Below, piece after piece: positions 1 through 64,000 of a DNA stretch of 64,000 nucleotides. The notes under the pieces are model-generated. The model searched no databases. It worked only from the letters and a program-made list of their open reading frames with translations, and was not told the DNA's origin. The position numbers were made by a program, and so were the translations under genes. Location of the stretch: NCBI GenBank assembly GCA_032622095.1, contig CP136062.1, forward strand, positions 226,004,578-226,068,577. The letters run 5' to 3'. Numbering within the stretch: position 1 is the stretch's first letter; each line of letters begins with the position of its first letter. Source of the stretch: Siphonodentalium dalli (taxonomy: Eukaryota > Mollusca > Scaphopoda > Gadilida > Siphonodentaliidae).

Positions 1-370
1 TATTCTGTTTATTACACACTTAATTTCCACTATTAAAATTCATCAATTTTACAGATAATATGTGACAAATTAGTCCATGATTATGTTATGCTGAACCCCA
101 TTCAGTTGCACGGATTTATGAACACATCCTCTTGACCTCATTTTTCGATTTTGGAACCGTAACTACAAAAAAACCTAATAGCCCCAGTTTCTCCCCCCCC
201 CCCCCGCTCAATATTTACAGTTGAAAGCATTCTATTTTTATGTGGAAGATTTAATCAATTGTGTTCATGTGAACAAAAATAGTTCTGACATGCATGGAGC
301 AGACTTAAGGGCTGTCTATATGCACGTGTGCTGTCATGAAGTTAAATCACAGTTGTGACATTATATTACC

Positions 371-690
371 ATTTATAATTACTAAGAAATCCTTATGAAT
401 AACCTATATGTGTGTAATCAATTTATAATTTACCAAGAAATCCTTATAAATCACATATATGTGTTATATAAATTTATAATTTACCAAGAAATCCTTATAA
501 ATCACATATATGTGTTAAATAAATTTATAATTTACTAAGAAATCCTTATAAATCCCATATATGTGTGCAATAAATTTATAATTTACCAAGAAATGCTTAT
601 AAATCACCTGTGTGTGTAATAAAATTTTATAATTTACCAAGAAATTCTTATAAATCATCGATGTTTGTAATAAATTGATAATGTTAAAAG
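371..690. repeat. 51-bp tandem repeat, about 6 copies
   Basis: Units contain TTTACCAAGAAATCCTTATA and ATATATGTGT. No stop in one minus frame gives a spurious 63-codon ORF. Confidence 0.85.
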
Positions 691-939
691 TTAATGAGAT
701 TAGCAACAGAATCGAAGAATAATTTAAGCAAGAAATACTCCTTGCAACTGCCTGACCTTAACACATCATGATAAAAAATATTTCAAATAATTATATGTAT
801 ATTTAGTGAAAATAGTTGTTTCAGTCCATACATCACAGCAAATAAACAATTCCACAACAAAGAGAAAAAATTCATTGAAGATGTGCACTATTAAAGGCAC
901 ACATAGTGTTGAAACTCAAATTTGTAAAGATATTAAGAA

Positions 940-1280
940 TTAACTCTTTTAGTGCCAGGCTTATATTTTGTAGGTTTAGTGCCAGGGAATCTTAAGTTTT
1001 TCATGGGCATCCAAATTATTACTATGAATACTTGGTGATAGTTTTGAGTTATAACATGCCCCTAAGGACTTATCCAGTTTGTTTTTAAATTCGCTATAGT
1101 ATGCTTAAGCATACTCCAAAAAAATTCAACCAAAAAAAATAAAAAAATATATATATATATATTTTGTTTTGTTTTGTTTGTTTTTAATTTTGTTTAGGGA
1201 CGATCTCATCGGCCCTGGTAATCTACAGACCGTAAATTAGGGCCGATGAGATTGGCCCCTGGCACTGTTGTTTGGGTTAA
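940..1280. mobile_element. TTAA MITE, family IV, long form
   Basis: TTAACTCTTTTAGTGCCAGG to CCTGGCACTGTTGTTTGGGTTAA (read as two pieces). Contains GCTATAGTATGCTTAAGCAT, shared with 59610-59660, but lacks the ATGCATTCTC palindrome. Confidence 0.75.
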
Positions 1281-1450
1281 GTTTATAAACAATATGTTTG
1301 AAGACAAATTCTATAACGAATTATCGTAAATGTATCTTCAAACTTTTGCTGTTATATTCATAATTAAGTTATTTCCTGCATAGATATAAGTAATTAATTA
1401 AGTTACAATTTTTAAATAATTGGCTGAACACTATATGTGCCTTTTAAAAG

Positions 1451-1816
1451 GCGACACCAATTTTTAAGTCTGGTTTACGAACATGTGGGGAGAAAAAAAG
1501 TAGATGCAGGAGGGAAAAAAATAAAAATAAAAAAAAATGTCCCCCAATTTATATCAAGTAAATCGTGGAATTTTACATAAATTTTACAAAAATTGTGATT
1601 TTTTAATGAAATTCTGAAACAAACAAGACATTTCTTGTCATGAAATAAATGAAAATATGGATCTGTAAATAATCATAAGCAGAACCGGATGCGACAGCAC
1701 ATGGAAATCAGTACGCGTGTAAAAAAATTTGGGAGAAAAAAGTTTTATTTTTTTTCATGAAATGGAAAAAAAGTTGTAGGAGGTGTTCGTAAACCAGACT
1801 TAAAAATTGGTGTCGC
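1451..1816. mobile_element. Inverted-repeat element, 366 bp
   Basis: Nearly perfect terminal inverted repeats of about 33 bp starting GCGACACCAATTTTTAAGTC and ending in the reverse complement. The AT-rich interior has no ORF. Family unknown; no clear target duplication seen. Confidence 0.75.
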
Positions 1817-2358
1817 TTTACGAGGATTTAAAATAGAGGGTCAGGTATAATCAAGAAACTGGACAAAATAAATTATGGGTGGCTGGGGTTAAATGGCTTC
1901 AAATTTTAAGGGTAATGATTATATATTTATGACTATGATAAAATACAAATGAAAAATACATGTATATCACAGAGAAATAAACATGGAGAAGAAATTAAAA
2001 TTTTAAAGACATTTATCAATATATGAATTTGTTAAACCTGCTCCCATATATTTTTTAACAAGCATTGATTAGGAAAGCAATTAGTCTGCTAGCATTACAG
2101 TGAGTAATGTAATATGAAATAATCCACCCATTTATTGACAGGTGAAGTACATGTATATGGTCGGTGGAGTAATGTAACATGAAATAACCCACCAGTTTAT
2201 TGACAGGTGAAGTATATGGTCGGGTGATTGTGAACAATATTTCCTGAAAACCCCTCCAGATGAATAAAAACCATACTTTTATTAAATGAGTGAGAGAATC
2301 CATTCCATATACAAAGAGTACACCCAGCTATATGACATGCAGGTAAACTTTGTCAGTT

Positions 2359-2550
2359 TTAACCCTTTCAGTGCCAAGTCCGATTTTTGTATCAACCCAT
2401 ATTTCCTTCATCATTGATTATAATAATGTGATACATTGCTCTCAGAGCTCTTTCCATCAATGTATCACATTATTATAATCAATCAATTTGAAAAATGATC
2501 AAGGAAATATGGGTTGATACAACAATCAGACTTGGCACTGAAAGGGTTAA
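2359..2550. mobile_element. TTAA MITE, family IV, almost perfect palindrome
   Basis: 192 bp from TTAACCCTTTCAGTGCCAAG to its inverse. The interior is a second inverted pair around ATTATAATAATGTGATACAT, so nearly the whole element folds into one hairpin. Confidence 0.85.
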
Positions 2551-3048
2551 ACATGCCTGCAAATAGTGTGTCTGTAATTTCCAGAATGAGGTCCCCAAAG
2601 GGTGAATTTAGTGATGTTATGCCGACTAGCAAGATATCATCACAAAATTCACCCTCTGGGGACCTCAATCTGGTTAGGCCTCAATGCTATGGGAGACCTA
2701 GGATCAGTTGAAGGGAAAAAGTAACTAAAAACAATGTTAACTTAAAACTATAGATACTTCCCAGAAGATGAGCCCTAAGCAGAATGAGGTCCACATAGGG
2801 TGAATTTGGTGATGCTAGCCTGAGATTTAATATTTCCGAATACCATCACATGTTCTCTAAATAGGTTAATCCTCGGTATAAATTCCTGCTATTATCCTAG
2901 GATGTACAAAGACTTGTCCAAGGTAATTAATACCAACTTTAAGTTCTAGTATAATCCTAACTAGCCTGCTATGCCGGATAGCATCACTAAATTCACCCTC
3001 TGGGGACCTCATTCTGCAAATGACAGACACATTATATTCAGACTTGAA
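2551..3048. mobile_element. Foldback element FB copy
   Basis: Composite inverted-repeat element with two outer hairpins built on GAATGAGGTCCCCAGAGGG and its complement, and a central segment. Ends carry GTGTCTGTCATTTGCAG-like sequence in inverse orientation (AAATGACAGACACATTAT at the right end). This copy is degenerate (TAATTTCCAG at left). Confidence 0.7.
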
Positions 3049-3127
3049 TGATATGCAGATAATTAACTCTCAGTTTTAAAAAATCTGAGCAACAAGTTAA
3101 AATTCAAACCGTAAATTCCCATTCCAT

Positions 3128-3584
3128 GCAGGCCTAACAAGGTGCCTGTCATTTTCAGAGTGAGGTCCACAGAGGGTGAATTTAGTAACACACTCCTGCA
3201 TAGCAGGCTAGCATCACTAAATTCACCCACTGGGGACCTCATTCTGCTTATGTCTCATCTCTGGAACGTTTCTTTATTATCAAATTTCTGTAGAAACTTC
3301 TTCACATAGATTCTATTTCTTTTTTAGTTTAGTTTCTCTAAGTCCCCAAATTGGCCGACGACACATTGCATAATCGAGGTTCCCAATGGGTGTACATCAC
3401 AATATTCACCATTTGGGAACTTCAATCTGAGTCTATGTCTCCCATAGGAGATGAGGCCTAATAGAATGAGGTCCCCCAGAGGGTGAATTTAGTGATGCTA
3501 GCCCAATATGCGAGATAGCGTCACTAATTTAACCTCTGGGGACCTCATTTTGCAAATGACAGGCACCTTATTCTCAGACATGAA
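3128..3584. mobile_element. Foldback element FB copy
   Basis: Has left hairpin (3155-3245), central inverted pair TTCCCAATGGGTGTACATCA / GGTGTACATC type (3375-3430) and right hairpin (3463-3552). Ends AGGTGCCTGTCATTTTCAG and CTGCAAATGACAGGCACCTT are mutual inverted repeats. The right hairpin lies 60 nt from the donor of V16. Confidence 0.8.
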
Positions 3585-3613
3585 CCCATTCTACACAAAA
3601 AAATCATTCTTAC

Positions 3614-3785
3614 TTTGCTGAAAGCTCATTCCAAAGCCACGTCTCCGGAAAATATTTCCTGACATGTGACACTGGTGCTATTTCCTTGTTGCTCACTGAA
3701 ACAGTCATTTTTTTCACGAAAACATTTGGCACCGCTCCGGCCATCTCCATCATAGGAGCGTCAAATACAATCCGTGGCATGGGCC
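3614..3785 (-). CDS. Variable bait exon V16 (last in the window)
   Basis: A 172-nt exon, acceptor CAATTTTTAG, donor GTAAGAAT, phase 1 to 2. It reads PMPRIVFDAPMMEMAGAVPN, VFVKKMTVSVSNKE, IAPVSHVRKYFPETWLWNEL, SAK. The opening PRIVF-A is reminiscent of V10, V14 and V15. A degenerate TTAA-type MITE ends 26 nt upstream of the acceptor. No further exon of the gene is recognisable between here and position 1, so more variable exons or the next constant exon must lie outside the window. Confidence 0.92.
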
Positions 3786-3809
3786 CTAAAAATTGAGTCA
3801 ACATGCAAC

Positions 3810-3995
3810 ATTAGCCATTTCATGACTGGAGCTTCCTGAAATTTTGCGAAAAACCCTGTGCCAATGCATTCTCTTATATATGCAAGTCTCCCATAGGGAG
3901 CCTTGCATATATAAGAGAATGCACAGGCCTAATAATATTTACCTTGACCTTTTAAGCCAGTGGATTCAATTTCTCTTATATATGCAAGGCTCTCT
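3810..3995. mobile_element. TTAA MITE, family III, degenerate
   Basis: Left end TTAGCCATTTCATGACTGGA (degenerate TTAACCCTTTCATGA), one palindrome (3860-3922), second truncated. Its outer end is 26 nt upstream of the V16 acceptor. Confidence 0.7.
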
Positions 3996-4212
3996 AAAAA
4001 ATTGATATTTCTTTCCAGAATGATATGTTTCAGGTATTCAAACAAACAAGACAGTCAATGACTGTGGAGACGCTCACCAGACTGTAAAGACTGGGACACG
4101 GAAGACCATAAGAGTTAGTACTTGTCAAATTCACTTAAAAACAAGTAGTCCTAAAGAGGGATGTAGCCTAGAGGGTCTCCGTTGAGCAGTGGGGTGTCCA
4201 CCTTGAAATATG

Positions 4213-5229
4213 TAGTGCTGAAACGGTTGACCTATTTTTGTAGCCGGTTAACCGCGACGTGTAACCGGATCATGACCGGTTATCCGCTGTTTTCTACCTT
4301 TGACTTCATACTGATTGTTTATACTATAATTTGTACCAATATATCAGCATAATTTGATTTATTAACTGTATGGCAAACTCGCGTAATGTTTACACAGACA
4401 GAGCTTGTATTAAACGAATGTAAATCACCAAACACGATCGTCACAAAGCCACGTGTTGACAACTTGGCAGAATGATGACACAGTGAACTAAAACTCGCTG
4501 AAAACAGTGTTTTCTGTTAGAAGACAATAAAATGCTGAGAATTAGTCATTAGGATGCAAATAAGTCCGACTGCAGGGGAACACCATTTTGATTCGAGTTC
4601 ATGCATTTGAACTTCATCGACTGAGATTACTCAAACTCAGTAATGTTAGAAGTATAGACCGAGTGTAGGTAAATAGGGTTGGTTCTCAGAGTTTGCACTC
4701 TGCCAATTTCTCTTTGAAATGTGCCCAGACATCTGATTTACTCATTTCTTGGGTATCCATGATACTATCTACAAGTAGTCAGCCGGAGAGTAGATGTCAA
4801 ATGACCACACTGTATACTGCAGTGAAAACGATTGTATTGATCTTTGCCGATGACCCAGTGGCGTCAGTGCACATGTTTACCGGACATCGGAACATCAAAG
4901 ATGACGTCATGCATCTTTGATGTGTAGCCGCCAATGTCAGACTATGTAATCTGCCATTCATAGAAGACTTGATCTGGCACCAGATTTTGACTTTTAATAC
5001 GCGTAATTTCGAATGTATACCCCTCTGAGTGATAACGTTTATAGCAAAATTTATAAAGTACCGTGTTTAAAAGCTACTGTTATCAGTCTATGCCGATTAA
5101 GGACCTGAATACGTTAGTTTTTATCAGTGGCATTGCATGTGTGTATTACATAGCGGTTAACCAGTTGATCGTAGTTCAACCGGTTGCCGACGGTAGCCGG
5201 TTGTCAACCGGATATCCGTTTCAGCACTA
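4213..5229. mobile_element. hAT-type element, non-autonomous, 1017 bp
   Basis: Terminal inverted repeats TAGTGCTGAAACGG / CCGTTTCAGCACTA flanked by a perfect 8-bp duplication GAAATATG (4205-4212 and 5230-5237). The ends are unusually rich in CCGGTT motifs (subterminal repeats such as TAGCCGGTTAACCG). No transposase domain is recognisable; a 75-codon ORF at 4693-4920 matches nothing I know. TIR form and 8-bp duplication are diagnostic of the hAT superfamily. Confidence 0.9.
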
Positions 5230-5239
5230 GAAATATGGT

Positions 5240-5640
5240 CCAGATCCCACATAGTCCATAGTCTGCTCCCTCCCAACTGAAGCAAACACACTCCCAAGTT
5301 CGTAAATTTGGAACAAATATGAACCCCAGTCACCCAAGGACCCTCCATACCAAATATATGCTAAATCGGCCCAATGGTTCTTGAGAAGTCATTCTGAGTA
5401 TTATTATGGAGGAATAGAGTTAAGACCCTGCTTTCGCAACTATTTGACCCAGTGACCTCATTTGAATAAATCTGAATATGAGTCGCCTAGGGAACATTCA
5501 CACCAAATATGAACCCATTTGGTCTTATGGTTCCGAAGATGTTTAAAGAATTGTTGACGGACGGATGGACGGACGGATGGATGGACGGACGACGGAGTGA
5601 TGACTATAGCTCCACCGGAGACTTCGTCTCAGGTGAGCTA
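5240..5640. repeat. Interspersed repeat ending in GGAC/GGAT minisatellite
   Basis: Contains ACACCAAATATGAACCCATT and GGACGGATGGACGGACGG, then CTCCACCGGAGACTTCGTCT. This combination is common in molluscan genomes (recognition from general knowledge). Confidence 0.5.
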
Positions 5641-5744
5641 AAAACTATGTATTATTTTTATTATATGCCCCTTAATTATTAATGTTCAAAGTTGATAAAT
5701 TAACTCTTATTTAATTAAATCATTAACTTAATTACAGCAGCGAT

Positions 5745-6822
5745 TAGGCTCCTGCGAATATTCGATATTCGATTCGAGATTCGATTCGAAAGTCAAATTC
5801 GATTCGAATTCGAGTCGAAATTGCCAACTCGAAATTTCGAATATACTATGACGGAAAAGTAGGCTGTTTCAGGACAAATACACATGTCAATCTTAGCTGT
5901 TTGTGGCATTTAATTCCAGAAAATTATGTATATATGCACATTATAATTCTTATTGTACATAGCCAACAATTAGCCACGATAGGACGACTAAATACGTCTG
6001 AATTATATAACTTTAAAATGGTAGCAAAAGCTAGCAGATAGCCAATGGACCGACGACGCGGTAAATTATAATAGCTATGAGACAGGGCTACCGATAGCGT
6101 TATCCATCGTCTATTCGATTCCGCTTTATGTAATATGGGTGAGGATGTAAACAACACATGTTCCTGGTGTCGAAAAGTGCATTTTGGCACTGTTCTCTTT
6201 TGAAGATGACTTTCAGTTTCAGAGTTTTCTTTTACAATGGACAAAATGTCGTCCATCATTCATGTTTATTTTAAACATGATAAAGCTGCAGGCACGTGTG
6301 ATGAATGCAACATGCATGGTGTATAAATCGCAAGCATCTGGGACAATGACCCATCTATGGAATCATCTGTTCAAGAAGCATCAACCAATACATGAAGAGG
6401 CTACACTGCGACTGTTGTTGCGTCTTCAAGTTTATAACAACGGGTGTTTCCGAATGCCGATTTGCAATTTTGAATGTACATGCAAACTGTAGAAATTTCG
6501 TGTGATTTTAGTTTGATAATCTGTTTAGTGGTAATATATTAATCGTTGTGATGGCCGCATGGACGTTTTAATCTGCTTTGTTTTCTTGACAATTATAAAT
6601 AGAAGTTAATAGTATATCAAACGACGGTTTATCGCCACATAAGTTCTGATGGAACTTCATGCATGTAGTTCATAGAACGTTTCACAAATAATCTAATCGT
6701 TGACAAAACATACCTAATTGAGAATGCAACACACAGATATGATTCGATTCGATATTCGATTCGATTTCGTGAATTTGATTCGATATTCGATTCGATCAAA
6801 ATATCCAATTCGCAGGACCCTA
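5745..6822. mobile_element. hAT-type element with BED finger remnant, 1078 bp
   Basis: Ends TAGGCTCCTGCGAAT / ATTCGCAGGACCCTA, flanked by a perfect 8-bp duplication GCAGCGAT (5737-5744 and 6823-6830). Subterminal regions consist of many ATTCGATTCGA repeats, probable transposase binding sites. It encloses a broken BED zinc finger, the usual N-terminal domain of hAT transposases. The catalytic domain is deleted. Confidence 0.93.
6184..6492 (+). pseudogene. BED zinc finger fragment of a hAT transposase
   Basis: Near 6285-6395 one frame encodes KAAGTCDECN and a neighbouring frame continues SGTMTHLWNHLFKKH. Together they give the C-x2-C ... H-x4-5-H pattern of a BED finger with its T--L--HL---H signature. 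A frameshift or small indel near 6310 separates the two Cys from the His part in the current sequence, and a stop closes the first frame. It lies inside the hAT element, which explains its origin. Confidence 0.75.
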
Positions 6823-7166
6823 GCAGCGATGTATATATAATGTATCTAATTTACATCCATGTCAGTGTTTACAAACAGGAACAGTCACTAAAGTTGAAAT
6901 TGACATGTAGTATTATCGATTGATCAAGTGGCATCATAAATTTTTCGTTTTTGATTGACTAGTGGACAGTGAACATGTGCTCATTATTCAGTCCACCTTG
7001 ATGGCTAGTGTGTCCCTGGCAGTTGTTAGTTTCAGGTCAGCAAGCTACAGTGAAATACTGCATGGAACCTACAGTGAAATAACAAAATGCTATTTCACTG
7101 TAGCTCCGAAGAGAGAGATACGAGGATCTATGTTACGGTAAATTTCCGCTATTTTATAGGCAAGCA

Positions 7167-7284
7167 TACAGTGGGGAGAGCTTTCCGATGAATGGCAACA
7201 AGCCATATTTCCGACAAAATCCTGAAAAGTTACCCATAATTCTGCTGTGGTTAAGGGGTCGATTAATTAGAGCATTACTGTATG
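7167..7284. mobile_element. TA MITE family V (CAGTAATGC), right half
   Basis: Only the right arm is left: ATGGCAACAAGCCATATTTC to GAGCATTACTGTA. A separate small palindrome (ACCTACAGTGAAAT / ATTTCACTGTAGCT) precedes it at 7047-7105. Confidence 0.75.
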
Positions 7285-7780
7285 GTGCTGGACATTTGCA
7301 GAATGAGGTCCCCAGAGGGTCAACTTAGTGCTGCTACCCCACATAGCAGGCTAGCATCACCAAATTGATCCTCATTCTGCATGGTTTCATCAGCTGTGGG
7401 AGATCTAGATTCATCCTCTGGGGATCTCATTCTGTTTAGGCCTCATCTTCTCTGGAAAGTATCTTTATTATCAAATTAACATTTTTTTTAGTTTCTTTAG
7501 AAACTTCATTAGAAAGTAACTTTTTCTTTTTAGTTTAGTTTCTCTATATCCTAAAATTGGCAGACGATGCAATGCAAAATCAAGTTGCCCAATGGGTGCA
7601 CATCACCATCTTCACCATCTGGGTCTTAAATCTGATCCTAAGTCTCCAATAGCAGAAGAAGCTATGCAGAATGAGGTCCCCAGAGGATGAATTTTGTAAC
7701 GCTAACCCACAATGCAGGGTAGCGTCACTAAATTCACCCTCTGGGGACCTCATTCTGCAAATGTCCAGCACCATATTTTG
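7268..7780. mobile_element. Foldback element FB copy
   Basis: Left hairpin 7300-7385, right hairpin 7667-7755. Its ends read GGTGCTGGACATTTGCAG and its inverse, a variant of the family ends shared with 9180-9360. It lies about 165 nt downstream of the V15 donor. Confidence 0.8.
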
Positions 7781-7942
7781 AGATCTGATCCTCAACTAAA
7801 CTGTAGATCTTCATCGTCACCCAGTCAACCATTTCATCTTGCTGTCTCAAATGACGGGTGAATTATTTCACATTACAGGTTTAACACTATGATCTAAAAG
7901 TTCACAAACTCAAATAAAAAATATAGTAATATCCTAGCTTAC

Positions 7943-8099
7943 TCAGCACTCATCTGTGTCCATAACCATGTCTCCGGGAAATGTTTTCTCACATGGGTAA
8001 CCGGGGCAACAACGCTAGCTTCCTCAAACACAGCGATAGCTGGGCCTTTACGCATTATCACACCGTCATCAGCAAATGCAAATACTGGTCTTATAAATC
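7943..8099 (-). CDS. Variable bait exon V15 (recent duplicate of V14)
   Basis: A 157-nt exon, acceptor CCTCTTTTAG, donor GTAAGCTAGG, phase 1 to 2. It reads FIRPVFAFADDGVIMRKGPA, IAVFEEASVV, then APVTHVRKHFPETWLWTQM and SAE. GTAAG is the strongest donor type in the cluster (shared by V14 and V16), unlike the GTAGGT of the central exons. Confidence 0.92.
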
Positions 8100-8352
8100 C
8101 TAAAAGAGGCGAAACATTCAAGACAATGTCAGTTTATTTGGAGAGGAAAGTCGTTACCACGGAGACAGTTAATCCTGCTGGAAAAACCACTTACCCTGAT
8201 TAACCCTTTCTATACTAAATGGATTCTCCAAGTCAGTTATAAAAGTATACGTTGGAATGGACTATTATGAGGGATGAGTATTTAGAAAAGATGGTGCTTC
8301 CGGCGTTGGGCTCATTGATGAGTTGTTCCCAAGAAAATGTCCAGAACTTCAA

Positions 8353-8731
8353 TTAACCCTTTACCCAACAGAACGGCCCTGTGCCAATGCATTCTCTTAT
8401 ATATGCGAGTCGACCATAGGTCGCCTCGCATATATAAGAGAATGCATTGGCTTAAGACATATTAAAAACGATAAAATTGTCAAAGAATGTAGAAATATAT
8501 TATAAAAATTGATAAAACATGTAAGAAAAAATTATAAAATTGTTAAATAATGTAAGAAAAAATATTTTTTTAGGCCAATGCATTCTCATATATGCGAGGC
8601 GACCTATGGTCAATGAACCGGTTCCAATGATATCCATATTTGTATGGTGTTATTGAGACAGATCGAAGATATTTTAGGCTGTTGAAGCTTTATTTGGGCG
8701 TTTTTGGCCGTTTTGTTGGGTAAAGGGTTAA
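8353..8731. mobile_element. TTAA MITE, family II (TTAACCCTTTACCCAACA)
   Basis: Flanked by TTAA; ends TTAACCCTTTACCCAACA and its inverse TGTTGGGTAAAGGGTTAA. Contains palindrome CCAATGCATTCTCTTATATA-type modules at 8395-8450 and a second, damaged one near 8575. TTAA target and CCCTTT ends suggest piggyBac-like mobilisation (inference). Confidence 0.85.
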
Positions 8732-8802
8732 TTAGTTCAACAAACGACGATCACTCATAAAACTATAAATTGAAATAGTCTATTAATCATCTGGAGTGGA
8801 GC

Positions 8803-9031
8803 TTAACCCTCTCATGATGGGAGCTGCGCTGGTGCAGCATTAAATATCATGTGCCAGTGCATTCTCTTATATATGCGAGTCTCCCATAGGGAGCCACCCA
8901 TATACAAGAGAATGCACTGGCTTATACGGTCCAGGTAAATATTGTTAGGCCAATGTATTCTCTTATATATTTGAGGCTCCCTATGGGAGACTCGCATATA
9001 CAAGAGAATGGATTGGCACAGGGTTTTCATA
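8803..9031. mobile_element. TTAA MITE, family III
   Basis: TTAACCCTCTCATGATGGGA at left, two palindromes with GTCTCCCATAGGGAG loops (8855-8925, 8945-9018); the right end is lost. Confidence 0.8.
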
Positions 9032-9179
9032 TGATCTATGCTTAATTGTAAATATTTCCTTCTCGACTCGGGACCCAACTATCGGCGATAAACTAATGAA
9101 AATTATTTCGCCATCCGGAGTCACTGCATTTAATTAATATATAAGAATGGCGGTGTGTGCTGTCAATTTTAATTCAGAC

Positions 9180-9360
9180 TAATTGGTGCACATCACCATC
9201 TGGGAACTTAAATCTGAGTCTAAGACTCCACTAGAAGATGAGGCCATACAGAATGAGGTCCACAGAGGATGAATTTAGTGATGCTAGCCCACTATGCAGG
9301 GTGGCGTCACTTAATTCATGCCTCTGGGGACCTCATTCTGCGAATGTCCAGCACCATATC
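9180..9360. mobile_element. Foldback element FB, truncated copy
   Basis: Only the central part and right hairpin (9248-9342) remain. It corresponds to 7590-7780 and was duplicated together with V14/V15. Confidence 0.75.
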
Positions 9361-9491
9361 TTCATCGTCACCCAGTCAACCATTTCATCTTGCTGTCAAA
9401 TGACGGGTGAATTATTTCACATTACAGGTTTAACACTATGATCTAGAAGATCACAAAGTCCGTTAAAAAATATAGTAATATCCTAGCTTAC

Positions 9492-9648
9492 TCGGCATTC
9501 ATCTGTGTCCATAACCATGTCTCCGGGAAATGTTTTCTCACATGGGTAACCGGGGCAACAACGCTAGCTTCCTTGAATACAGTGATAGCTGGGCCTCTAC
9601 GCATTATCATATCTTCATCAGCAAATGCAAATACTGGTCTTATAAATC
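9492..9648 (-). CDS. Variable bait exon V14 (recent duplicate of V15)
   Basis: A 157-nt exon, acceptor CTATTTTAG, donor GTAAGCTAGG, phase 1 to 2. It reads FIRPVFAFADEDMIMRRGPA, ITVFKEASVV, APVTHVRKHFPETWLWTQMNAE in pieces. It is nearly identical to V15, including flanks (9178-9800 against 7560-8260). I count 11 nucleotide differences within the exon, eight of which change the protein, and none in the middle stretch covering VVAPVTHVRKHFPETWLWTQM. Confidence 0.92.
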
Positions 9649-9834
9649 CTAAAATAGGCGAATAATTCAATACAATGTCAGTTTATTTGGGGAGGAAAGT
9701 CGTTACCATGGAGATAGTTAATTCTGCTGGAAAAACCACTTACCCTGATTATACCTTTTTTTTACTGAATGGATTCTCCCAGTCAGTTATAAAAGTATAT
9801 ATTGGAATAGTCTATTATTAATTGGGAGAGGTGC

Positions 9835-10042
9835 TTAACCCTTTCATGATGGGAGCTGCGCTGGTGCAGCATTAAAGATCCTGTACCAGTGCATTCTCTT
9901 ATATCTCTCCAATAGGGAGCCTCACATATACAAGAGATGCACTGGCTTACAAGGTAAATATTTTTATGCCAATGTATTCTCTTATATATTGTTAGGCTAG
10001 TGCATTCTCTTATATATGCGAGGCTCCATATGTGAGGGTTAA
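9835..10042. mobile_element. TTAA MITE, family III, internally deleted
   Basis: TTAACCCTTTCATGATGGGA at left and GGGTTAA at right; palindromes degenerate. Confidence 0.75.
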
Positions 10043-10334
10043 AGACATATTATGGACTTGTTCGGGTGCGTGAACTTATAAGTTAGTATTCAGGTGCTAT
10101 TAGAGGAATGTAGCCTTCTACTAACATCATTGAAAATCTCAAGCAAAATGACCATACCACTCCATAGAAAACATCGTCTGAACTACGTTCAATTGTAAAT
10201 ATTTACTTCTCGAATCGGGATGCAACTATCGGCGTTAAACTAACGAAAATGATTTCGCCATCGGGAGTCACTGTATTTAATTAATATATAAGACAGTAAT
10301 ATGACAGTGTGTGTTATCAATTTGGAAAAACAAC

Positions 10335-10401
10335 AACTTTGAGAATTAAGATTATTCTCCATTTTATATTTGATCACCCTACCGGAGTGTTTCACATCAC
10401 T
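10335..10401. repeat. Single-copy relative of the 56-bp satellite
   Basis: GATTATTCTCCATTTTATAT ... GGAGTGTTTCACATCACTTT matches the satellite unit of 47.9-52.7 kb almost base for base but occurs once, cut by a TTAA MITE at its TTAA. Confidence 0.85.
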
Positions 10402-10664
10402 TTAACCCTTTCATGAATGGAGCTTCCTGAAATTTTGCAAAAACCCTGAGCCAATGCATTCTCTTACATATGTGAGTCTCCCATATGGAGCCTTGCATAT
10501 ATAAGAGAATGCACTAGCCTAACAATATTTACCTTGACCTTGTAAGCCAGTGCATTTTCTTACATATGCGAGACACCCCTATGGGAGACTCGCATATATA
10601 AGAGAATGCACTGGCACAAGATCATTAATGCCGCACCCGTGCAGCTCCATCATGGAAGTGTTAA
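10402..10664. mobile_element. TTAA MITE, family III, full copy
   Basis: TTAA at both sides (10402-10405, 10661-10664). Inserted exactly in the ACTTTAAGA site of a single-copy relative of the 56-bp satellite. Two palindromes. Confidence 0.85.
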
Positions 10665-13450
10665 GAAATGTAAGCAGACACAGATGAAATGGTAATACAA
10701 GTGTAGAAGGATTTCTATTAATTGGTGGGATATATATGCTCAGATACCGGTAATAAGTTCAAAACAGCCTGTGGTCTTGTTGGACTTATTATACATCTAA
10801 ATAATTTCCTAAATTAAGGGAACAACTTGTCTATGAAAATAGTATTTAGTAAAGGAAGGGTTTGAGAAATGTTATGTACTTATTTCAGTGAATTCAATTG
10901 AAATGTAAGTACCCAGACACCTCTCCCCTGGCCTGCAGATTTCAGAATTATGTGTAACATATTTTCCGTTTGCCTGGGTTGGGCTTAAGTAACCCATGGG
11001 TTACCTTAAGAGTTAAACAAACTGTTATAATCACCACAACTGGTATGTTAATATGACCGGCCGTGCCAAACGGCAAAAGGATATCTGACCGGAAGTTGGT
11101 TTCATAAAAGTACTCTGGAAAACCGAAAGCGAGGCTGCTCAGTTTGTGTGGAAGTACTCGTGGGAAACAGACAATTTGCTGGCACTCAAAAACCCAGACC
11201 ACTTGTAAGTACATGGTATTCAATACTAATGGGTAACTCATTAAAGTAATAATTTTGAATATCTCATTTTGGGACTTGATTGTGCAATAATATAGCCTAC
11301 AGGTGAAAATCAGTGATCGCGAGACCTACAGAAAACTTTTCTCAACATGTTTTTTTTAAATAGACCCTGCCAATGTATACTTTTATGACTGAATGCGGGA
11401 GTCCATTTAGTATAGAAAGGATTAAGCTTCTTACAAACATTGAGTTGATCAGAAATACATGATTAATGGGCATTAAACCATCTTCATCAACGTTGGTTGG
11501 CTTACGTCGACGGTCTAATATGCTATCCACCTTACCGACTGAGCAAGTAGCTAGAGGCTGACAAATACAATGAACAATGGACCATTCCATTATAATCTTT
11601 GAAGGTTTTAATCTTAAATATGGTCGTCCACTTCGATGAGAGCTTTTTAATGTCTAATATTTTTGCAGCACACCATCACCTTATATGGAAAGCGATCTCA
11701 CTTTATATGGAAAGCAATAACACCTTAGGTTTTTATAATTTTTCTCAAATGTTATATTATTTGAAAGCTTATTATAGCATTAATATTTGTCCTAATTAAT
11801 AATAATTAATAATAACTAATATTAACAAGAAGTAAAGGTAAATAGGTTATTATGAGACTATATATATGCAGTGTTGTGTTCATGATACTATATAGTTTCT
11901 ACAGTCAATTATAATGAGATAAGATATATTGCTGAAAATATTCCAAGCCTTCTCATAATTAATATATCAATATTTTTTTGGAAATTTGACATGATCTGTT
12001 TGAAGAATTATAGAGAGAACTACCTCATTTGATAAAAAAAGAAAAGAAAGATGATAGAAAAAACAGCTGAAAATATCAGAAAAAACATTTCCTAGAAAAG
12101 TGATTTATTCAGTTGATAATTTAATAAAGCCACATGGCGGTTTGCGCTCCAAAATACACCCAATAATATTCAGTTGATAAATACCTGAATAACTTTTCTA
12201 AGAGCGTTATATGTCCCAGACAGATGTATTGAAGTGATAAAAACTTTGAACACAATGTACGGGCTCCGAACAAAAACTGTGGCACTCGTTCATCTGAATT
12301 CTGGAATCGGAAACGGAATGTCCGGAAATTGTAAAGTGTGATTTCTTAACATGAAACTATTCATATTTCACGCACAACTTTATCTGTTTTAATCATCCAA
12401 ATTACGTACTACCATAAATGTTTTAGAAGAAAGACTGCTCTAGGTTTGCAGTTGCAATTTTTACGCGACCATTGACTAAAATTTTGAACTGGCCCAATTT
12501 AAACGAAACAATCTCAAATTTATAAAAAATTATAAAAAACAAAACACATATTTTCAGTGCTTTATTGATCAATTTGTTCGGGAATCTTCCGCGGAGGTAA
12601 GTTTTGATATACCTCTTACAAAATTACTGCAAAATCATGAATATATTGATATGCTATGGTGCAGTACAAGCAAGTGTGCTCAAGTGTGGTAACCTACCAA
12701 CATAATATATTAAAATGATTGAATTGCGCTCCAAGCTATGTACAGGTGTAATCGGCAATTCAATGCAAGTGTTGAATATATAACTGGGTTAATTAATGCA
12801 TATTCAAAATATATCTGTCAACCCATGCTCTGATATAGAGGATCTCTAACGAGTCACAATTCTATACAAAATTTATTAACTGAGAGCACTAAATTTTAAT
12901 AAAGCCGAGCTTCAATGAGGCTGGACTAAAATCTATTAGAAAAGGTTAATTAATTTTGTATAGAATTGCGATGAATTTGAAAACAATTTTATCACATAAT
13001 CACATTTTAGCAAGGATAAACGATCTTGAAATGGCTGGGGTTAAAACAAATTAATATTGATTTCCTTATCACAACCAAAAAGGAAGTAACAACACCTTCA
13101 AGAAAAAATATAGTTCCATTTTAAATGTGTCCTTTCATGTTGACAAAAATGTTCAACAACCCTTATCACCAATGTTTATCTCAAAGTCAACACTAAATAA
13201 CCCAGCACAAATCGAATATCATAATTATATTCTAATTAACATAATAATAAAGTTCCAGCATTGACATCAACATCATTGTGCTCTTATATCACTGTGCCTG
13301 CCGATTTTACACATGTGGGTGCCGATTTTACACATGTCTTACTAAAAATATATAAGGCTGGATAGGCTAATTATGTGATAAAATTTATTCCCCAACCAAG
13401 GCTTAGCTTCCAATGTCACTTAGCAGTGGATTTCTCTCCTATGAACATAC
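10665..13450. other. Intron, nothing recognised
   Basis: AT-rich DNA between V14 and V13. A 97-codon minus ORF at 10948-11241 has no known domain; 11401-11424 (CCATTTAGTATAGAAAGGAT) is an end of the TTAACCCTTTCTATACTAAA type. Nothing else stands out. Confidence 0.6.
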
Positions 13451-13637
13451 TCAGCAGAAATCGACTCGAATAGCCATGTTTCGGGGAAGTACTTCCGAGT
13501 ATGAATAACGGCCGCAGGTTCGGTTATCATTGGTTGGATATCATTAGCCTTGGGTATCACCTGCATTAAATCATCAAACATTTCCTGAAAACCTCCTCGG
13601 CCTCGTTGTAAATTCTTCCTCCGGGCAACTATCCAAC
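13451..13637 (-). CDS. Variable bait exon V13 (longest, very basic)
   Basis: A 187-nt exon, acceptor ATTTATAG, donor GTATGTTC, phase 1 to 2. The bait part begins WIVARRKNLQRGRGGFQEMF, carrying six Arg/Lys in twelve residues, then DDLMQVIPKANDIQPM and HTRKYFPETWLFESISAE. It is the longest member, has Phe where others have the second Trp of ETW-W, and His-Thr in place of Ser-His/Thr-His-Val. The basic cluster would be an obvious target for trypsin-like proteases. It is isolated by more than 3.8 kb from its neighbours. Confidence 0.87.
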
Positions 13638-15296
13638 CTATAAATAGCGTTTGTAATTGAGCATGCGTGAACGTCTGCAACAGATGCATGGTAATGTAAA
13701 ATGGCAGAATCATTGAATTCTCGAAATGAAATTTTTCAGATTTTTTTTTTTATTATTGATTATCAAAGTTTACAGACAAAATAAAATATTTCTCTTCAGA
13801 AGATTGAGTTTTCAAAATATTTCGCTGGACAGCAGCAACAAATAACTGGGAATAATGAGCACTGAAATGTGTCGTCTCAACTTCTCTTTCCATTTCAAGT
13901 TTCTAGAGCAATACATATTATCACAACAGTGTGTTGATCCATGTCGTAGTATCACCTCGAGTTGAAGTGAGCAGAGTGCCGAATCCAAATGATGCGACGT
14001 CACTGATCAACTCACTACTGTGATAACAGGGTTATTATATTAAGCCCAATTTACAATAATAACTATTTAATTACAGATTTGTTTTCACTTCAGCAGTTTA
14101 ATTTTCTTACCAGATATAACGGGGGTGAGATATAACGGGGGTGGGGGGGGGGGGGGGGGGGTTGAAAACGAACACAGCCTCAGCATACCTAGTTACGTAG
14201 TCTATATTTAACGGATAACTAGTCCCGTCATTGTTAATTCGGCAATTTCAGTAGGAAATCTCACCTAGTTTGATCAGACGATTTGGATTATATTGTAAAA
14301 CAATAGTGGTATTTAGGGAAGAATATTCATATAATAAATATGTATATCACTAACAAGAAAGAATTCTCATTCTTGGAGTGCTCTGAAAGTTTTCGCACAT
14401 ATTTCTGTTCTAAAAATAGCCCTGCTGATTCCTCCTCCAGGCAATATATAAAACCACCCTATAAATAGTTTTACAAACAGACAGTTGACCCCATAGTATA
14501 TAAGCCCAGATTCTCACAGACTACAGGTACAGGAGTCTATACTAACTAGGTCACTAGGCCATACCGTATCCAAATCAATATACACACACAGTACAAACAA
14601 ACAAGAAAAATAAGGTAAGTCACAAATCCCTGTCCACTTCCGGAAAGGGGGGGGGGTGCATGTGGCTTTGCTTTCTGCTGTGGTGGCACACGTCTGAAAC
14701 ACAATAGGCATCAAGAGAATCGACGATGGAGTCACGGAACCCAAAATCAAACTTGACATGTATTTTCATATAAATAAAGTTATCACCCGGAAACCAAAAT
14801 AATCGCCAAATTCTAAGTCGACAAGGACCACAACTCTGGCAAAAATGGGTGGACCGAATCCAAATTCGAAATTTACCTGTATTTTCATCTGGCTAATCCA
14901 CATACAAAATTTGAAAACAGTCAGACAACTAAAACTAAATTTATCAACCGGAAACCTTCTAAGTCAACAAGGACCATAACTCTGGAAAAAAATGGCAGGC
15001 AGAATCCAAACTCGAACTTGACCTGTATTTTGGGCTAGTAAACTCACATACAAATTAAATTCCATTCAGTTCAGACATACTAATTAATGCTATCATCCGG
15101 AAATGAAAAAGCGAACAGATGGACAGGACAGACAGACGGATGGATGGACCAAACACATTCTGTTTTTGTTCAAAACAGGCGTATAAAAACTACTATCGGC
15201 ATATAAGAATATACATACAAATGCTCTTTAACGGCATTATAACAATACCAAAGTTGGTTGTAGAAGAGGGATGCCATCCCGAGCTTTCAAATCCTG
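13638..15296. other. Intron with interspersed repeat
   Basis: Apart from the poly-G tract, 14760-15150 holds three diverged units around AAGTCAACAAGGACCATAAC and CCGGAAAC, a repeat type also seen at 61960-62520. No gene recognised. Confidence 0.55.
14138..14161. repeat. Poly-G tract
   Basis: A run of about 20 G interrupted by one T. Poly-C on the transcribed strand. Confidence 0.95.
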
Positions 15297-15858
15297 CTGA
15301 ATATCACCCCCTATACCTTGATGCTGAATATCACCCCCTATACCTTAATGCTGAATATCACCCCTATACCTTGATGCTGAATATCACCCCCTATACCTTG
15401 ATGCTGAATATCACCCCCAATACCGATAATACCTTGATGCTGAATATCACCCCCTATACCTTGATGCTGAATATCACCCCCTATACCGTGATGCTGAATA
15501 TCACCCCTCTATACCTTGATGCTGAATATCACCCCCTATACCGTGATGCTGAATATCACCCCTCTATACCTTGATGCTGAATATCACCCCCTATACCATG
15601 ATGCTGAATATCACCCCTCTATACCGTGATGCTGAATATCACCCCGCTATACCTTGATGCTGAATATCACCCCATATACCGTGATGCTGAATATCACCCC
15701 CTATACCTTGATGCTGAATATCACCGCCTATACCGTGATGCTGAATATCACCCCCTATACCGTGATGCTGAATATCACCCATCTACACCTTGATGCTGAA
15801 TATCACCCACTATACCGATAATACCGTGATGCTGAATATCACCCCCTATACCTTGATC
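15297..15858. repeat. 27-bp minisatellite, about 20 copies
   Basis: Unit TGCTGAATATCACCCCCTAT + ACCTTGA with T/G and length variants. It yields a 151-codon ORF with DAEYHPLYL repeats that I consider non-coding. Confidence 0.92.
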
Positions 15859-15896
15859 AGATTGAAGTTCCCCAGTTGAAGTTGGTGATGTTCACC

Positions 15897-16405
15897 CATT
15901 AGATAACGAATTTACATCATACCAATCCAGGCACACATTCAAACTGCGTTTACATGCCGATTGCATTAAAAAATATGCTGCAACAATTAAATGCAACAAT
16001 CAAAGATGTCCGGACTGTGTGGTAGCTCGTCAATAAGTGACTTCCGCTATATCGCAATCCACAACCTCACTCAACACATTCCTACTCGACTTTCAAGGAA
16101 CATCCCACTGACAAGAAAGAGACAAACCATCGAGTAACCAATAATCGATTTATCTAGACGTATACCCTCCATGCATATAATCCAGTTAAATGCAACCATT
16201 TTGAGATACATAATTATTTAGCCGTGCATTGTAAAATGAACCCTGACCGCCAATCGTAACATCTTTTCATCTTTAAGGGGGCGGCAGTAAGACAGTCTAG
16301 CCTGACTATGCCACCCCCTCGAATATACAATGTAATATTTGTCAAATGTATCATGTATTAATATGTGTATATTGAAATAAAATATCCTATCCTATCCTAT
16401 CCTTA
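15897..16405 (+). mobile_element. Retroelement-like 3' end with TATCC tail
   Basis: Ends AATAAAATATCCTATCCTAT plus further TATCC units, as expected for a target-primed 3' end. It interrupts a foldback element (GTTCACCCATTAGA before, GTCACTTCGATTATAC after). No RT motif remains. Similar CCTATCCTATCC tails occur near 43130 and 35875. Confidence 0.55.
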
Positions 16406-17020
16406 GTCACTTCGATTATACAATTTATCTTCTGCAAATTAGGGCATATTGAACCTGAACAGAAGGGAAAAAACAACTAAAAACAATGTTAATTTGAGAC
16501 TAAAGATACTTCCCAGAAGATGAGGCTGGTGATACTTATAACCCTTTACCCAACAGAACGGCCCTGTGCCAATGCATTCTCTTATATATGCGAGTCGACC
16601 ATAGGTCGCCTCGCATATATAAGAGAATGCATTGGCTTAACACATTAAAAATTATAAAATTGTTAAAGAACGTAAGAAAAAATGGTAAAAAGTGTTAAAA
16701 AAAGATTTTTTTTAGGCCAATGCATTCTCTTATATATGCGAGGCGACCTATGGTCGACTCGCATATATAAGAGAATGCATTGGCACAGGGCTAACTGTAA
16801 CTATCACAATGTGGTCAATGAGCCTGTTCCAATGATATCCATATTTGTATGGTTCTATTGAGACAGACCGAAGATATTTTAGGCTGTTGAAGCTTTATTT
16901 GGCCGGTTTTGGCCGGTTTGTTGGGTAAAGGGTTAAGCCCGCTGTGCGGGATATAGCGTAACTAAATTCACCCTCTGGGGACCTCATTCTGCAAATGATA
17001 GGCACCTTATTCTCATGCCA
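16406..17020. mobile_element. Foldback element FB, right part, carrying a nested MITE
   Basis: Continuation of the FB segment seen at 15860-15897; the intervening 15897-16405 is a retroelement-like insert. The right hairpin is half eliminated by a TTAA MITE at 16537-16936. It ends CTGCAAATGATAGGCACCTT. Confidence 0.7.
16537..16936. mobile_element. TTAA MITE, family II, full copy
   Basis: Two complete internal palindromes (16568-16638 and 16716-16786), tail region with GATATCCATATTTGTATGGT, right end TTGGGTAAAGGGTTAA. The left TTAA has become TATA. It is nested in a foldback element. Confidence 0.85.
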
Positions 17021-17156
17021 TCACCGCCGGTGCTGGCATAGCCCCACAGTAAATTGCTAATGTCAGACACACTATATCCAGGTTTGTACCATATATATAT
17101 TTAATTTGACTGATGCATCTAGTGAGATCCATTATAATGCATAATATTCAACATAC

Positions 17157-17230
17157 TTGGCTGACAAAGTCACCCCCAAAAAAAATATCCTTATATGGCC
17201 CCCTAGTTCAACAGCAGTATATATAAGAAC
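17157..17230 (-). pseudogene. 3' fragment of a dead variable exon
   Basis: Donor GTATGTTG and the last codons (TTTGTCAGCCAA on the minus strand) match V12, followed upstream by GGCCATATAAGGATATTTT, the SHIRKF part. About 15-20 nt encoding FPETWIW are missing, so the family motif is deleted. No acceptor or bait half is recognisable. Just upstream in transcript terms lie shared intron and the LINE. Confidence 0.65.
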
Positions 17231-17434
17231 CATGTTTTTTTTTAAAGGCCCATTTAATTTTCACCAATTATTTGTTTTTATAGTGCCTTGATATAATAAC
17301 AATCTATGACATAAAATATGATTAAAATACTATAATTCATCACCATTTGGAACGTCTGTGTCTCAGAAGATGCCCATAAAGTAATAGAAACATTTCACCA
17401 ATTTCACTCTCAGAATGCAAAATAATTCAAACTA

Positions 17435-19308
17435 AGATATAGTGTTCTTGGGAAAATGTATGCCAGCATTCTTCTTGTGCGTCTAGACGAATACTTAAAC
17501 GAAATGGAGGTTCCTTCCGAATATCAGTGTGGCTTCAGAAAGAATTACAGGACCACAGACAATTTATTTATTTTAAAATGTTTAATTGAAAAACGTATAA
17601 ATGATGGCAAAAAATTATACACATGCTTTGTGGACTTCAAAAAGGCATTCGACAGTGTCTGGCGAGAAGGATTATTATATAAACTATTAAATCTAGGAAT
17701 TGGGGGAAACATCTATATGTGCTTGAAAGAAATAATAACCAGTTATTCTTCAAGGTTAAAAATCAATGGAAATTCTCTTACTGCACCCATAAACAGCCAA
17801 ATCGGCTTAATGCAAGGAAATAACCTTAGCTCTTTATTATTCAATATTTTCGTAGATGGTCTAGCAGAAGAACTAATGGCCGACGACATGCATGCACCTT
17901 GCATAGATAATTTTAAAGTACCGTGTTTAATGTACGCTGACGATCTCGTATTAACTTCGGAGTCACAAGACGGCTTGCAAAAAATGTTGACTCAACTGAA
18001 CATTTTTTGTACGCGGTGGAAACTAACTGTGAACAAAAATAAGACAAAAATATTGATTTTTAACAAAAGTGGAAAAAAACTAAAACACAATCCTTTTCAA
18101 ATTGGTACTCATACGTTGGAAACGACACAACAATATACATATCTTGGGTTGAAACTAGCGGCGTCTGGCACTTTCTCACATGCATTAAACGATTTAAAGA
18201 TTAGAGCATCGAGAGCTCATTTTTCACTACAAAGAACATGTGACGACTCGGCACCCATTGATGTCACGTGCAAACTTTTTGATTCTTGTGTAAAACCGAT
18301 ATTGACTTATGGATCTGAAATATGGGGTGACTATTCAGAAAGCCGCAAGGAAAATCCCATCGAAAAATTCCACACACAATTTTGTAAACGAATTTTGGGA
18401 TTATTTAGAAACACATCTAATATGGCTGTACTAGCCGAAATGGGTAGATTTCCGATCTATATCAATGTATTAAGGAACATGATAGTCTATTGGCTTCGAG
18501 CTAACACTTTGTGTGATAAACGATTGGTGTATAAATGTTTAAAATTGATTTCTTGTGATGCAGATAATGAGTGGTTACAGTGTATTAAAAATAACTTATA
18601 TAAATATGGATTTGGGTACGTGTGGGAATCACCAAAATCAGTCAACATAGATACTTTTGGGGAGAAATTTCAATCCCGATTAAAAGACCATTTCCGACAA
18701 GCATGGAGGCACCTTGATATAAAAGGTGCATGTGCAGAAAATAGTAAATTAGAATTTATGGGAAAAATCAAAACAGATTTTGAAACAAGGGCTTCTTATT
18801 TAACAACGTTATCTCGAAATGAAAGACGTCCAATATCGAAACTTGTTACCAGCTCGCACAAGCTAGAAATAGAAATAGGCAGACATGTGAAACCTAATCC
18901 AATCCCCGTAGAGGAACGAACTTGCAAACAATGTAGTCATAATATGCCCGCTAAAGATAAACCTATCGAAGATGAGTCTCACTTTTTATTACACTGCCCG
19001 AAGTACCACAATCCTAGGCAAGTCTTTAGCAGTTACGCGAAGAATGTGATATCAAATTACGATGTGTTAGACGAGCGCGAAAAGCTTCAAGAAATATTCA
19101 AATCTAATGATAAACAACTGAGCAGAGCTCTGAGTAAATATTTAATTGAAGCCGAAATATTACGACAATAACACTGTAATCACTCAGCACAAATATTCTA
19201 GTCATATATTTTATTTGCATGTTTATGTATATATTTTTTTGTTTTTTTTCTTTCTTTGCCATATCCTGTATCCGTATAGCGATTGCGCAATAAAGTATCT
19301 ATCTATCT
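17435..19308 (+). mobile_element. 5'-truncated non-LTR retrotransposon (LINE)
   Basis: Contains a long reverse transcriptase ORF, an AATAAAG signal and a 3' tail of TATC repeats (TATCTATCTATC). The boundaries come from comparison with the paralogous intron at 37.7-37.9 kb. Shared sequence (ATTCAAACTAAG) stops near 17435 and resumes at ATTCCCCTT near 19308. About ten bases present in the empty copy (AAAAAGATTT) are missing and I see no target duplication. The 5' end is truncated: endonuclease, ORF1 and the first RT motifs are absent. It is inserted in an intron of the host gene in the antisense direction. Confidence 0.9.
17456..19171 (+). CDS. LINE reverse transcriptase, N-terminally truncated ORF
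   Basis: A 571-codon open frame. Motif A is at residues 57-66 (CFVDFKKAFD, Asp60). The QG-motif region at 120-130 reads QGNNLSSLLFN, where Asp and Pro are usual (QGD-LSPLLF). Motif C is YADD at 160-163. The thumb region continues with TYLGLKL. A C-terminal Cys/His cluster (TCKQCSHN ... EDESHFLLHCPKYHNPR) is typical of several CR1/L2/jockey-like non-LTR elements. No RNase H or endonuclease domain is seen. The frame is intact, so the insertion is fairly young, but the missing N-terminus makes it incapable of autonomous activity. The first Met is internal: codons upstream (VLGK) belong to the same element. Clade assignment is uncertain. Confidence 0.93.
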   Translation: MYASILLVRLDEYLNEMEVPSEYQCGFRKNYRTTDNLFILKCLIEKRINDGKKLYTCFVDFKKAFDSVWREGLLYKLLNLGIGGNIYMCLKEIITSYSSRLKINGNSLTAPINSQIGLMQGNNLSSLLFNIFVDGLAEELMADDMHAPCIDNFKVPCLMYADDLVLTSESQDGLQKMLTQLNIFCTRWKLTVNKNKTKILIFNKSGKKLKHNPFQIGTHTLETTQQYTYLGLKLAASGTFSHALNDLKIRASRAHFSLQRTCDDSAPIDVTCKLFDSCVKPILTYGSEIWGDYSESRKENPIEKFHTQFCKRILGLFRNTSNMAVLAEMGRFPIYINVLRNMIVYWLRANTLCDKRLVYKCLKLISCDADNEWLQCIKNNLYKYGFGYVWESPKSVNIDTFGEKFQSRLKDHFRQAWRHLDIKGACAENSKLEFMGKIKTDFETRASYLTTLSRNERRPISKLVTSSHKLEIEIGRHVKPNPIPVEERTCKQCSHNMPAKDKPIEDESHFLLHCPKYHNPRQVFSSYAKNVISNYDVLDEREKLQEIFKSNDKQLSRALSKYLIEAEILRQ

Positions 19309-19387
19309 ATTCCCCTTCCATTGAAAATAATAAACTTTGAAGTACAGTCCAGAAGAAACTTAAGCATAGAAAAACATGTCAGTACCT

Positions 19388-19470
19388 CAACAAAAACAGC
19401 ATGTTCACAGTTTATTACACACAGCATGTTCACAGTTTATTACACACAGCATGTTCACAGTTTATTACAG
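19388..19470. repeat. 26-bp tandem repeat, 3 copies
   Basis: Units of CAGCATGTTCACAGTTTATT + ACACA. The paralogous site near 37885 has one unit, so expansion happened after duplication. Confidence 0.85.
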
Positions 19471-19605
19471 CAGATAAGTTGATAAAACAATGTTCTGGAG
19501 CTTCCTCTTTCAAAATGGTATCTAATATGGCATGTATTTTATATAATGTGATCTGGGGGTTCATGGTATATAATATGGCATATATTTGATATAATGTGAT
19601 CAGGG

Positions 19606-19675
19606 GGTAGACCTTTAAAACCATCGTTGACACCATTCATGTCTATTTCCTCTTCCACACCTGGTAGTGGTTTGC
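19606..19675 (-). pseudogene. 5' fragment of a dead variable exon
   Basis: On the minus strand an acceptor GGTTAG is followed by an open stretch KPLPGVEEEIDMNGVNDGFK, whose spacing and composition match the bait starts of V11/V12. The FPETW half is absent; the sequence continues into intron shared with 37.9-38.0 kb and 28.4 kb. It is either an exon truncated by deletion or the residue of an unequal exchange. The left limit is approximate. Confidence 0.55.
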
Positions 19676-19898
19676 CTAACCTATATGATAAAGAACACAA
19701 TTTGGCTCAGAAATTTTGCTAAAAATATTTCTTTTGGCAAATGACATATATATACTAAATTTTCAAAAATTTGCATGACACTATGAAGACTTGGAATATG
19801 TACTATATTTAGTTTAATTGATTAATATAGTAATTAAGATCGATATAAAGTGATTAGAAATTAGTTATCTGAAATTAGTTCAACGATATTCAACATAC

Positions 19899-20046
19899 TT
19901 GGCTGACAAAGCCGCCCAGATCCAAGTTTCTGGGAAAAATTTCCTTATATGGCTTACTGGTCCAGTGGAGGAGACCACATTTTTGTTCATATCATCTTTG
20001 CCGCCACCCATGTCCATGTTCATTTCCAACTCTGGTCGCGGTCTAC
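19899..20046 (-). CDS. Variable bait exon V12
   Basis: A 148-nt exon, acceptor GTTTAATAG, donor GTATGTTG, phase 1 to 2. All 48 complete codons are open: RPRPELEMNMDMGGGKDD, MNKNVVSSTG, PVSHIRKFFPETWIWAALSAK in pieces. The bait part is Met-rich and begins with a basic RPRP. The exon lies immediately next to the remnants disturbed by the LINE insertion. Confidence 0.87.
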
Positions 20047-20157
20047 CTATTAAACATAGTCGATAAAATAATTTTTATTTGGCAAAACTGATATTCAGCT
20101 CGGACGTTTTATATTTAAATTTACATGATACTGAGAAGACTTGGAATAATTAGCATT

Positions 20158-20386
20158 TTAAACCCTTTCATGATGGGAGCTGCGCTGGTGCGGCATTAAA
20201 TATCCTGTGCCAGTGCATTAATATTCTCTTATATATGGGAGCATTAGAGAAAACACTGGCTTACAAGGTCAAAATAAATATTGTTAGGCCAATATATTCT
20301 CTTTTAAATGCGAGACTCCCTTTGGGAGACTCACATATATAATAGAATGCACTGGGACAGGATCTTTAATGCTACAGCAGGGTTAA
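20158..20386. mobile_element. TTAA MITE, family III
   Basis: Left end TTAAACCCTTTCATGATGGG, right GGGTTAA. The palindromes are partly decayed. Confidence 0.78.
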
Positions 20387-20463
20387 GTTCAAGTAAGATA
20401 TATATAGCAAATAGCCATGAGTTAAATTATCTGAAGTTATAGTCTGCATGACGTTCAACCTAC

Positions 20464-20608
20464 TTGGCTGACAATTCCGCCCAGATCCAAATTTCTGCGA
20501 AAAATTTCTTATATGACTTACTGATGCAACAGGAGAAAAGACCATAGTTTTGATTACAAAATAATCAGAAACATTTTTTCTCCAATTTGGCCTCCAAAGT
20601 CCAGTATG
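20464..20608 (-). pseudogene. Dead variable exon between V11 and V12
   Basis: Homologous to V12 along its length. One base is missing in the codons for the motif Arg-Lys (AAGAAAT against AAGGAAAT in V12), so FPETW is read out of frame. The position of the V12 acceptor (TTTAATAG) reads TTTAATAA here, so the AG is lost. The right boundary is by homology and approximate. The donor GTAGGTTG is intact. Confidence 0.8.
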
Positions 20609-20870
20609 TTTATTAAACCTAGTTGATAAAGAACACGTTTGGCTCAGAAACATGCAGGGCTCATGTCGCCATTTGCCAAATGCAGAAAAATTATTTTCAT
20701 TTAAAAAAAAAAAAACATACATATTTTTAATTTCATAAATTCTTATTACACTGTGAGAAGACTTGGAATATGTATTAAATTATTTTAATTAATGAATATA
20801 GTAATTAACATCAATATACAGTGATTAGCAATGAGTTATCTGAAATTAATTCGCATGACATTTAACCTAC

Positions 20871-21039
20871 TTGGCTAACAATGCCGCCCAGATCCAAGTT
20901 TCTGGGAAATATTTCCTAATATGGCTAACTGGTGCTACAGTAGAAGATTCCACAATGATATCTTTGAATACACCATTCAATACAACATCGTCGCCAACGT
21001 GTATCTTGGGAACTTGAGGTCTCTCCAAAATAATGTTGC
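20871..21039 (-). CDS. Variable bait exon V11
   Basis: A 169-nt exon, acceptor TGTTCTGTAG, donor GTAGGTTA, phase 1 to 2. I translated all 55 complete codons without a stop: NIILERPQVPKIHVGDDVVL, then a hydrophobic/acidic stretch, then APVSHIRKYFPETWIWAALL. It shares the AAL(S/L)AK ending with V12 and with the frameshifted exon at 20464. Confidence 0.88.
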
Positions 21040-21550
21040 CTACAGAACACAGAGTGATAAGGAATGCGGAAAGTTGATATATTTAAGTAATACCAGAGGT
21101 CAACCCGATTAGCCATTTGAAGATTGGGATCAATTTGATCAAAATGTTGGCTGTAGGGCATGCTGAAGTATTTAGTCATGCAAAGAGAAAAATCCAAGAT
21201 GGCTGCCAACAGCAATATTTTTTATCGAAAATCATTAAAATTCGATGGCTCACATCTAGAGGTGATTCTAAACATGCCTGTAAATTTTCAAAACATTTCT
21301 CTGATGAATTCAGGCTGCAGGGTGTGCCGATGGATTCAAAATTTGAATTCCAAGATTGCTGCTGGTGGCCATCTAAACCGAAGATCCATAAGATTGAATA
21401 CAACATCATCATCAAATATTATCGCGAATTCTCTCCAAAATATGTATACCTTATAAAGAGCATAGGGATGCTTTCGTTTCAAAGGCAAATCTAATATTTA
21501 CACAGCCAGTTATTGCGTATATATACAGTACATCTAAACAGTGTAGTCCA

Positions 21551-22860
21551 GGCCTGAGAATAAAGTCATTTGCAGAATGAGGTACCCAGACAGGGTTGGC
21601 GCTGGACCAAAATTATCTCTTGCCAAAATTTTTGCCATATTTCAAATATATGTGCCAAATTTAATTGTATAGTTGGGGAAATTAAAGGAAAGTCTTGTTT
21701 TTTATCATTGTTATATAATTTAAAAACTAACCAGAGACAGATAAATGAGCTAGTAAAGCAAGTTAGTATTATTAATATATAAAGTAGAAATAAATATCTA
21801 AGCGACACCCTGAAACTACGTTTAATATTGCTACACATTCATCCAACGACAAGTATATGTCATCAAAGGATTCATATTATTTCATCCTGTGTCGTAGCTG
21901 ACAAGAAACCCCAAATTAATCCGTCGTAATTAATAGGCTGATTAAACTATTGTCTTAAACTCGCTGGTCATAAAACACTGGCATCATAAATATGTGGTAT
22001 ATAATGTCGCCATTAATGTGCATTGTTACAATTAGTGCATGCGTCCATAATCCAAACAGATAAAGGGGTGATTAACTGTATAAACAATTTAATAATTACC
22101 TTTTGTGATGTCATATTTTAACCAAGGTTGATTATTTTTTATTTTATAAAATATTGATTATGACAGAAAGGAAAGGAATATCGTTTTGAGAAAACTAAGG
22201 AAGATTATAACATTTGACATATGACTGCTGACAACGCTAAGTTGATAGATTCATTGATTGCCCAGGTTTCCCTTTGTATTACATGTAAGTCGGCTTACGT
22301 GATGAATAACCCACTTTCGTTGATGTTTTATGACCAGATAGTTCACATTCCATAATAAAATCCACTTGCCAAAATATTTGCCAAATGAATTTTATTTTTG
22401 CCAAATGAAAATATTTTTTGCCATTGGCAAATTTAGCAAGCGGCAGCACCAACCGTGTCCCCAGAGGATGAATTTAGTGATGCTATCCCGGACAGCAGCT
22501 AACATCACCAAATTCACCCTCTGGGGACCTAATTCTGCTTAGGCCTCATATTCTGTGATGTATCTATAGTCTCAAATTAACATTGTTTTTAGTTACTTTT
22601 TCAATTCTGTTCAATTTCTATATCCCCTGATTTGCAGAAGATAAAATGCATAAATGAGGTGATTAATGGGTGAACATCACCAACTTCAACAAAGGAACTT
22701 CAATCTGATCCTAGGTGTCCCATAGCAGTTGAGGCCTAAGCAGAATGAGGTCCTCAAAGGGTGAATTTAGTCATGCTAGCCCGCTGTGCGGGATAGCATC
22801 CCTAAATTCACCCTCTGGGGACCTCATTCTGCAAATGACAGGCACCTTATTCTCAGGCCT
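21551..22860. mobile_element. Foldback element FB interrupted by a hAT-like element
   Basis: Left end GGCCTGAGAATAAAGTCATT, right end CAGGCACCTTATTCTCAGGC; outer hairpins present. The left hairpin is split at CCCAGA by the 867-bp element 21591-22457. Confidence 0.8.
21591..22457. mobile_element. hAT-like element nested in a foldback element, 867 bp
   Basis: Begins CAGGGTTGGCGCTG and ends CAGCACCAACCGTG (imperfect inverted ends). It is flanked by an 8-bp near-duplication TACCCAGA / TCCCCAGA that belongs to the GAGGTCCCCAGAGGG core of the host foldback element, so the empty site is obvious. The inside holds repeated 'TTGCCAAA' motifs near both ends and no transposase. Fragments of the same family occur at 61739-61900 and 63030-63110. 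Confidence 0.85.
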
Positions 22861-23025
22861 GTTGCTAACCTAGCTGCTGCAACTAATATACACCATTAGA
22901 TAGGCATCCCATGCTATTACCGAGCTACTGAAACTAATATACACCATTAGATAGGCATCCCATGCTAACCGAGCTGTAAGCCATTTAGAGTTAGTGACCT
23001 TTCACCAGTGCGACACTTGACCTAC

Positions 23026-23167
23026 TTAGCTGACATCGACTCCCAGATCCAAGTCTCCGGAAAAAATTTCCTTACATGGCTTACTGGAGTTACAGCAGCA
23101 GGCAGGTCAACGCCGCCAGCTTTAAATCGGATAATTCCAAACTCATTGTCTGCTACTGGCCTAAATC
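23026..23167 (-). CDS. Variable bait exon V10
   Basis: A 142-nt exon, acceptor TATAATAG, donor GTAGGTCAAGTG, phase 1 to 2. The bait part is FRPVADNEFGIIRFKAGGVD, then LPAAVTPVSHVRKFFPETW and IWESMSAK. The opening FRPV resembles V14/V15 (FIRPVFAF), a hint of shared origin. A TTAA MITE ends 30 nt upstream of the acceptor. Confidence 0.88.
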
Positions 23168-23196
23168 CTATTATATATAGAAAGATCACATAAGAG

Positions 23197-23433
23197 TTAA
23201 CACTTTCATGATGTGATATGCGCTGGTGCAGCATTCAATATCCTGTGCCAGTACATTCTCTTATATATGCAAGTTTCCTTTAGGAAATATAAAAGAATGC
23301 ACTGGCTTACAAGGTCAAGGAAAATATTGTTAGGCCAATGTATTTCTTATAGATGCAATGCATATATGTAAGAGATTGCCTTGGAATTGGGTTTTCACAA
23401 AATGTCAGGAAACTCCAGTCATGGACGGGTTAA
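23197..23433. mobile_element. TTAA MITE, family III, near V10 acceptor
   Basis: TTAACACTTTCATGATGTGA to CATGGACGGGTTAA. The inner end lies 30 nt upstream of the V10 acceptor. The last 33 bp are repeated once more to 23466. Confidence 0.8.
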
Positions 23434-23466
23434 TAAGGGAGGTAACTCCAGCCATGGACGGGTTAA

Positions 23467-24754
23467 CTATGAAACCAAAGAATAGCATTTAACCCTTCCG
23501 CTAATACTCATTTATGAGTACCTTATTCGTATTTAAATTCGCGCAGTACTATTTTTCAAGCACTCAGATGGATGCTCGAATTTTTAAAACTGAGAGCGAA
23601 AAATGCGACTCAAAGAGCTTAGTCGAACAAAGTCCACAAACAGGAAAAATAAAGGGGTTTGTGAATCAATCGATCCTCAGCCTGACAAAGTGTTTTCTTA
23701 TCGCGTATAACTAAGAAGAATGCATCCAATCGAAATCGAAATGAACATGGTGTGACGTAATTCAGGGAAAGCCCACACACCTTTACGAGAAATGACATTC
23801 CGCACATTTTGATATGATGCAAGACAGCTTCTTTATCAATTTCTAACCATCTAACACCATACACACATGGAGCACCATACACTCATGGAGCACCATACAC
23901 TCATGGAGCACCATACACTGTTTAAAACGTGAAACGCTATTTTTCAAGGCAGTAATGTTCAAGTTCCCGCAAAGAATGATGGCTGTATGTACGGTCAACT
24001 GGTTCTAAAGTCAGGCCGGATATTAGCCAAGCTCAACATCGCATCAGAACTATAAGGTCGTAACTCACATTTTCAACTTTCCGAGATAATGAAGGTTGAA
24101 GTTTTCAGATATCATTTCTCATAATGTTGACAAAGCATGACGTATTGTTGTATTTATCCCAATGAAAACTGACATTAGCTGTCCATTGAACCACATATTT
24201 TTTCTGTTTACTCCCTCGTTTTCTTTTAAAAAGCAATAACTTGTTTGGAGATACGACCTTTTGCGTACGCCAACGACGATTGGTTTCCATGCTATAAGGA
24301 AGTTGCGCTAATAAATACAGATTCAACTAAATATGGTGGCAATCGCATGTGTCTATGAACTAAAAACTAAAAAGTGCCTATTCTACATTATGAATATTCA
24401 CTCATGTGCATCATCATATAGAAATTTGTGGAACAATCACAAAATTTAAATCACCTAATGATCACGTGACTAATATGGAGATACGACCATATAGCACAAA
24501 TTTGAGAACTTACAAATACAAAACAGAAGTCATGTGGACAACCTGAAGGGTCCGATTGACTGCTGTTGGACATACAACCTTATAGCACGAATAATTGTGA
24601 AGATCGCTGGAGATATGACATTTGTGTCACTGGTTTGTGAGAATATTTGCCATCCAATGCAAAAACAGTTTGGCCCACGATTCGAATGATATAAAATACT
24701 CATTTCCTGCCAAAATGGAGTTACGACCTTATAGTTCTGATGCGACATGGTCTG
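23467..24754. other. Intron, mostly unique
   Basis: Contains several short strings of ACGACCTTATAG/GAGATACGACC scattered in both halves, suggesting a decayed repeat. No exon-like FPETW copy and no conserved ORF. Confidence 0.5.
23860..23920. repeat. 18-bp tandem repeat, 3-4 copies
   Basis: Unit CATACACTCATGGAGCAC. Confidence 0.85.
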
Positions 24755-25040
24755 AAGTCAGGACATTTAACAGTCAAGAGTATCATTATCGCTCAACTGG
24801 TCTGAACTCAGGACGTATATCAGCCAAGAGTTTCATTATCGCTCAACTGGTCTGAACTCAGGACGTATATTAAACAGCCAAGTTTCATTATCGCTCAACT
24901 GGTCTGAACTCAGGACGTATATCAGCCAAGAGTTTCATTATCGCTCAACTGGTCTGAACTCAGGACGTATATTAAACAGCCAAGTTTCATTATCCAGCTC
25001 AACTGGTCTGAACTCAGGACGTTTAACAGTCAAGAGTTCA
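24755..25040. repeat. About 50-bp tandem repeat, 6 copies
   Basis: Units contain CTCAACTGGTCTGAACTCAG and GACGTATATCAGCCAAG. Confidence 0.85.
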
Positions 25041-25147
25041 TTATACATGAACCTGATAAAGTGTTCCCTTGTCAGTCATTGGGGAGGGGAGTGGAGGGGA
25101 GTGGTCAAAGTCCTAGCTACTACGAACAGTGACAACATTTTAATATT

Positions 25148-25412
25148 TTAACCCTTCCATGAGTGGAGCTTCCTGAATTTTGCAAAAACCCTGTGCCAAT
25201 GCATTCTCTTATATATTTGGTGTATCCCATAGGGAGCCTCGCATATATGAGAATACATTGGCCTAACAGTAATTACCTCGATCTCGTAAGCCAGTATATT
25301 CTCTTATATAAATGCGAGACTCCCTATGGGATACACCAAATATATAAGAGAATGCACTGGCATAGGATATTATAATGCTGCACCAGTACGGCTCCCATCA
25401 TGAAAGGGTTAA
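25148..25412. mobile_element. TTAA MITE, family III, full copy
   Basis: TTAACCCTTCCATGAGTGGA to CATGAAAGGGTTAA with two complete palindromes. A half copy follows at 25638-25725. Confidence 0.85.
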
Positions 25413-25774
25413 ACTATCAACTGAATAAGTAACTTTTCCAGGAAATATTTTTCTGATATTTTCAGCCGTTTATTTTTTATCATATTTTATCAAATGAGGT
25501 AGTTCTTTCTATAATTCATCAAACAGATCATGTCAATTTGCCAACAAAATATTGATATATTAATTAGGAGAAGGCTTGGAATATTTTCAGCAACATATCT
25601 TATTGCATTAAATGACTGTAACAACTATATAGTACAATGGGAGCTAGACTCACATATATAAGAGTATGCACTGGCACAGGATCTATAATGCTGCACCAGA
25701 GCAACTCCAGTCAAGAAAGAGTTAAAGATAAATTATTTAAAAGCTCTACAGGTTTTAAATGACCTTTGACCTAC

Positions 25775-25931
25775 TTAGATGTCAAACCATTCCATATCCA
25801 TGTTTCAGGAAAGTATTTCCGAACATGAGTTACAGGTGCAGTCGCACCGTTATCACCAGATACGCTGTTCGATTCCGCAGGGGGAGGTCCCTCGGCCCCA
25901 TCTTCCATCACCATATCCCGCCAATTAAAAT
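25775..25931 (-). CDS. Variable bait exon V9
   Basis: A 157-nt exon, acceptor TTTCTCCCAG, donor GTAGGTCAAAGGTCA, phase 1 to 2. The bait part is FNWRDMVMEDGAEGPPPAES, then GDNGATAPVTHVRKYFPETW and IWNGLTSK. It is acidic and proline-rich and has a better polypyrimidine tract than its neighbours. Confidence 0.9.
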
Positions 25932-26029
25932 CTGGGAGAAATGAACATTATATATGATGTTGCTTGTGTAAAACACTGATATTACATATATGTGACAATT
26001 TTTTCTTTTCTCCAGAAAGCAAGCACACC

Positions 26030-26770
26030 TTCCGTGAAATACAAGTCAATGAGTCAATGATCGACTCGGGATGTCACTATGACGCTGTCACACTGAGTGT
26101 ATGTTTATACAGACTGTTAGTATATACCTGTATATTGATGAGATTATGATTGACTCAGTATGTTACTATGACGCTGTCACACTGAGTGTATGTTTATACA
26201 CAGACTGTTAGTATACCTGTATATCAACGAGATTATGATTGACTCAGTATGTCACTGGGACACTGAGTGTATGTTTATACACAGACTGTTAGTTTACCTG
26301 TATATCAACGAGATTATGATTGACTCAGTATGTCACTGGGACGCTGAATGTATGTTTATACACAGACTGTTAGTATACATGTATATTGACAAGATTATGA
26401 TTGACTCGATCAGTATGTCACTATGACACTGAGTGTACGTATACACAGACTGTAAAGTATACCTGTATATTGACGAGATAAAGATTGACTCAGTATGTCA
26501 CTATGACGCTGAGTGTATGTTTATACACAGACTGTTAGTATACATGTATATTGACAAGATTATGATTGACTCGATCAGTATGTCACTATGACACTGAGTG
26601 TATGTATACACAGACTGTAAAGTATACCTGTATATTGACGAGATTATGATTGACTCGATCAGTATGTCACTATGACACTGAGTGTATGTATACACAGACT
26701 GTAAAGTATACCTGTATATTGACGAGATTATGATTGACTCAGTATATCCGTTATGATATTGAGTGTATAT
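26030..26770. repeat. About 85-bp tandem repeat, 8 copies
   Basis: Units contain GATTATGATTGACTCAGTAT, GTCACTATGAC and CAGACTGTTAGTATACCTG. Lies between V8 and V9. Confidence 0.88.
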
Positions 26771-26859
26771 CTACCTGTATAATTATGCACCATTTATATT
26801 GTTACCTGTTCCACGAGGTCAACTCGACCTTTATCTACCTACTGAATACAATACTACAA

Positions 26860-27320
26860 ACTCTTTATACTTAATGTAACTCATAGTGTGTGTAGAAGGT
26901 CCTTTATACTTAATGTAACTCATAGTGTGTGTAGAAGGTCCTTTACCTGAGAAGGCTTAATGTAAATCATAGTGTGTGTAGAAGGTCCTTTATACTTAAT
27001 GTAACTCATAGTGTGTGTAGAAGGTCCTTTACCTGAGAAGGCTTAATGTAACTCATAGTGTGTGTAGAAGGTCCTTTACCCGAGAAGGCTTAATGTAATG
27101 CATAGTGTGTGTAGAAGGTCCTTTATACTTAATGTAACTCATAGTGTGTGTAGAAGGTACTTTACCCGAGAAGGCTTAATGTAACTCATAGTGTGTGTAG
27201 AAGGTCCTTTACCCGAGAAGGCTTAATGTAACTCATAGTGTGTGTAGAATGTCCTTTACCCGAGAAGGCTTAATGTAACTCATAGTGTGTGTAGAATGTC
27301 TTTTACCCGAGAAGGCTTTC
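26860..27320. repeat. About 40-bp tandem repeat, 11 copies
   Basis: Core TAATGTAACTCATAGTGTGT + GTAGAAGGTCCTTTA, with two alternating spacers (TACT or CCCGAGAAGGCT). Confidence 0.9.
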
Positions 27321-27634
27321 TACAATGAAGGCTATGTTTCCAATGACTGAATGTGTAACATAAAGAGAATGAGACAAACTGAGTAACTTTCAGTTGTGAT
27401 CAAGTTAACATAAAAAGAATTAAGACATTCAGCCATGTCAAAGTACTGTGACTTATTTAAAGGTGAACACTAAAAACTGTGACTAATTAATAGGTGAACA
27501 TTAAAATGGTTGTGTAGCTGTGTGGCCTACAGGAAAAAATAAAGTGTGGTTAAAGATGAAATTAGGTAAACGATATATAGGTTACAAGGATATGATATTT
27601 ACAAATAAATGCTAAATGACCTATATTGACCTAC

Positions 27635-27785
27635 TTAGCAGTCAAACCATCCCATATCCATGTTTCAGGAAAATATTTCCGAATTTGAGTTATAGGTGGA
27701 GTCGGATCATTACCCCCAGATACAGTGTTTGAAGCCTGGGGACCATGAGCACCATCATGGACTGCTTTCTCCAGCCAAACTTGAT
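27635..27785 (-). CDS. Variable bait exon V8
   Basis: A 151-nt exon, acceptor TATCACAG, donor GTAGGTC, phase 1 to 2. The bait part is QVWLEKAVHDGAHGPQASN with no Arg, followed by GGNDPTPPITQIRKYFPETW and IWDGLTAK. A 21-bp tandem repeat starts about 55 nt upstream of the acceptor. Confidence 0.9.
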
Positions 27786-27839
27786 CTGTGATAAATTAAC
27801 ATTATATTACACGCTAGTTCCTAGAATTACAGTGTTTAC

Positions 27840-27965
27840 AAAACAAGCCTTGCATGTGCCTGAACAAGCCTTGTATGTGCCTGAACAAGCCTTGTATGTG
27901 CCTGAACCTTGTATGTGCCTGAACAAGCCTTGTATGTGCCTGAACAAGCCTTGTATGTGCCCGAA
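27840..27965. repeat. 21-bp tandem repeat, 6 copies
   Basis: Unit CAAGCCTTGTATGTGCCTGA, one shortened. Begins 55 nt upstream of the V8 acceptor. Confidence 0.9.
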
Positions 27966-28555
27966 TATACCTTCTATGTCTGTTTTCTTTTAATTTATGA
28001 ATTCTAAGATGGGTGGCGTGTAATAAACACACAACGACACACATGTTAATGGGTTTGTCGATACAGCACTAATTGTGCCATTACAGAAGGCAAGAACACT
28101 AGGTTATATGCCACTCGTTCTATTCTTCCACACTAGCACTTGTGCCATATCGACAAACCCATTAACACCTGTGTCTGTGCAAAAATGGCTTCACTTGTGT
28201 ATAACACCGATATAATGTGATAGATGTTTTTTTTCTCTAGAAGGTACATGTAGAAGTGTATATGTAGTCGGCATCGAGATTAAAGGACTCACAGTACAGT
28301 GCAGATCAAAATAAAGCACAGAACACGTCGGTATATCGACAAAAACAACGCCCACAGCTTATGAGACCGGATACGTTGAAAATACAATGTTTTGGAGCTT
28401 CCTCTTTCAAATGGTATAATATATGTTGTATATAATGTGATCTGGGGATTCGAGCATTAAGAGGGCATTTAAAGCCAAAATTAGTTAAAAGCGATTAGGG
28501 GATACAAGGTTGATTATAAATAAATGTTATTATAATATGACCTAAATTGACCTAC

Positions 28556-28691
28556 TTAGTTGTCAAACCATTCCATATCCATGTTTCAGGAAAATATTTG
28601 CGAATGTGGGTTACAGGTGCATTAGTGCCACTTCCACTATTCGAGTCAACAGGGGCTCCATCTTGGACTCGATCTTTCTCCAAAACTATAC
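28556..28691 (-). CDS. Variable bait exon V7
   Basis: A 136-nt exon, acceptor TATCACAG, donor GTAGGTCAATTTAGGTCA, phase 1 to 2. The bait part is IVLEKDRVQDGAPVDSNSGS, then NAPVTHIRKYFPETWIWNGL. It is second shortest. The first codon is G|GT (Gly) rather than the Asp typical of its neighbours. Confidence 0.9.
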
Positions 28692-28789
28692 CTGTGATAA
28701 ATTAACATTATATGGTTTCACTTGTGTATAACACCCATATAATGTGACAGATGGTTTTGTGTCCAGAACTTGGACATGTACAGTAATGC

Positions 28790-28993
28790 TCTAATTAATC
28801 GACCTCTTAACCACAGCAGAATTATGGGTAACTTTTCAGGATTTAGTCGGAAATATGGCTTGTTGCCATTCATCGGAAAGCTCTCGCCGACAGCTTTCCG
28901 ATGAATGGCAACAAGCCATATTTCCGACTAAATCCTGAAAAGTTACCCATAATTCTGCTGTGGTTAAGAAGTCGATTACTTAGAGCATTACTT
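28790..28993. mobile_element. TA MITE family V, complete palindrome
   Basis: ACAGTAATGCTCTAATTAAT to its inverse; about 95-bp arms joined by a short loop at CTCTCGCCGACAG. Nearly perfect foldback. Confidence 0.88.
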
Positions 28994-29185
28994 TAAGTAG
29001 TCGGTATAGAAGCAGTTGGAAACTCAGAAAAATAATGATAACTTGCTCAGAATGACAAAATCCCAATTGTGTGATCACAGTTAATATTATATCAGGAAAC
29101 AGTGGAATCTGGTTGAAGACTAAGAAAATAAAAAGCTCCACATGACATCAACAGTGACATGAATTTTAAATGACCTTTGACCTAC

Positions 29186-29332
29186 TTAGCTCTCAAACCA
29201 TCCCACAACCATGTTTCAGGAAAATATTTCCGAACATGATTAAAAGGTAGAGTCGGATCATTACCCCCGTGTTTGAAGCCAGACCGGGGCCACCATCTCT
29301 GAGTACTCCTACTTCCTCCAGCCAAACATTAT
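29186..29332 (-). pseudogene. Dead variable exon (sister of V6)
   Basis: Clearly homologous to V6 over its length but with two independent lesions. The acceptor dinucleotide AG is AC (ATCACAC instead of ATCACAG), and 7 nt (TGTATCT in V6) are missing from the bait part. This makes the length 147, a multiple of 3 instead of 1 modulo 3, and breaks the frame. The donor GTAGGTC and its AGGTCAAAGGTCA flank are intact. It would not be spliced and could not keep the frame. Confidence 0.85.
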
Positions 29333-29682
29333 GTGTGATCAATGTATTACATTATATAGCTTCAGTTATAATACTTATATATCACACTCATATAATGAGA
29401 CAGATGTTTTTTTTCTCTAGATAGAAACTGGAAGCGTCTACGTAATTGGCACCGAAGCAGTTGGGAATTCAGAGTTGCCCAATAAATACGCACCCAGCAG
29501 AAACATCTTTGGTAATTAAAAGTTTAATATAGGCATAAATATAAACATAACATTATATTAAGGTGAGTGTAAGGCTAAAATGGTGCCTACAGGAAACAAG
29601 TGGAGTCCAGTTGAAGAATAAGAGAATAAAAAAATCTACAGGACATCAACCGCTACACAAATTTTAATGACCTTTGACCTAC

Positions 29683-29836
29683 TTAGCTGTAAAACCAGCC
29701 CACATCCATGTTTCAGGAAAATATTTCCGAACATGAGTTATAGGTGGAGTCGGATCATTACCCCCAGATACAGTGTTTGAAGCCAGTCCGGGGCCACCAT
29801 CTCTGCGTACTTCAGCTTTCTCCAGCCAAACATTAT
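29683..29836 (-). CDS. Variable bait exon V6
   Basis: A 154-nt exon, acceptor TATCACAG, donor GTAGGTCAAAGGTCA, phase 1 to 2. The bait part is NVWLEKAEVRRDGGPGLASN with a dibasic RR, then GGNDPTPPITHVRKYFPETW, then MWAGFTAK. It is the intact sister of the dead exon at 29186-29332, with which it shares nearly all of the bait part. Confidence 0.9.
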
Positions 29837-30004
29837 CTGTGATAAATGTATTACATTATATGGCTTCAGTTATATATAACACCGATATAATGAGACAGAT
29901 GTTTTTTCCTCTCTCTGGAGTTCAGAGTTGCCCATTAAATACCCCCCTACAGAAACATCTTTGGTAACAGTTTTAATATAGGCATAAACATAACTAACAT
30001 TTAA

Positions 30005-30104
30005 TAGAGACTCCCTATGGGAGACTAGTCGCATATATAAGAGAATGCACTGGGACAGGACCTTTAATGCTGCACCAGCATAGCTCCCATCATGAAAAGG
30101 TTAA
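30005..30104. mobile_element. TTAA MITE, family III, right half
   Basis: One palindrome (with an inserted AGTC) and the right end CATCATGAAAAGGTTAA, joined to a family II element at the shared TTAA. Confidence 0.8.
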
Positions 30105-30482
30105 CCCTTTACCCAACGCATTCTCTTATATATGCGAGTCGACCATAGGTCGCCTCGCATATATAAGAGAATGCATTGGCTTAACACATTAAAAATTATA
30201 AAATTGTTAAAGAATGTAAGAAAAAATGGTAAAAAGTGTTAAAAAAAGGATTTTTTTTAGGCCAATGCATTCTCTTATATATGCGAGGCGACCTATGGTC
30301 GACTCGCATATATAAGAGAATGCATTGGCACAGGGCATAACTGTAACTATCACAATGTGGTCAAGGAGCCGGTTCCAATGATATCCATATTTGTATGGTT
30401 CTATTGAGACAGACCGAAGATATTTTAGGCTGTTGAAGCTTTATTTGGCCGGTTTTGGCCGGTTTATTGGGTAAAGGGTTAA
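30101..30482. mobile_element. TTAA MITE, family II
   Basis: Shares its left TTAA (30101-30104) with a family III half element, i.e. two MITEs abut at one target site. Two internal palindromes. The right 140 bp are tandemly duplicated at 30639-30780. Confidence 0.85.
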
Positions 30483-30789
30483 ACTATCAACTGAATAATT
30501 AAATTTTCTAGGGAATATTTTTCGGATATCTTCATCCATTATTTTTTCATCTCTTTTTTTTTTAAATCAAATTTGATCAAATGAGTTAGTTCTCTCTGTT
30601 TTATGGTGCCCATATTCAGAATGAGCAATGGGTGATGCAGATATTTTAGGCTGTTGAAGCTTTATTTGGCCGGTTTTGGCCGGTTTATTGGGTAAAGGGT
30701 TAAACTATCAACTGAATAATTAAATTTTCTAGGGAATATTTTTAGGATATCTTCATCCATTATTTTTTCTTTATCAAATTTGATCAAAT

Positions 30790-31130
30790 GAGTTAGTTCT
30801 CTCTATATTTTCATCATAGTTCTCTCTATATTTTCATCATAGTTCTCTCTATATTTTCATCATAGTTCTCTCTATATTTTCATCATAGTTCTCTCTATAT
30901 TTTCATCTAGTTCTCTCTATACTTTCATCTAGTTCTCTCTATATTTTCATCTAGTTCTCTCTATTTATTCATCTAGTTCTCTCTATATTTTCATCTAGTT
31001 CTCTCTATATTTTCATCTAGTTCTCTCTATATTTTCATCTAGTTCTCTCTATATTTTCATCTAGTTCTCTCTATATTTTCATCTAGTTCTCTCTATATTT
31101 TCATCATAGTTCTCTCTATATTTTCATCAA
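30790..31130. repeat. 22-24-bp pyrimidine-rich tandem repeat, about 15 copies
   Basis: Unit AGTTCTCTCTATATTTTCAT + C. Purine-rich on the transcribed (minus) strand RNA. Confidence 0.9.
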
Positions 31131-31362
31131 ACAGATCATGTCAATTATCCTATAAAATATTGATATATTAATTACGAGAATGCTTGGAATATTTTCAGCA
31201 AAAATCTCAATTGTGTGATCACAGCTAACATTATATCGAGGTGAGTATCATGGCTAAAATGCCTCCTATAGGAAACAGTGGAATCTGGTTAAAGACTAAG
31301 TTAATAGCTCTACATGACATCAACCTGAACCGCTACATGAATTTTAATGACCTTTGACCTAC

Positions 31363-31516
31363 TTAGATGTCAAAACATCCCACATCCATGTTTCAGGAAA
31401 ATATTTCCGAACATGAGTTACAGGTGGAGTGGGATCATTGCCACCAGTTGCAGTGTTTGAATCCACGGGGCCATGTGCACCATCTCTGAATACTGCGTCC
31501 TCCCGCCAAATATTAT
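31363..31516 (-). CDS. Variable bait exon V5
   Basis: A 154-nt exon, acceptor TATCACAG, donor GTAGGTCAAAGGTCA, phase 1 to 2. The bait part NIWREDAVFRDGAHGPVD contains two Arg sites within ten residues; then TATGGNDPTPPVTHVRKYFPETWMWDVLTSK in two stretches (TATGGNDPTPP; VTHVRKYFPETWMW). It belongs to the central clade V5 to V9, which shares first codon GAT (Asp) and mostly an N-(V/I)-W-(L/R)-E type opening. It lies just beyond a minisatellite of TTCTCTCTATATTTTCATC units. Confidence 0.9.
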
Positions 31517-31734
31517 CTGTGATAAATGTACATTATATGGCTTCAGTTGTGTATGACTGATATAATGAGACAGATGTTTTTTTTCTCTCTAGAAACTGGA
31601 AGCGTATATATATATATATACGTAGCAGGTACAGAAGCAGTTGGAAATTTAGAGTTGCCCATTAAATACCCACCATAGAGAAACATCTTTGGTAACAGTT
31701 TAAAGGCACCGTTTGGCACGGATGGCCGTCGCGG

Positions 31735-32060
31735 TGGGAATGCTGTTAAAATAGTCACATATGTTAAAACAGCCATAAACAGAAAGAATATTAAAATATA
31801 GACATATCTTGTTCTTATACCAGTCATCAACATCGCGTAAATAATATGTTATTAACAAGATTGTATGCTTTGTTATGTAAACAAAAGCCAAAAATGTTAC
31901 AAAACCTGCCTTATGTTTACATAACACAGCATACAAACTTGATGACACCATTGTATTTACGCGATATCTATGATTGGTATAAGAAAAAGATATGTCTATA
32001 TTTTAATATTCTCTCTGTTCATGGCAGTTTTAATGGGTGTGACTATTTTAACAGCATGCA
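31735..32060. repeat. Large inverted repeat, about 160-bp arms
   Basis: Arms around AATATTAAAATATAGACATA (minus copy) and its complement, loop near 31895. Open frames on both strands encode the same sequence (e.g. KICLYFNILSV), the signature of a palindrome. Located in the V4-V5 intron. Confidence 0.85.
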
Positions 32061-32221
32061 CACTGCATAAATAAATATAAACATTATATCGTTATGAGCA
32101 CTGCCGCTAAAATGGCGCCTACAGGAAACAGTCGAGTTCGGTTGAAGACTATAACTAAATAGAAAGCTAAATCTACAGAAAATCAACCATTACTACAGCA
32201 ATTTTAATGACCTTGACCTAC

Positions 32222-32384
32222 TTAGCTGTCAAACCAGTCCACATCCATGTTTCAGGAAAATATTTCCTAACATGAGTGATCACGGGTGTCGGCTCTTGGT
32301 TATTAGCGTTATTGCCGGTTGCATCGTTCGAGGCCCCAGGGAGAGCGTCCATTCTCATCACGTCATCAAACATAATATTTTTAT
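32222..32384 (-). CDS. Variable bait exon V4
   Basis: A 163-nt exon, acceptor TATCACAG, donor GTAGGTCAAGGTCA, phase 1 to 2. The bait part is KNIMFDDVMRMDALPGASND with the same Asn-rich stretch as V3, then THVRKYFPETWMWTGLTAK. It is the V3 sister by tandem duplication; the two differ mainly in the first third, where the bait loop would be exposed. Confidence 0.9.
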
Positions 32385-33063
32385 CTGTGATAGATCAATT
32401 TTATACGAGTTTTAAAGACATATCATGGACTTATTTCTTGTAGCAAGCCAGGGTTCACTCACTTTTTTTTTAATGGCATCTCTTCATGATTTATGTATTT
32501 TTTATATAAACACGTCATTAGAAAAGGCATTTCGGTGAAATTTTCGAAGTTAAAACGGAAAATGAAGTGGTAAATAACGTTCACTGGTATTACAAAATTA
32601 GGACTAACCGCCTGCTAACTAAACGGAAAAACTATTAAATACATTTGTTAGCTATGATTGGATATTTGTTAAATTATTAAAAATCACCAATATAAGTTTA
32701 ATGATACACCGATATTGCAACAAGTATCATACAAGGTATAGTTTCAGATTGGCCAGCATATCTTCAGACAGAAATCCGATTGCGCGAAAAATGAGTCTGG
32801 CGAGTAGGAGTCCTATATATACTGTGGCAAAATCGTAAAATAGTACAGCAGTGTGCAGCCAATCAGAACACGAGAAAGTCACGTGAGATATAATATAGTA
32901 TAATAATGTGGTTGTGTTAGCTGCCTGATATAGTTTAAGTTGATATATTGGACATTAATTAGATTAGTTAAAATAATATGATAGTTTTACAGCTTGGTCA
33001 CAGAAAGTTAAATCTACAGACCATCAACCATTTCTACTGGAATTTTAATGACCTTTGACCTAC

Positions 33064-33223
33064 TTAGCTGTCAAACCAGTCCACATCCATGTTTCAGGAA
33101 AATATTTCCGTACATGAGTGATGCCGGGTGACGGCTCCTGGTTATTAGCATTATTGCCGGTTGCATCGTTCGAGGCCCCAGGGACAGCGCCCATTCTCAC
33201 CACCATGTCATCGAACATAATAT
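33064..33223 (-). CDS. Variable bait exon V3
   Basis: A 160-nt exon, acceptor TATCACAG, donor GTAGGTCAAAGGTCA, phase 1 to 2. The bait part is IMFDDMVVRMGAVPGASND followed by an Asn-rich NNANNQEPSPG, then THVRKYFPETWMWTGLTAK. It is a close paralogue of V4 (neighbouring exon), differing by an indel and several substitutions near the start. A copy of the foldback element begins 32 nt upstream of the acceptor. Confidence 0.9.
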
Positions 33224-33254
33224 CTGTGATAGATGAATTTTATATGTGTTTTAA

Positions 33255-33710
33255 ACAAGCCTGAGTTTAGTTTGCCTGTCATTTGTAGAATGAGGTCCCG
33301 AGAGGGTGAATTTAGTGACTCTATCCCGCATAGCAGGCTAGCATCACTAAATTCACACTCTGGGGACCTCATTATGCATGGCCTCATCTGCTATGGGAAA
33401 CATAGACTCAGATTGAAGTTCCCAAATGGTGAATTTTGTGATGTACACCCATTGGGAACCTTGATTATGCAATGTGTAGTCTGCCAATTTTGGGATATAG
33501 AGAAACTAACCTAAAAAAGAAATAGAATCCACGTGAAGAAGTTTCTAAATTTTATAATGAAGAAACTTTCAAGAAAAGATGAGGCTTAAGCAGAATGAGG
33601 TCCTCAGAGGGTGATTTTAGTGATGCTAGCCCACTATGCAGGATAGCATCACTAAATTCACCCCCTGGGGACCTCATTCTGCAAACGACAGACACACTAA
33701 ACTCAGACTT
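33255..33710. mobile_element. Foldback element FB, complete copy
   Basis: Left hairpin 33288-33375, central inverted pair 33415-33480, right hairpin 33590-33690. Starts CAAGCCTGAGTTTAG and ends with the inverse (ACTAAACTCAGACTTG). The left end is 32 nt upstream of the V3 acceptor. Confidence 0.85.
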
Positions 33711-34408
33711 GGTGGTTATTAAGCCTGGGAATCAAATTTAAAGATACATAATCCGAACTAACGGTCCTAAATTACTATTTCTTTGGCTTCAGGGCAAACA
33801 ATATTTGATTCGAGTCGAGGAACCCACCCATTAGACCTAAGAGATCAGATATAAATTTTTGAAATCTGTTAATTTTCACCACCTCGAATATTTGGCAGCT
33901 TTGTAAATATTAGACAAGCCCGACCAATATACTCTTGACACCAAATTGCGTTGAACAAAATGTTGATATATAACACATTTTGACAGTGGTTATCATTATT
34001 TTTTTGGTAATTAATCAATTTTGATAACTAAAGCATCTCTTGAAGAAATGTTGTTGTTTCCTGAATGTGATGATATGGGGACCATCAAATCAGATTGTGT
34101 ATTTTAAAGCCCTTTTAAGCACTTTTTGTATGATTGGGTAAAGAGTTTTTAAGGACTATTTTACTAAAGTACGTTACCTACAATAAACACATCACTCTAT
34201 GTCAGTTTAGTGTTAAAAATGGTGAAATTAACTCCAAAATTCACGTATGTCTATTATTATTCAAACATTCACATTTTTGTAATTGACACATAATAATGAA
34301 TAATGAATAATGTCAAAATTTATCAGAGAAATAAAGGAACTAATATAGAATAAGCAAGATAAATAAAACAGTTATAAATGAACAAAATTCATGCAAACAC
34401 AAATATAT

Positions 34409-34634
34409 ACAGTAGGGCCTAATGCCCTAAATAATCGACTCCTTAACCACAGCAGAATTACGGGTAACTTTTAAGGATTTAGTCAGAAATATGGCTTGTT
34501 GCCATTCATTGGAAAACTCTCAGTGAGAGCTTTCCGATGAATGACAACAAGCCATATTTCCAACTAAATCCTGAAAAAAACACCCCATAATTCAGCTGTG
34601 GTTAAGGAGTCGATTATTTAGGGCATTACTGTAC
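34409..34634. mobile_element. TA MITE family V
   Basis: Ends TACAGTAGGGCCTAATGCCC and GGGCATTACTGTA, loop at CTCTCAGTGAGAG; arms slightly diverged. Confidence 0.85.
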
Positions 34635-34639
34635 AAGGG

Positions 34640-34860
34640 AAGAATTGTTCGTACGAGATGGATGTCGAGGGAAGACTTTCGGTTCACAATGATCGAGATG
34701 GACATCGAGGGAAGACTTTCGGTTACGACGATATATGAATGAGATGGACATCGAGGGAAAACTTTCGGTTACGCCAATCGAGGGAAGACTTTCGGTCACG
34801 ACGATATATGAATGAGATGGACATCGAGGCAAAACTTTTGGTCACGACGATATGACAGTA
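34640..34860. repeat. About 46-bp tandem repeat, 5 copies
   Basis: Units contain GAGATGGACATCGAGGGAAG and ACTTTCGGTTACGACGATAT. Confidence 0.88.
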
Positions 34861-35033
34861 ATCAGGACCAGACATACCCACCCAGGAAGAGAGTCGATGG
34901 AACGCACTCATATCTCATCAATTTATATGCTAATCTTTTGTTTTTTCTACAGTTTCTACACTCAAAATTAGTTTTTATCTCCGAACCCACAATTATATTG
35001 ATAAACGAGCAGGGTTTTTAGCTAGGTCGGTGT

Positions 35034-35062
35034 GTGGGGGGGGGGGGGGGGGGGGGGGGGGC
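35034..35062. repeat. Poly-G tract
   Basis: GTGTGTGGGGG followed by an uninterrupted run of more than 20 G. Length is probably an assembly or sequencing uncertainty. Confidence 0.95.
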
Positions 35063-35274
35063 GTAAAAGGGACCCGATTTTCAGAGGTCGAGTTACAATG
35101 GCAAATACAAGCTTAACTTTTCATATCAAAAGTATGATTTTGGTGAGAAAGACTATATGTGATGTGACCGACAGGTAACGAAAAAAATGTGACATGTGAG
35201 CAGACAGGATTTAATTTGAAATTGAGATATTTTAGCTATTGTCTGGTACTGTACGATAAATCAATCATCATCAG

Positions 35275-35541
35275 TTAACCCTTTCATGATGGGACCTGCG
35301 CTGGTACAGCATTAAATAACATGTGCCAGTGCATTCTCTTATATATGAGAGTCTCACATAGGGAGCATCCCAAATATATGAGAAAGCACTATTGGCTTAC
35401 AAGGTCAGGGGTAAATATTGTTAGGCCAATGTATTCTCTTATATAAGCGAGACTCCCTATGGGAGACTCGCATATATCAGAGAATGCATTGGCACAGGGT
35501 TTTCGCAAAATTTCAGGAAGCTCAAGTCACGGAAGAGTTAA
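35275..35541. mobile_element. TTAA MITE, family III, full copy
   Basis: TTAACCCTTTCATGATGGGA to GAAGAGTTAA, two palindromes (35325-35395, 35430-35492). Confidence 0.85.
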
Positions 35542-36343
35542 TCCATCCATATATTTCTGTCAGAAAATTATGAATTTAAATGGGAATGAATAATCGTATG
35601 CCATGAAAATTAACTTTGATAAATAGCCCCGTTGACAACGTCATAAATATTAATTCAGTTCAGAATTAGATTGATCTGATATTACCATATAACATCTAAA
35701 TGTTTGTGACCAGGGTTGTCTTTTGTTCATAAATAAATATTGTGGTAATAACCTGGTCGTAAACGGAGTGATTTTAAAATTATGGCAGTAATGTTATAGC
35801 ACAATACAACTGGCCAGCATTATCCTCGGATTTCAAAATTTTCATATGAGGGCAAAAAACAATCATCATCCCATCCTATCCTAGGTTCTACGGACCCTAC
35901 ATTTTAACCCTGACCGAAACCCTGAAAGAGGTATCCAAAATAAGCCTTGAAATAGTTACATATTATTATCCATCCCTTAACTAACACTATTTCTGGTTGG
36001 GCAAAAGCTGCCACGTGATAATCCGGGAAAAAGTCATATTGAACTCCCGAATGTCATATTGGACTCCCAAGTGTGCAATATGACTTTTTTATCGGGACTC
36101 TATTAACTCTATTGCGAAATGAATCGGTGAAATTGTGATGCGCGCGTAACACTGGTGGATTTAGCAGACGTTTCACTTCCGCATTGAGTTTTTTTTTCAT
36201 TTCCATGTTTACTGTTCCTAATCATGCTTTCTGATGATCAAATACAGGCTTTTATAGAGAATTAAGTGCCAACAAGTACCAAAAAATAACCACAAAAGTT
36301 TTATTCCCAACATTTGGATAACATACAGATGGATAATAAAAAT

Positions 36344-36480
36344 GTCATTATACAATGTTTTGAACAGTATGAGTTTTTCTTGTACTCGTCCAGTTATGCG
36401 TGTCTCATCCAATAAGACTTTTCACCACAACCTGGACTCGTACAAGAAAAACACATACTGTACACAACATTGTATAATAA
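36344..36480. repeat. Inverted repeat in intron
   Basis: Arms ATTATACAATGTTTTGAACA ... TTTCTTGTACTCGTCCAG and the inverse CTGGACTCGTACAAGAAA ... ACAACATTGTATAAT. Confidence 0.8.
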
Positions 36481-36566
36481 CTTTATCTTATAAATAAGTG
36501 CGATCCAATCAACCCTCTCTCAGACTGTTCATGAATGGGCAGCGACCCGCATGATCCAAGATTACA

Positions 36567-36735
36567 TACAGTAATGCTCTAAATAATCGACTCCTTAACC
36601 ACAGCAGAATTATGGGTAACTTTTCAGGATTTAGTCGGAAATATGGCTTGTTGCCATATTTCCATCTAAATCCTGAAAAGTTACTCATAAAATTATGTTG
36701 TGGTTAAGGAGTCGATTATTTAGAGCATTACTGTA
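36567..36735. mobile_element. TA MITE family V, loop deleted
   Basis: ACAGTAATGCTCTAAATAAT to GCATTACTGT, with the distal part of both arms missing. Confidence 0.85.
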
Positions 36736-36756
36736 ACGATTTTATAATCAAGCCTT

Positions 36757-37172
36757 GAAATAGTGTGTCTGTCAATTGCAGAATGAGGTCCCCAGAGGGT
36801 GAATTTAGTGTAACATCACTAGATTCACCCTCTGGGGACCTCATTCTGCTTAGGCCTCATCTTCTGGTAAGTATCTATAGTCTCAAATTAACATTGTTTT
36901 TAGTTACTTTTTCCTTTCTGTTCAGTTTATATATCCCCTAACTTGCAGAAGATAAAATGCATAAACGGGGTGACTATAATGGGTGAACATCACCAACTTC
37001 AACTGGGGAACTTTAATCTGATTCTAGGTTTCCAAAAGCAGTTGAGGCCTCAGCAGAATGAGGTTCCCAGAGGTTGAATTTGGTGATGCTAGCCCACCAT
37101 GAGGGATAGTGTCACTAATTTCACCCTCACAGGACCTCATTCTGAAAATGACACACTATATCCAGGCTTGAT
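36757..37172. mobile_element. Foldback element FB copy
   Basis: Starts CAAGCCTTGAAATAGTGTGT, left hairpin with a shortened loop (36780-36850), right hairpin 37053-37145, ends CACACTATATCCAGGCTTG. The right end is 28 nt from the V2 donor. Confidence 0.82.
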
Positions 37173-37200
37173 TTTAATCATAAGCTGCGGTTTGACCTAC

Positions 37201-37324
37201 TTAGCAGCAATAGAATGATACATCCATGTTTCAGGAAAATATTGTCGAACAAGAGAAACAGGTTTCATTTTGTTACCATCTTCACCTTCACTATTCACTG
37301 ACTTGAAGCGATCCAATGCCAAAT
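37201..37324 (-). CDS. Variable bait exon V2 (shortest)
   Basis: A 124-nt exon, acceptor TTGATGCAG, donor GTAGGTC, phase 1 to 2. It encodes LALDRFKSVNSEGEDGNK, then VSLVRQYFPETWMYHSIAAK. It is the shortest intact member and the only one with Tyr in place of the second Trp/Phe of ETW-W and Gln after the motif Arg. A TTAA MITE begins 26 nt upstream of the acceptor. The intron beyond that MITE (37591-38040) is paralogous to the intron around the LINE at 17.2-19.6 kb, so the exon and its flank were duplicated as a unit. Confidence 0.85.
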
Positions 37325-37349
37325 CTGCATCAAGAAAATGAGAATAATC

Positions 37350-37590
37350 TTAACCCTTTAGTGCTAGGTCGATTTTTGTATCAACCATATACCCTGTGCC
37401 AATGCATTCTCTTATATATGCGAGTCGACCATAGGTCGCCTCGCATATATAAGAGAATGCATTGGCCTAACAATTTTTTTTTTTTTACAGTTTTTTTTAC
37501 AATTTTAATAATTTATTCTTATATTCTTTAACAGACTTATTTTGTAGGTTTAGGGCTGATGAGATCGGCCCCTGGCACTCAAAGGGTTAA
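37350..37590. mobile_element. TTAA MITE, family IV, near V2 acceptor
   Basis: TTAACCCTTTAGTGCTAGGT to CACTCAAAGGGTTAA with the shared palindrome (37395-37467). The inner TTAA lies 26-29 nt upstream of the V2 acceptor. Confidence 0.87.
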
Positions 37591-38040
37591 TTAAAGGACC
37601 CTTTAATTTTCGAGTCACTGATTATTTTTATTATAGTGCTTTGATATAGTTTTAATAACAATATATGACATAAATATGATTAAAATACTATAATGAATCA
37701 CCATTTGGAACGTCTGTGTCTCAGGTGGCCATAGAGTAATAGAAAATAGATGAAATCATAGAAACAATTCCTCCATTTCGCTCCCAGAATGCAACATAAT
37801 TCAAACTAAGAAAAAGATTTATTCCCCTTCATTGAAAATAAGTCCAAATGAAACTTAAGCACAGAAAACACGTCGATACCTCAACAAAAACATGTTCACA
37901 GTTTATTACACCAGATAAGTTGATGATACAATGTTTTGGAGCTCCTCTTTTAAATGCTATATAATATGGAATATATTTTATATAATGTGATCTGGGGGTT
38001 CGAAAATTAAGTTGGCCTTTCAAGGGAGACTGTACTCTAA
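37591..38040. repeat. Paralogous intron block (empty-site copy)
   Basis: Matches 17240-17434 plus 19309-19605 with the LINE absent (ACGTCTGTGTCTCAG, ATAATTCAAACTAAG, TTATTCCCCTTCATTG). A third, shorter relative is at 28330-28490 (ACAATGTTTTGGAGCTTCCT). Confidence 0.85.
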
Positions 38041-38072
38041 TTCCTGTAGCTGAGGGATTTGTTTAGCCTGAA

Positions 38073-38308
38073 TTAACCCTTTGAGTGCCATGGCCAATTT
38101 TTGTATCAACCCATATACCCTGTGCCAATGCATTCTCTTATATATGCGAGTCGACCATAGGTCGCCTCACATATATAAGAGAATGCATTGGCCTAACAAT
38201 CTTTTTTTTTATTTATACAATTTTAATAATTTATTATTATATTCTTTAACAGACTTATTTTGTAGGTTTAGGGCCGATGAGATCGGCCCCTGGCACTCAA
38301 AGGGTTAA
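38073..38308. mobile_element. TTAA MITE, family IV
   Basis: TTAACCCTTTGAGTGCCATG to CACTCAAAGGGTTAA; palindrome 38122-38194. Close sister of 37350-37590. Confidence 0.87.
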
Positions 38309-38766
38309 TAACAGCTAGGACCTTAACAAATAAGCCAAAGGTTGATACCAATGGAAATAGATATCGCCCTGGAATAATAGGAATCAGGGAGCTAAATGTG
38401 TTCCAGAGTCGGGGAGCGAGTACTCCGTGGAATGCTAAAGGTGAAGATAACTGAAGAATGACCTTCACCTGATACATGTGACACATTATTAAAGGATGAC
38501 ATCATGTGTATTTGATTTGTACATAATATCTAAATAATTTAAACTGGTGAATTAATGGGGGAATGGATTTTTGTTAGTGGGAAATTGATTTAACTAGCTG
38601 CTGTAGTTCTGGGTTTTTCCAGACCAAATTTGGCTGTGGGATAATAGTCCTGTCGTACACTTGGGGATTTATTTAAAAAGTAAACACATATGACCTATGA
38701 TTTTTCTTGCATTTTCGTGATCAACTGGTGTCAATCTAGCTGGGTAAACACCACAAGAATAGCCTG

Positions 38767-38855
38767 TTCAATTCAGTGAATTCGGTCAAAACGTTAACAC
38801 TGTCGCCTATGATAGGCGACAGTGTTAACGTTTTGACCGAATTCACTGAATTGAA
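38767..38855. repeat. Near-perfect hairpin, 41-bp arms
   Basis: TTCAATTCAGTGAATTCGGT continuing to GACAGTGTTAAC type sequence; the complementary arm ends ACTGAATTGAA; loop TATGATA. Immediately precedes the 31-bp minisatellite. Confidence 0.9.
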
Positions 38856-38912
38856 CCTATGGGAAACCATTTAGTTCAGTGATTTCTTACATGTTAGTGG
38901 ACCAAAATCTGT

Positions 38913-39572
38913 CAACTGTTGTGATTGGCTGACACTGATGTAATGCTTGCTGTGATTGGCTGACACTGATGTAATGATTGCTGTGATTGGCCGACACTGA
39001 TGTAATGCTTGTTGTGATTGGCTGACACTGATGTAATGCTTGTTGTGATTGGCTGACACTGATGTAATGCTTGCTGTGATTGGCTGACACTGATGTAATG
39101 CTTGCTGTGATTGGCCGACACTGATGTAATGCTTGTTGTGATTGGCTGACACTGATGTAATGCTTGCTGTGATTGGCTGACACTGATGTAATGATTGCTG
39201 TGATTGGCCGACACTGATGTAATGCTTGTTGTGATTGGCTGACACTGATGTAATGCTTGTTGTGATTGGCTGACACTGATGTAATGCTTGCTGTGATTGG
39301 CTGACACTGATGTAATGCTTGCTGTGATTGGCCGACACTGATGTAATGCTTGTTGTGATTGGCTGACACTGATGTAATGCTTGTTGTGATTGGCTGACAC
39401 TGATGTAATGCTTGCTGTGATTGGCTGACACTGATGTAATGCTTGCTGTGATTGGCCGACACTGATGTAATGCTTGCTGTGATTGGCCGACACTGATGTA
39501 ATGCTTGCTGTGATTGGCTGACACTGATGTAATGCTTGCTGTGATTGGCTGACACTGATGTAATGCTTGCTG
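38913..39572. repeat. 31-bp minisatellite, 21 copies, higher-order structure
   Basis: Unit TGCTGTGATTGGCTGACACT + GATGTAATGCT. All three minus frames stay open because 31 is not a multiple of 3 and the unit lacks stops there, giving 193-266 codon spurious ORFs. Each unit contains GATTGG (an inverted CCAAT). Variants follow a 7-unit pattern (217 bp) repeated twice. Confidence 0.95.
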
Positions 39573-40041
39573 GTGGTATTAATGGAAAACCTACATATTT
39601 CTTCAGACTTTGTACCAGGCCTAAGTTTAATGTGCCTGTCATTTGCAGACTATGGAAAATATTTGTCAAGGAAATGGTCTCGGACAAAATTGCGGATGAA
39701 GATGGCTAACTCTAAAATCAATTGGTAATACAGCCAAATTTCCTGATGAACAAGTGATAATACAGCCATATTTCGTTGAATGTTGATAACACGATTTGGG
39801 AAATTTTATACCATAGTTGACAGTGGTTAGCATTATTTTGTTGTAAATAATCGATTCTAATAACTAAAGCATATTCTGAAGAAATGTTGTTGTTGTTGTT
39901 GTTGTTGTAACTTGATATGGGGACCTCTGATCGGATTGAGTACCATTAAACATACGTGTCAGTAAATTACAAGTTTATATGTGAGCAAGACAAAAAAAAG
40001 CTCCCCAAACTCATGCAAGTATGATGCAACCTTCATTTGTT

Positions 40042-41070
40042 TTAACCTTTCAATGACTGGAGCTTCCTGAAATTTTGTAAAAACCCTGTGCCAGTGCATT
40101 CTCTTATATATGCGAGTCTCCCATAGGGAGCCTCACATATATAAGAGAATACATTGGCCTAACAATACATATACCTTGACCCTGTAAGTGTAACATTCTC
40201 TTATATATGCGAGGATCTCTATGGGATACTCGCATATATGAGAATGCACTGGCACAGGATCTTTAAAGGGGAAGGAAACCCTCAACAAATCAGGCCGTTA
40301 ATATATTTAGTATATCAACCATGATGCGATAAAACACCTCTCATTTCTCAGTTACATGGCATAATAGAAAACTCCTGCTAATTATTTATAAGATCATGAC
40401 GTCACAGCCTCACTTCGCGTTACTCATTTTTAGTACGTACATTTATAAAGGCTAGAACACTGAAATCATTTCGGCGTGTTTTGTTTGTTATTCTGCGCAA
40501 AATCCAAGCAATCACAACCTATTGAAGATGTACATAGTATTATAAGTCAAGATTATTTATGTTATAATTTTGAACAATTAATTTACTGCCAGTTAATGGC
40601 TGCATAACATTTGAATGTGGAAATCTCGGCCAAACTCACATGACTTCTGTATGTGCAAATATGGCAACCAAACAATCTTTCGCGAATTAAACTATAATTT
40701 AATTTATTTAATGTGCACAAAAAACATTCAATCTGCTGTTTTGTTTATTGTCATATCTAAAAACAAACTATTGTACGTGATACAGTTTAGTGTCAAGCAA
40801 CCAAGTGAGGCTGTGACGTCACAAACAATAAAGGGAGATAATATTTCATCCAAAATGGTGGCGTCAAGTTACCGGGGTAATTGCATGCGCAGGTTAGTTT
40901 GAGACGCCATTTAGGGCATTACTGTATCTCTGATCTTTGGGGCGATTTGAGCTGAAACTTTATATATGAACAGTGAACAGCTTGCTTCATGCACATGCCT
41001 GTTAGTTATGTTGTAGTTTCCTTCCCCTTTCATGCTGCACCAGCAGAAACTCCCGTCATCAAAGGGTCAA
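40042..41070. mobile_element. TTAA MITE, family III, interrupted by another element
   Basis: Left end TTAACCTTTCAATGACTGGA, two palindromes; right end (CTGCACCAGC ... CATCAAAGGGTCAA) lies beyond a 762-bp nested element. The right end stops 5 nt from the last base of the V1 donor GT, so it abuts the splice site. Confidence 0.82.
40267..41028. mobile_element. Nested inverted-repeat element, 762 bp
   Basis: Ends AGGGGAAGGAAACC / GTTTCCTTCCCCT, flanked by TTAA and TTCA. A further inverted pair around TGACGTCACAGCCTCACTT (40397) and AAGTGAGGCTGTGACGTCA (40801) lies inside. Inserted in a family III MITE. A 95-codon ORF (40615-40902) has no recognisable domain. Confidence 0.75.
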
Positions 41071-41075
41071 CATAC

Positions 41076-41250
41076 TCAGCTAAGATTGAATTCCATATCC
41101 ACGTTTCAGGGAAATATTTCCAGACATGAGTTTTAGGAGTGGAGGGTATGTTCATAATTGTGTCTTTCGCAGAAGACATAACTTCAGCATCAAAATTCAT
41201 TCCGGCATCATCATAGAACATCTCATTCTCATAAAGCATATACTGATATT
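41076..41250 (-). CDS. Variable bait exon V1 (first in transcript order)
   Basis: A 175-nt exon, acceptor AAATTTTCAG, donor GTATGTTG, phase 1 to 2. The bait part (YQYMLYENEMFYDDAGMNF) is rich in Tyr, Met and acidic residues and has no Arg. It then reads THVWKYFPETWIW. The Arg that is otherwise invariant in V(R)KYFPETW is Trp here. It is the only exon whose first codon is G|AA (Glu). The end of a TTAA-type MITE (TTGACCC on the minus strand) lies at intron positions +6 onward, right next to the donor. The exon is intact by sequence; its divergent first codon and motif set it apart from the others, perhaps as an old or specialised member. Confidence 0.85.
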
Positions 41251-41333
41251 CTGAAAATTTATACCAAAAAAATAACTGATGATGTCTCAAAAACAGAAAT
41301 AAAATCCAGCAGGAGACAATAAGAGCAAGCCTT

Positions 41334-41782
41334 GAAATAGTGTGTCTGTCATTTGCAGTATGAGGTCCCCAGAGGGTGAATTTAGTGATGCTATCCCGCA
41401 TAGAGGGCTAGCATTACTGAATTCATCCTCTGGGGACCTCATACTGCATGGCCTAATCTGCTATGGGGACGGAGACTCGGATTGAAGTTCCCAAATGTTG
41501 AATATTTTGATGTACACCCACTGGAAACCTCGATTATGCAATGTGTCGCCTGCCAATTTGGGAATATAGAGAAACTAAACTAAAACAAGAAATAGAATCT
41601 ATGTGAAGAAGTTTCTATAGAAATTTGATAATAAAGAAACTTTCCAGAGAAGATGAGGCCTAAAGCAGAATGAGGTCCCCAGAGGGTGAATTTAGTGATG
41701 CTAGCCTCAGGATAGCGTCACTAAATTCACCCTCTGGGGACCTCATTCTGCAAATGACAGGCACACTAAACTCAGGCTTGTC
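41334..41782. mobile_element. Foldback element FB, complete copy
   Basis: Starts CAAGCCTTGAAATAGTGTGT, ends GCACACTAAACTCAGGCTTG. Both outer hairpins and the central pair are clear. It lies 84 nt upstream of the V1 acceptor. Confidence 0.85.
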
Positions 41783-41844
41783 TGCTAATTATAGATATTT
41801 GCAGTTGGTTGATGGACTCAAGATTTTTCCCCAGTGGCTATAGG

Positions 41845-42161
41845 CAGGGGCGCTGGAAGCATCCAAGGGCAGGGGGGCAGAGCCTACAAAAAGGGCACTT
41901 TTCCGCAAAAAAGGGCATTTTCTCTATTTTAATGGTATTTGTCGGTTTTTATGGCCGTTTTGTGATAAAATTGACAAAAAATTAACATTCCTTGTGAAAT
42001 TGGTGGTATTTGGACCAAAAAAGTCACATTTTGCTATAAAAACACGAGATTAAACACACAAAAAGCATTTTCTGTCTCCAGAAAAAGGGCAAGTCCTGCC
42101 CCCGCTCGCCCCTCTTGGTCAAGGGCAGGGGGGTCAGCTGCCCCCTCTGCCGGCGCCCCTG
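41845..42161. mobile_element. hAT-type MITE, 317 bp
   Basis: Starts CAGGGGCGCTGG and ends CCGGCGCCCCTG, with 8-bp flanks GCTATAGG / GCTGTAGG (one mismatch). Subterminal AAGGGCAGGGGGG motifs occur at both ends in opposite orientation. No coding capacity. Confidence 0.85.
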
Positions 42162-42430
42162 GCTGTAGGTGATAGAAAACCAGGCACATAAGATAGCAAT
42201 CCTTCAATGTGACAGTGCTAATTAAAGACACACAATCTAACGCTCCTAAATTACAATTTATCACATGATTAGCACTATTTTCCTATGTAATATTCGAGCG
42301 TAATAGACACGTGTAATATCGTCGCGTGCAATGACGTCACGCTGCTCTTTGGGACAAAGTTCTCTGTCTGTTAATTATTGTTGTTTTCGATAAAATTTAA
42401 GCGATTATATGACCATGTGATAAAAAGTAT

Positions 42431-42560
42431 CTCAAACTCGTTCTATTTTATACGTAATTTATCAACCTCGTCAACTAAATTCTATTTGAGCCTCGGTTAA
42501 CCTCGGCTCAAATCGAATTTAGTGAACTCGGTTGATAAATTCCGTATAAAATAGAAACTC
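42431..42560. repeat. Inverted repeat in intron
   Basis: Arms TCTATTTTATACGTAATTTA and inverse TAAATTCCGTATAAAATAGA, with inner pair TTTGAGCCTCGG / CCTCGGCTCAAA. Confidence 0.82.
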
Positions 42561-43214
42561 ATGTGAGATCCTCTATTTCGTTGACTTTGTGGTAAAAATT
42601 ATTTGATTCGAGTCGAGGAACCAGCCCATCAAAGCACAGAGTTATCAGATATCAATATTTGAAATCTAATATTTTTCACCACCTGGAATATTTGGCGGCC
42701 TGGCAAATATCTGATGAATGCTGACTGACTTAATCTTGATTCAAAATGGCATTGAACAAAATGTTGATATATAACACTTTTTGGGCAATTATACACTATA
42801 TAGTTGACACTGGTTAGCAATAATTTTGGTCAATTACTCGATTCTGATAACTAAAGCGTCTTTTGAAGAAATGTTGTTGTTGGAATCTGATTATATGAGG
42901 ACCATCGAATCAGATTGTGTACCTTTAAATATATCAAGAACAAATGATGCTATTAAGCAATATATGAGAAAAATGAAGAGAATTTGGGTAAAATGAACCA
43001 ATTGAAATGAAATAAGACGTAAGAAAACTAATTCTGAGCAAACTAAATATAAGCAACCGCAATAAACGACAGAATTATTCATTATTTTCATCATTATTAT
43101 GTAATATTTATGTGTATAGAAAAAAAAAACATATCCTATCCTATCCTACAATGTGGCATGTTAGATGTTGAAAATTTCTTTGCTTTTCTTAATATAAAAA
43201 ATAGTCCGGCTTGC

Positions 43215-43480
43215 TGTTCACAAAAACAACCCAAGGCACGATTCTCACCTTGTGCCAACCATCATGTCACCAGGTGGGTAATAGTTTGAAGACTTATTAT
43301 AGCCGGGCAATAGTTTGCTTGCTACAATTCTCGTCAAGAATGATGTCAGCAGACGGGTAATAGTTTGAAGACTATAGCCGGGCGTTATTTCACTTGCCAC
43401 AATTCTCACCTCGCGACAACTGGAATGTCAGCAGGGAATTAATAGTTTGAAGACGAAAGACGGGCGATAATTCGCTTGCC
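43215..43480. repeat. About 85-bp tandem repeat, 3 copies
   Basis: Units contain AATAGTTTGAAGAC, GCCGGGC and TTGCCACAATTCTCACCT. Confidence 0.75.
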
Positions 43481-43700
43481 AGGCAACGGTCAAAACTGTC
43501 CGATGACATGTGATCATGCTTCATCGGCTGAGAAGCTAGGTCAGCTCTCTGAAATCTATCTATATCAGACTATTGAAATATCTTCAAATTCTCTTCTATC
43601 TTAAATTACTCTCTAATTTTCTCTCTTTTTCTCTCTCTCACTGATCTCATATTATAAATATGTCTAATACCAACTTTATTTCTCTGTCTCTTATTCTCAC

Positions 43701-44040
43701 TTAACCCTTTACCCAACAAACCGGCCAAAAACGCCCAAATAAATCTTCAACAGCCTAAAATATCTTCGGTCTGTCTCAAAACACCATACAAATATGGATA
43801 TCATTGGAACCGGCTCCTTGACCACATTGTGATAGTTACAGTTAGCCCTGTGCCAATGCATTCTCATATATATGCGAGTCGACCATAACAAAAATCTTTT
43901 TTTAACACTTTTTAACAATTTTATAATTTTTAATGTGTTAAGCCAATGTATTCTCTTATATATGCGAGGCGACCTATGGTCGACTCGCATATATAAGAGA
44001 ATACATTGGCACAGGGCCCTTCTGTTGGGTAAAGGGTTAA
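43701..44040. mobile_element. TTAA MITE, family II (inverse orientation)
   Basis: TTAACCCTTTACCCAACAAA to TGTTGGGTAAAGGGTTAA; the first palindrome is deleted after one arm (43850-43890), the second is complete (43945-44015). Confidence 0.85.
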
Positions 44041-44630
44041 ACCGTTTATTCCATAGAGCGCAATATTGACACACCTATCAGATGAGCCCACTACATGACT
44101 TGGTGCGAGACAAAAAATAAATTAACGCAAACTTGAGAACCTCAATTTCTCTGAAATACATCACACTTAAATCAATCATACTCACTTTGTGGGCTCGGTC
44201 ACAAAATCCGGAGACTACACCTACAAGCTTCACCGGAGATGACATATATTACCTTGTTGTCAATTCCCCTCCATATCATATCTGTTTGTTATATTGTTAT
44301 TACTTTGTCATGAGCTATTGGATTAAATACTGTTTACATTAAAAAGTCGACTTCTTATTGTGATGTTTGTCTCAAATTACGACCCGCATACATAGACGCA
44401 ATCATCATGCACCGGTGATACTGTCCAATAAGTAAGTAGGCCTAAATATGCTAAGGAGGACTAAATATGCTAAGTAGGCCTAAATATGCTGGTTGGAAAG
44501 ACATTGTATTATAAGCAGTGTCCTTGCGGGATCGTTTTGTGGGGGATAATCTGACGTGAAACTGTATCCTATATGACCAACGTTGACGTGTCCATATAAA
44601 TGCGTATCACAATACATATAATTATTGGCA

Positions 44631-45020
44631 TTAACCCTTTACCCAACAGAATGGCCCTGTGCCAATGCATTCTCTTATATATGCGAGTCGACCATAGGTC
44701 GCCTCGCATATATAAGAGAATGCATTGGCTTAACACATTAAAAATTATAAAATTGTTAAAGAATGTAAGAAAAAATGGTAAAAACAGATTTTTTTTAGGC
44801 CAATGCATTCTCTTATATATGCGAGGCGACCTATGGTCGACTCGCATATATAAGAGAATGCATTGGCACATGGCATAACTGTAACTATCACAATGTGGTC
44901 AAGGAGCCGGTTCCAATGATATCCATATTTGTATGGTTCTATTGAGACAGACCGAAGATATTTTAGGCTGTTGAAGCTTTATTTGGCCGGTTTTGGCCGG
45001 TTTGTTGGGTAAAGGGTTAA
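44631..45020. mobile_element. TTAA MITE, family II, full copy
   Basis: Intact ends and both palindromes (44661-44730, 44800-44868). It shares the right TTAA (45017-45020) with the next family III element. Confidence 0.88.
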
Positions 45021-45173
45021 CCCTTTCATGACTGGAGCTGCGCTCTTGCAGCAATAGAAACCCTGTGCCAGTGCATTTTCTTATATATGCGAGTCTCCCA
45101 TAGGGAGCCTCACATATATAAGAGAATGCATTGGCTTACAAGGTCAAGGTAAATATTGTCATGAAATGGTTAA
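45017..45173. mobile_element. TTAA MITE, family III, one palindrome deleted
   Basis: TTAACCCTTTCATGACTGGA to ATGAAATGGTTAA, sharing its left TTAA with the family II element 44631-45020. Confidence 0.8.
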
Positions 45174-45386
45174 ATGCCTGAAGACAGTGAGCTATTCTCA
45201 TCACATCTAACACTCTATTTTGGCTTTCCTTGGAAGCAAATGTTTCCAAAAGGCCATGAATTCAGACTATCAATATATACCCTTATCGCGATCATAAGAT
45301 GGATATCGAATCAATAATAATTTAGATCATATCATGAAGTAAATGACGTTAATGCTGCCATAATGCCAGCAAAAAGTTATGCATAT

Positions 45387-45467
45387 ACAGTAATGCCCTA
45401 AATAATCGACTCCTTAACAATAATTTTGCTGTGGTTAAGGAGTTGATTATTTAGGGCATTACTGTAT
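45387..45467. mobile_element. TA MITE family V, minimal copy
   Basis: Only the ends remain: ACAGTAATGCCCTAAATAAT and its inverse, 81 bp in all. Confidence 0.85.
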
Positions 45468-45845
45468 ACTGGGAATGTTGGTAAAGGGTCTATCCTTCCC
45501 AGGAGATGGGCGTAATTGCTCTCGCACCCGTATGCACTTGCAATTTTCAAATTCGCGCTCGTCCCTCTTGCATATGGTGGTTGTAGACAACAATTTAATG
45601 TTGGAACTATTTGAAAGTTTGCTTAGATCCTATCATGTCTCCATTTAGTTATGGGCATGTGAAAGTGTAACTGGACGTATGACTATCACGCAATGACATT
45701 TTGTTTGAGACAACCCCAACTTATCATTAAATTAAGGATTAAATTGTACCAGTCTTCTGAATTGCAGGAGCAAATATGGTCTCTCGATTTATTTTTCTCA
45801 TGGTAAAGACTGGTGACGGGTAATAGTTATTAATTGAAGCAGACC

Positions 45846-46433
45846 AAGCCTGCAAATATTGTGTCCGTCATTTGCAAAATAAGGTCCCCAGAGGGTGAAT
45901 TTAGTGACGTTATTCCGAAAGGTAGGTTAGCATCACCAAATTCACCCTCTGGGAACACAATTCTGCTGAAACCTCAACTGCTATGGGAGATCTAGAATCA
46001 GATTAACCCTTTACCCAACAGAACGGACCATATTAAAAATGATAAAATTGTCAAAGAATGTAGAAAAATATTATAAAAATTGTTAAAAAATTAAAAAATT
46101 GTTAAAGAATGTAAGAAAAAATGGTAAAAAGTGTTAAAAAAGATTTTTTTAGGCCAATGCATTCTCTTATATATGCGAGGCGACCTATGGTCGACTCGCA
46201 TATATAAGAGAATGCATTGGCACAGGGCATAACTGTAACCATCACAATGTGGTCAATGAACCGGTTCTAATGATATCCATATTTGTATGGTGTTAGAGAG
46301 ACAGACCGAAGATATTTTAGGCTGTTGAAGATTTATTTGGGCGTTTTTGGCCGGTTTGTTGGGTAAAGGGTTAAAGTTCCTCAATTGACTATAGATACTT
46401 CCCACAAGATGAGGCACACTATTTGCAGGCTTG
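45846..46433. mobile_element. Foldback element FB with nested TTAA MITE
   Basis: Starts CAAGCCTGCAAATATTGTGT, left hairpin 45883-45965, interrupted by a TTAA MITE (46003-46374), ends ACACTATTTGCAGGCTTG. Confidence 0.8.
46003..46374. mobile_element. TTAA MITE, family II
   Basis: The first palindrome is deleted, the second is present (46154-46220). Inserted in a foldback element. Confidence 0.85.
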
Positions 46434-46459
46434 AAGCAGACTATGGGTTGATGCAGTCT

Positions 46460-46827
46460 AGTAATAACTAAACCAAGGTTTCCTTACAGTCAACTCTCAG
46501 TCTAGAGACACCGGTATTAAAAAATATTTCCGCGATGAACGGGAAATTCCCTTCTGGCGACAGCTCATTAATATTCATGTTTCCAAATATAGCACTGTTT
46601 ACCTTTTTGATTGGTGTTATTTGATGCGGCAGACCTTTGCTGTAACCGGTAGGAAGAATAGCTACACATGTTTTTCTGGTTATTAATAAACTACTCAGAA
46701 TAAACTTCTGTTTTTGCTTTAGTGAATCAATACCAATTTTCTTCAAAACGTTCTTAATTACAATTTCGACAATTTGTATTTCGTAAGCCTGCCATTGTTT
46801 TAGCGTAGCCTCGCTTTCATCTAGCAT
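46460..46827 (-). pseudogene. RecQ-like helicase N-terminal fragment
   Basis: An open stretch of 119 codons starting MLDESEATLKQWQAYEIQ. Around residues 38-75 it resembles the start of RecQ helicases: a Leu-rich lead, LKQKQKFILSSLL (Q-motif position) and AILPTGYSKGLPHQ (Walker A, where LPTGYGKSL-Q is expected). The Ser/Lys/Gly order is disturbed, so ATP binding is doubtful. After that the similarity stops and the frame runs into TGTCTCTAGACTGAGAGTT-type repeat DNA (46483-46510). Probably a retrogene or transposon-borne fragment inside the intron, unrelated to the A2M/TEP gene. Confidence 0.6.
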
Positions 46828-47102
46828 TTCCGCCTTCGGTAATACTTATTTTTAGAACTATTGGGCGGTGCTTGTATGAATAATTACTATGAGGGCAGAA
46901 TATGAATAGGTAATGGGATTTGCAGGCAGTTATTGATTGGTCGAGCAACGCATTGCCTGGTGCGAATTGGTTGGATTTCTCCCGTTTGAAATATATTTTT
47001 CCATGAATGTCTCAAGACCGTAAGTTGAAAGTAATGAAAATTAGGTCTAATTTTAATAAGACTGCGGTTGATGAAGCTGCTTAAAGGATAACATATATTC
47101 AC

Positions 47103-47157
47103 CTGAGTTCTGTTGGTTGAGCAGATGCAGATCGGACATAAAATTCAATCCTGCTTT
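47103..47157 (-). CDS. A2M/TEP gene, constant mini-exon C (phase 0 to 1)
   Basis: A 55-nt exon found because exon B ends in phase 0 while all variable exons begin in phase 1. On the minus strand a strong acceptor (TTTTTTTTCAG) is followed by 18 codons reading KAGLNFMSDLHLLNQQNS plus one G, then GTGAATAT. The phase (0 to 1) is exactly what is needed, and the sequence resembles the DMGLKAFTNSKI-type segment that precedes the bait loop in vertebrate A2M. The final G completes a Gly, Asp or Glu codon with the first two bases of whichever variable exon follows. It is separated from exon B by 9.3 kb, mostly tandem arrays. The prediction is strong but rests on splice signals and frame alone. Confidence 0.75.
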
Positions 47158-47426
47158 CTGAAAAAAAAATCAATTCATTCAACATTTTAGATTATTTAGA
47201 TTTTAAATTTTTAGATTTTATTTGTATAAGATATACCTATTAGGACGTTATCAACACACATAACACTAAAACATAGTGATATGGAACAATAACGACAATA
47301 ATACATTAACTACGTAACGATTGTGGTATTAAATACTGATATGACTAGTGAATTGGTATGTTTAATAAAAGCCAACTGAAGGCAGGTTATTTGAAATTAA
47401 TAATTAATTGTTCTTAAAGTTGTTGT

Positions 47427-47695
47427 CCACCTTTGACTGTATGTACTTCGGCGGCCTCCTGGATATATTTGCATCTGTTTTGTATGTACTTCGGCAGCCT
47501 CCTTGATATATTTGCATCTGTTTTGTATGTCGAGACTGTATGTACTTCGGCGGCCGCCTGGATATATTTGCAACTGTTTTGTATGTACTTCGGCGGCCTG
47601 CTGGATATATTTGCATCTGTTTTGTATGTCGAGACTGTATGTACTTCGGCGGCCTGCTGGATATATTTGCATCTGTTTTCTATGTCGATAATTTG
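47427..47695. repeat. Mixed 40/56-bp tandem repeat, 5 copies
   Basis: Units contain TGTATGTACTTCGGCGGCCT and GGATATATTTGCATCTGTTT. Open frames on both strands are artefacts. Confidence 0.88.
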
Positions 47696-47879
47696 TGGGA
47701 TTTAATAATGAGTTGGGATTCTTCGCGATTAAAGTTTGGAAAATTTCAAGCTTAATTCTAATTCTAATTCATCGAATAAAAAATGAATTTCATATTAAAG
47801 ACATATTATGGACTTCTTCAGTGCATTAAACTGATATGTTAGTACTCAGGCTACTTGGGGGAATGTAACATTCTACTAA

Positions 47880-50800
47880 CATCACTTTAATATTATTCGC
47901 CATTTCGAATTTGATCACCCTATCGTAGTCTGTCACATCACTTTAAGATTATTTGCCATTTCTATTTGATCACCCTATCGAGTGTTCCACATCACTTTAA
48001 GATTACTCGCGATTTCTATTTGATCATCCTATCGGAGTGTTTCACATCACTTTAAGATTATTCGCCATTCTATTTGATATCATCCTATCGGAGTGTTTCA
48101 CATCACTTTAAGATTATTCTCCATTCTATTTGATATCACCCTATCGGAGTGTTTCACATCACTTTAAGATTATTCTCCATTCTATTTGATATCACCCTAT
48201 CGGAGTGTTTCACATCACTTTAAGATTATTTACCATTCTATTTGATATCACCCTATCGAGTGTTTCACATCACTTTAAGATTATTCGCCATTCTATTTGA
48301 TATCACCCTATCGGAGTGTTTCACATCACTTTAAGATTATTCTCCATTCTATTTGATATCACCCTATCTGAGTGTTTCACATCACTTTAAGATTATTCTC
48401 CATTCTATTTGATATCACCCTATCGGAGTGTTTCACATCACTTTAAGATTATTCGCCATTCTATTTGATATCACCCTATCGGAGTGTTTCACATCACTTT
48501 AAGATTACTCGCGATTTCTATTTGATCATCCTATCGAGTGTTCCAGATCACTTTAAGATTACTCGCGATTTCTATTTGATATCACCCTATCGGAGTGTTT
48601 CACATCACTTTAAGATTATTCTCCATTCTATTTGATATCACCCTATCGGAGTGTTTCACATCACTTTAAGATTATTTACCATTCTATTTGATATCACCAT
48701 ATCGGAGTGTTTCACATCACTTTAAGATTATTTACCATTCTATTTGATATCACCCTATCGGAGTGTTTCACATCACTTTAAGATTATTCGCCATTCTATT
48801 TGATATCACCCTATCTGAGTGTTTCACATCACTTTAAGATTATTCCCCATTCTATTTGATATCACCCTATCGGAGTGTTTCACATCACTTTAAGATTATT
48901 CCCCATTCTATTTGATATCACCCTATCGGAGTGTTTCACATCACTTTAAGATTATTCGCCATTCTATTTGATATCACCTTATCGGAGTGTTTCACATCAC
49001 TTTAAGATTATTCCCCATTCTATTTGATATCACCCTATCGGAGTGTTTCACATCACTTTAAGATTATTCGCCATTCTATCTGATCACCCTATCGAGTGTT
49101 CCACATCACTTTAAGATTATTCCCCATTCTATTTCATATCACCCTATCGGAGTGTTTCACATCACTTTAAGATTATTCTCCATTCTATTTGATATCACCC
49201 TATCGGAGTATTTCACATCACTTTAAGATTATTCCCCATTCTATTTGATATCACCCTATCGGAGTGTTTCACATCACTTTAAGATTATTCTCCATTCTAT
49301 TTGATATCACCCTATCAGAGTGTTTCACATCACTTTAATATTATTCTCCATTCTATTTGATATCACCCTATCGGAGTGTTTCCCATCACTTTAAGATTAT
49401 TCACCATTCTATTTGATATCACCCTATCGGAGTGTTTCACATCACTTTAAGATTATTCCCCATTCTATTTGATATCACCCTATCGGAGTGTTTCACATCA
49501 CTTTAAGATTATTCCCCATTCTATTTGATATCACCCTATCGGAGTGTTTCACATCACTTTAAGATTATTCGCAATTCTATTTGATATCATCCTATCGGAG
49601 TGTTTCACATCACTTTAAGATTATTCCCCATTCTATTTGATATCACCCTATCGGAGTGTTTCACATCACTTTAAGATTATTCTCCATTCTATTTGATATC
49701 ACCCTATCGGAGTGTTTCACATCACTTTAAGATTATTCGCCATTCTATTTGATATCACCCTGTCGGAGTGTTCCACATCACTTTAAGATTATTCTCCATT
49801 CTATTTGATATCACCCTATCGGAGTGTTTCACATCACTTTAAGATTATTCTCCATTCTATTTGATATCACCATATCGGAGTGTTTCACATCACTTTAAGA
49901 TTATTCGCCATTCTATTTGATATCATCCTATCGGAGTGTTTCACATCACTTTAAGATTATTCTCCATTCTATTTGATATCACCATAGTAACCCTATCGGA
50001 GTGTTTCACATCACTTTAAGATTATTCGCCATTCTATTTGATATCACCCTATCGGAGTGTTTAACATCACTTTAAGATTATTCGCCATTCTATTTGATAT
50101 CACCCTATCGGAGTGTTTCACATCACTTTAAGATTATTCCCCATTCTATTTCATATCACCCTATCGGAGTGTTTCACATCACTTTAAGATTATTCGCCAT
50201 TCTATTTGATATCACCCTATTGGAGTGTTTCACATCACTTTAAGATTATTCCCCATTCTATCTGATATCACCCTATCGGAGTGTTTCACATCACTTTAAG
50301 ATTATTCTCCATTCTATTTGATATCACCCTATCAGAGTGTTTCACATCACTTTAAGATTATTCGCCATTCTATTTGATATCACCCTATCGGAGTGTTTCA
50401 CATCACTTTAAGATTATTCGCCATTCTATTTGATATCATCCTATCGGAGTGTTTCACATCACTTTAAGATTATTCGCCATTCTATTTGATATCACCCTAT
50501 CAGAGTGTTTCACATCACTTTAAGATTATTCTCCATTCTATCTGATCACCCTATCGAGTGTTTCACATCACTTTAAGATTATTCCCCATTCTATTTGATA
50601 TCACCCTATCGGAGTGTTTCACATCACTTTAAGATTATTCCCCATTCTATTTGATATCACCCTATCGGAGTGTTTCACATCACTTTAAGATTATTCTCCA
50701 TTCTATTTGATCACCCTATCGGAGTGTTTCACATCACTTTAAGATTATTCCCCATTCTATTTGATATCACCCTATCGGAGTGTTTCACATCACTTTAAGA

Positions 50801-52718
50801 TTATTCGCCATTCTATTTGATATCACCCTATCGGAGTGTTTCACATCACTTTAAGATTATTCGCCATTCTATTTTATCACCCTATCGGAGTGTTTCACAT
50901 CACTTTAAGATTATTCGCCATTCTATTTGATATCACCCTATCGGAGTGTTTCACATCACTTTAAGATTATTCGCCATTCTATTTTATCACCCTATCGGAG
51001 TGTTTCACATCACTTTAAGATTATTCCCCATTCTATTTGATATCACCCTATCGGAGTGTTTCACATCACTTTAAGATTATTCGCCATTCTATTTTATCAC
51101 CCTATCGGAGTGTTTCACATCACTTTAAGATTATTCGCCATTCTATTTGATATCACCCTATCGGAGTGTTTCACATCACTTTAAGATTATTCCCCATTCT
51201 ATTTGATCACCCTATCGGAGTGTTTCACATCACTTTAAGATTATTCGCCATTCTATTTGATATCATCCTATCGGAGTGTTTCACATCACTTTAAGATTAT
51301 TCTCCATATCTATTTGATATCACCCTATCGGAGTGTTTCACATCACTTTAAGATTATTCCCCATTCTATTTCATATCACCCTATCGGAGTGTTTCACATC
51401 AATTTAAGATTATTCGCCATCATATTTGATATCACCCTATCGTAGTGTTTCACATCACTTTAAGATTATTCCCCATTCTATTTCATATCACCCTATCGGA
51501 GTGTTTCACATCACTTTAAGATTATTCTCCATTCTATTTTATATCACCCTATCGGAGTGTTTCACATCACTTTAAGATTATTCTCCATTCTATTTGATAT
51601 CACCCTGTCGGAGTGTTTCACATCACTTTAAGATTATTCCCCATTCTATTTGATATCACCCTATCGGAGTGTTTCACATCACTTTAAGATTATTCTCCAT
51701 TCTATTTGATATCACCCTATCGGAGTGTTCCACATCACTTTAAGATTATTCTCCATTCTATTTGATATCACCCTATCGGAGTGTTTCACATCACTTTAAG
51801 ATTATTCTCCATTCTATTTGATCACCCTATCGGAGTGTTTCACATCACTTTAAGTTTATTCTCCATTCTATTTGATATCACCCTATCGGAGTGTTTCACA
51901 TCACTTTAAGATTATTCCCCATTTCTATTTGATATCACCCTATCGGAGTGTTTCACATCACTTTAAGATTATTCTCCATTCTATTTGATATCACCCTATC
52001 GGAGTGTTTCACATCACTTTAAGATTATTCTCCATTCTATTTGATCACCCTATCGGAGTGTTTCACATCACTTTAAGATTATTCGCCATTCTATTTGATA
52101 TCACCCTATCAGAGTGTTTCACATCACTTTAAGATTATTCTCCATTCTATTTGATCACCCTATCGGAGTGTTTCACATCACTTTAAGATTATTCGCCATT
52201 CTATTTGATATCACCCTATCGGAGTGTTTCACATCACTTTAAGATTATTCGCCATTCTATTTGATATCACCCTATCGGAGTGTTTCACATCACTTTAAGA
52301 TTATTCTCCATTCTATTTCATATCACCCTATCGGAGTGTTTCACATCACTTTAAGATTATTTACCATTCTATTTGATATCACCCTATCGGAGTGTTTCAC
52401 ATCACTTTAAGATTATTTACCATTCTATTTGATATCACCCTATCGGAGTGTTTCACATCACTTTAAGATTATTCGCCATTCTATTTGATATCACCCTATC
52501 GGAGTGTTTCACATCACTTTAAGATTATTCGCCATTCTATTTGATCACCCTATCGGAGTGTTTCACATCACTTTAAGATTATTCTCCATTCTATTTGATA
52601 TCACCCTATCGGAGTGTTTCACATCACTTTAAGATTATTCGCCATTCTATTTGATATCACCCTATCGGAGTGTTTCACATCACTTTAAGATTATTCTCCA
52701 TTCTATTTGATATCACCC
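47880..52718. repeat. 56-bp satellite array, about 85 copies
   Basis: Unit TATTTGATATCACCCTATCG + GAGTGTTTCACATCACTTTA + AGATTATTCGCCATTC. Position-specific alternatives (CGCC, CTCC, CCCC, TACC) and loss of ATAT in some units. Lies in the intron between constant exons B and C. The flank at 47795-47880 resembles 10035-10130. Confidence 0.97.
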
Positions 52719-55450
52719 TTTCTATACTAAATACTCATTGAAGAGTAGTTCCCTTAGGTAATGTTCAGATAATAAATTCAATCCTTTCTATACTAAATAC
52801 CCATTGACGAGTAGTTCCCTTAGGTAATGTTCAGATAATAAGTTCAACCCTTTCTATACTAAATACTCATTGACGAGTAGTTCCCTTAGGTAATGTTCAG
52901 ATAATAAGTTCAACCCTTTCTATACTAAATACCCATTGACGAGTAGTTCCCTTAGGTAATGTTCAGATAATAAGTTCAACCCTTTCTATACTAATTACCC
53001 ATTGACGAGTAGTTCCCTTAGGTAATGTTCAGATAATAAGTTCAACCCTTTCTATACTAAATACCCATTGACGAGTAGTTCCCTTAGGTAATGTTCAGAT
53101 AATAAGTTCATCCCTTTCTATACTAAATACCCATTGACGAGTAGTTCCCTTAGGTAATGTTCAGATAATAAGTTCAACCCTTTCTATACTAAATACCCAT
53201 TGACGAGTAGTTCCCTTAGGTAATGTTCAGATAATAAGTTCAACCCTTTCTATACTAAATACTCATTGAAGAGTAGTTCCCTTAGGTAATGTTCAGATAA
53301 TAAGTTCAACCCTTTCTATACTAAATACTCATTGAAGAGTAGTTCCCTTAGGTAATGTTCAGATAATAAATTCAACCCTTTCTATACTAAATACTCATTG
53401 ACGAGTAGTTCCCTTAGGTAATGTTCAGATAATGAATTCAACCATTTCTATACTAAATACTCATTGAAGAGTAGTTCCCTTAGGTAATGTTCAGATAATA
53501 AATTCAACCCTTTCTATACTAAATACTCATTGAAGAGTAGTTCCCTTAGGGAATGTTCAGATAAATAAATTCAACCCTTTCTATACTAAATACTCATTGA
53601 CGAGTAGTTCCATTAGGGAATGTTCAGATAATGAATTCAACCCTTTCTATACTAAATACTCATTGACGGGTAGTTCCCTTAGGTACTGTTCAGATAATAA
53701 GTTCAACCCTTTCTATACTAAATACTCATTGACAGGTAGTTCCCTTAGGTAATGTTCAGATAATAAATTCAACCCTTTCTATACTAAATACTCATTGACA
53801 GGTAGTTCCCTTAGGTAATGTTCAGATAATAAATTCAACCCTTTCTATACTAAATACTCATTGACGGGTAGTTCCATTAGGTAATGTTCAGATAATAAAT
53901 TCAACCCTTTCTATACTAAATACTCATTGACAGGTAGTTCCATTAGGTAATGTGCAGATAAATAAATTATACCCTTTCTATACTAAATACTCATCGACGA
54001 GTAGTTACCTTGGTAATGTTTAGATAATGAATTCAACCCTTTCTATACTAAATACTCATTGACGAGTAGTTCCATTAGGGAATGTTCAGATAAATGAATT
54101 CAACCCTTTCTATACTAAATACTCATTGAAGAGTAGTTCCCTTGGTAATGTTTAGATAATGAATTCAACCCTTTCTATACTAAATACTCATAGAAGAGTA
54201 GTTCCCTTAGGTAATGTTCAGATAATAAATTCAACACTTTCTATACTGAATACTCATTGACGAGTAGTTCCCTTGGTAATGTTCAGATAATAAATTCAAC
54301 CCTTTCTATACTAAATACTCATTGACAGGTAGTTCCATTAGGGAATGTTCAGATAAATAAATTATACCCTTTCTATACTAAATACTCATCGACGAGTAGT
54401 TACCTTGGTAATGTTTAGATAATGAATTCAACCCTTTCTATACTAAATACTCATTGAAGAGTAGTTCCCTTAGGTAATGTTCAGATAAATAAATTATACC
54501 CTTTCTATACTAAATACACATTGAAGAGTAGTTCCCTTGGTAATGTTTAGATAATAAATTCAACCCTTTCTATACTAAATACTCATTGAAGAGTAGCTCC
54601 CTTAGGTAATGTTCAGATAATAAATTCAACCCTTTCTATACTAAATACTCATTGAAGAGTAGCTCCCTTAGGTAATGTTCAGATAATAAATTCAACCCTT
54701 TCTATACTAAATACTCATTGACGAGTAGTTCCCTTAGGTAATGTTCAGATAATAAGTTCAACCCTTTCTATACTAAATACTCATTGACGAGTAGTTCCCT
54801 TGGTAATGTTCAGATAATAAGTTCAACCTTTTCTATACTAAATACTCATTGAAGAGTAGTTCCCTTAGGTACTGTTCAGATAATAAGTTCAACCATTTTT
54901 ATACTAAATACTCATTGAAGAGTAGTTCCCTTGGTAATGTTCAGATAATAAGTTCAACCTTTTCTATACTAAATACTCATTTACGAGTAGTTACCTTAGG
55001 TAATGTTCAGATAATAAGTTCAACTCTTTTTATACTAAATACTCATTGAAGAGTAGTTCCCTTGGTAATGTTCAGATAATAAGTTCAACCTTTTCTATAC
55101 TAAATACTCATTGAAGAGTAGTTCCCTTAGGTAATGTTCAGATAAATAAATTATACCCTTTCTATACTAAATACTCATTTACGAGTAGTTCCCTTAGGTA
55201 ATGTTTAGATAATAAATTCAACCCTTTCTATACTAAATACTCATTGAAGAGTAGTTCCCTTAGGTAATGTTCAGATAATAAATTCAACCCTTTCTATAGT
55301 AAATACTCATTGAAGAGTAGTTCCCTTAGGTAATGTTCAGATAATAAATTCAATCCTTTCTATACTAAATACTCATTGAAGAGTAGTTCCCTTAGGTAAT
55401 GTTCAAATAATAAATTCAACCCTTTCTATACTAAATACTCATTGAAGAGT
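52716..55450. repeat. 65-66-bp satellite array, about 42 copies
   Basis: Unit CAACCCTTTCTATACTAAAT + ACTCATTGACGAGTAGTTCC + CTTAGGTAATGTTCAGATAA + TAAGTT. It follows the 56-bp array directly, joined at the shared string ACCC. A TA MITE interrupts it at 55451; a last partial unit follows at 56033. Confidence 0.97.
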
Positions 55451-56032
55451 ACAGTAATGCTCTAATTAATCGACCTCTTAACCACAGCAGAATTATGGGT
55501 AACTTTTCAGGATTTAGTCGGAAAGTAGGAAAATATTCAAATATTGGTCCAAAACAATTAATTACCCCCAATAAATTGTTTGAAAATCAAACTACAAAAA
55601 CATGTTCAACCTCTTGTTGGTGTGAAATTTCCAACTAATGTTTTGGCAGGTATGAAATTTCCGACTGTTGAAAATATTGACCAAAGTTGGGGGTGAGACA
55701 CACCCACCCCCCCCTGTCGCCACGTCTCTGAAATTCGCTCCCCTTGACAGGTTGACGACTAGTCTTGATTGACAGCCGTCTTGTTCCAACAGTTCCTAAA
55801 GTGTATGCTTGGAGTCAGGTAAGCCCTGGTTAGTTGACGACCACCCCCAAACTCCAGGCAGAGTTATCTCCCATCGCTCCGCTGAGATACCACTGCCATT
55901 ATGCCATTAATCGGTAAGGAAAAGCGAGAGCTTTCTGATGAATGGCAACAAGCCATATTTCCGACTAAATCCTGAAAAGTTACCCATAATTCTGCTGTGG
56001 TCAAGAGGTCGATTAATTAGAGCATTACTGTA
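55451..56032. mobile_element. TA MITE family V inserted in satellite, with 0.4-kb insert
   Basis: CAGTAATGC ends sit inside a 66-bp satellite unit whose empty form is GAGTAGTTCCC; here GAGTA is followed by the element and then TAGTTCCC, i.e. TA duplicated. The palindrome is split by about 400 bp of unrelated DNA (55526-55927). TA duplication places the family with Tc1/mariner-type MITEs. Confidence 0.85.
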
Positions 56033-56170
56033 GTTCCCATAGGTAATGTTCAGATAATAAGTTTAACAAACGACTATAGGCCATTTGTTGACTTCTTATT
56101 TGAACAAATCCCAAACAATGGAATACATAAAACACGAAAAAACATGCATTTAAAAAATAAACAAAACCAC

Positions 56171-56463
56171 TTGATTGGGCGTGTCTCGGACTGCGTGACA
56201 AATCATGTCATACATTGAAGGATTATGTTTTCGTGTTTTGCTGAATAATAACGGTTGAGGATACTTACTTGATTGGGTGTGTCTCGGACTGCGTGACAAA
56301 TCATGTCATACATTGAAGGATTATGTTTTCGTGTTTTGCTGAATAATAACGGTTGAGGATACTTACTTGATTGAGCGTGTCTCGGACTGGGTGACAAATC
56401 ATGTCATACATTGAAGGATAATGTTTTCGTGTTTTGCTGAATATAACGGTTGAGGTTACTTAC
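56171..56463. repeat. 98-bp tandem repeat, 3 copies, at exon B donor
   Basis: Units start TTGATTGGGCGTGTCTCGGA and end TAACGGTTGAGGATACTTAC. On the minus strand each ends with a GTAAGTATCC donor-like string; the first of the series (in transcript order) directly continues from the true donor of exon B. Confidence 0.88.
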
Positions 56464-56592
56464 CTGGATTATATTCAGTGCTCCGAATGTTTTGGTTCCT
56501 GAGTAAAACACATCTCTGGCCATCATATCTCCTCCTCCATTTGATTCGTCTTCTTTATCAAATTGCGCAAAGTTTTTTAATTTGGCATAAAT
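56464..56592 (-). CDS. A2M/TEP gene, constant exon B (start of bait region)
   Basis: A 43-codon exon, phase 0 to 0, with acceptor TTTTTTTCCAG and donor CAG|GTAAGT. It begins IYAKLKNFAQFDKED and ends YSGTKTFGALNIIQ. Only this frame is open; the other two contain stops. Joined to exon A it gives GGNDVDQAG|IYAKLKNF, which matches the family pattern of an acidic-rich linker after the AVDKS segment. A TTAA-target MITE ends 25 nt upstream of its acceptor. Its donor lies at the edge of a 98-bp unit repeated three times downstream in the intron, which multiplies donor-like GTAAGTATCC sequences. Confidence 0.88.
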
Positions 56593-56616
56593 CTGGAAAA
56601 AAAGATAGATCTTAAG

Positions 56617-56866
56617 TTAACACTTCCATGACTGGAGCTTCCTGAAATTTTGCGAAAACCCTGTGCCAATGCATTCTCTTATATATGTGAGTCTCCCATA
56701 GACAGCCTTGCATATATAAAAGAATACATTGGCCTAAAACAATATTTACCTTGACCTTGTAAGCCAGTGGATTCTCTTATATATGCAATGCTCTATACAG
56801 GAGACTCACATATATAAGAGAATGCACTGGCACAGGATCTTTAATGCTGCACCAGCATAGGGTTAA
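56617..56866. mobile_element. TTAA MITE, family III, near exon B acceptor
   Basis: TTAACACTTCCATGACTGGA to GGGTTAA. The inner TTAA is 25-28 nt upstream of the acceptor of constant exon B; the right TTAA is shared with a family IV element. Confidence 0.85.
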
Positions 56867-57126
56867 CCCTTTGAGTGCCAGGGGCCGATATTATCGGCCC
56901 TAAACCTACACAATAAGTCTGTTAAAGAATATAATAAAATATAATAAAATATATTAAAATATATTAAAATTGTAAAAAAAACAAAAACAAAAACAAATTG
57001 TTAAGCCAATGCATTCTCTTATATATGCGAGGCGACCTATGGTCGACTCGCATATATAAGAGAATGCATTGGCACAGGGTATATGGGTTGATACAAAAAT
57101 CGGACCTGGCACTGTAAGGGTTAATT
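56863..57126. mobile_element. TTAA MITE, family IV (inverse orientation)
   Basis: TTAACCCTTTGAGTGCCAGG to CACTGTAAGGGTTAA, palindrome 57005-57074; left TTAA shared with a family III MITE. Confidence 0.87.
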
Positions 57127-57204
57127 AAAGCCATCATAACGTATCACATGCTGATAGTAACTTGTTATTTATGTGTTAGTGACAGAGTATGTTACCTTTA
57201 AACT

Positions 57205-57420
57205 ACAGTAATGCCCTAAGTAATCGACTCCTTAACCATAGCAGAATTATGGGTAACTTTTCAGGATTTAGTCGGAAATATGGCTTGTTGCCATTCATCG
57301 GAAAGCTCTCCCCGAGAGCTTTCCGATGAATGGCAACAAGCCATATTTCCGACTAAATCCTGAAAAGTTACCCATAATTCTGCTGTGGTTAAGGAGTCAT
57401 TTACTTAGGGCATTACTGTA
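57205..57420. mobile_element. TA MITE family V, complete palindrome
   Basis: TACAGTAATGCCCTAAGTAA to GGGCATTACTGTA; loop CTCTCCCCGAGAG. Arms nearly identical. Confidence 0.88.
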
Positions 57421-57540
57421 TGTAATTAAATTAGGAAACCGATAATATTTAAGAAATAACTCTTCTATTAGGGGTATGCAGTTATAACTGAAAAGTTTGG
57501 AAGACAAATTATATAATGCGCATTGAGCGGGGACATTATC

Positions 57541-57795
57541 AGGCCTTGAAATAGCGTGTTTGTCATTTGCAGAATGAGGTTCCAAGAGGGTGAATTTAGT
57601 GATGCTACCCTGCATAGTGGGCTAGCATCACCAAATTCACCCTCTGGGAACCTCATTCTGCTGAGGTGTAAGCAGAATGAGGTCCACAGAGGGTGAATTT
57701 GGTGATGCTGGCCCGCTATGCGGGGTAGCATCACTAAATTCACCCTCTGGGGACCTCATTCTGCAAATGACAGACACACTATTTCAAGGCTTGGA
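57541..57795. mobile_element. Foldback element FB, short form with adjacent hairpins
   Basis: The two outer hairpins (57574-57660, 57672-57770) are joined with only about 12 nt between them; the central segment is deleted. Ends CAGGCCTTGAAATAGCGTGT and ACACACTATTTCAAGGCTTG. Confidence 0.85.
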
Positions 57796-58149
57796 TATTA
57801 TCACATTGTGTGTGCAAACTAATGCCACATGAAAGTGGATTTGAGTTAAGACAATCAATAAAAATAGAATCTGTGCAGTGAAGAGCATCTCGATTTTAGA
57901 AAGGCCTGTGTAAATTTAGTTATGTGCACAGATTGTGGATATTAAATTTGCCATCAATGAAGTATAGGAGATTCAGCAGTGACATGATTGAGACATACAC
58001 AATTCTGAACAACCACTATGATATGACGAACGAAACATTCTTTGACAGGACTCTCTATTACCGCTTAATTATTCCAGTTTAAAAATATTTTACAATATTT
58101 GTGTTCGTTCTGTATATTAAAATTATATTTTTTATTCATGTTATACTTA

Positions 58150-58264
58150 TAGAGAAACTAAACTAAAAAATAAATAGAATCTATGTGAAGAACTTTCTAT
58201 AGAAATTTGATTAAAAAAGACACTTTCCAGAGAAAATGAGGCCTAAGCAGAATGAGGTCCCCAG
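58150..58264. mobile_element. Foldback element FB fragment
   Basis: Central segment and the start of the right hairpin (AGCAGAATGAGGTCCCCAG), abruptly replaced by another inverted repeat at 58266. Confidence 0.75.
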
Positions 58265-58265
58265 T

Positions 58266-58371
58266 GTTTCGATTAAGGTTATGAGTTATAACCAAAAAGT
58301 TTGATGATAAGCACGTTATAGAATTTATCTTCAAACTTTTCAGTTATAACTGCATAACCTTAATCGAAACA
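58266..58371. repeat. Inverted repeat replacing the end of a foldback element
   Basis: Arms GTTTCGATTAAGGTTATGAG and the inverse GCATAACCTTAATCGAAAC, inner pair AAAAGTTTGA / TCAAACTTTT. Confidence 0.82.
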
Positions 58372-58429
58372 AGAGTTATTTTACAGACTTTGCATTAAAA
58401 CAGAATAACCTTGAATACAATCCGGATTA

Positions 58430-58560
58430 TTCTAGTTTATTCATGGTGCCATATACCATTCTAGAATATTCTAGTTTATTCATGGTGCTATATACCATTC
58501 TAGATTATTCTAGTTTATTCATGGTGCTATATATCATTCTAGAATAATTCCTGGTCAGGA
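58430..58560. repeat. About 40-bp tandem repeat, 3 copies
   Basis: Units contain TATTCTAGTTTATTCATGGT + GCTATATACCATTCTAGA. Confidence 0.88.
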
Positions 58561-58691
58561 TAGCAGGGTATACTCATGTTAGGTTGATATCCAGATATAC
58601 ATGATGTGACGGTATGATTTACATGTGACGGTATGATTTACATGTGACAGTATGATGTGACGGTATGATTTACATGTGACAGTATACTCAC

Positions 58692-58841
58692 GCCGGCCTG
58701 ATCCACATCATTTCCTCCTTCCATCAGTAATATACTCTTATCGACGGCGAGGATTCCAACAAATGAGTCTGGTTCAGCATCAACTTCCAACGAAACATTT
58801 TCACCGGCTTTTTTACGAACATCTGAGAACCGGCAGGTCAC
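58692..58841 (-). CDS. A2M/TEP gene, constant exon A (pre-bait, AVDKS motif)
   Basis: A 50-codon exon, open in phase 0 throughout, preceded on the minus strand by acceptor TATAG and followed by donor GTGAGT. It opens VTCRFSDVRKKAGENVSLEV and contains VGILAVDKSILLMEGGNDV. The VTC-FSD start and the (A/V)VDKS-LL core are hallmarks of the alpha-2-macroglobulin / complement C3 / TEP family just before the bait region. In the family the product is a secreted protease-binding or opsonic protein. This is the most upstream exon of the gene in the window; 5' exons lie beyond 64000. Family assignment rests on motif recognition; whether it is an A2M, CD109-like or TEP protein cannot be decided because the thioester motif is not in the window. 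Confidence 0.92.
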
Positions 58842-59534
58842 CTATATTTAGAAAAATACATTTCGGACTCTTTCAGAACAAGCAGAAATATATAATTTTA
58901 GAACTTTGACACCAAGACGCTCATATTTTAACTTTTTATCAACAGTATATATCAATTAAAATTTTGAAAAAGAATTAAAACAAGAAATGTCACTATGCCC
59001 TCGTAATGAAGCAACTCATGAGCGTATTTATACGCTAACCTCCAATAATGTGTAATGTTGTGATCCATGAATTTTTTTTGAATATAATATCCCCATACTG
59101 TTATGAAAAACCTATCAGATTTAGTTTCTGGGTGCATGGTTATATTAAGAATGCATTGAAAATAGGCAACATCATTACCTAGTTTCCATATAAGGTGAAC
59201 ATAGGTGCAATTCGTTGAGTCTGTTAATGCACCGGATCAGATACATCACAACAACCCTTCACCTTTAGGTTAACTATCACGCCTTGTTTCATTGAAATCA
59301 TGTGATGTACACAAAAGTTATGGACACGAAGGGTAGTGTCTAGTGACTTAATAGAGAGAACGACCTTGTCCTGTGACCTTCAACTATTGGAAAACAATTT
59401 TGTGCGCGACATATCGTCTCCTCATTAAGAACATTTATTCAAGATTTCAATAGAATCCAATAAAACATTGCAATGTTACGGAGCGGACATGAAGGGTGCA
59501 ACAAAATATGACTGGTGCAGATGAAGTCTAGGTT
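58842..59534. other. Intron upstream of exon A
   Basis: A segment with CACCCTTCA...GGTTAACTATCACG that recurs in diverged form at 60890-61080 (CACCCTTTAGGTTAACCATC). No exon of the A2M/TEP family recognised between here and 64000. Confidence 0.55.
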
Positions 59535-60880
59535 TTAACCCTTTCAGTGCCAGGGTCTGTAAAATCGGCCCTAAAAAATAAAAAAAATAATTTGTTTTTG
59601 TTTTTAGAATCTTTTGGGTTGAAATCTTTTTGAGGTATGCTTAAGCATGCTATAGCGAATTTAATAAAAGGTCAGCAGACCACAGTGTCCCCCGACAACA
59701 TGGCAAGTCGATGCCGCTTTGTTAAAGAAATTTAAAAAAAATGTTGAAATTTTCTAAGTCGAAAAGGGTTAATAACTCCATAAAAAAAATATTAGCTATA
59801 TAGATGTTGCAAATCACCAACATGTTAGGAACAATATCCCAAAGTTTCAAATCTCTACATTTAAAACTGTAGGAGGAGTTGATTACACCATGAAGGTACC
59901 CAATCTCATCCAAAAGGCAAAAATGTTCCAAATTTTCTAAGTCGAAAACCCCCCAAAAATATGGAAAAAATGATATTTTTTATTAGCTATATAGATGTTG
60001 CAAATCACCAACATGTTAGGAACAATATCCCAGAGTTTCAAATCTCTACATTTAAAACTGTAGGAGGAGTTGATTACACCATGAAGGTACCCAATCTCAT
60101 CCAAAAGGCAAAAATGTTCCAAATTTTCTAAGTCGAAAACCCCCCAAAAATATGGAAAAAATGATATTTTTTATTAGCTATATAGATGTTGCAAATCACC
60201 AACATGTTAGGAACAATATCCCAGAGTTTCAAATCTCTACATTTAAAACTGTAGGAGGAGTTGATTACACCATGAAGGTACCCAATCTCATCCAAAAGGC
60301 AAAAATGTTCCAAATTTTCTAAGTCGAAAACCTCCCAAAAATATGGAAAAAATGATATTTTTGATTAGCTATATAGATGTTGCAAATCACCAACATGTTA
60401 GGAACAATATCCCAGAGTTTCAAATCTCTACGTTTAAAACTGTAGGAGGAGTTGATTACACCATGAAGGTACCCGATCTCGGACGCACGGACGCACGGAC
60501 ACACGGACGCACGGACGGACGGACGGACGAGGGTCATTTCTATAGTCCTCCGACGGAAACGTCGGGGGACAAAAACAAACTGGATAAAACCTTAGGGGCA
60601 TGTTATAACTCAAAACTATCACCAAGTATTCATAGTAATAATTTTGATGCCCATGAAAACTAAGATTCCCTGGCACTAAACCTACAAAATAAGTCTGTTA
60701 AAGAATATAAGAAAAAATTATTAAAATTGTAAAAAATAATAACAAATGATGAATATTGTTAGGCCAATGCATTCTCTTATATGCGAGGCGACCTATGGTC
60801 AACTCGCATATATAAGAGAATGCATTGGCACAGGGTAAATGGGTTGATACAAAAATCGGACTTGGCACTGAAAGGGTTAA
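59535..60880. mobile_element. TTAA MITE, family IV, long form with a 0.9-kb insert
   Basis: Left end TTAACCCTTTCAGTGCCAGG, right end CACTGAAAGGGTTAA. Between about 59665 and 60572 it is interrupted by a different repeat; the copy at 940-1280 has the uninterrupted joint (reverse orientation). The shared palindrome is at 60762-60830. Confidence 0.8.
59687..60570. repeat. 191-bp tandem repeat element with GTCCCCCGAC ends
   Basis: Starts GTCCCCCGAC and ends GTCGGGGGAC. Four units of 191 bp (phase marks at 59746, 59937, 60128, 60319) contain TTGCAAATCACCAACATGTT; the middle ones are nearly identical. It ends in GGACGCACGGAC and GGAC-GGAC runs (60481-60533). The 61-72 codon ORFs on the minus strand are repeats of one another and not genes. 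Confidence 0.85.
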
Positions 60881-61279
60881 AGCACTCTGTAGCCTTGACC
60901 TTTGACAAACCACAATGCACACATATCGCGACACACAATCACCCTTTAGGTTAACCATCGTGCTTTGTTTCAGAATCCAATAAAGCATAGCGATGTTATG
61001 GAGCGGACAAGGAAAATCTTACGGACAGACGGACGGATGGCTAGACGGACGGCTAGATGGACGGACAGAAAATACAAACACTGTAAGCTCCCAAATTTTT
61101 TTTTCGGGTGCATAAAAATCATTTTCATCGCAACATGTATATTTTCCATCTGTTTTCTTCACCTTACACTGACTTTCTTGTTTTATGATGTCACTGACAT
61201 TACATTACGCACAACACATGCAGTTACACCTCATTTGTATAGCGATCGTAGCCCAGCATAATTACACATGGGCATTCCA

Positions 61280-61545
61280 TCCATTTCCCTGATCAAATCA
61301 ATGCATTTGTTACTGATTACAATTAATTAATGGTGATGAACAGATCAAATCAATGCATTGGTTACTGATTACAATTAATGGTGATTAACAGATCAAATCA
61401 ATGCATTGGTTACTGATTACAATTAATTAATGGTGATTAACAGATCAAATCAATGCATTGGTTACTGATTACAATTAATTAATGGTGATTAACAGATCAA
61501 ATCAATGCATTGGTTACTGATTACAATTAATGGTGATTAACAGCA
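61280..61545. repeat. About 55-bp tandem repeat, 5 copies
   Basis: Units contain CAGATCAAATCAATGCATTG and GTTACTGATTACAATTAA. Confidence 0.9.
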
Positions 61546-62547
61546 TATAAAGAGTGTGCAATAAGCAAAAAAAATCATCTGAAAATCGGCATGAAGTAGA
61601 GTTATCCATCTTCTATAAGAGAGCTTATCAATTTTCTCACTTATTACCACCGTGACAGCTGAAAGTTAGACATTGGTTGAGATTTTACATATATAAATAC
61701 AGATATTAAGCCAGATCCTCAAATCAGTTCTATTTATGAACATTGTTGTAGTTGGACCAGAATTTTTTATTTTGCCAAAAAAAAATTTGCCACATTTCAA
61801 AATGATTTGACAAATTTAATTCAGGGTATAATTGGGGAAATTGAAGGAAATTCTCATTTAAAAAAAATCTTATAAATATAATGTCAAAAATAACTACAGA
61901 TAGAGGTAAAATAAAAGGTTGACGACCATGTGTCCATCAAAAAGGTGCCTTTATGTGTAAGGAAACCTTTTTTTAACTCTGCAAAATTCATCAGACCATA
62001 ACCAAATTCAAACTTGGCCTTTGTCTTCTGAAATTTGAACCACATTCCAAATATCAAGAGATTCAGTTGAATTTATCAGATAACTAAAAGTATCATCCGG
62101 AAACCAACATAACTCTGGCAAAAATCGATGGACCAAACCCAAATTCGAACTTGACCTGTATCTTCATGTGGTTAATCCACATACAAATTTTAAAACAATC
62201 AGATTACAAAAACTAAAGTTATCATCTGGAAAACAAAATAGTCAGCAAATTCTAAGTTGAAAAGGGGCCATTACTCCATCAAAAATGAGCGGACCAAACC
62301 AATATTAAAACATTATCTGTATTTTGAGCTGATAAACTCACAAACCAAATTTTTTTCTCGGTCCAATAGCCCAATATAAAGTTCTCATCCGGAAACTTTC
62401 CGAACGGACGGATGGACATATTCTAAGTTGAAAAGAGCCATAACTCCAACAAAAATGGGTGAACCGAATGCATAACCAAACTTGACCTGTACAAATTTGG
62501 TTTCTTTCCGATACCCAAAATAAAGTTCTCATCTAGATACTTTCTAA

Positions 62548-63017
62548 ATGGACAGACGGATGGGAAGGACGGACACCAGCTATTTAATGGACAGACGGAT
62601 GGGAAGGACGGACACTGGCTATTTAATGGACAGACGGATGGGAAGGACGGACACCGGCTATTTAATGGACAGACGGATGGGAAGGACGGACACCGGCTAT
62701 TTAATGGACAGACGGATGGGAAGGACGGACACTGGCTATTTAATGGACAGACGGATGGGAAGGACGGACACTGGCTATTTAATGGACAGACGGATGGGAA
62801 GGACGGACACCGGCTATTTAATGGACAGACGGATGGGAAGGACGGACACCGGCTATTTAATGGACAGATGGATGGGAAGGACGGACACTGGCTATTTAAT
62901 GGACAGACGGATGGGACGGACGGACACCGGCTATTTAATGGACAGACGGATGGGAAGGACGGACACCGGCTATTTAATGGACAGACAGATGGGAAGGACG
63001 GACACCGGCTATTTAAA
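62548..63017. repeat. 39-bp minisatellite, 12 copies
   Basis: Unit ATGGACAGACGGATGGGAAG + GACGGACACCGGCTATTTA; 39 is a multiple of 3, giving a 159-codon ORF of MDRRMGRTDTGYL repeats that is not a gene. It extends the GGAC-rich tail of an interspersed repeat (61930-62547). Confidence 0.95.
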
Positions 63018-63624
63018 AATATTTTAGGGGGGACAATGAGCTAGTAAAACAAGTTAGTAATATTAATAAATAATAAATATCGGAGCATGAAAATGCAAAC
63101 TTTAGCCAGATTAGAATAGAATGGCGGCCGGTCAGTACAGTGTCTTTACAATTTATTTCAATTTAAAAAATTCCCAATTTACCATTGCAAGGGTCCCGGA
63201 TAATCCCTGGTTGAGTAAACTCATTACCCATAAACTCTCTTATGTTCCCGTAGTTTGCTATTTTTCGCTAAACTTTTCAAGTCATTTTTTTCTAGGACTG
63301 TAATGATTCATCGTGAATTCAATCTTTCGTGATACACTTTCAAATGATATGCATATCATGTCATGTGTATCGTGATGGGCATGTGTAAAAAGAGCAAACC
63401 CTGCAATGTTCTCCCAAGTTTACATGTTTATTATGTGTATTTGTCTCATCAAGCTGACAAATAAACTACATTTTAATTTAAAATGAACTGCACCTCCAGT
63501 AATAAACATGTTAGATCTGATAAATCAGGTGGTATTAAATCGGAAACACTAATATCTTATCCTTGATCATGTATCAATATCATGACCAAGTGTATCATCA
63601 CGTCCCTATATTTTTCGCCCAGTT

Positions 63625-64000
63625 TTAACCCTTTACCCAACAAACCGGCCAAAAACGCCCAAATAAAGCTTCAACAGCCGAAAATATCTTCGGTCTGTCT
63701 CAATAACACCATACTAATATGGATATCATTGGAACCGGTTCATTGACAACATTGTGATGGTTACAGTTATGCCCAGTGCCAATGCATTCTCTTATACATG
63801 CGAGTCGACCATAGGTCGCCTCGCATATAAAAGAGAATGCATTGGCCTAAAAAAAGTCTTTTTTAACACTTTTTACCATTTTTTCTTACATTCTTTAACA
63901 ATTTTATAATTTTTTCTTACATTTTTTAACATTTTTAATAATATTTTTCTACATTCTTTGACAATTTTATCATTTTTAATATGTGTTAAGCCAATGCATT
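63625..64000. mobile_element. TTAA MITE, family II, cut by the window end
   Basis: Starts TTAACCCTTTACCCAACAAA; first palindrome at 63778-63846; the second palindrome begins at 63990 and runs out of the window. Confidence 0.85.

Follow-up and report, generated by a model that had tools for sequence, protein, structure and literature searches.

Within the 64,000-nucleotide stretch of Siphonodentalium dalli DNA that was analysed (referred to as the window), a window scan revealed 16 intact alternative bait exons, all on the minus strand and running from position 41250 to position 3614. Numbered along that strand, these are V1 (41076–41250), V2 (37201–37324), V3 (33064–33223), V4 (32222–32384), V5 (31363–31516), V6 (29683–29836), V7 (28556–28691), V8 (27635–27785), V9 (25775–25931), V10 (23026–23167), V11 (20871–21039), V12 (19899–20046), V13 (13451–13637), V14 (9492–9648), V15 (7943–8099), and V16 (3614–3785). 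Their number, strand and outer bounds (41250–41076 for the first exon, 3785–3614 for the last) agree exactly with a preliminary description of this DNA. Each of the 16 has an AG acceptor and a GT donor, measures 1 mod 3 in length, and is entered in phase 1 and left in phase 2.

The product of each exon consists of a variable bait of 22–43 residues (roughly 20–45 had been estimated), followed by a conserved ...RKYFPETW tail. The tail consensus put forward earlier, i.e., (V/I)(R)KYFPETW(I/L/M)W, held for its FPETW core, which is invariant in 16/16 exons, but was too narrow for the flanks, which vary in V1, V2, V10, and V12–V15. Specifically, the tail reads HVWKYFPETWIW in V1, VRQYFPETWMY in V2, and FPETWLF in V13, with KFFPETW in V10 and V12 and KHFPETW in V14 and V15. 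Cysteine is absent from all 16 exons.

Within the window, the minus strand holds 17 in-frame FPETW motifs and the plus strand none. The 17th copy, at about 29.2 kb, belongs to a decayed bait exon (29186–29340, minus strand, upper limit approximate) that has lost its acceptor AG and its frame, and whose counterpart in a second copy of the cluster (see below) has decayed too. Profile searching added a second decayed bait exon at about 20.4–20.8 kb (20440–20800, minus strand, limits approximate), with its tail split over frames and 99% identity to the second copy. Throughout 2.23 Gb, the degenerate pattern [KQ][YFH]FPETW yielded 34 matches, all on the minus strand and split evenly between the window cluster and its near-identical copy (the 17 of each including the decayed exon at 29.2 kb). 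Since the reversed control pattern yielded 0 matches in the same 2.23 Gb, a chance origin of the FPETW cluster can be excluded.

Constant exons and gene family

Three constant exons on the minus strand lead into the array, with the positions and matching phases that had been reported for them: exon A (58692–58841, part of A2M_BRD, containing LAVDKSILLM, phase 0 to 0), exon B (56464–56592, phase 0 to 0), and exon C (47103–47157, KAGLNFMSDLHLLNQQNS, phase 0 to 1), the last of which is the donor for the bait exons (donor phases of 0, 0, and 1, respectively). The intron before exon C holds a 56-bp satellite array (47879–52719, no strand assigned). On the other side of the array, the suggestion that the cluster may continue beyond position 1 did not stand, as the next exon found is a constant one (D1, window −893 to −1010, just outside the window), entered in phase 2, and a profile search of the 4.5 kb intron that separates V16 from D1 brought up no additional bait exon. 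Since exon C is left in phase 1 and D1 is entered in phase 2, one bait exon preserves the reading frame; the frame is shifted by 0, 2, or 3 bait exons between C and D1, and not by 4.

Matches to A2M_BRD (PF07703) above the cut-off were found in exon Z (C2:226068737–226068937, E 9.6e-8, in which a counted TAG lies at the exon's acceptor) and in exon A (C2:226063299–226063418, E 0.0025). The A2M domain (PF00207) is found downstream of the bait, at C2:226003561–226003686 and 226000988–226001134. The thioester domain (PF07678) matched at C2:225989950, 225978875, and 225957985, with GCGEQNM present in frame at C2:225989947–225990141. Two weak matches to the receptor domain (PF07677, A2M_recep), both above Pfam's cut-off, were located at C2:225940954–225941094 (E 0.002) and C2:225940445–225940573 (E 0.007), a TGA counted in the second lying beyond the likely donor. 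From exon Z to the receptor exon the gene spans over 120 kb, of which the window is the middle. Its 5′ end (MG1–MG4 and signal peptide) was not located at the window locus, and MG2 (PF01835) gave 0 matches there and one sub-threshold match elsewhere in the genome, in a search that short exons may escape.

When exons Z-A-B-C-V6-D1-D2 were joined, the resulting protein aligned in a single stretch with CD109 (chain 9fx2_A, 485–757, E 3.5e-40) and with A2M (chain 7voo_A, 495–792, E 1.9e-38), and in both structure alignments V6 fell on the bait, ahead of R-K-[YH]-F-P-E-T-W. The earlier assignment of the segment as an A2M-family bait is thereby supported, and the gene, judged from its sequence, is a large thioester-protein gene of CD109/A2M-like type. 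Complement C3/C4/C5 proteins have a cysteine-rich anaphylatoxin domain where the bait would be, and this type does not fit with the 0 cysteines in the 16 V exons. The same count does not fit with the MCR type, for which the parts of PMC7016707 drawn on here give a cysteine-rich LDLa domain at that place.

Two further TEP genes of this genome have intact bait exons too (7 in one, 5 in the other), with phases unchanged, which brings the three genes together to 28 intact bait exons, with 0 cysteines among their 1542 residues; further TEP loci on C3 and C9, and a second copy on C5, lie outside this count. As a separate observation, this genome has elsewhere an FMRFamide precursor that contains ALSDDFFLRFGR and numerous FMRFG(K/R) copies and whose make-up is presumably molluscan. 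Searches of the genome for arthropod cuticle families and for molluscan haemocyanin gave no matches, but the controls of both were equally silent.

A second cluster and drift of the bait exons

A near-identical second cluster is situated 315 kb from the window cluster (C2:225.69–225.73 Mb), and most likely represents the other haplotype. It could in principle be a true tandem duplicate, with exons A and B spliceable to either 3′ module of a two-tier locus of 32 baits, which we consider improbable. Such a locus would fit with the exon order and orientation being the same, with all 16 bait exons being intact (differing in length only in V4 and V16, by 6 bases each), with the presence of exon C and the sampled 3′ exons, and with exons Z, A, and B being found once, upstream of both clusters. 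However, the second cluster ends in satellite at a 100-N scaffold gap (C2:225781480–225781579), into which the counterpart of the 56-bp satellite array runs, and a 500-base probe 17 kb beyond it once more hits sequence lying downstream of the second cluster (96%), a pattern that overlapping contig ends of two haplotypes would create automatically. Moreover, substitution divergence between the copies is 1.5% in alignable introns. These points are no proof, as much the same picture would result if a real duplication had its junction within the unresolved satellite.

Between the two copies, the bait exons hold frame but not sequence, whereas the sampled constant exons hold both. No frameshifting indels were found in 2328 aligned exon bases, where the intron rate would predict 5.6 (P 0.004), and the two copies never differed in whether a V exon was intact or broken. 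Replacements in V exons (32/1902) matched the intron rate (485/32259; P 0.5), whereas those in eight constant exons (3/847) were lower than in both V exons (P 0.003) and introns (P 0.003); the replacement-to-silent contrast between V and constant exons was not significant alone (P 0.14). The bait part showed 25 replacement and 14 silent changes (pN/pS 0.53) and the tail 7 and 2 (pN/pS 0.89), with no difference between them (P 0.70). Positive selection on baits was found neither between the copies nor in 12 chosen exon pairs (dN/dS of 0.31–0.92); in the short tails dN/dS exceeded 1 in 3/12 pairs, on 4–6 changes each.

The bait replacements at the intron rate and the lack of detected positive selection, together with the two decayed copies inside the array, would suit a situation in which only a handful of the 16 are in use, the others being duplicates that are heading to decay, and in which tandem exon duplication has produced the array as a by-product. 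We regard this as unlikely, given that neither copy has lost frame or splice sites in any of the 16 exons, that frameshift indels are depleted, and that the FPETW core has stayed invariant.

Exon choice and known bait exon arrays

The reading we favour, at a probability of roughly 0.85, is that of one large TEP gene with 16 alternative bait exons and single-exon choice, leading to isoforms with different protease-cut loops, and of an array kept for variety. The gene anatomy (constant 5′ exons, 16 phase-matched baits, and a single shared downstream region) is as originally proposed; splicing from C to one bait exon to D1, as well as isoform use and protease sensing, is what we infer from the DNA. 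That every V exon instead forms part of a separate tandem TEP gene, which had been named as the refuting outcome, has next to no probability and was rejected, since a profile search (E up to 0.001) found the A2M-domain exons once per cluster, after V16, with no PF00207, thioester-domain, or BRD matches repeated between V exons, every V donor matching the single D1 exon in phase, and no point in favour.

In the single-gene reading, the splicing machinery would link a single bait exon to C upstream and to D1 downstream, with frameshifted splice products being discarded. The isoforms would differ in the cysteine-free, protease-cleavable loop that they display on a common body, and cutting of this loop by a matching protease (the pathogen's or the animal's own) would cause an A2M-type conformational change, by which the GCGEQ thioester would be exposed, the attacker trapped or tagged, and the receptor domain uncovered. 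The array probably originated by local exon duplication and is probably maintained for variety, its frame and splice sites being held and its bait sequence being nearly free to drift.

In the docking/selector system of Dscam, a single intronic element pairs with a complementary stretch in each of the alternative introns. No such pairing was seen when exact 11-mers from the two outer introns were compared, in a crude scan of this one species, with the remaining 16 introns: no word had its complement in more than 9/16 of them, antisense and sense matches were about equally frequent (without significance test), and the top words were apparently pieces of dispersed inverted repeats. Since no pairing element emerged from this crude scan, exclusive choice could rest on frame alone. 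More tentatively, the three TEP genes share a phase-locked cassette position, and the baits of the 16-exon gene, which drift neutrally with frame, splice sites, absence of cysteine, and FPETW anchor kept, might possibly constitute a store, in the germ line, of protease triggers of nearly random sequence, kept for variety itself and not for particular sequences.

The closest precedent is BgTEP2 of Biomphalaria glabrata, and the 16-exon gene is a larger case of this already known design. As far as described in the parts of PMC7016707 drawn on here, BgTEP2 has 12 tandem mutually exclusive exons within 30 kb that code for a bait-like region, differ in length and sequence, are conserved in their C-terminal part, and are known from transcripts, and its sister genes BgA2M and BgCD109 are alternatively spliced at the same place. 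Both are mollusc thioester proteins with tandem alternative bait exons between phase-compatible constant exons (compared by description), but the 12 exons of BgTEP2 come with transcripts, whereas the 16 intact exons here are known from DNA. The same excerpts report far fewer bait exons, i.e., six mutually exclusive ones in a bait-like region, for CfTEP of the scallop Chlamys farreri, and small sets of bait-region splice variants for arthropods, i.e., five for Drosophila Tep2, six for shrimp A2M-2, and "several" for tick A2Ms (O. moubata, IrA2M-1; also the parts consulted of PMC7962413). Twelve A2M isoforms are given for the fish Tenualosa ilisha in the part consulted of PMC6650032. The claim that the array is larger than known cases was thus correct for the cases it named, but had left out BgTEP2 as nearest precedent. 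Dscam1, as far as the sources consulted go, similarly offers a large array of duplicated exons that exclude one another, in a gene of invertebrates for which an immune use has been proposed, but swaps Ig domains, whereas the TEP gene swaps a protease bait.

If transcripts confirm the array, its 16 exons would make it the largest alternative bait exon set that we found described (vs. 12). The segment that is swapped is exactly what sets trigger specificity in this protein class, and the two copies already permit a selection test on bait versus constant exons. The locus thereby raises the testable question of whether splicing may give an invertebrate the means to mount many protease sensors on a single effector body.

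An array of phase-matched bait exons

Six-frame translation of the window yielded FPETW motifs on the minus strand alone; of these 17, intact exons running from V1 (41250–41076) to V16 (3785–3614) account for 16. All 16 alternative bait exons have an AG acceptor, a GT donor and a length of 1 mod 3, and are entered in phase 1 and left in phase 2, which bears out the preliminary description of sixteen intact exons between 3614 and 41250. The 17th motif is carried by a decayed bait exon at ~29.2 kb, and a profile search revealed a second decayed copy at ~20.4–20.8 kb (both on the minus strand). Across the genome (2.23 Gb, nine contigs), in which the window occupies C2:226004578–226068577, a degenerate pattern for [KQ][YFH]FPETW matched 34 sites, i.e., 17 in the window cluster and 17 in a near-identical second cluster on the same contig (C2), and its reversed control matched none. 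The bait-exon array is real and well built.

The array is preceded by the constant exons Z (64354–64166, minus strand, lying beyond the window), A, B and C, in that order, and followed by the constant exons D1 (window –893 to –1010, minus strand) and D2. Since the donor of C is in phase 1, each V exon leads from phase 1 to phase 2, and D1 is entered in phase 2, the reading frame is kept by C, one V exon and D1, and is lost when C is joined directly to D1 or when two or three V exons are included. The matching phases proposed earlier for the constant exons leading into the V exons were found, and the whole constitutes a phase-locked cassette of alternative bait exons. The joined Z-A-B-C-V6-D1-D2 protein aligned in one stretch with both CD109 (9fx2_A; E 3.5e-40) and A2M (7voo_A; E 1.9e-38), and V6 fell on the bait (i.e., the protease-cleaved stretch) of each, as had been claimed for this segment. 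On the 3′ side of the array, a GCGEQ exon and other thioester-domain exons were present, together with receptor-domain matches that were weak, yet above the cut-off. PF00207 matches came as one set per cluster, and N-terminal domains of the gene were looked for and not located.

As delimited in this analysis, the 16 baits span 22–43 residues, with a net charge of –5 to +1, one to six Lys/Arg each and no Cys, and FPETW is identical in all 16 V exons. In A2M proteins, bait cleavage sets off the conformational change and the thioester; judging from this established biology, swapping the bait would change the triggering protease. With regard to exon choice, a crude scan for complementary words between introns revealed none common to more than nine of the 16 introns, and the top words appear to belong to dispersed inverted repeats. 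The window contains dispersed inverted-repeat elements (e.g., 2585–3540, 7302–7745 and 33289–33669) whose core, GGACCTCATT / AATGAGGTCC, occurs at 26 sites over both strands.

A second cluster and its divergence

The second cluster (C2:225693406–225730199), located 315 kb from the window cluster, has the same exon order, with all 16 V exons intact and exon C and the sampled 3′ exons present; exons Z, A and B had no match there. On the 5′ side of exon C in this cluster, a satellite with a 56-bp unit continues, where read or sampled, for ~44 kb (C2:225737178–225781479) up to a 100-N gap (C2:225781480–225781579). In the window copy, this satellite comprises 87 copies over ~4.8 kb (47879–52719), adjoined by a 66-bp array (52715–55451). 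A 500-base probe located 17 kb beyond the gap matched C2:225495927 at 96%. Since the satellite runs up to the gap and the probe finds a match, the duplicated stretch extends to one edge of the gap and is at most 17 kb distant from the other edge. We read this pattern as the overlapping ends of two haplotype contigs, i.e., one gene with two alleles. A true tandem duplication is a possible but unlikely origin of the two clusters. Part of the duplicated stretch also has an inverted match, at 89%, at C2:225379048–225379557, possibly a third, older copy of flanking DNA.

For the intron rate, the alignable part of the cluster was taken after omitting the V exons and the listed tandem repeats; it showed 485 substitutions in 32259 bases, and 78 of its 98 indels had lengths not divisible by three. 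Of the 2506 V-exon bases given by the exon lengths, 2328 were aligned; these carried 46 substitutions and no frameshifting indels versus 5.6 expected (P 0.004). Reading all 16 pairs revealed two 6-base length differences (V4 and V16) and zero frameshifts. Both decayed bait exons were decayed in either copy. Replacement changes in the V exons (32/1902) accrued at the intron rate (P 0.5), silent divergence (16/534; 0.030) was twice that rate, and total divergence was slightly higher than it (P 0.08). In eight constant exons (among them TED3, of whose 225 bases 219 were covered, with a gap of 6 bases), replacement (3/847; silent 5/242) fell below the intron rate (P 0.003). Given the lack of frameshifts and the intron-rate replacements, the V exons hold their reading frame, with their sequence nearly free. 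Bait and conserved tail did not differ between the copies (P 0.70). Among 12 pairs of V exons examined within the array, bait dN/dS was 0.31–0.92, and tail dN/dS exceeded 1 in three pairs, resting on very few changes; neither the two C2 copies nor these 12 pairs showed positive selection on the V exons.

Related genes and molluscan precedents

A second pattern search returned 37 matches, of which 30 fell within the pair of clusters on C2 and seven at C4:25.872–25.884 Mb, and its control returned none. The C4 TEP gene (C4:25872350–25884190) has seven intact and one decayed bait exons, and a C5 TEP gene (read at C5:12.547–12.586 Mb, plus strand) has five with FPESW, one acceptor being uncertain. 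Their bait exons have the phases of the C2 gene, and their D1 exons enter in phase 2. The 28 intact bait exons counted are those of these three genes and not of the whole genome, which has further TEP loci on C3 and C9 and a second C5 copy. When the 28 were compared in a tree, the C4 and C5 sets each formed their own group (support 0.985 and 0.911), and neighbours in the C2 array clustered (0.907 for V3–V9, 0.994 for V3/V4 and 0.977 for V14/V15), as local duplication would predict; many deeper nodes were without resolution. The second C5 copy lies 4.8 Mb away in opposite orientation (C5:7.712–7.756 Mb, minus strand) with near-equal domain scores; these two loci possibly reflect a further unpurged haplotype. 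At an unrelated locus, C7:147977601–147980100, lies an FMRFamide precursor in which FMRFG(K/R) recurs many times, which suggests a molluscan source.

Comparable cases have been described: eight variants were predicted and four seen for BgCD109, and three for BgA2M (PMC7016707), which also cites five variants for Drosophila Tep2, six for shrimp A2M-2 and six exons for CfTEP. Between snail strains, amino-acid differences cluster in the bait or hypervariable region (PMC9363628). No bait array larger than 16 was seen in searches of open-access full text, and larger ones may already be published. Whereas BgTEP2 has 12 mutually exclusive bait exons within 30 kb with known transcripts (PMC7016707), the Siphonodentalium dalli C2 gene has 16 intact alternative bait exons at the DNA level, and its array is a larger case of a design already described in molluscs.
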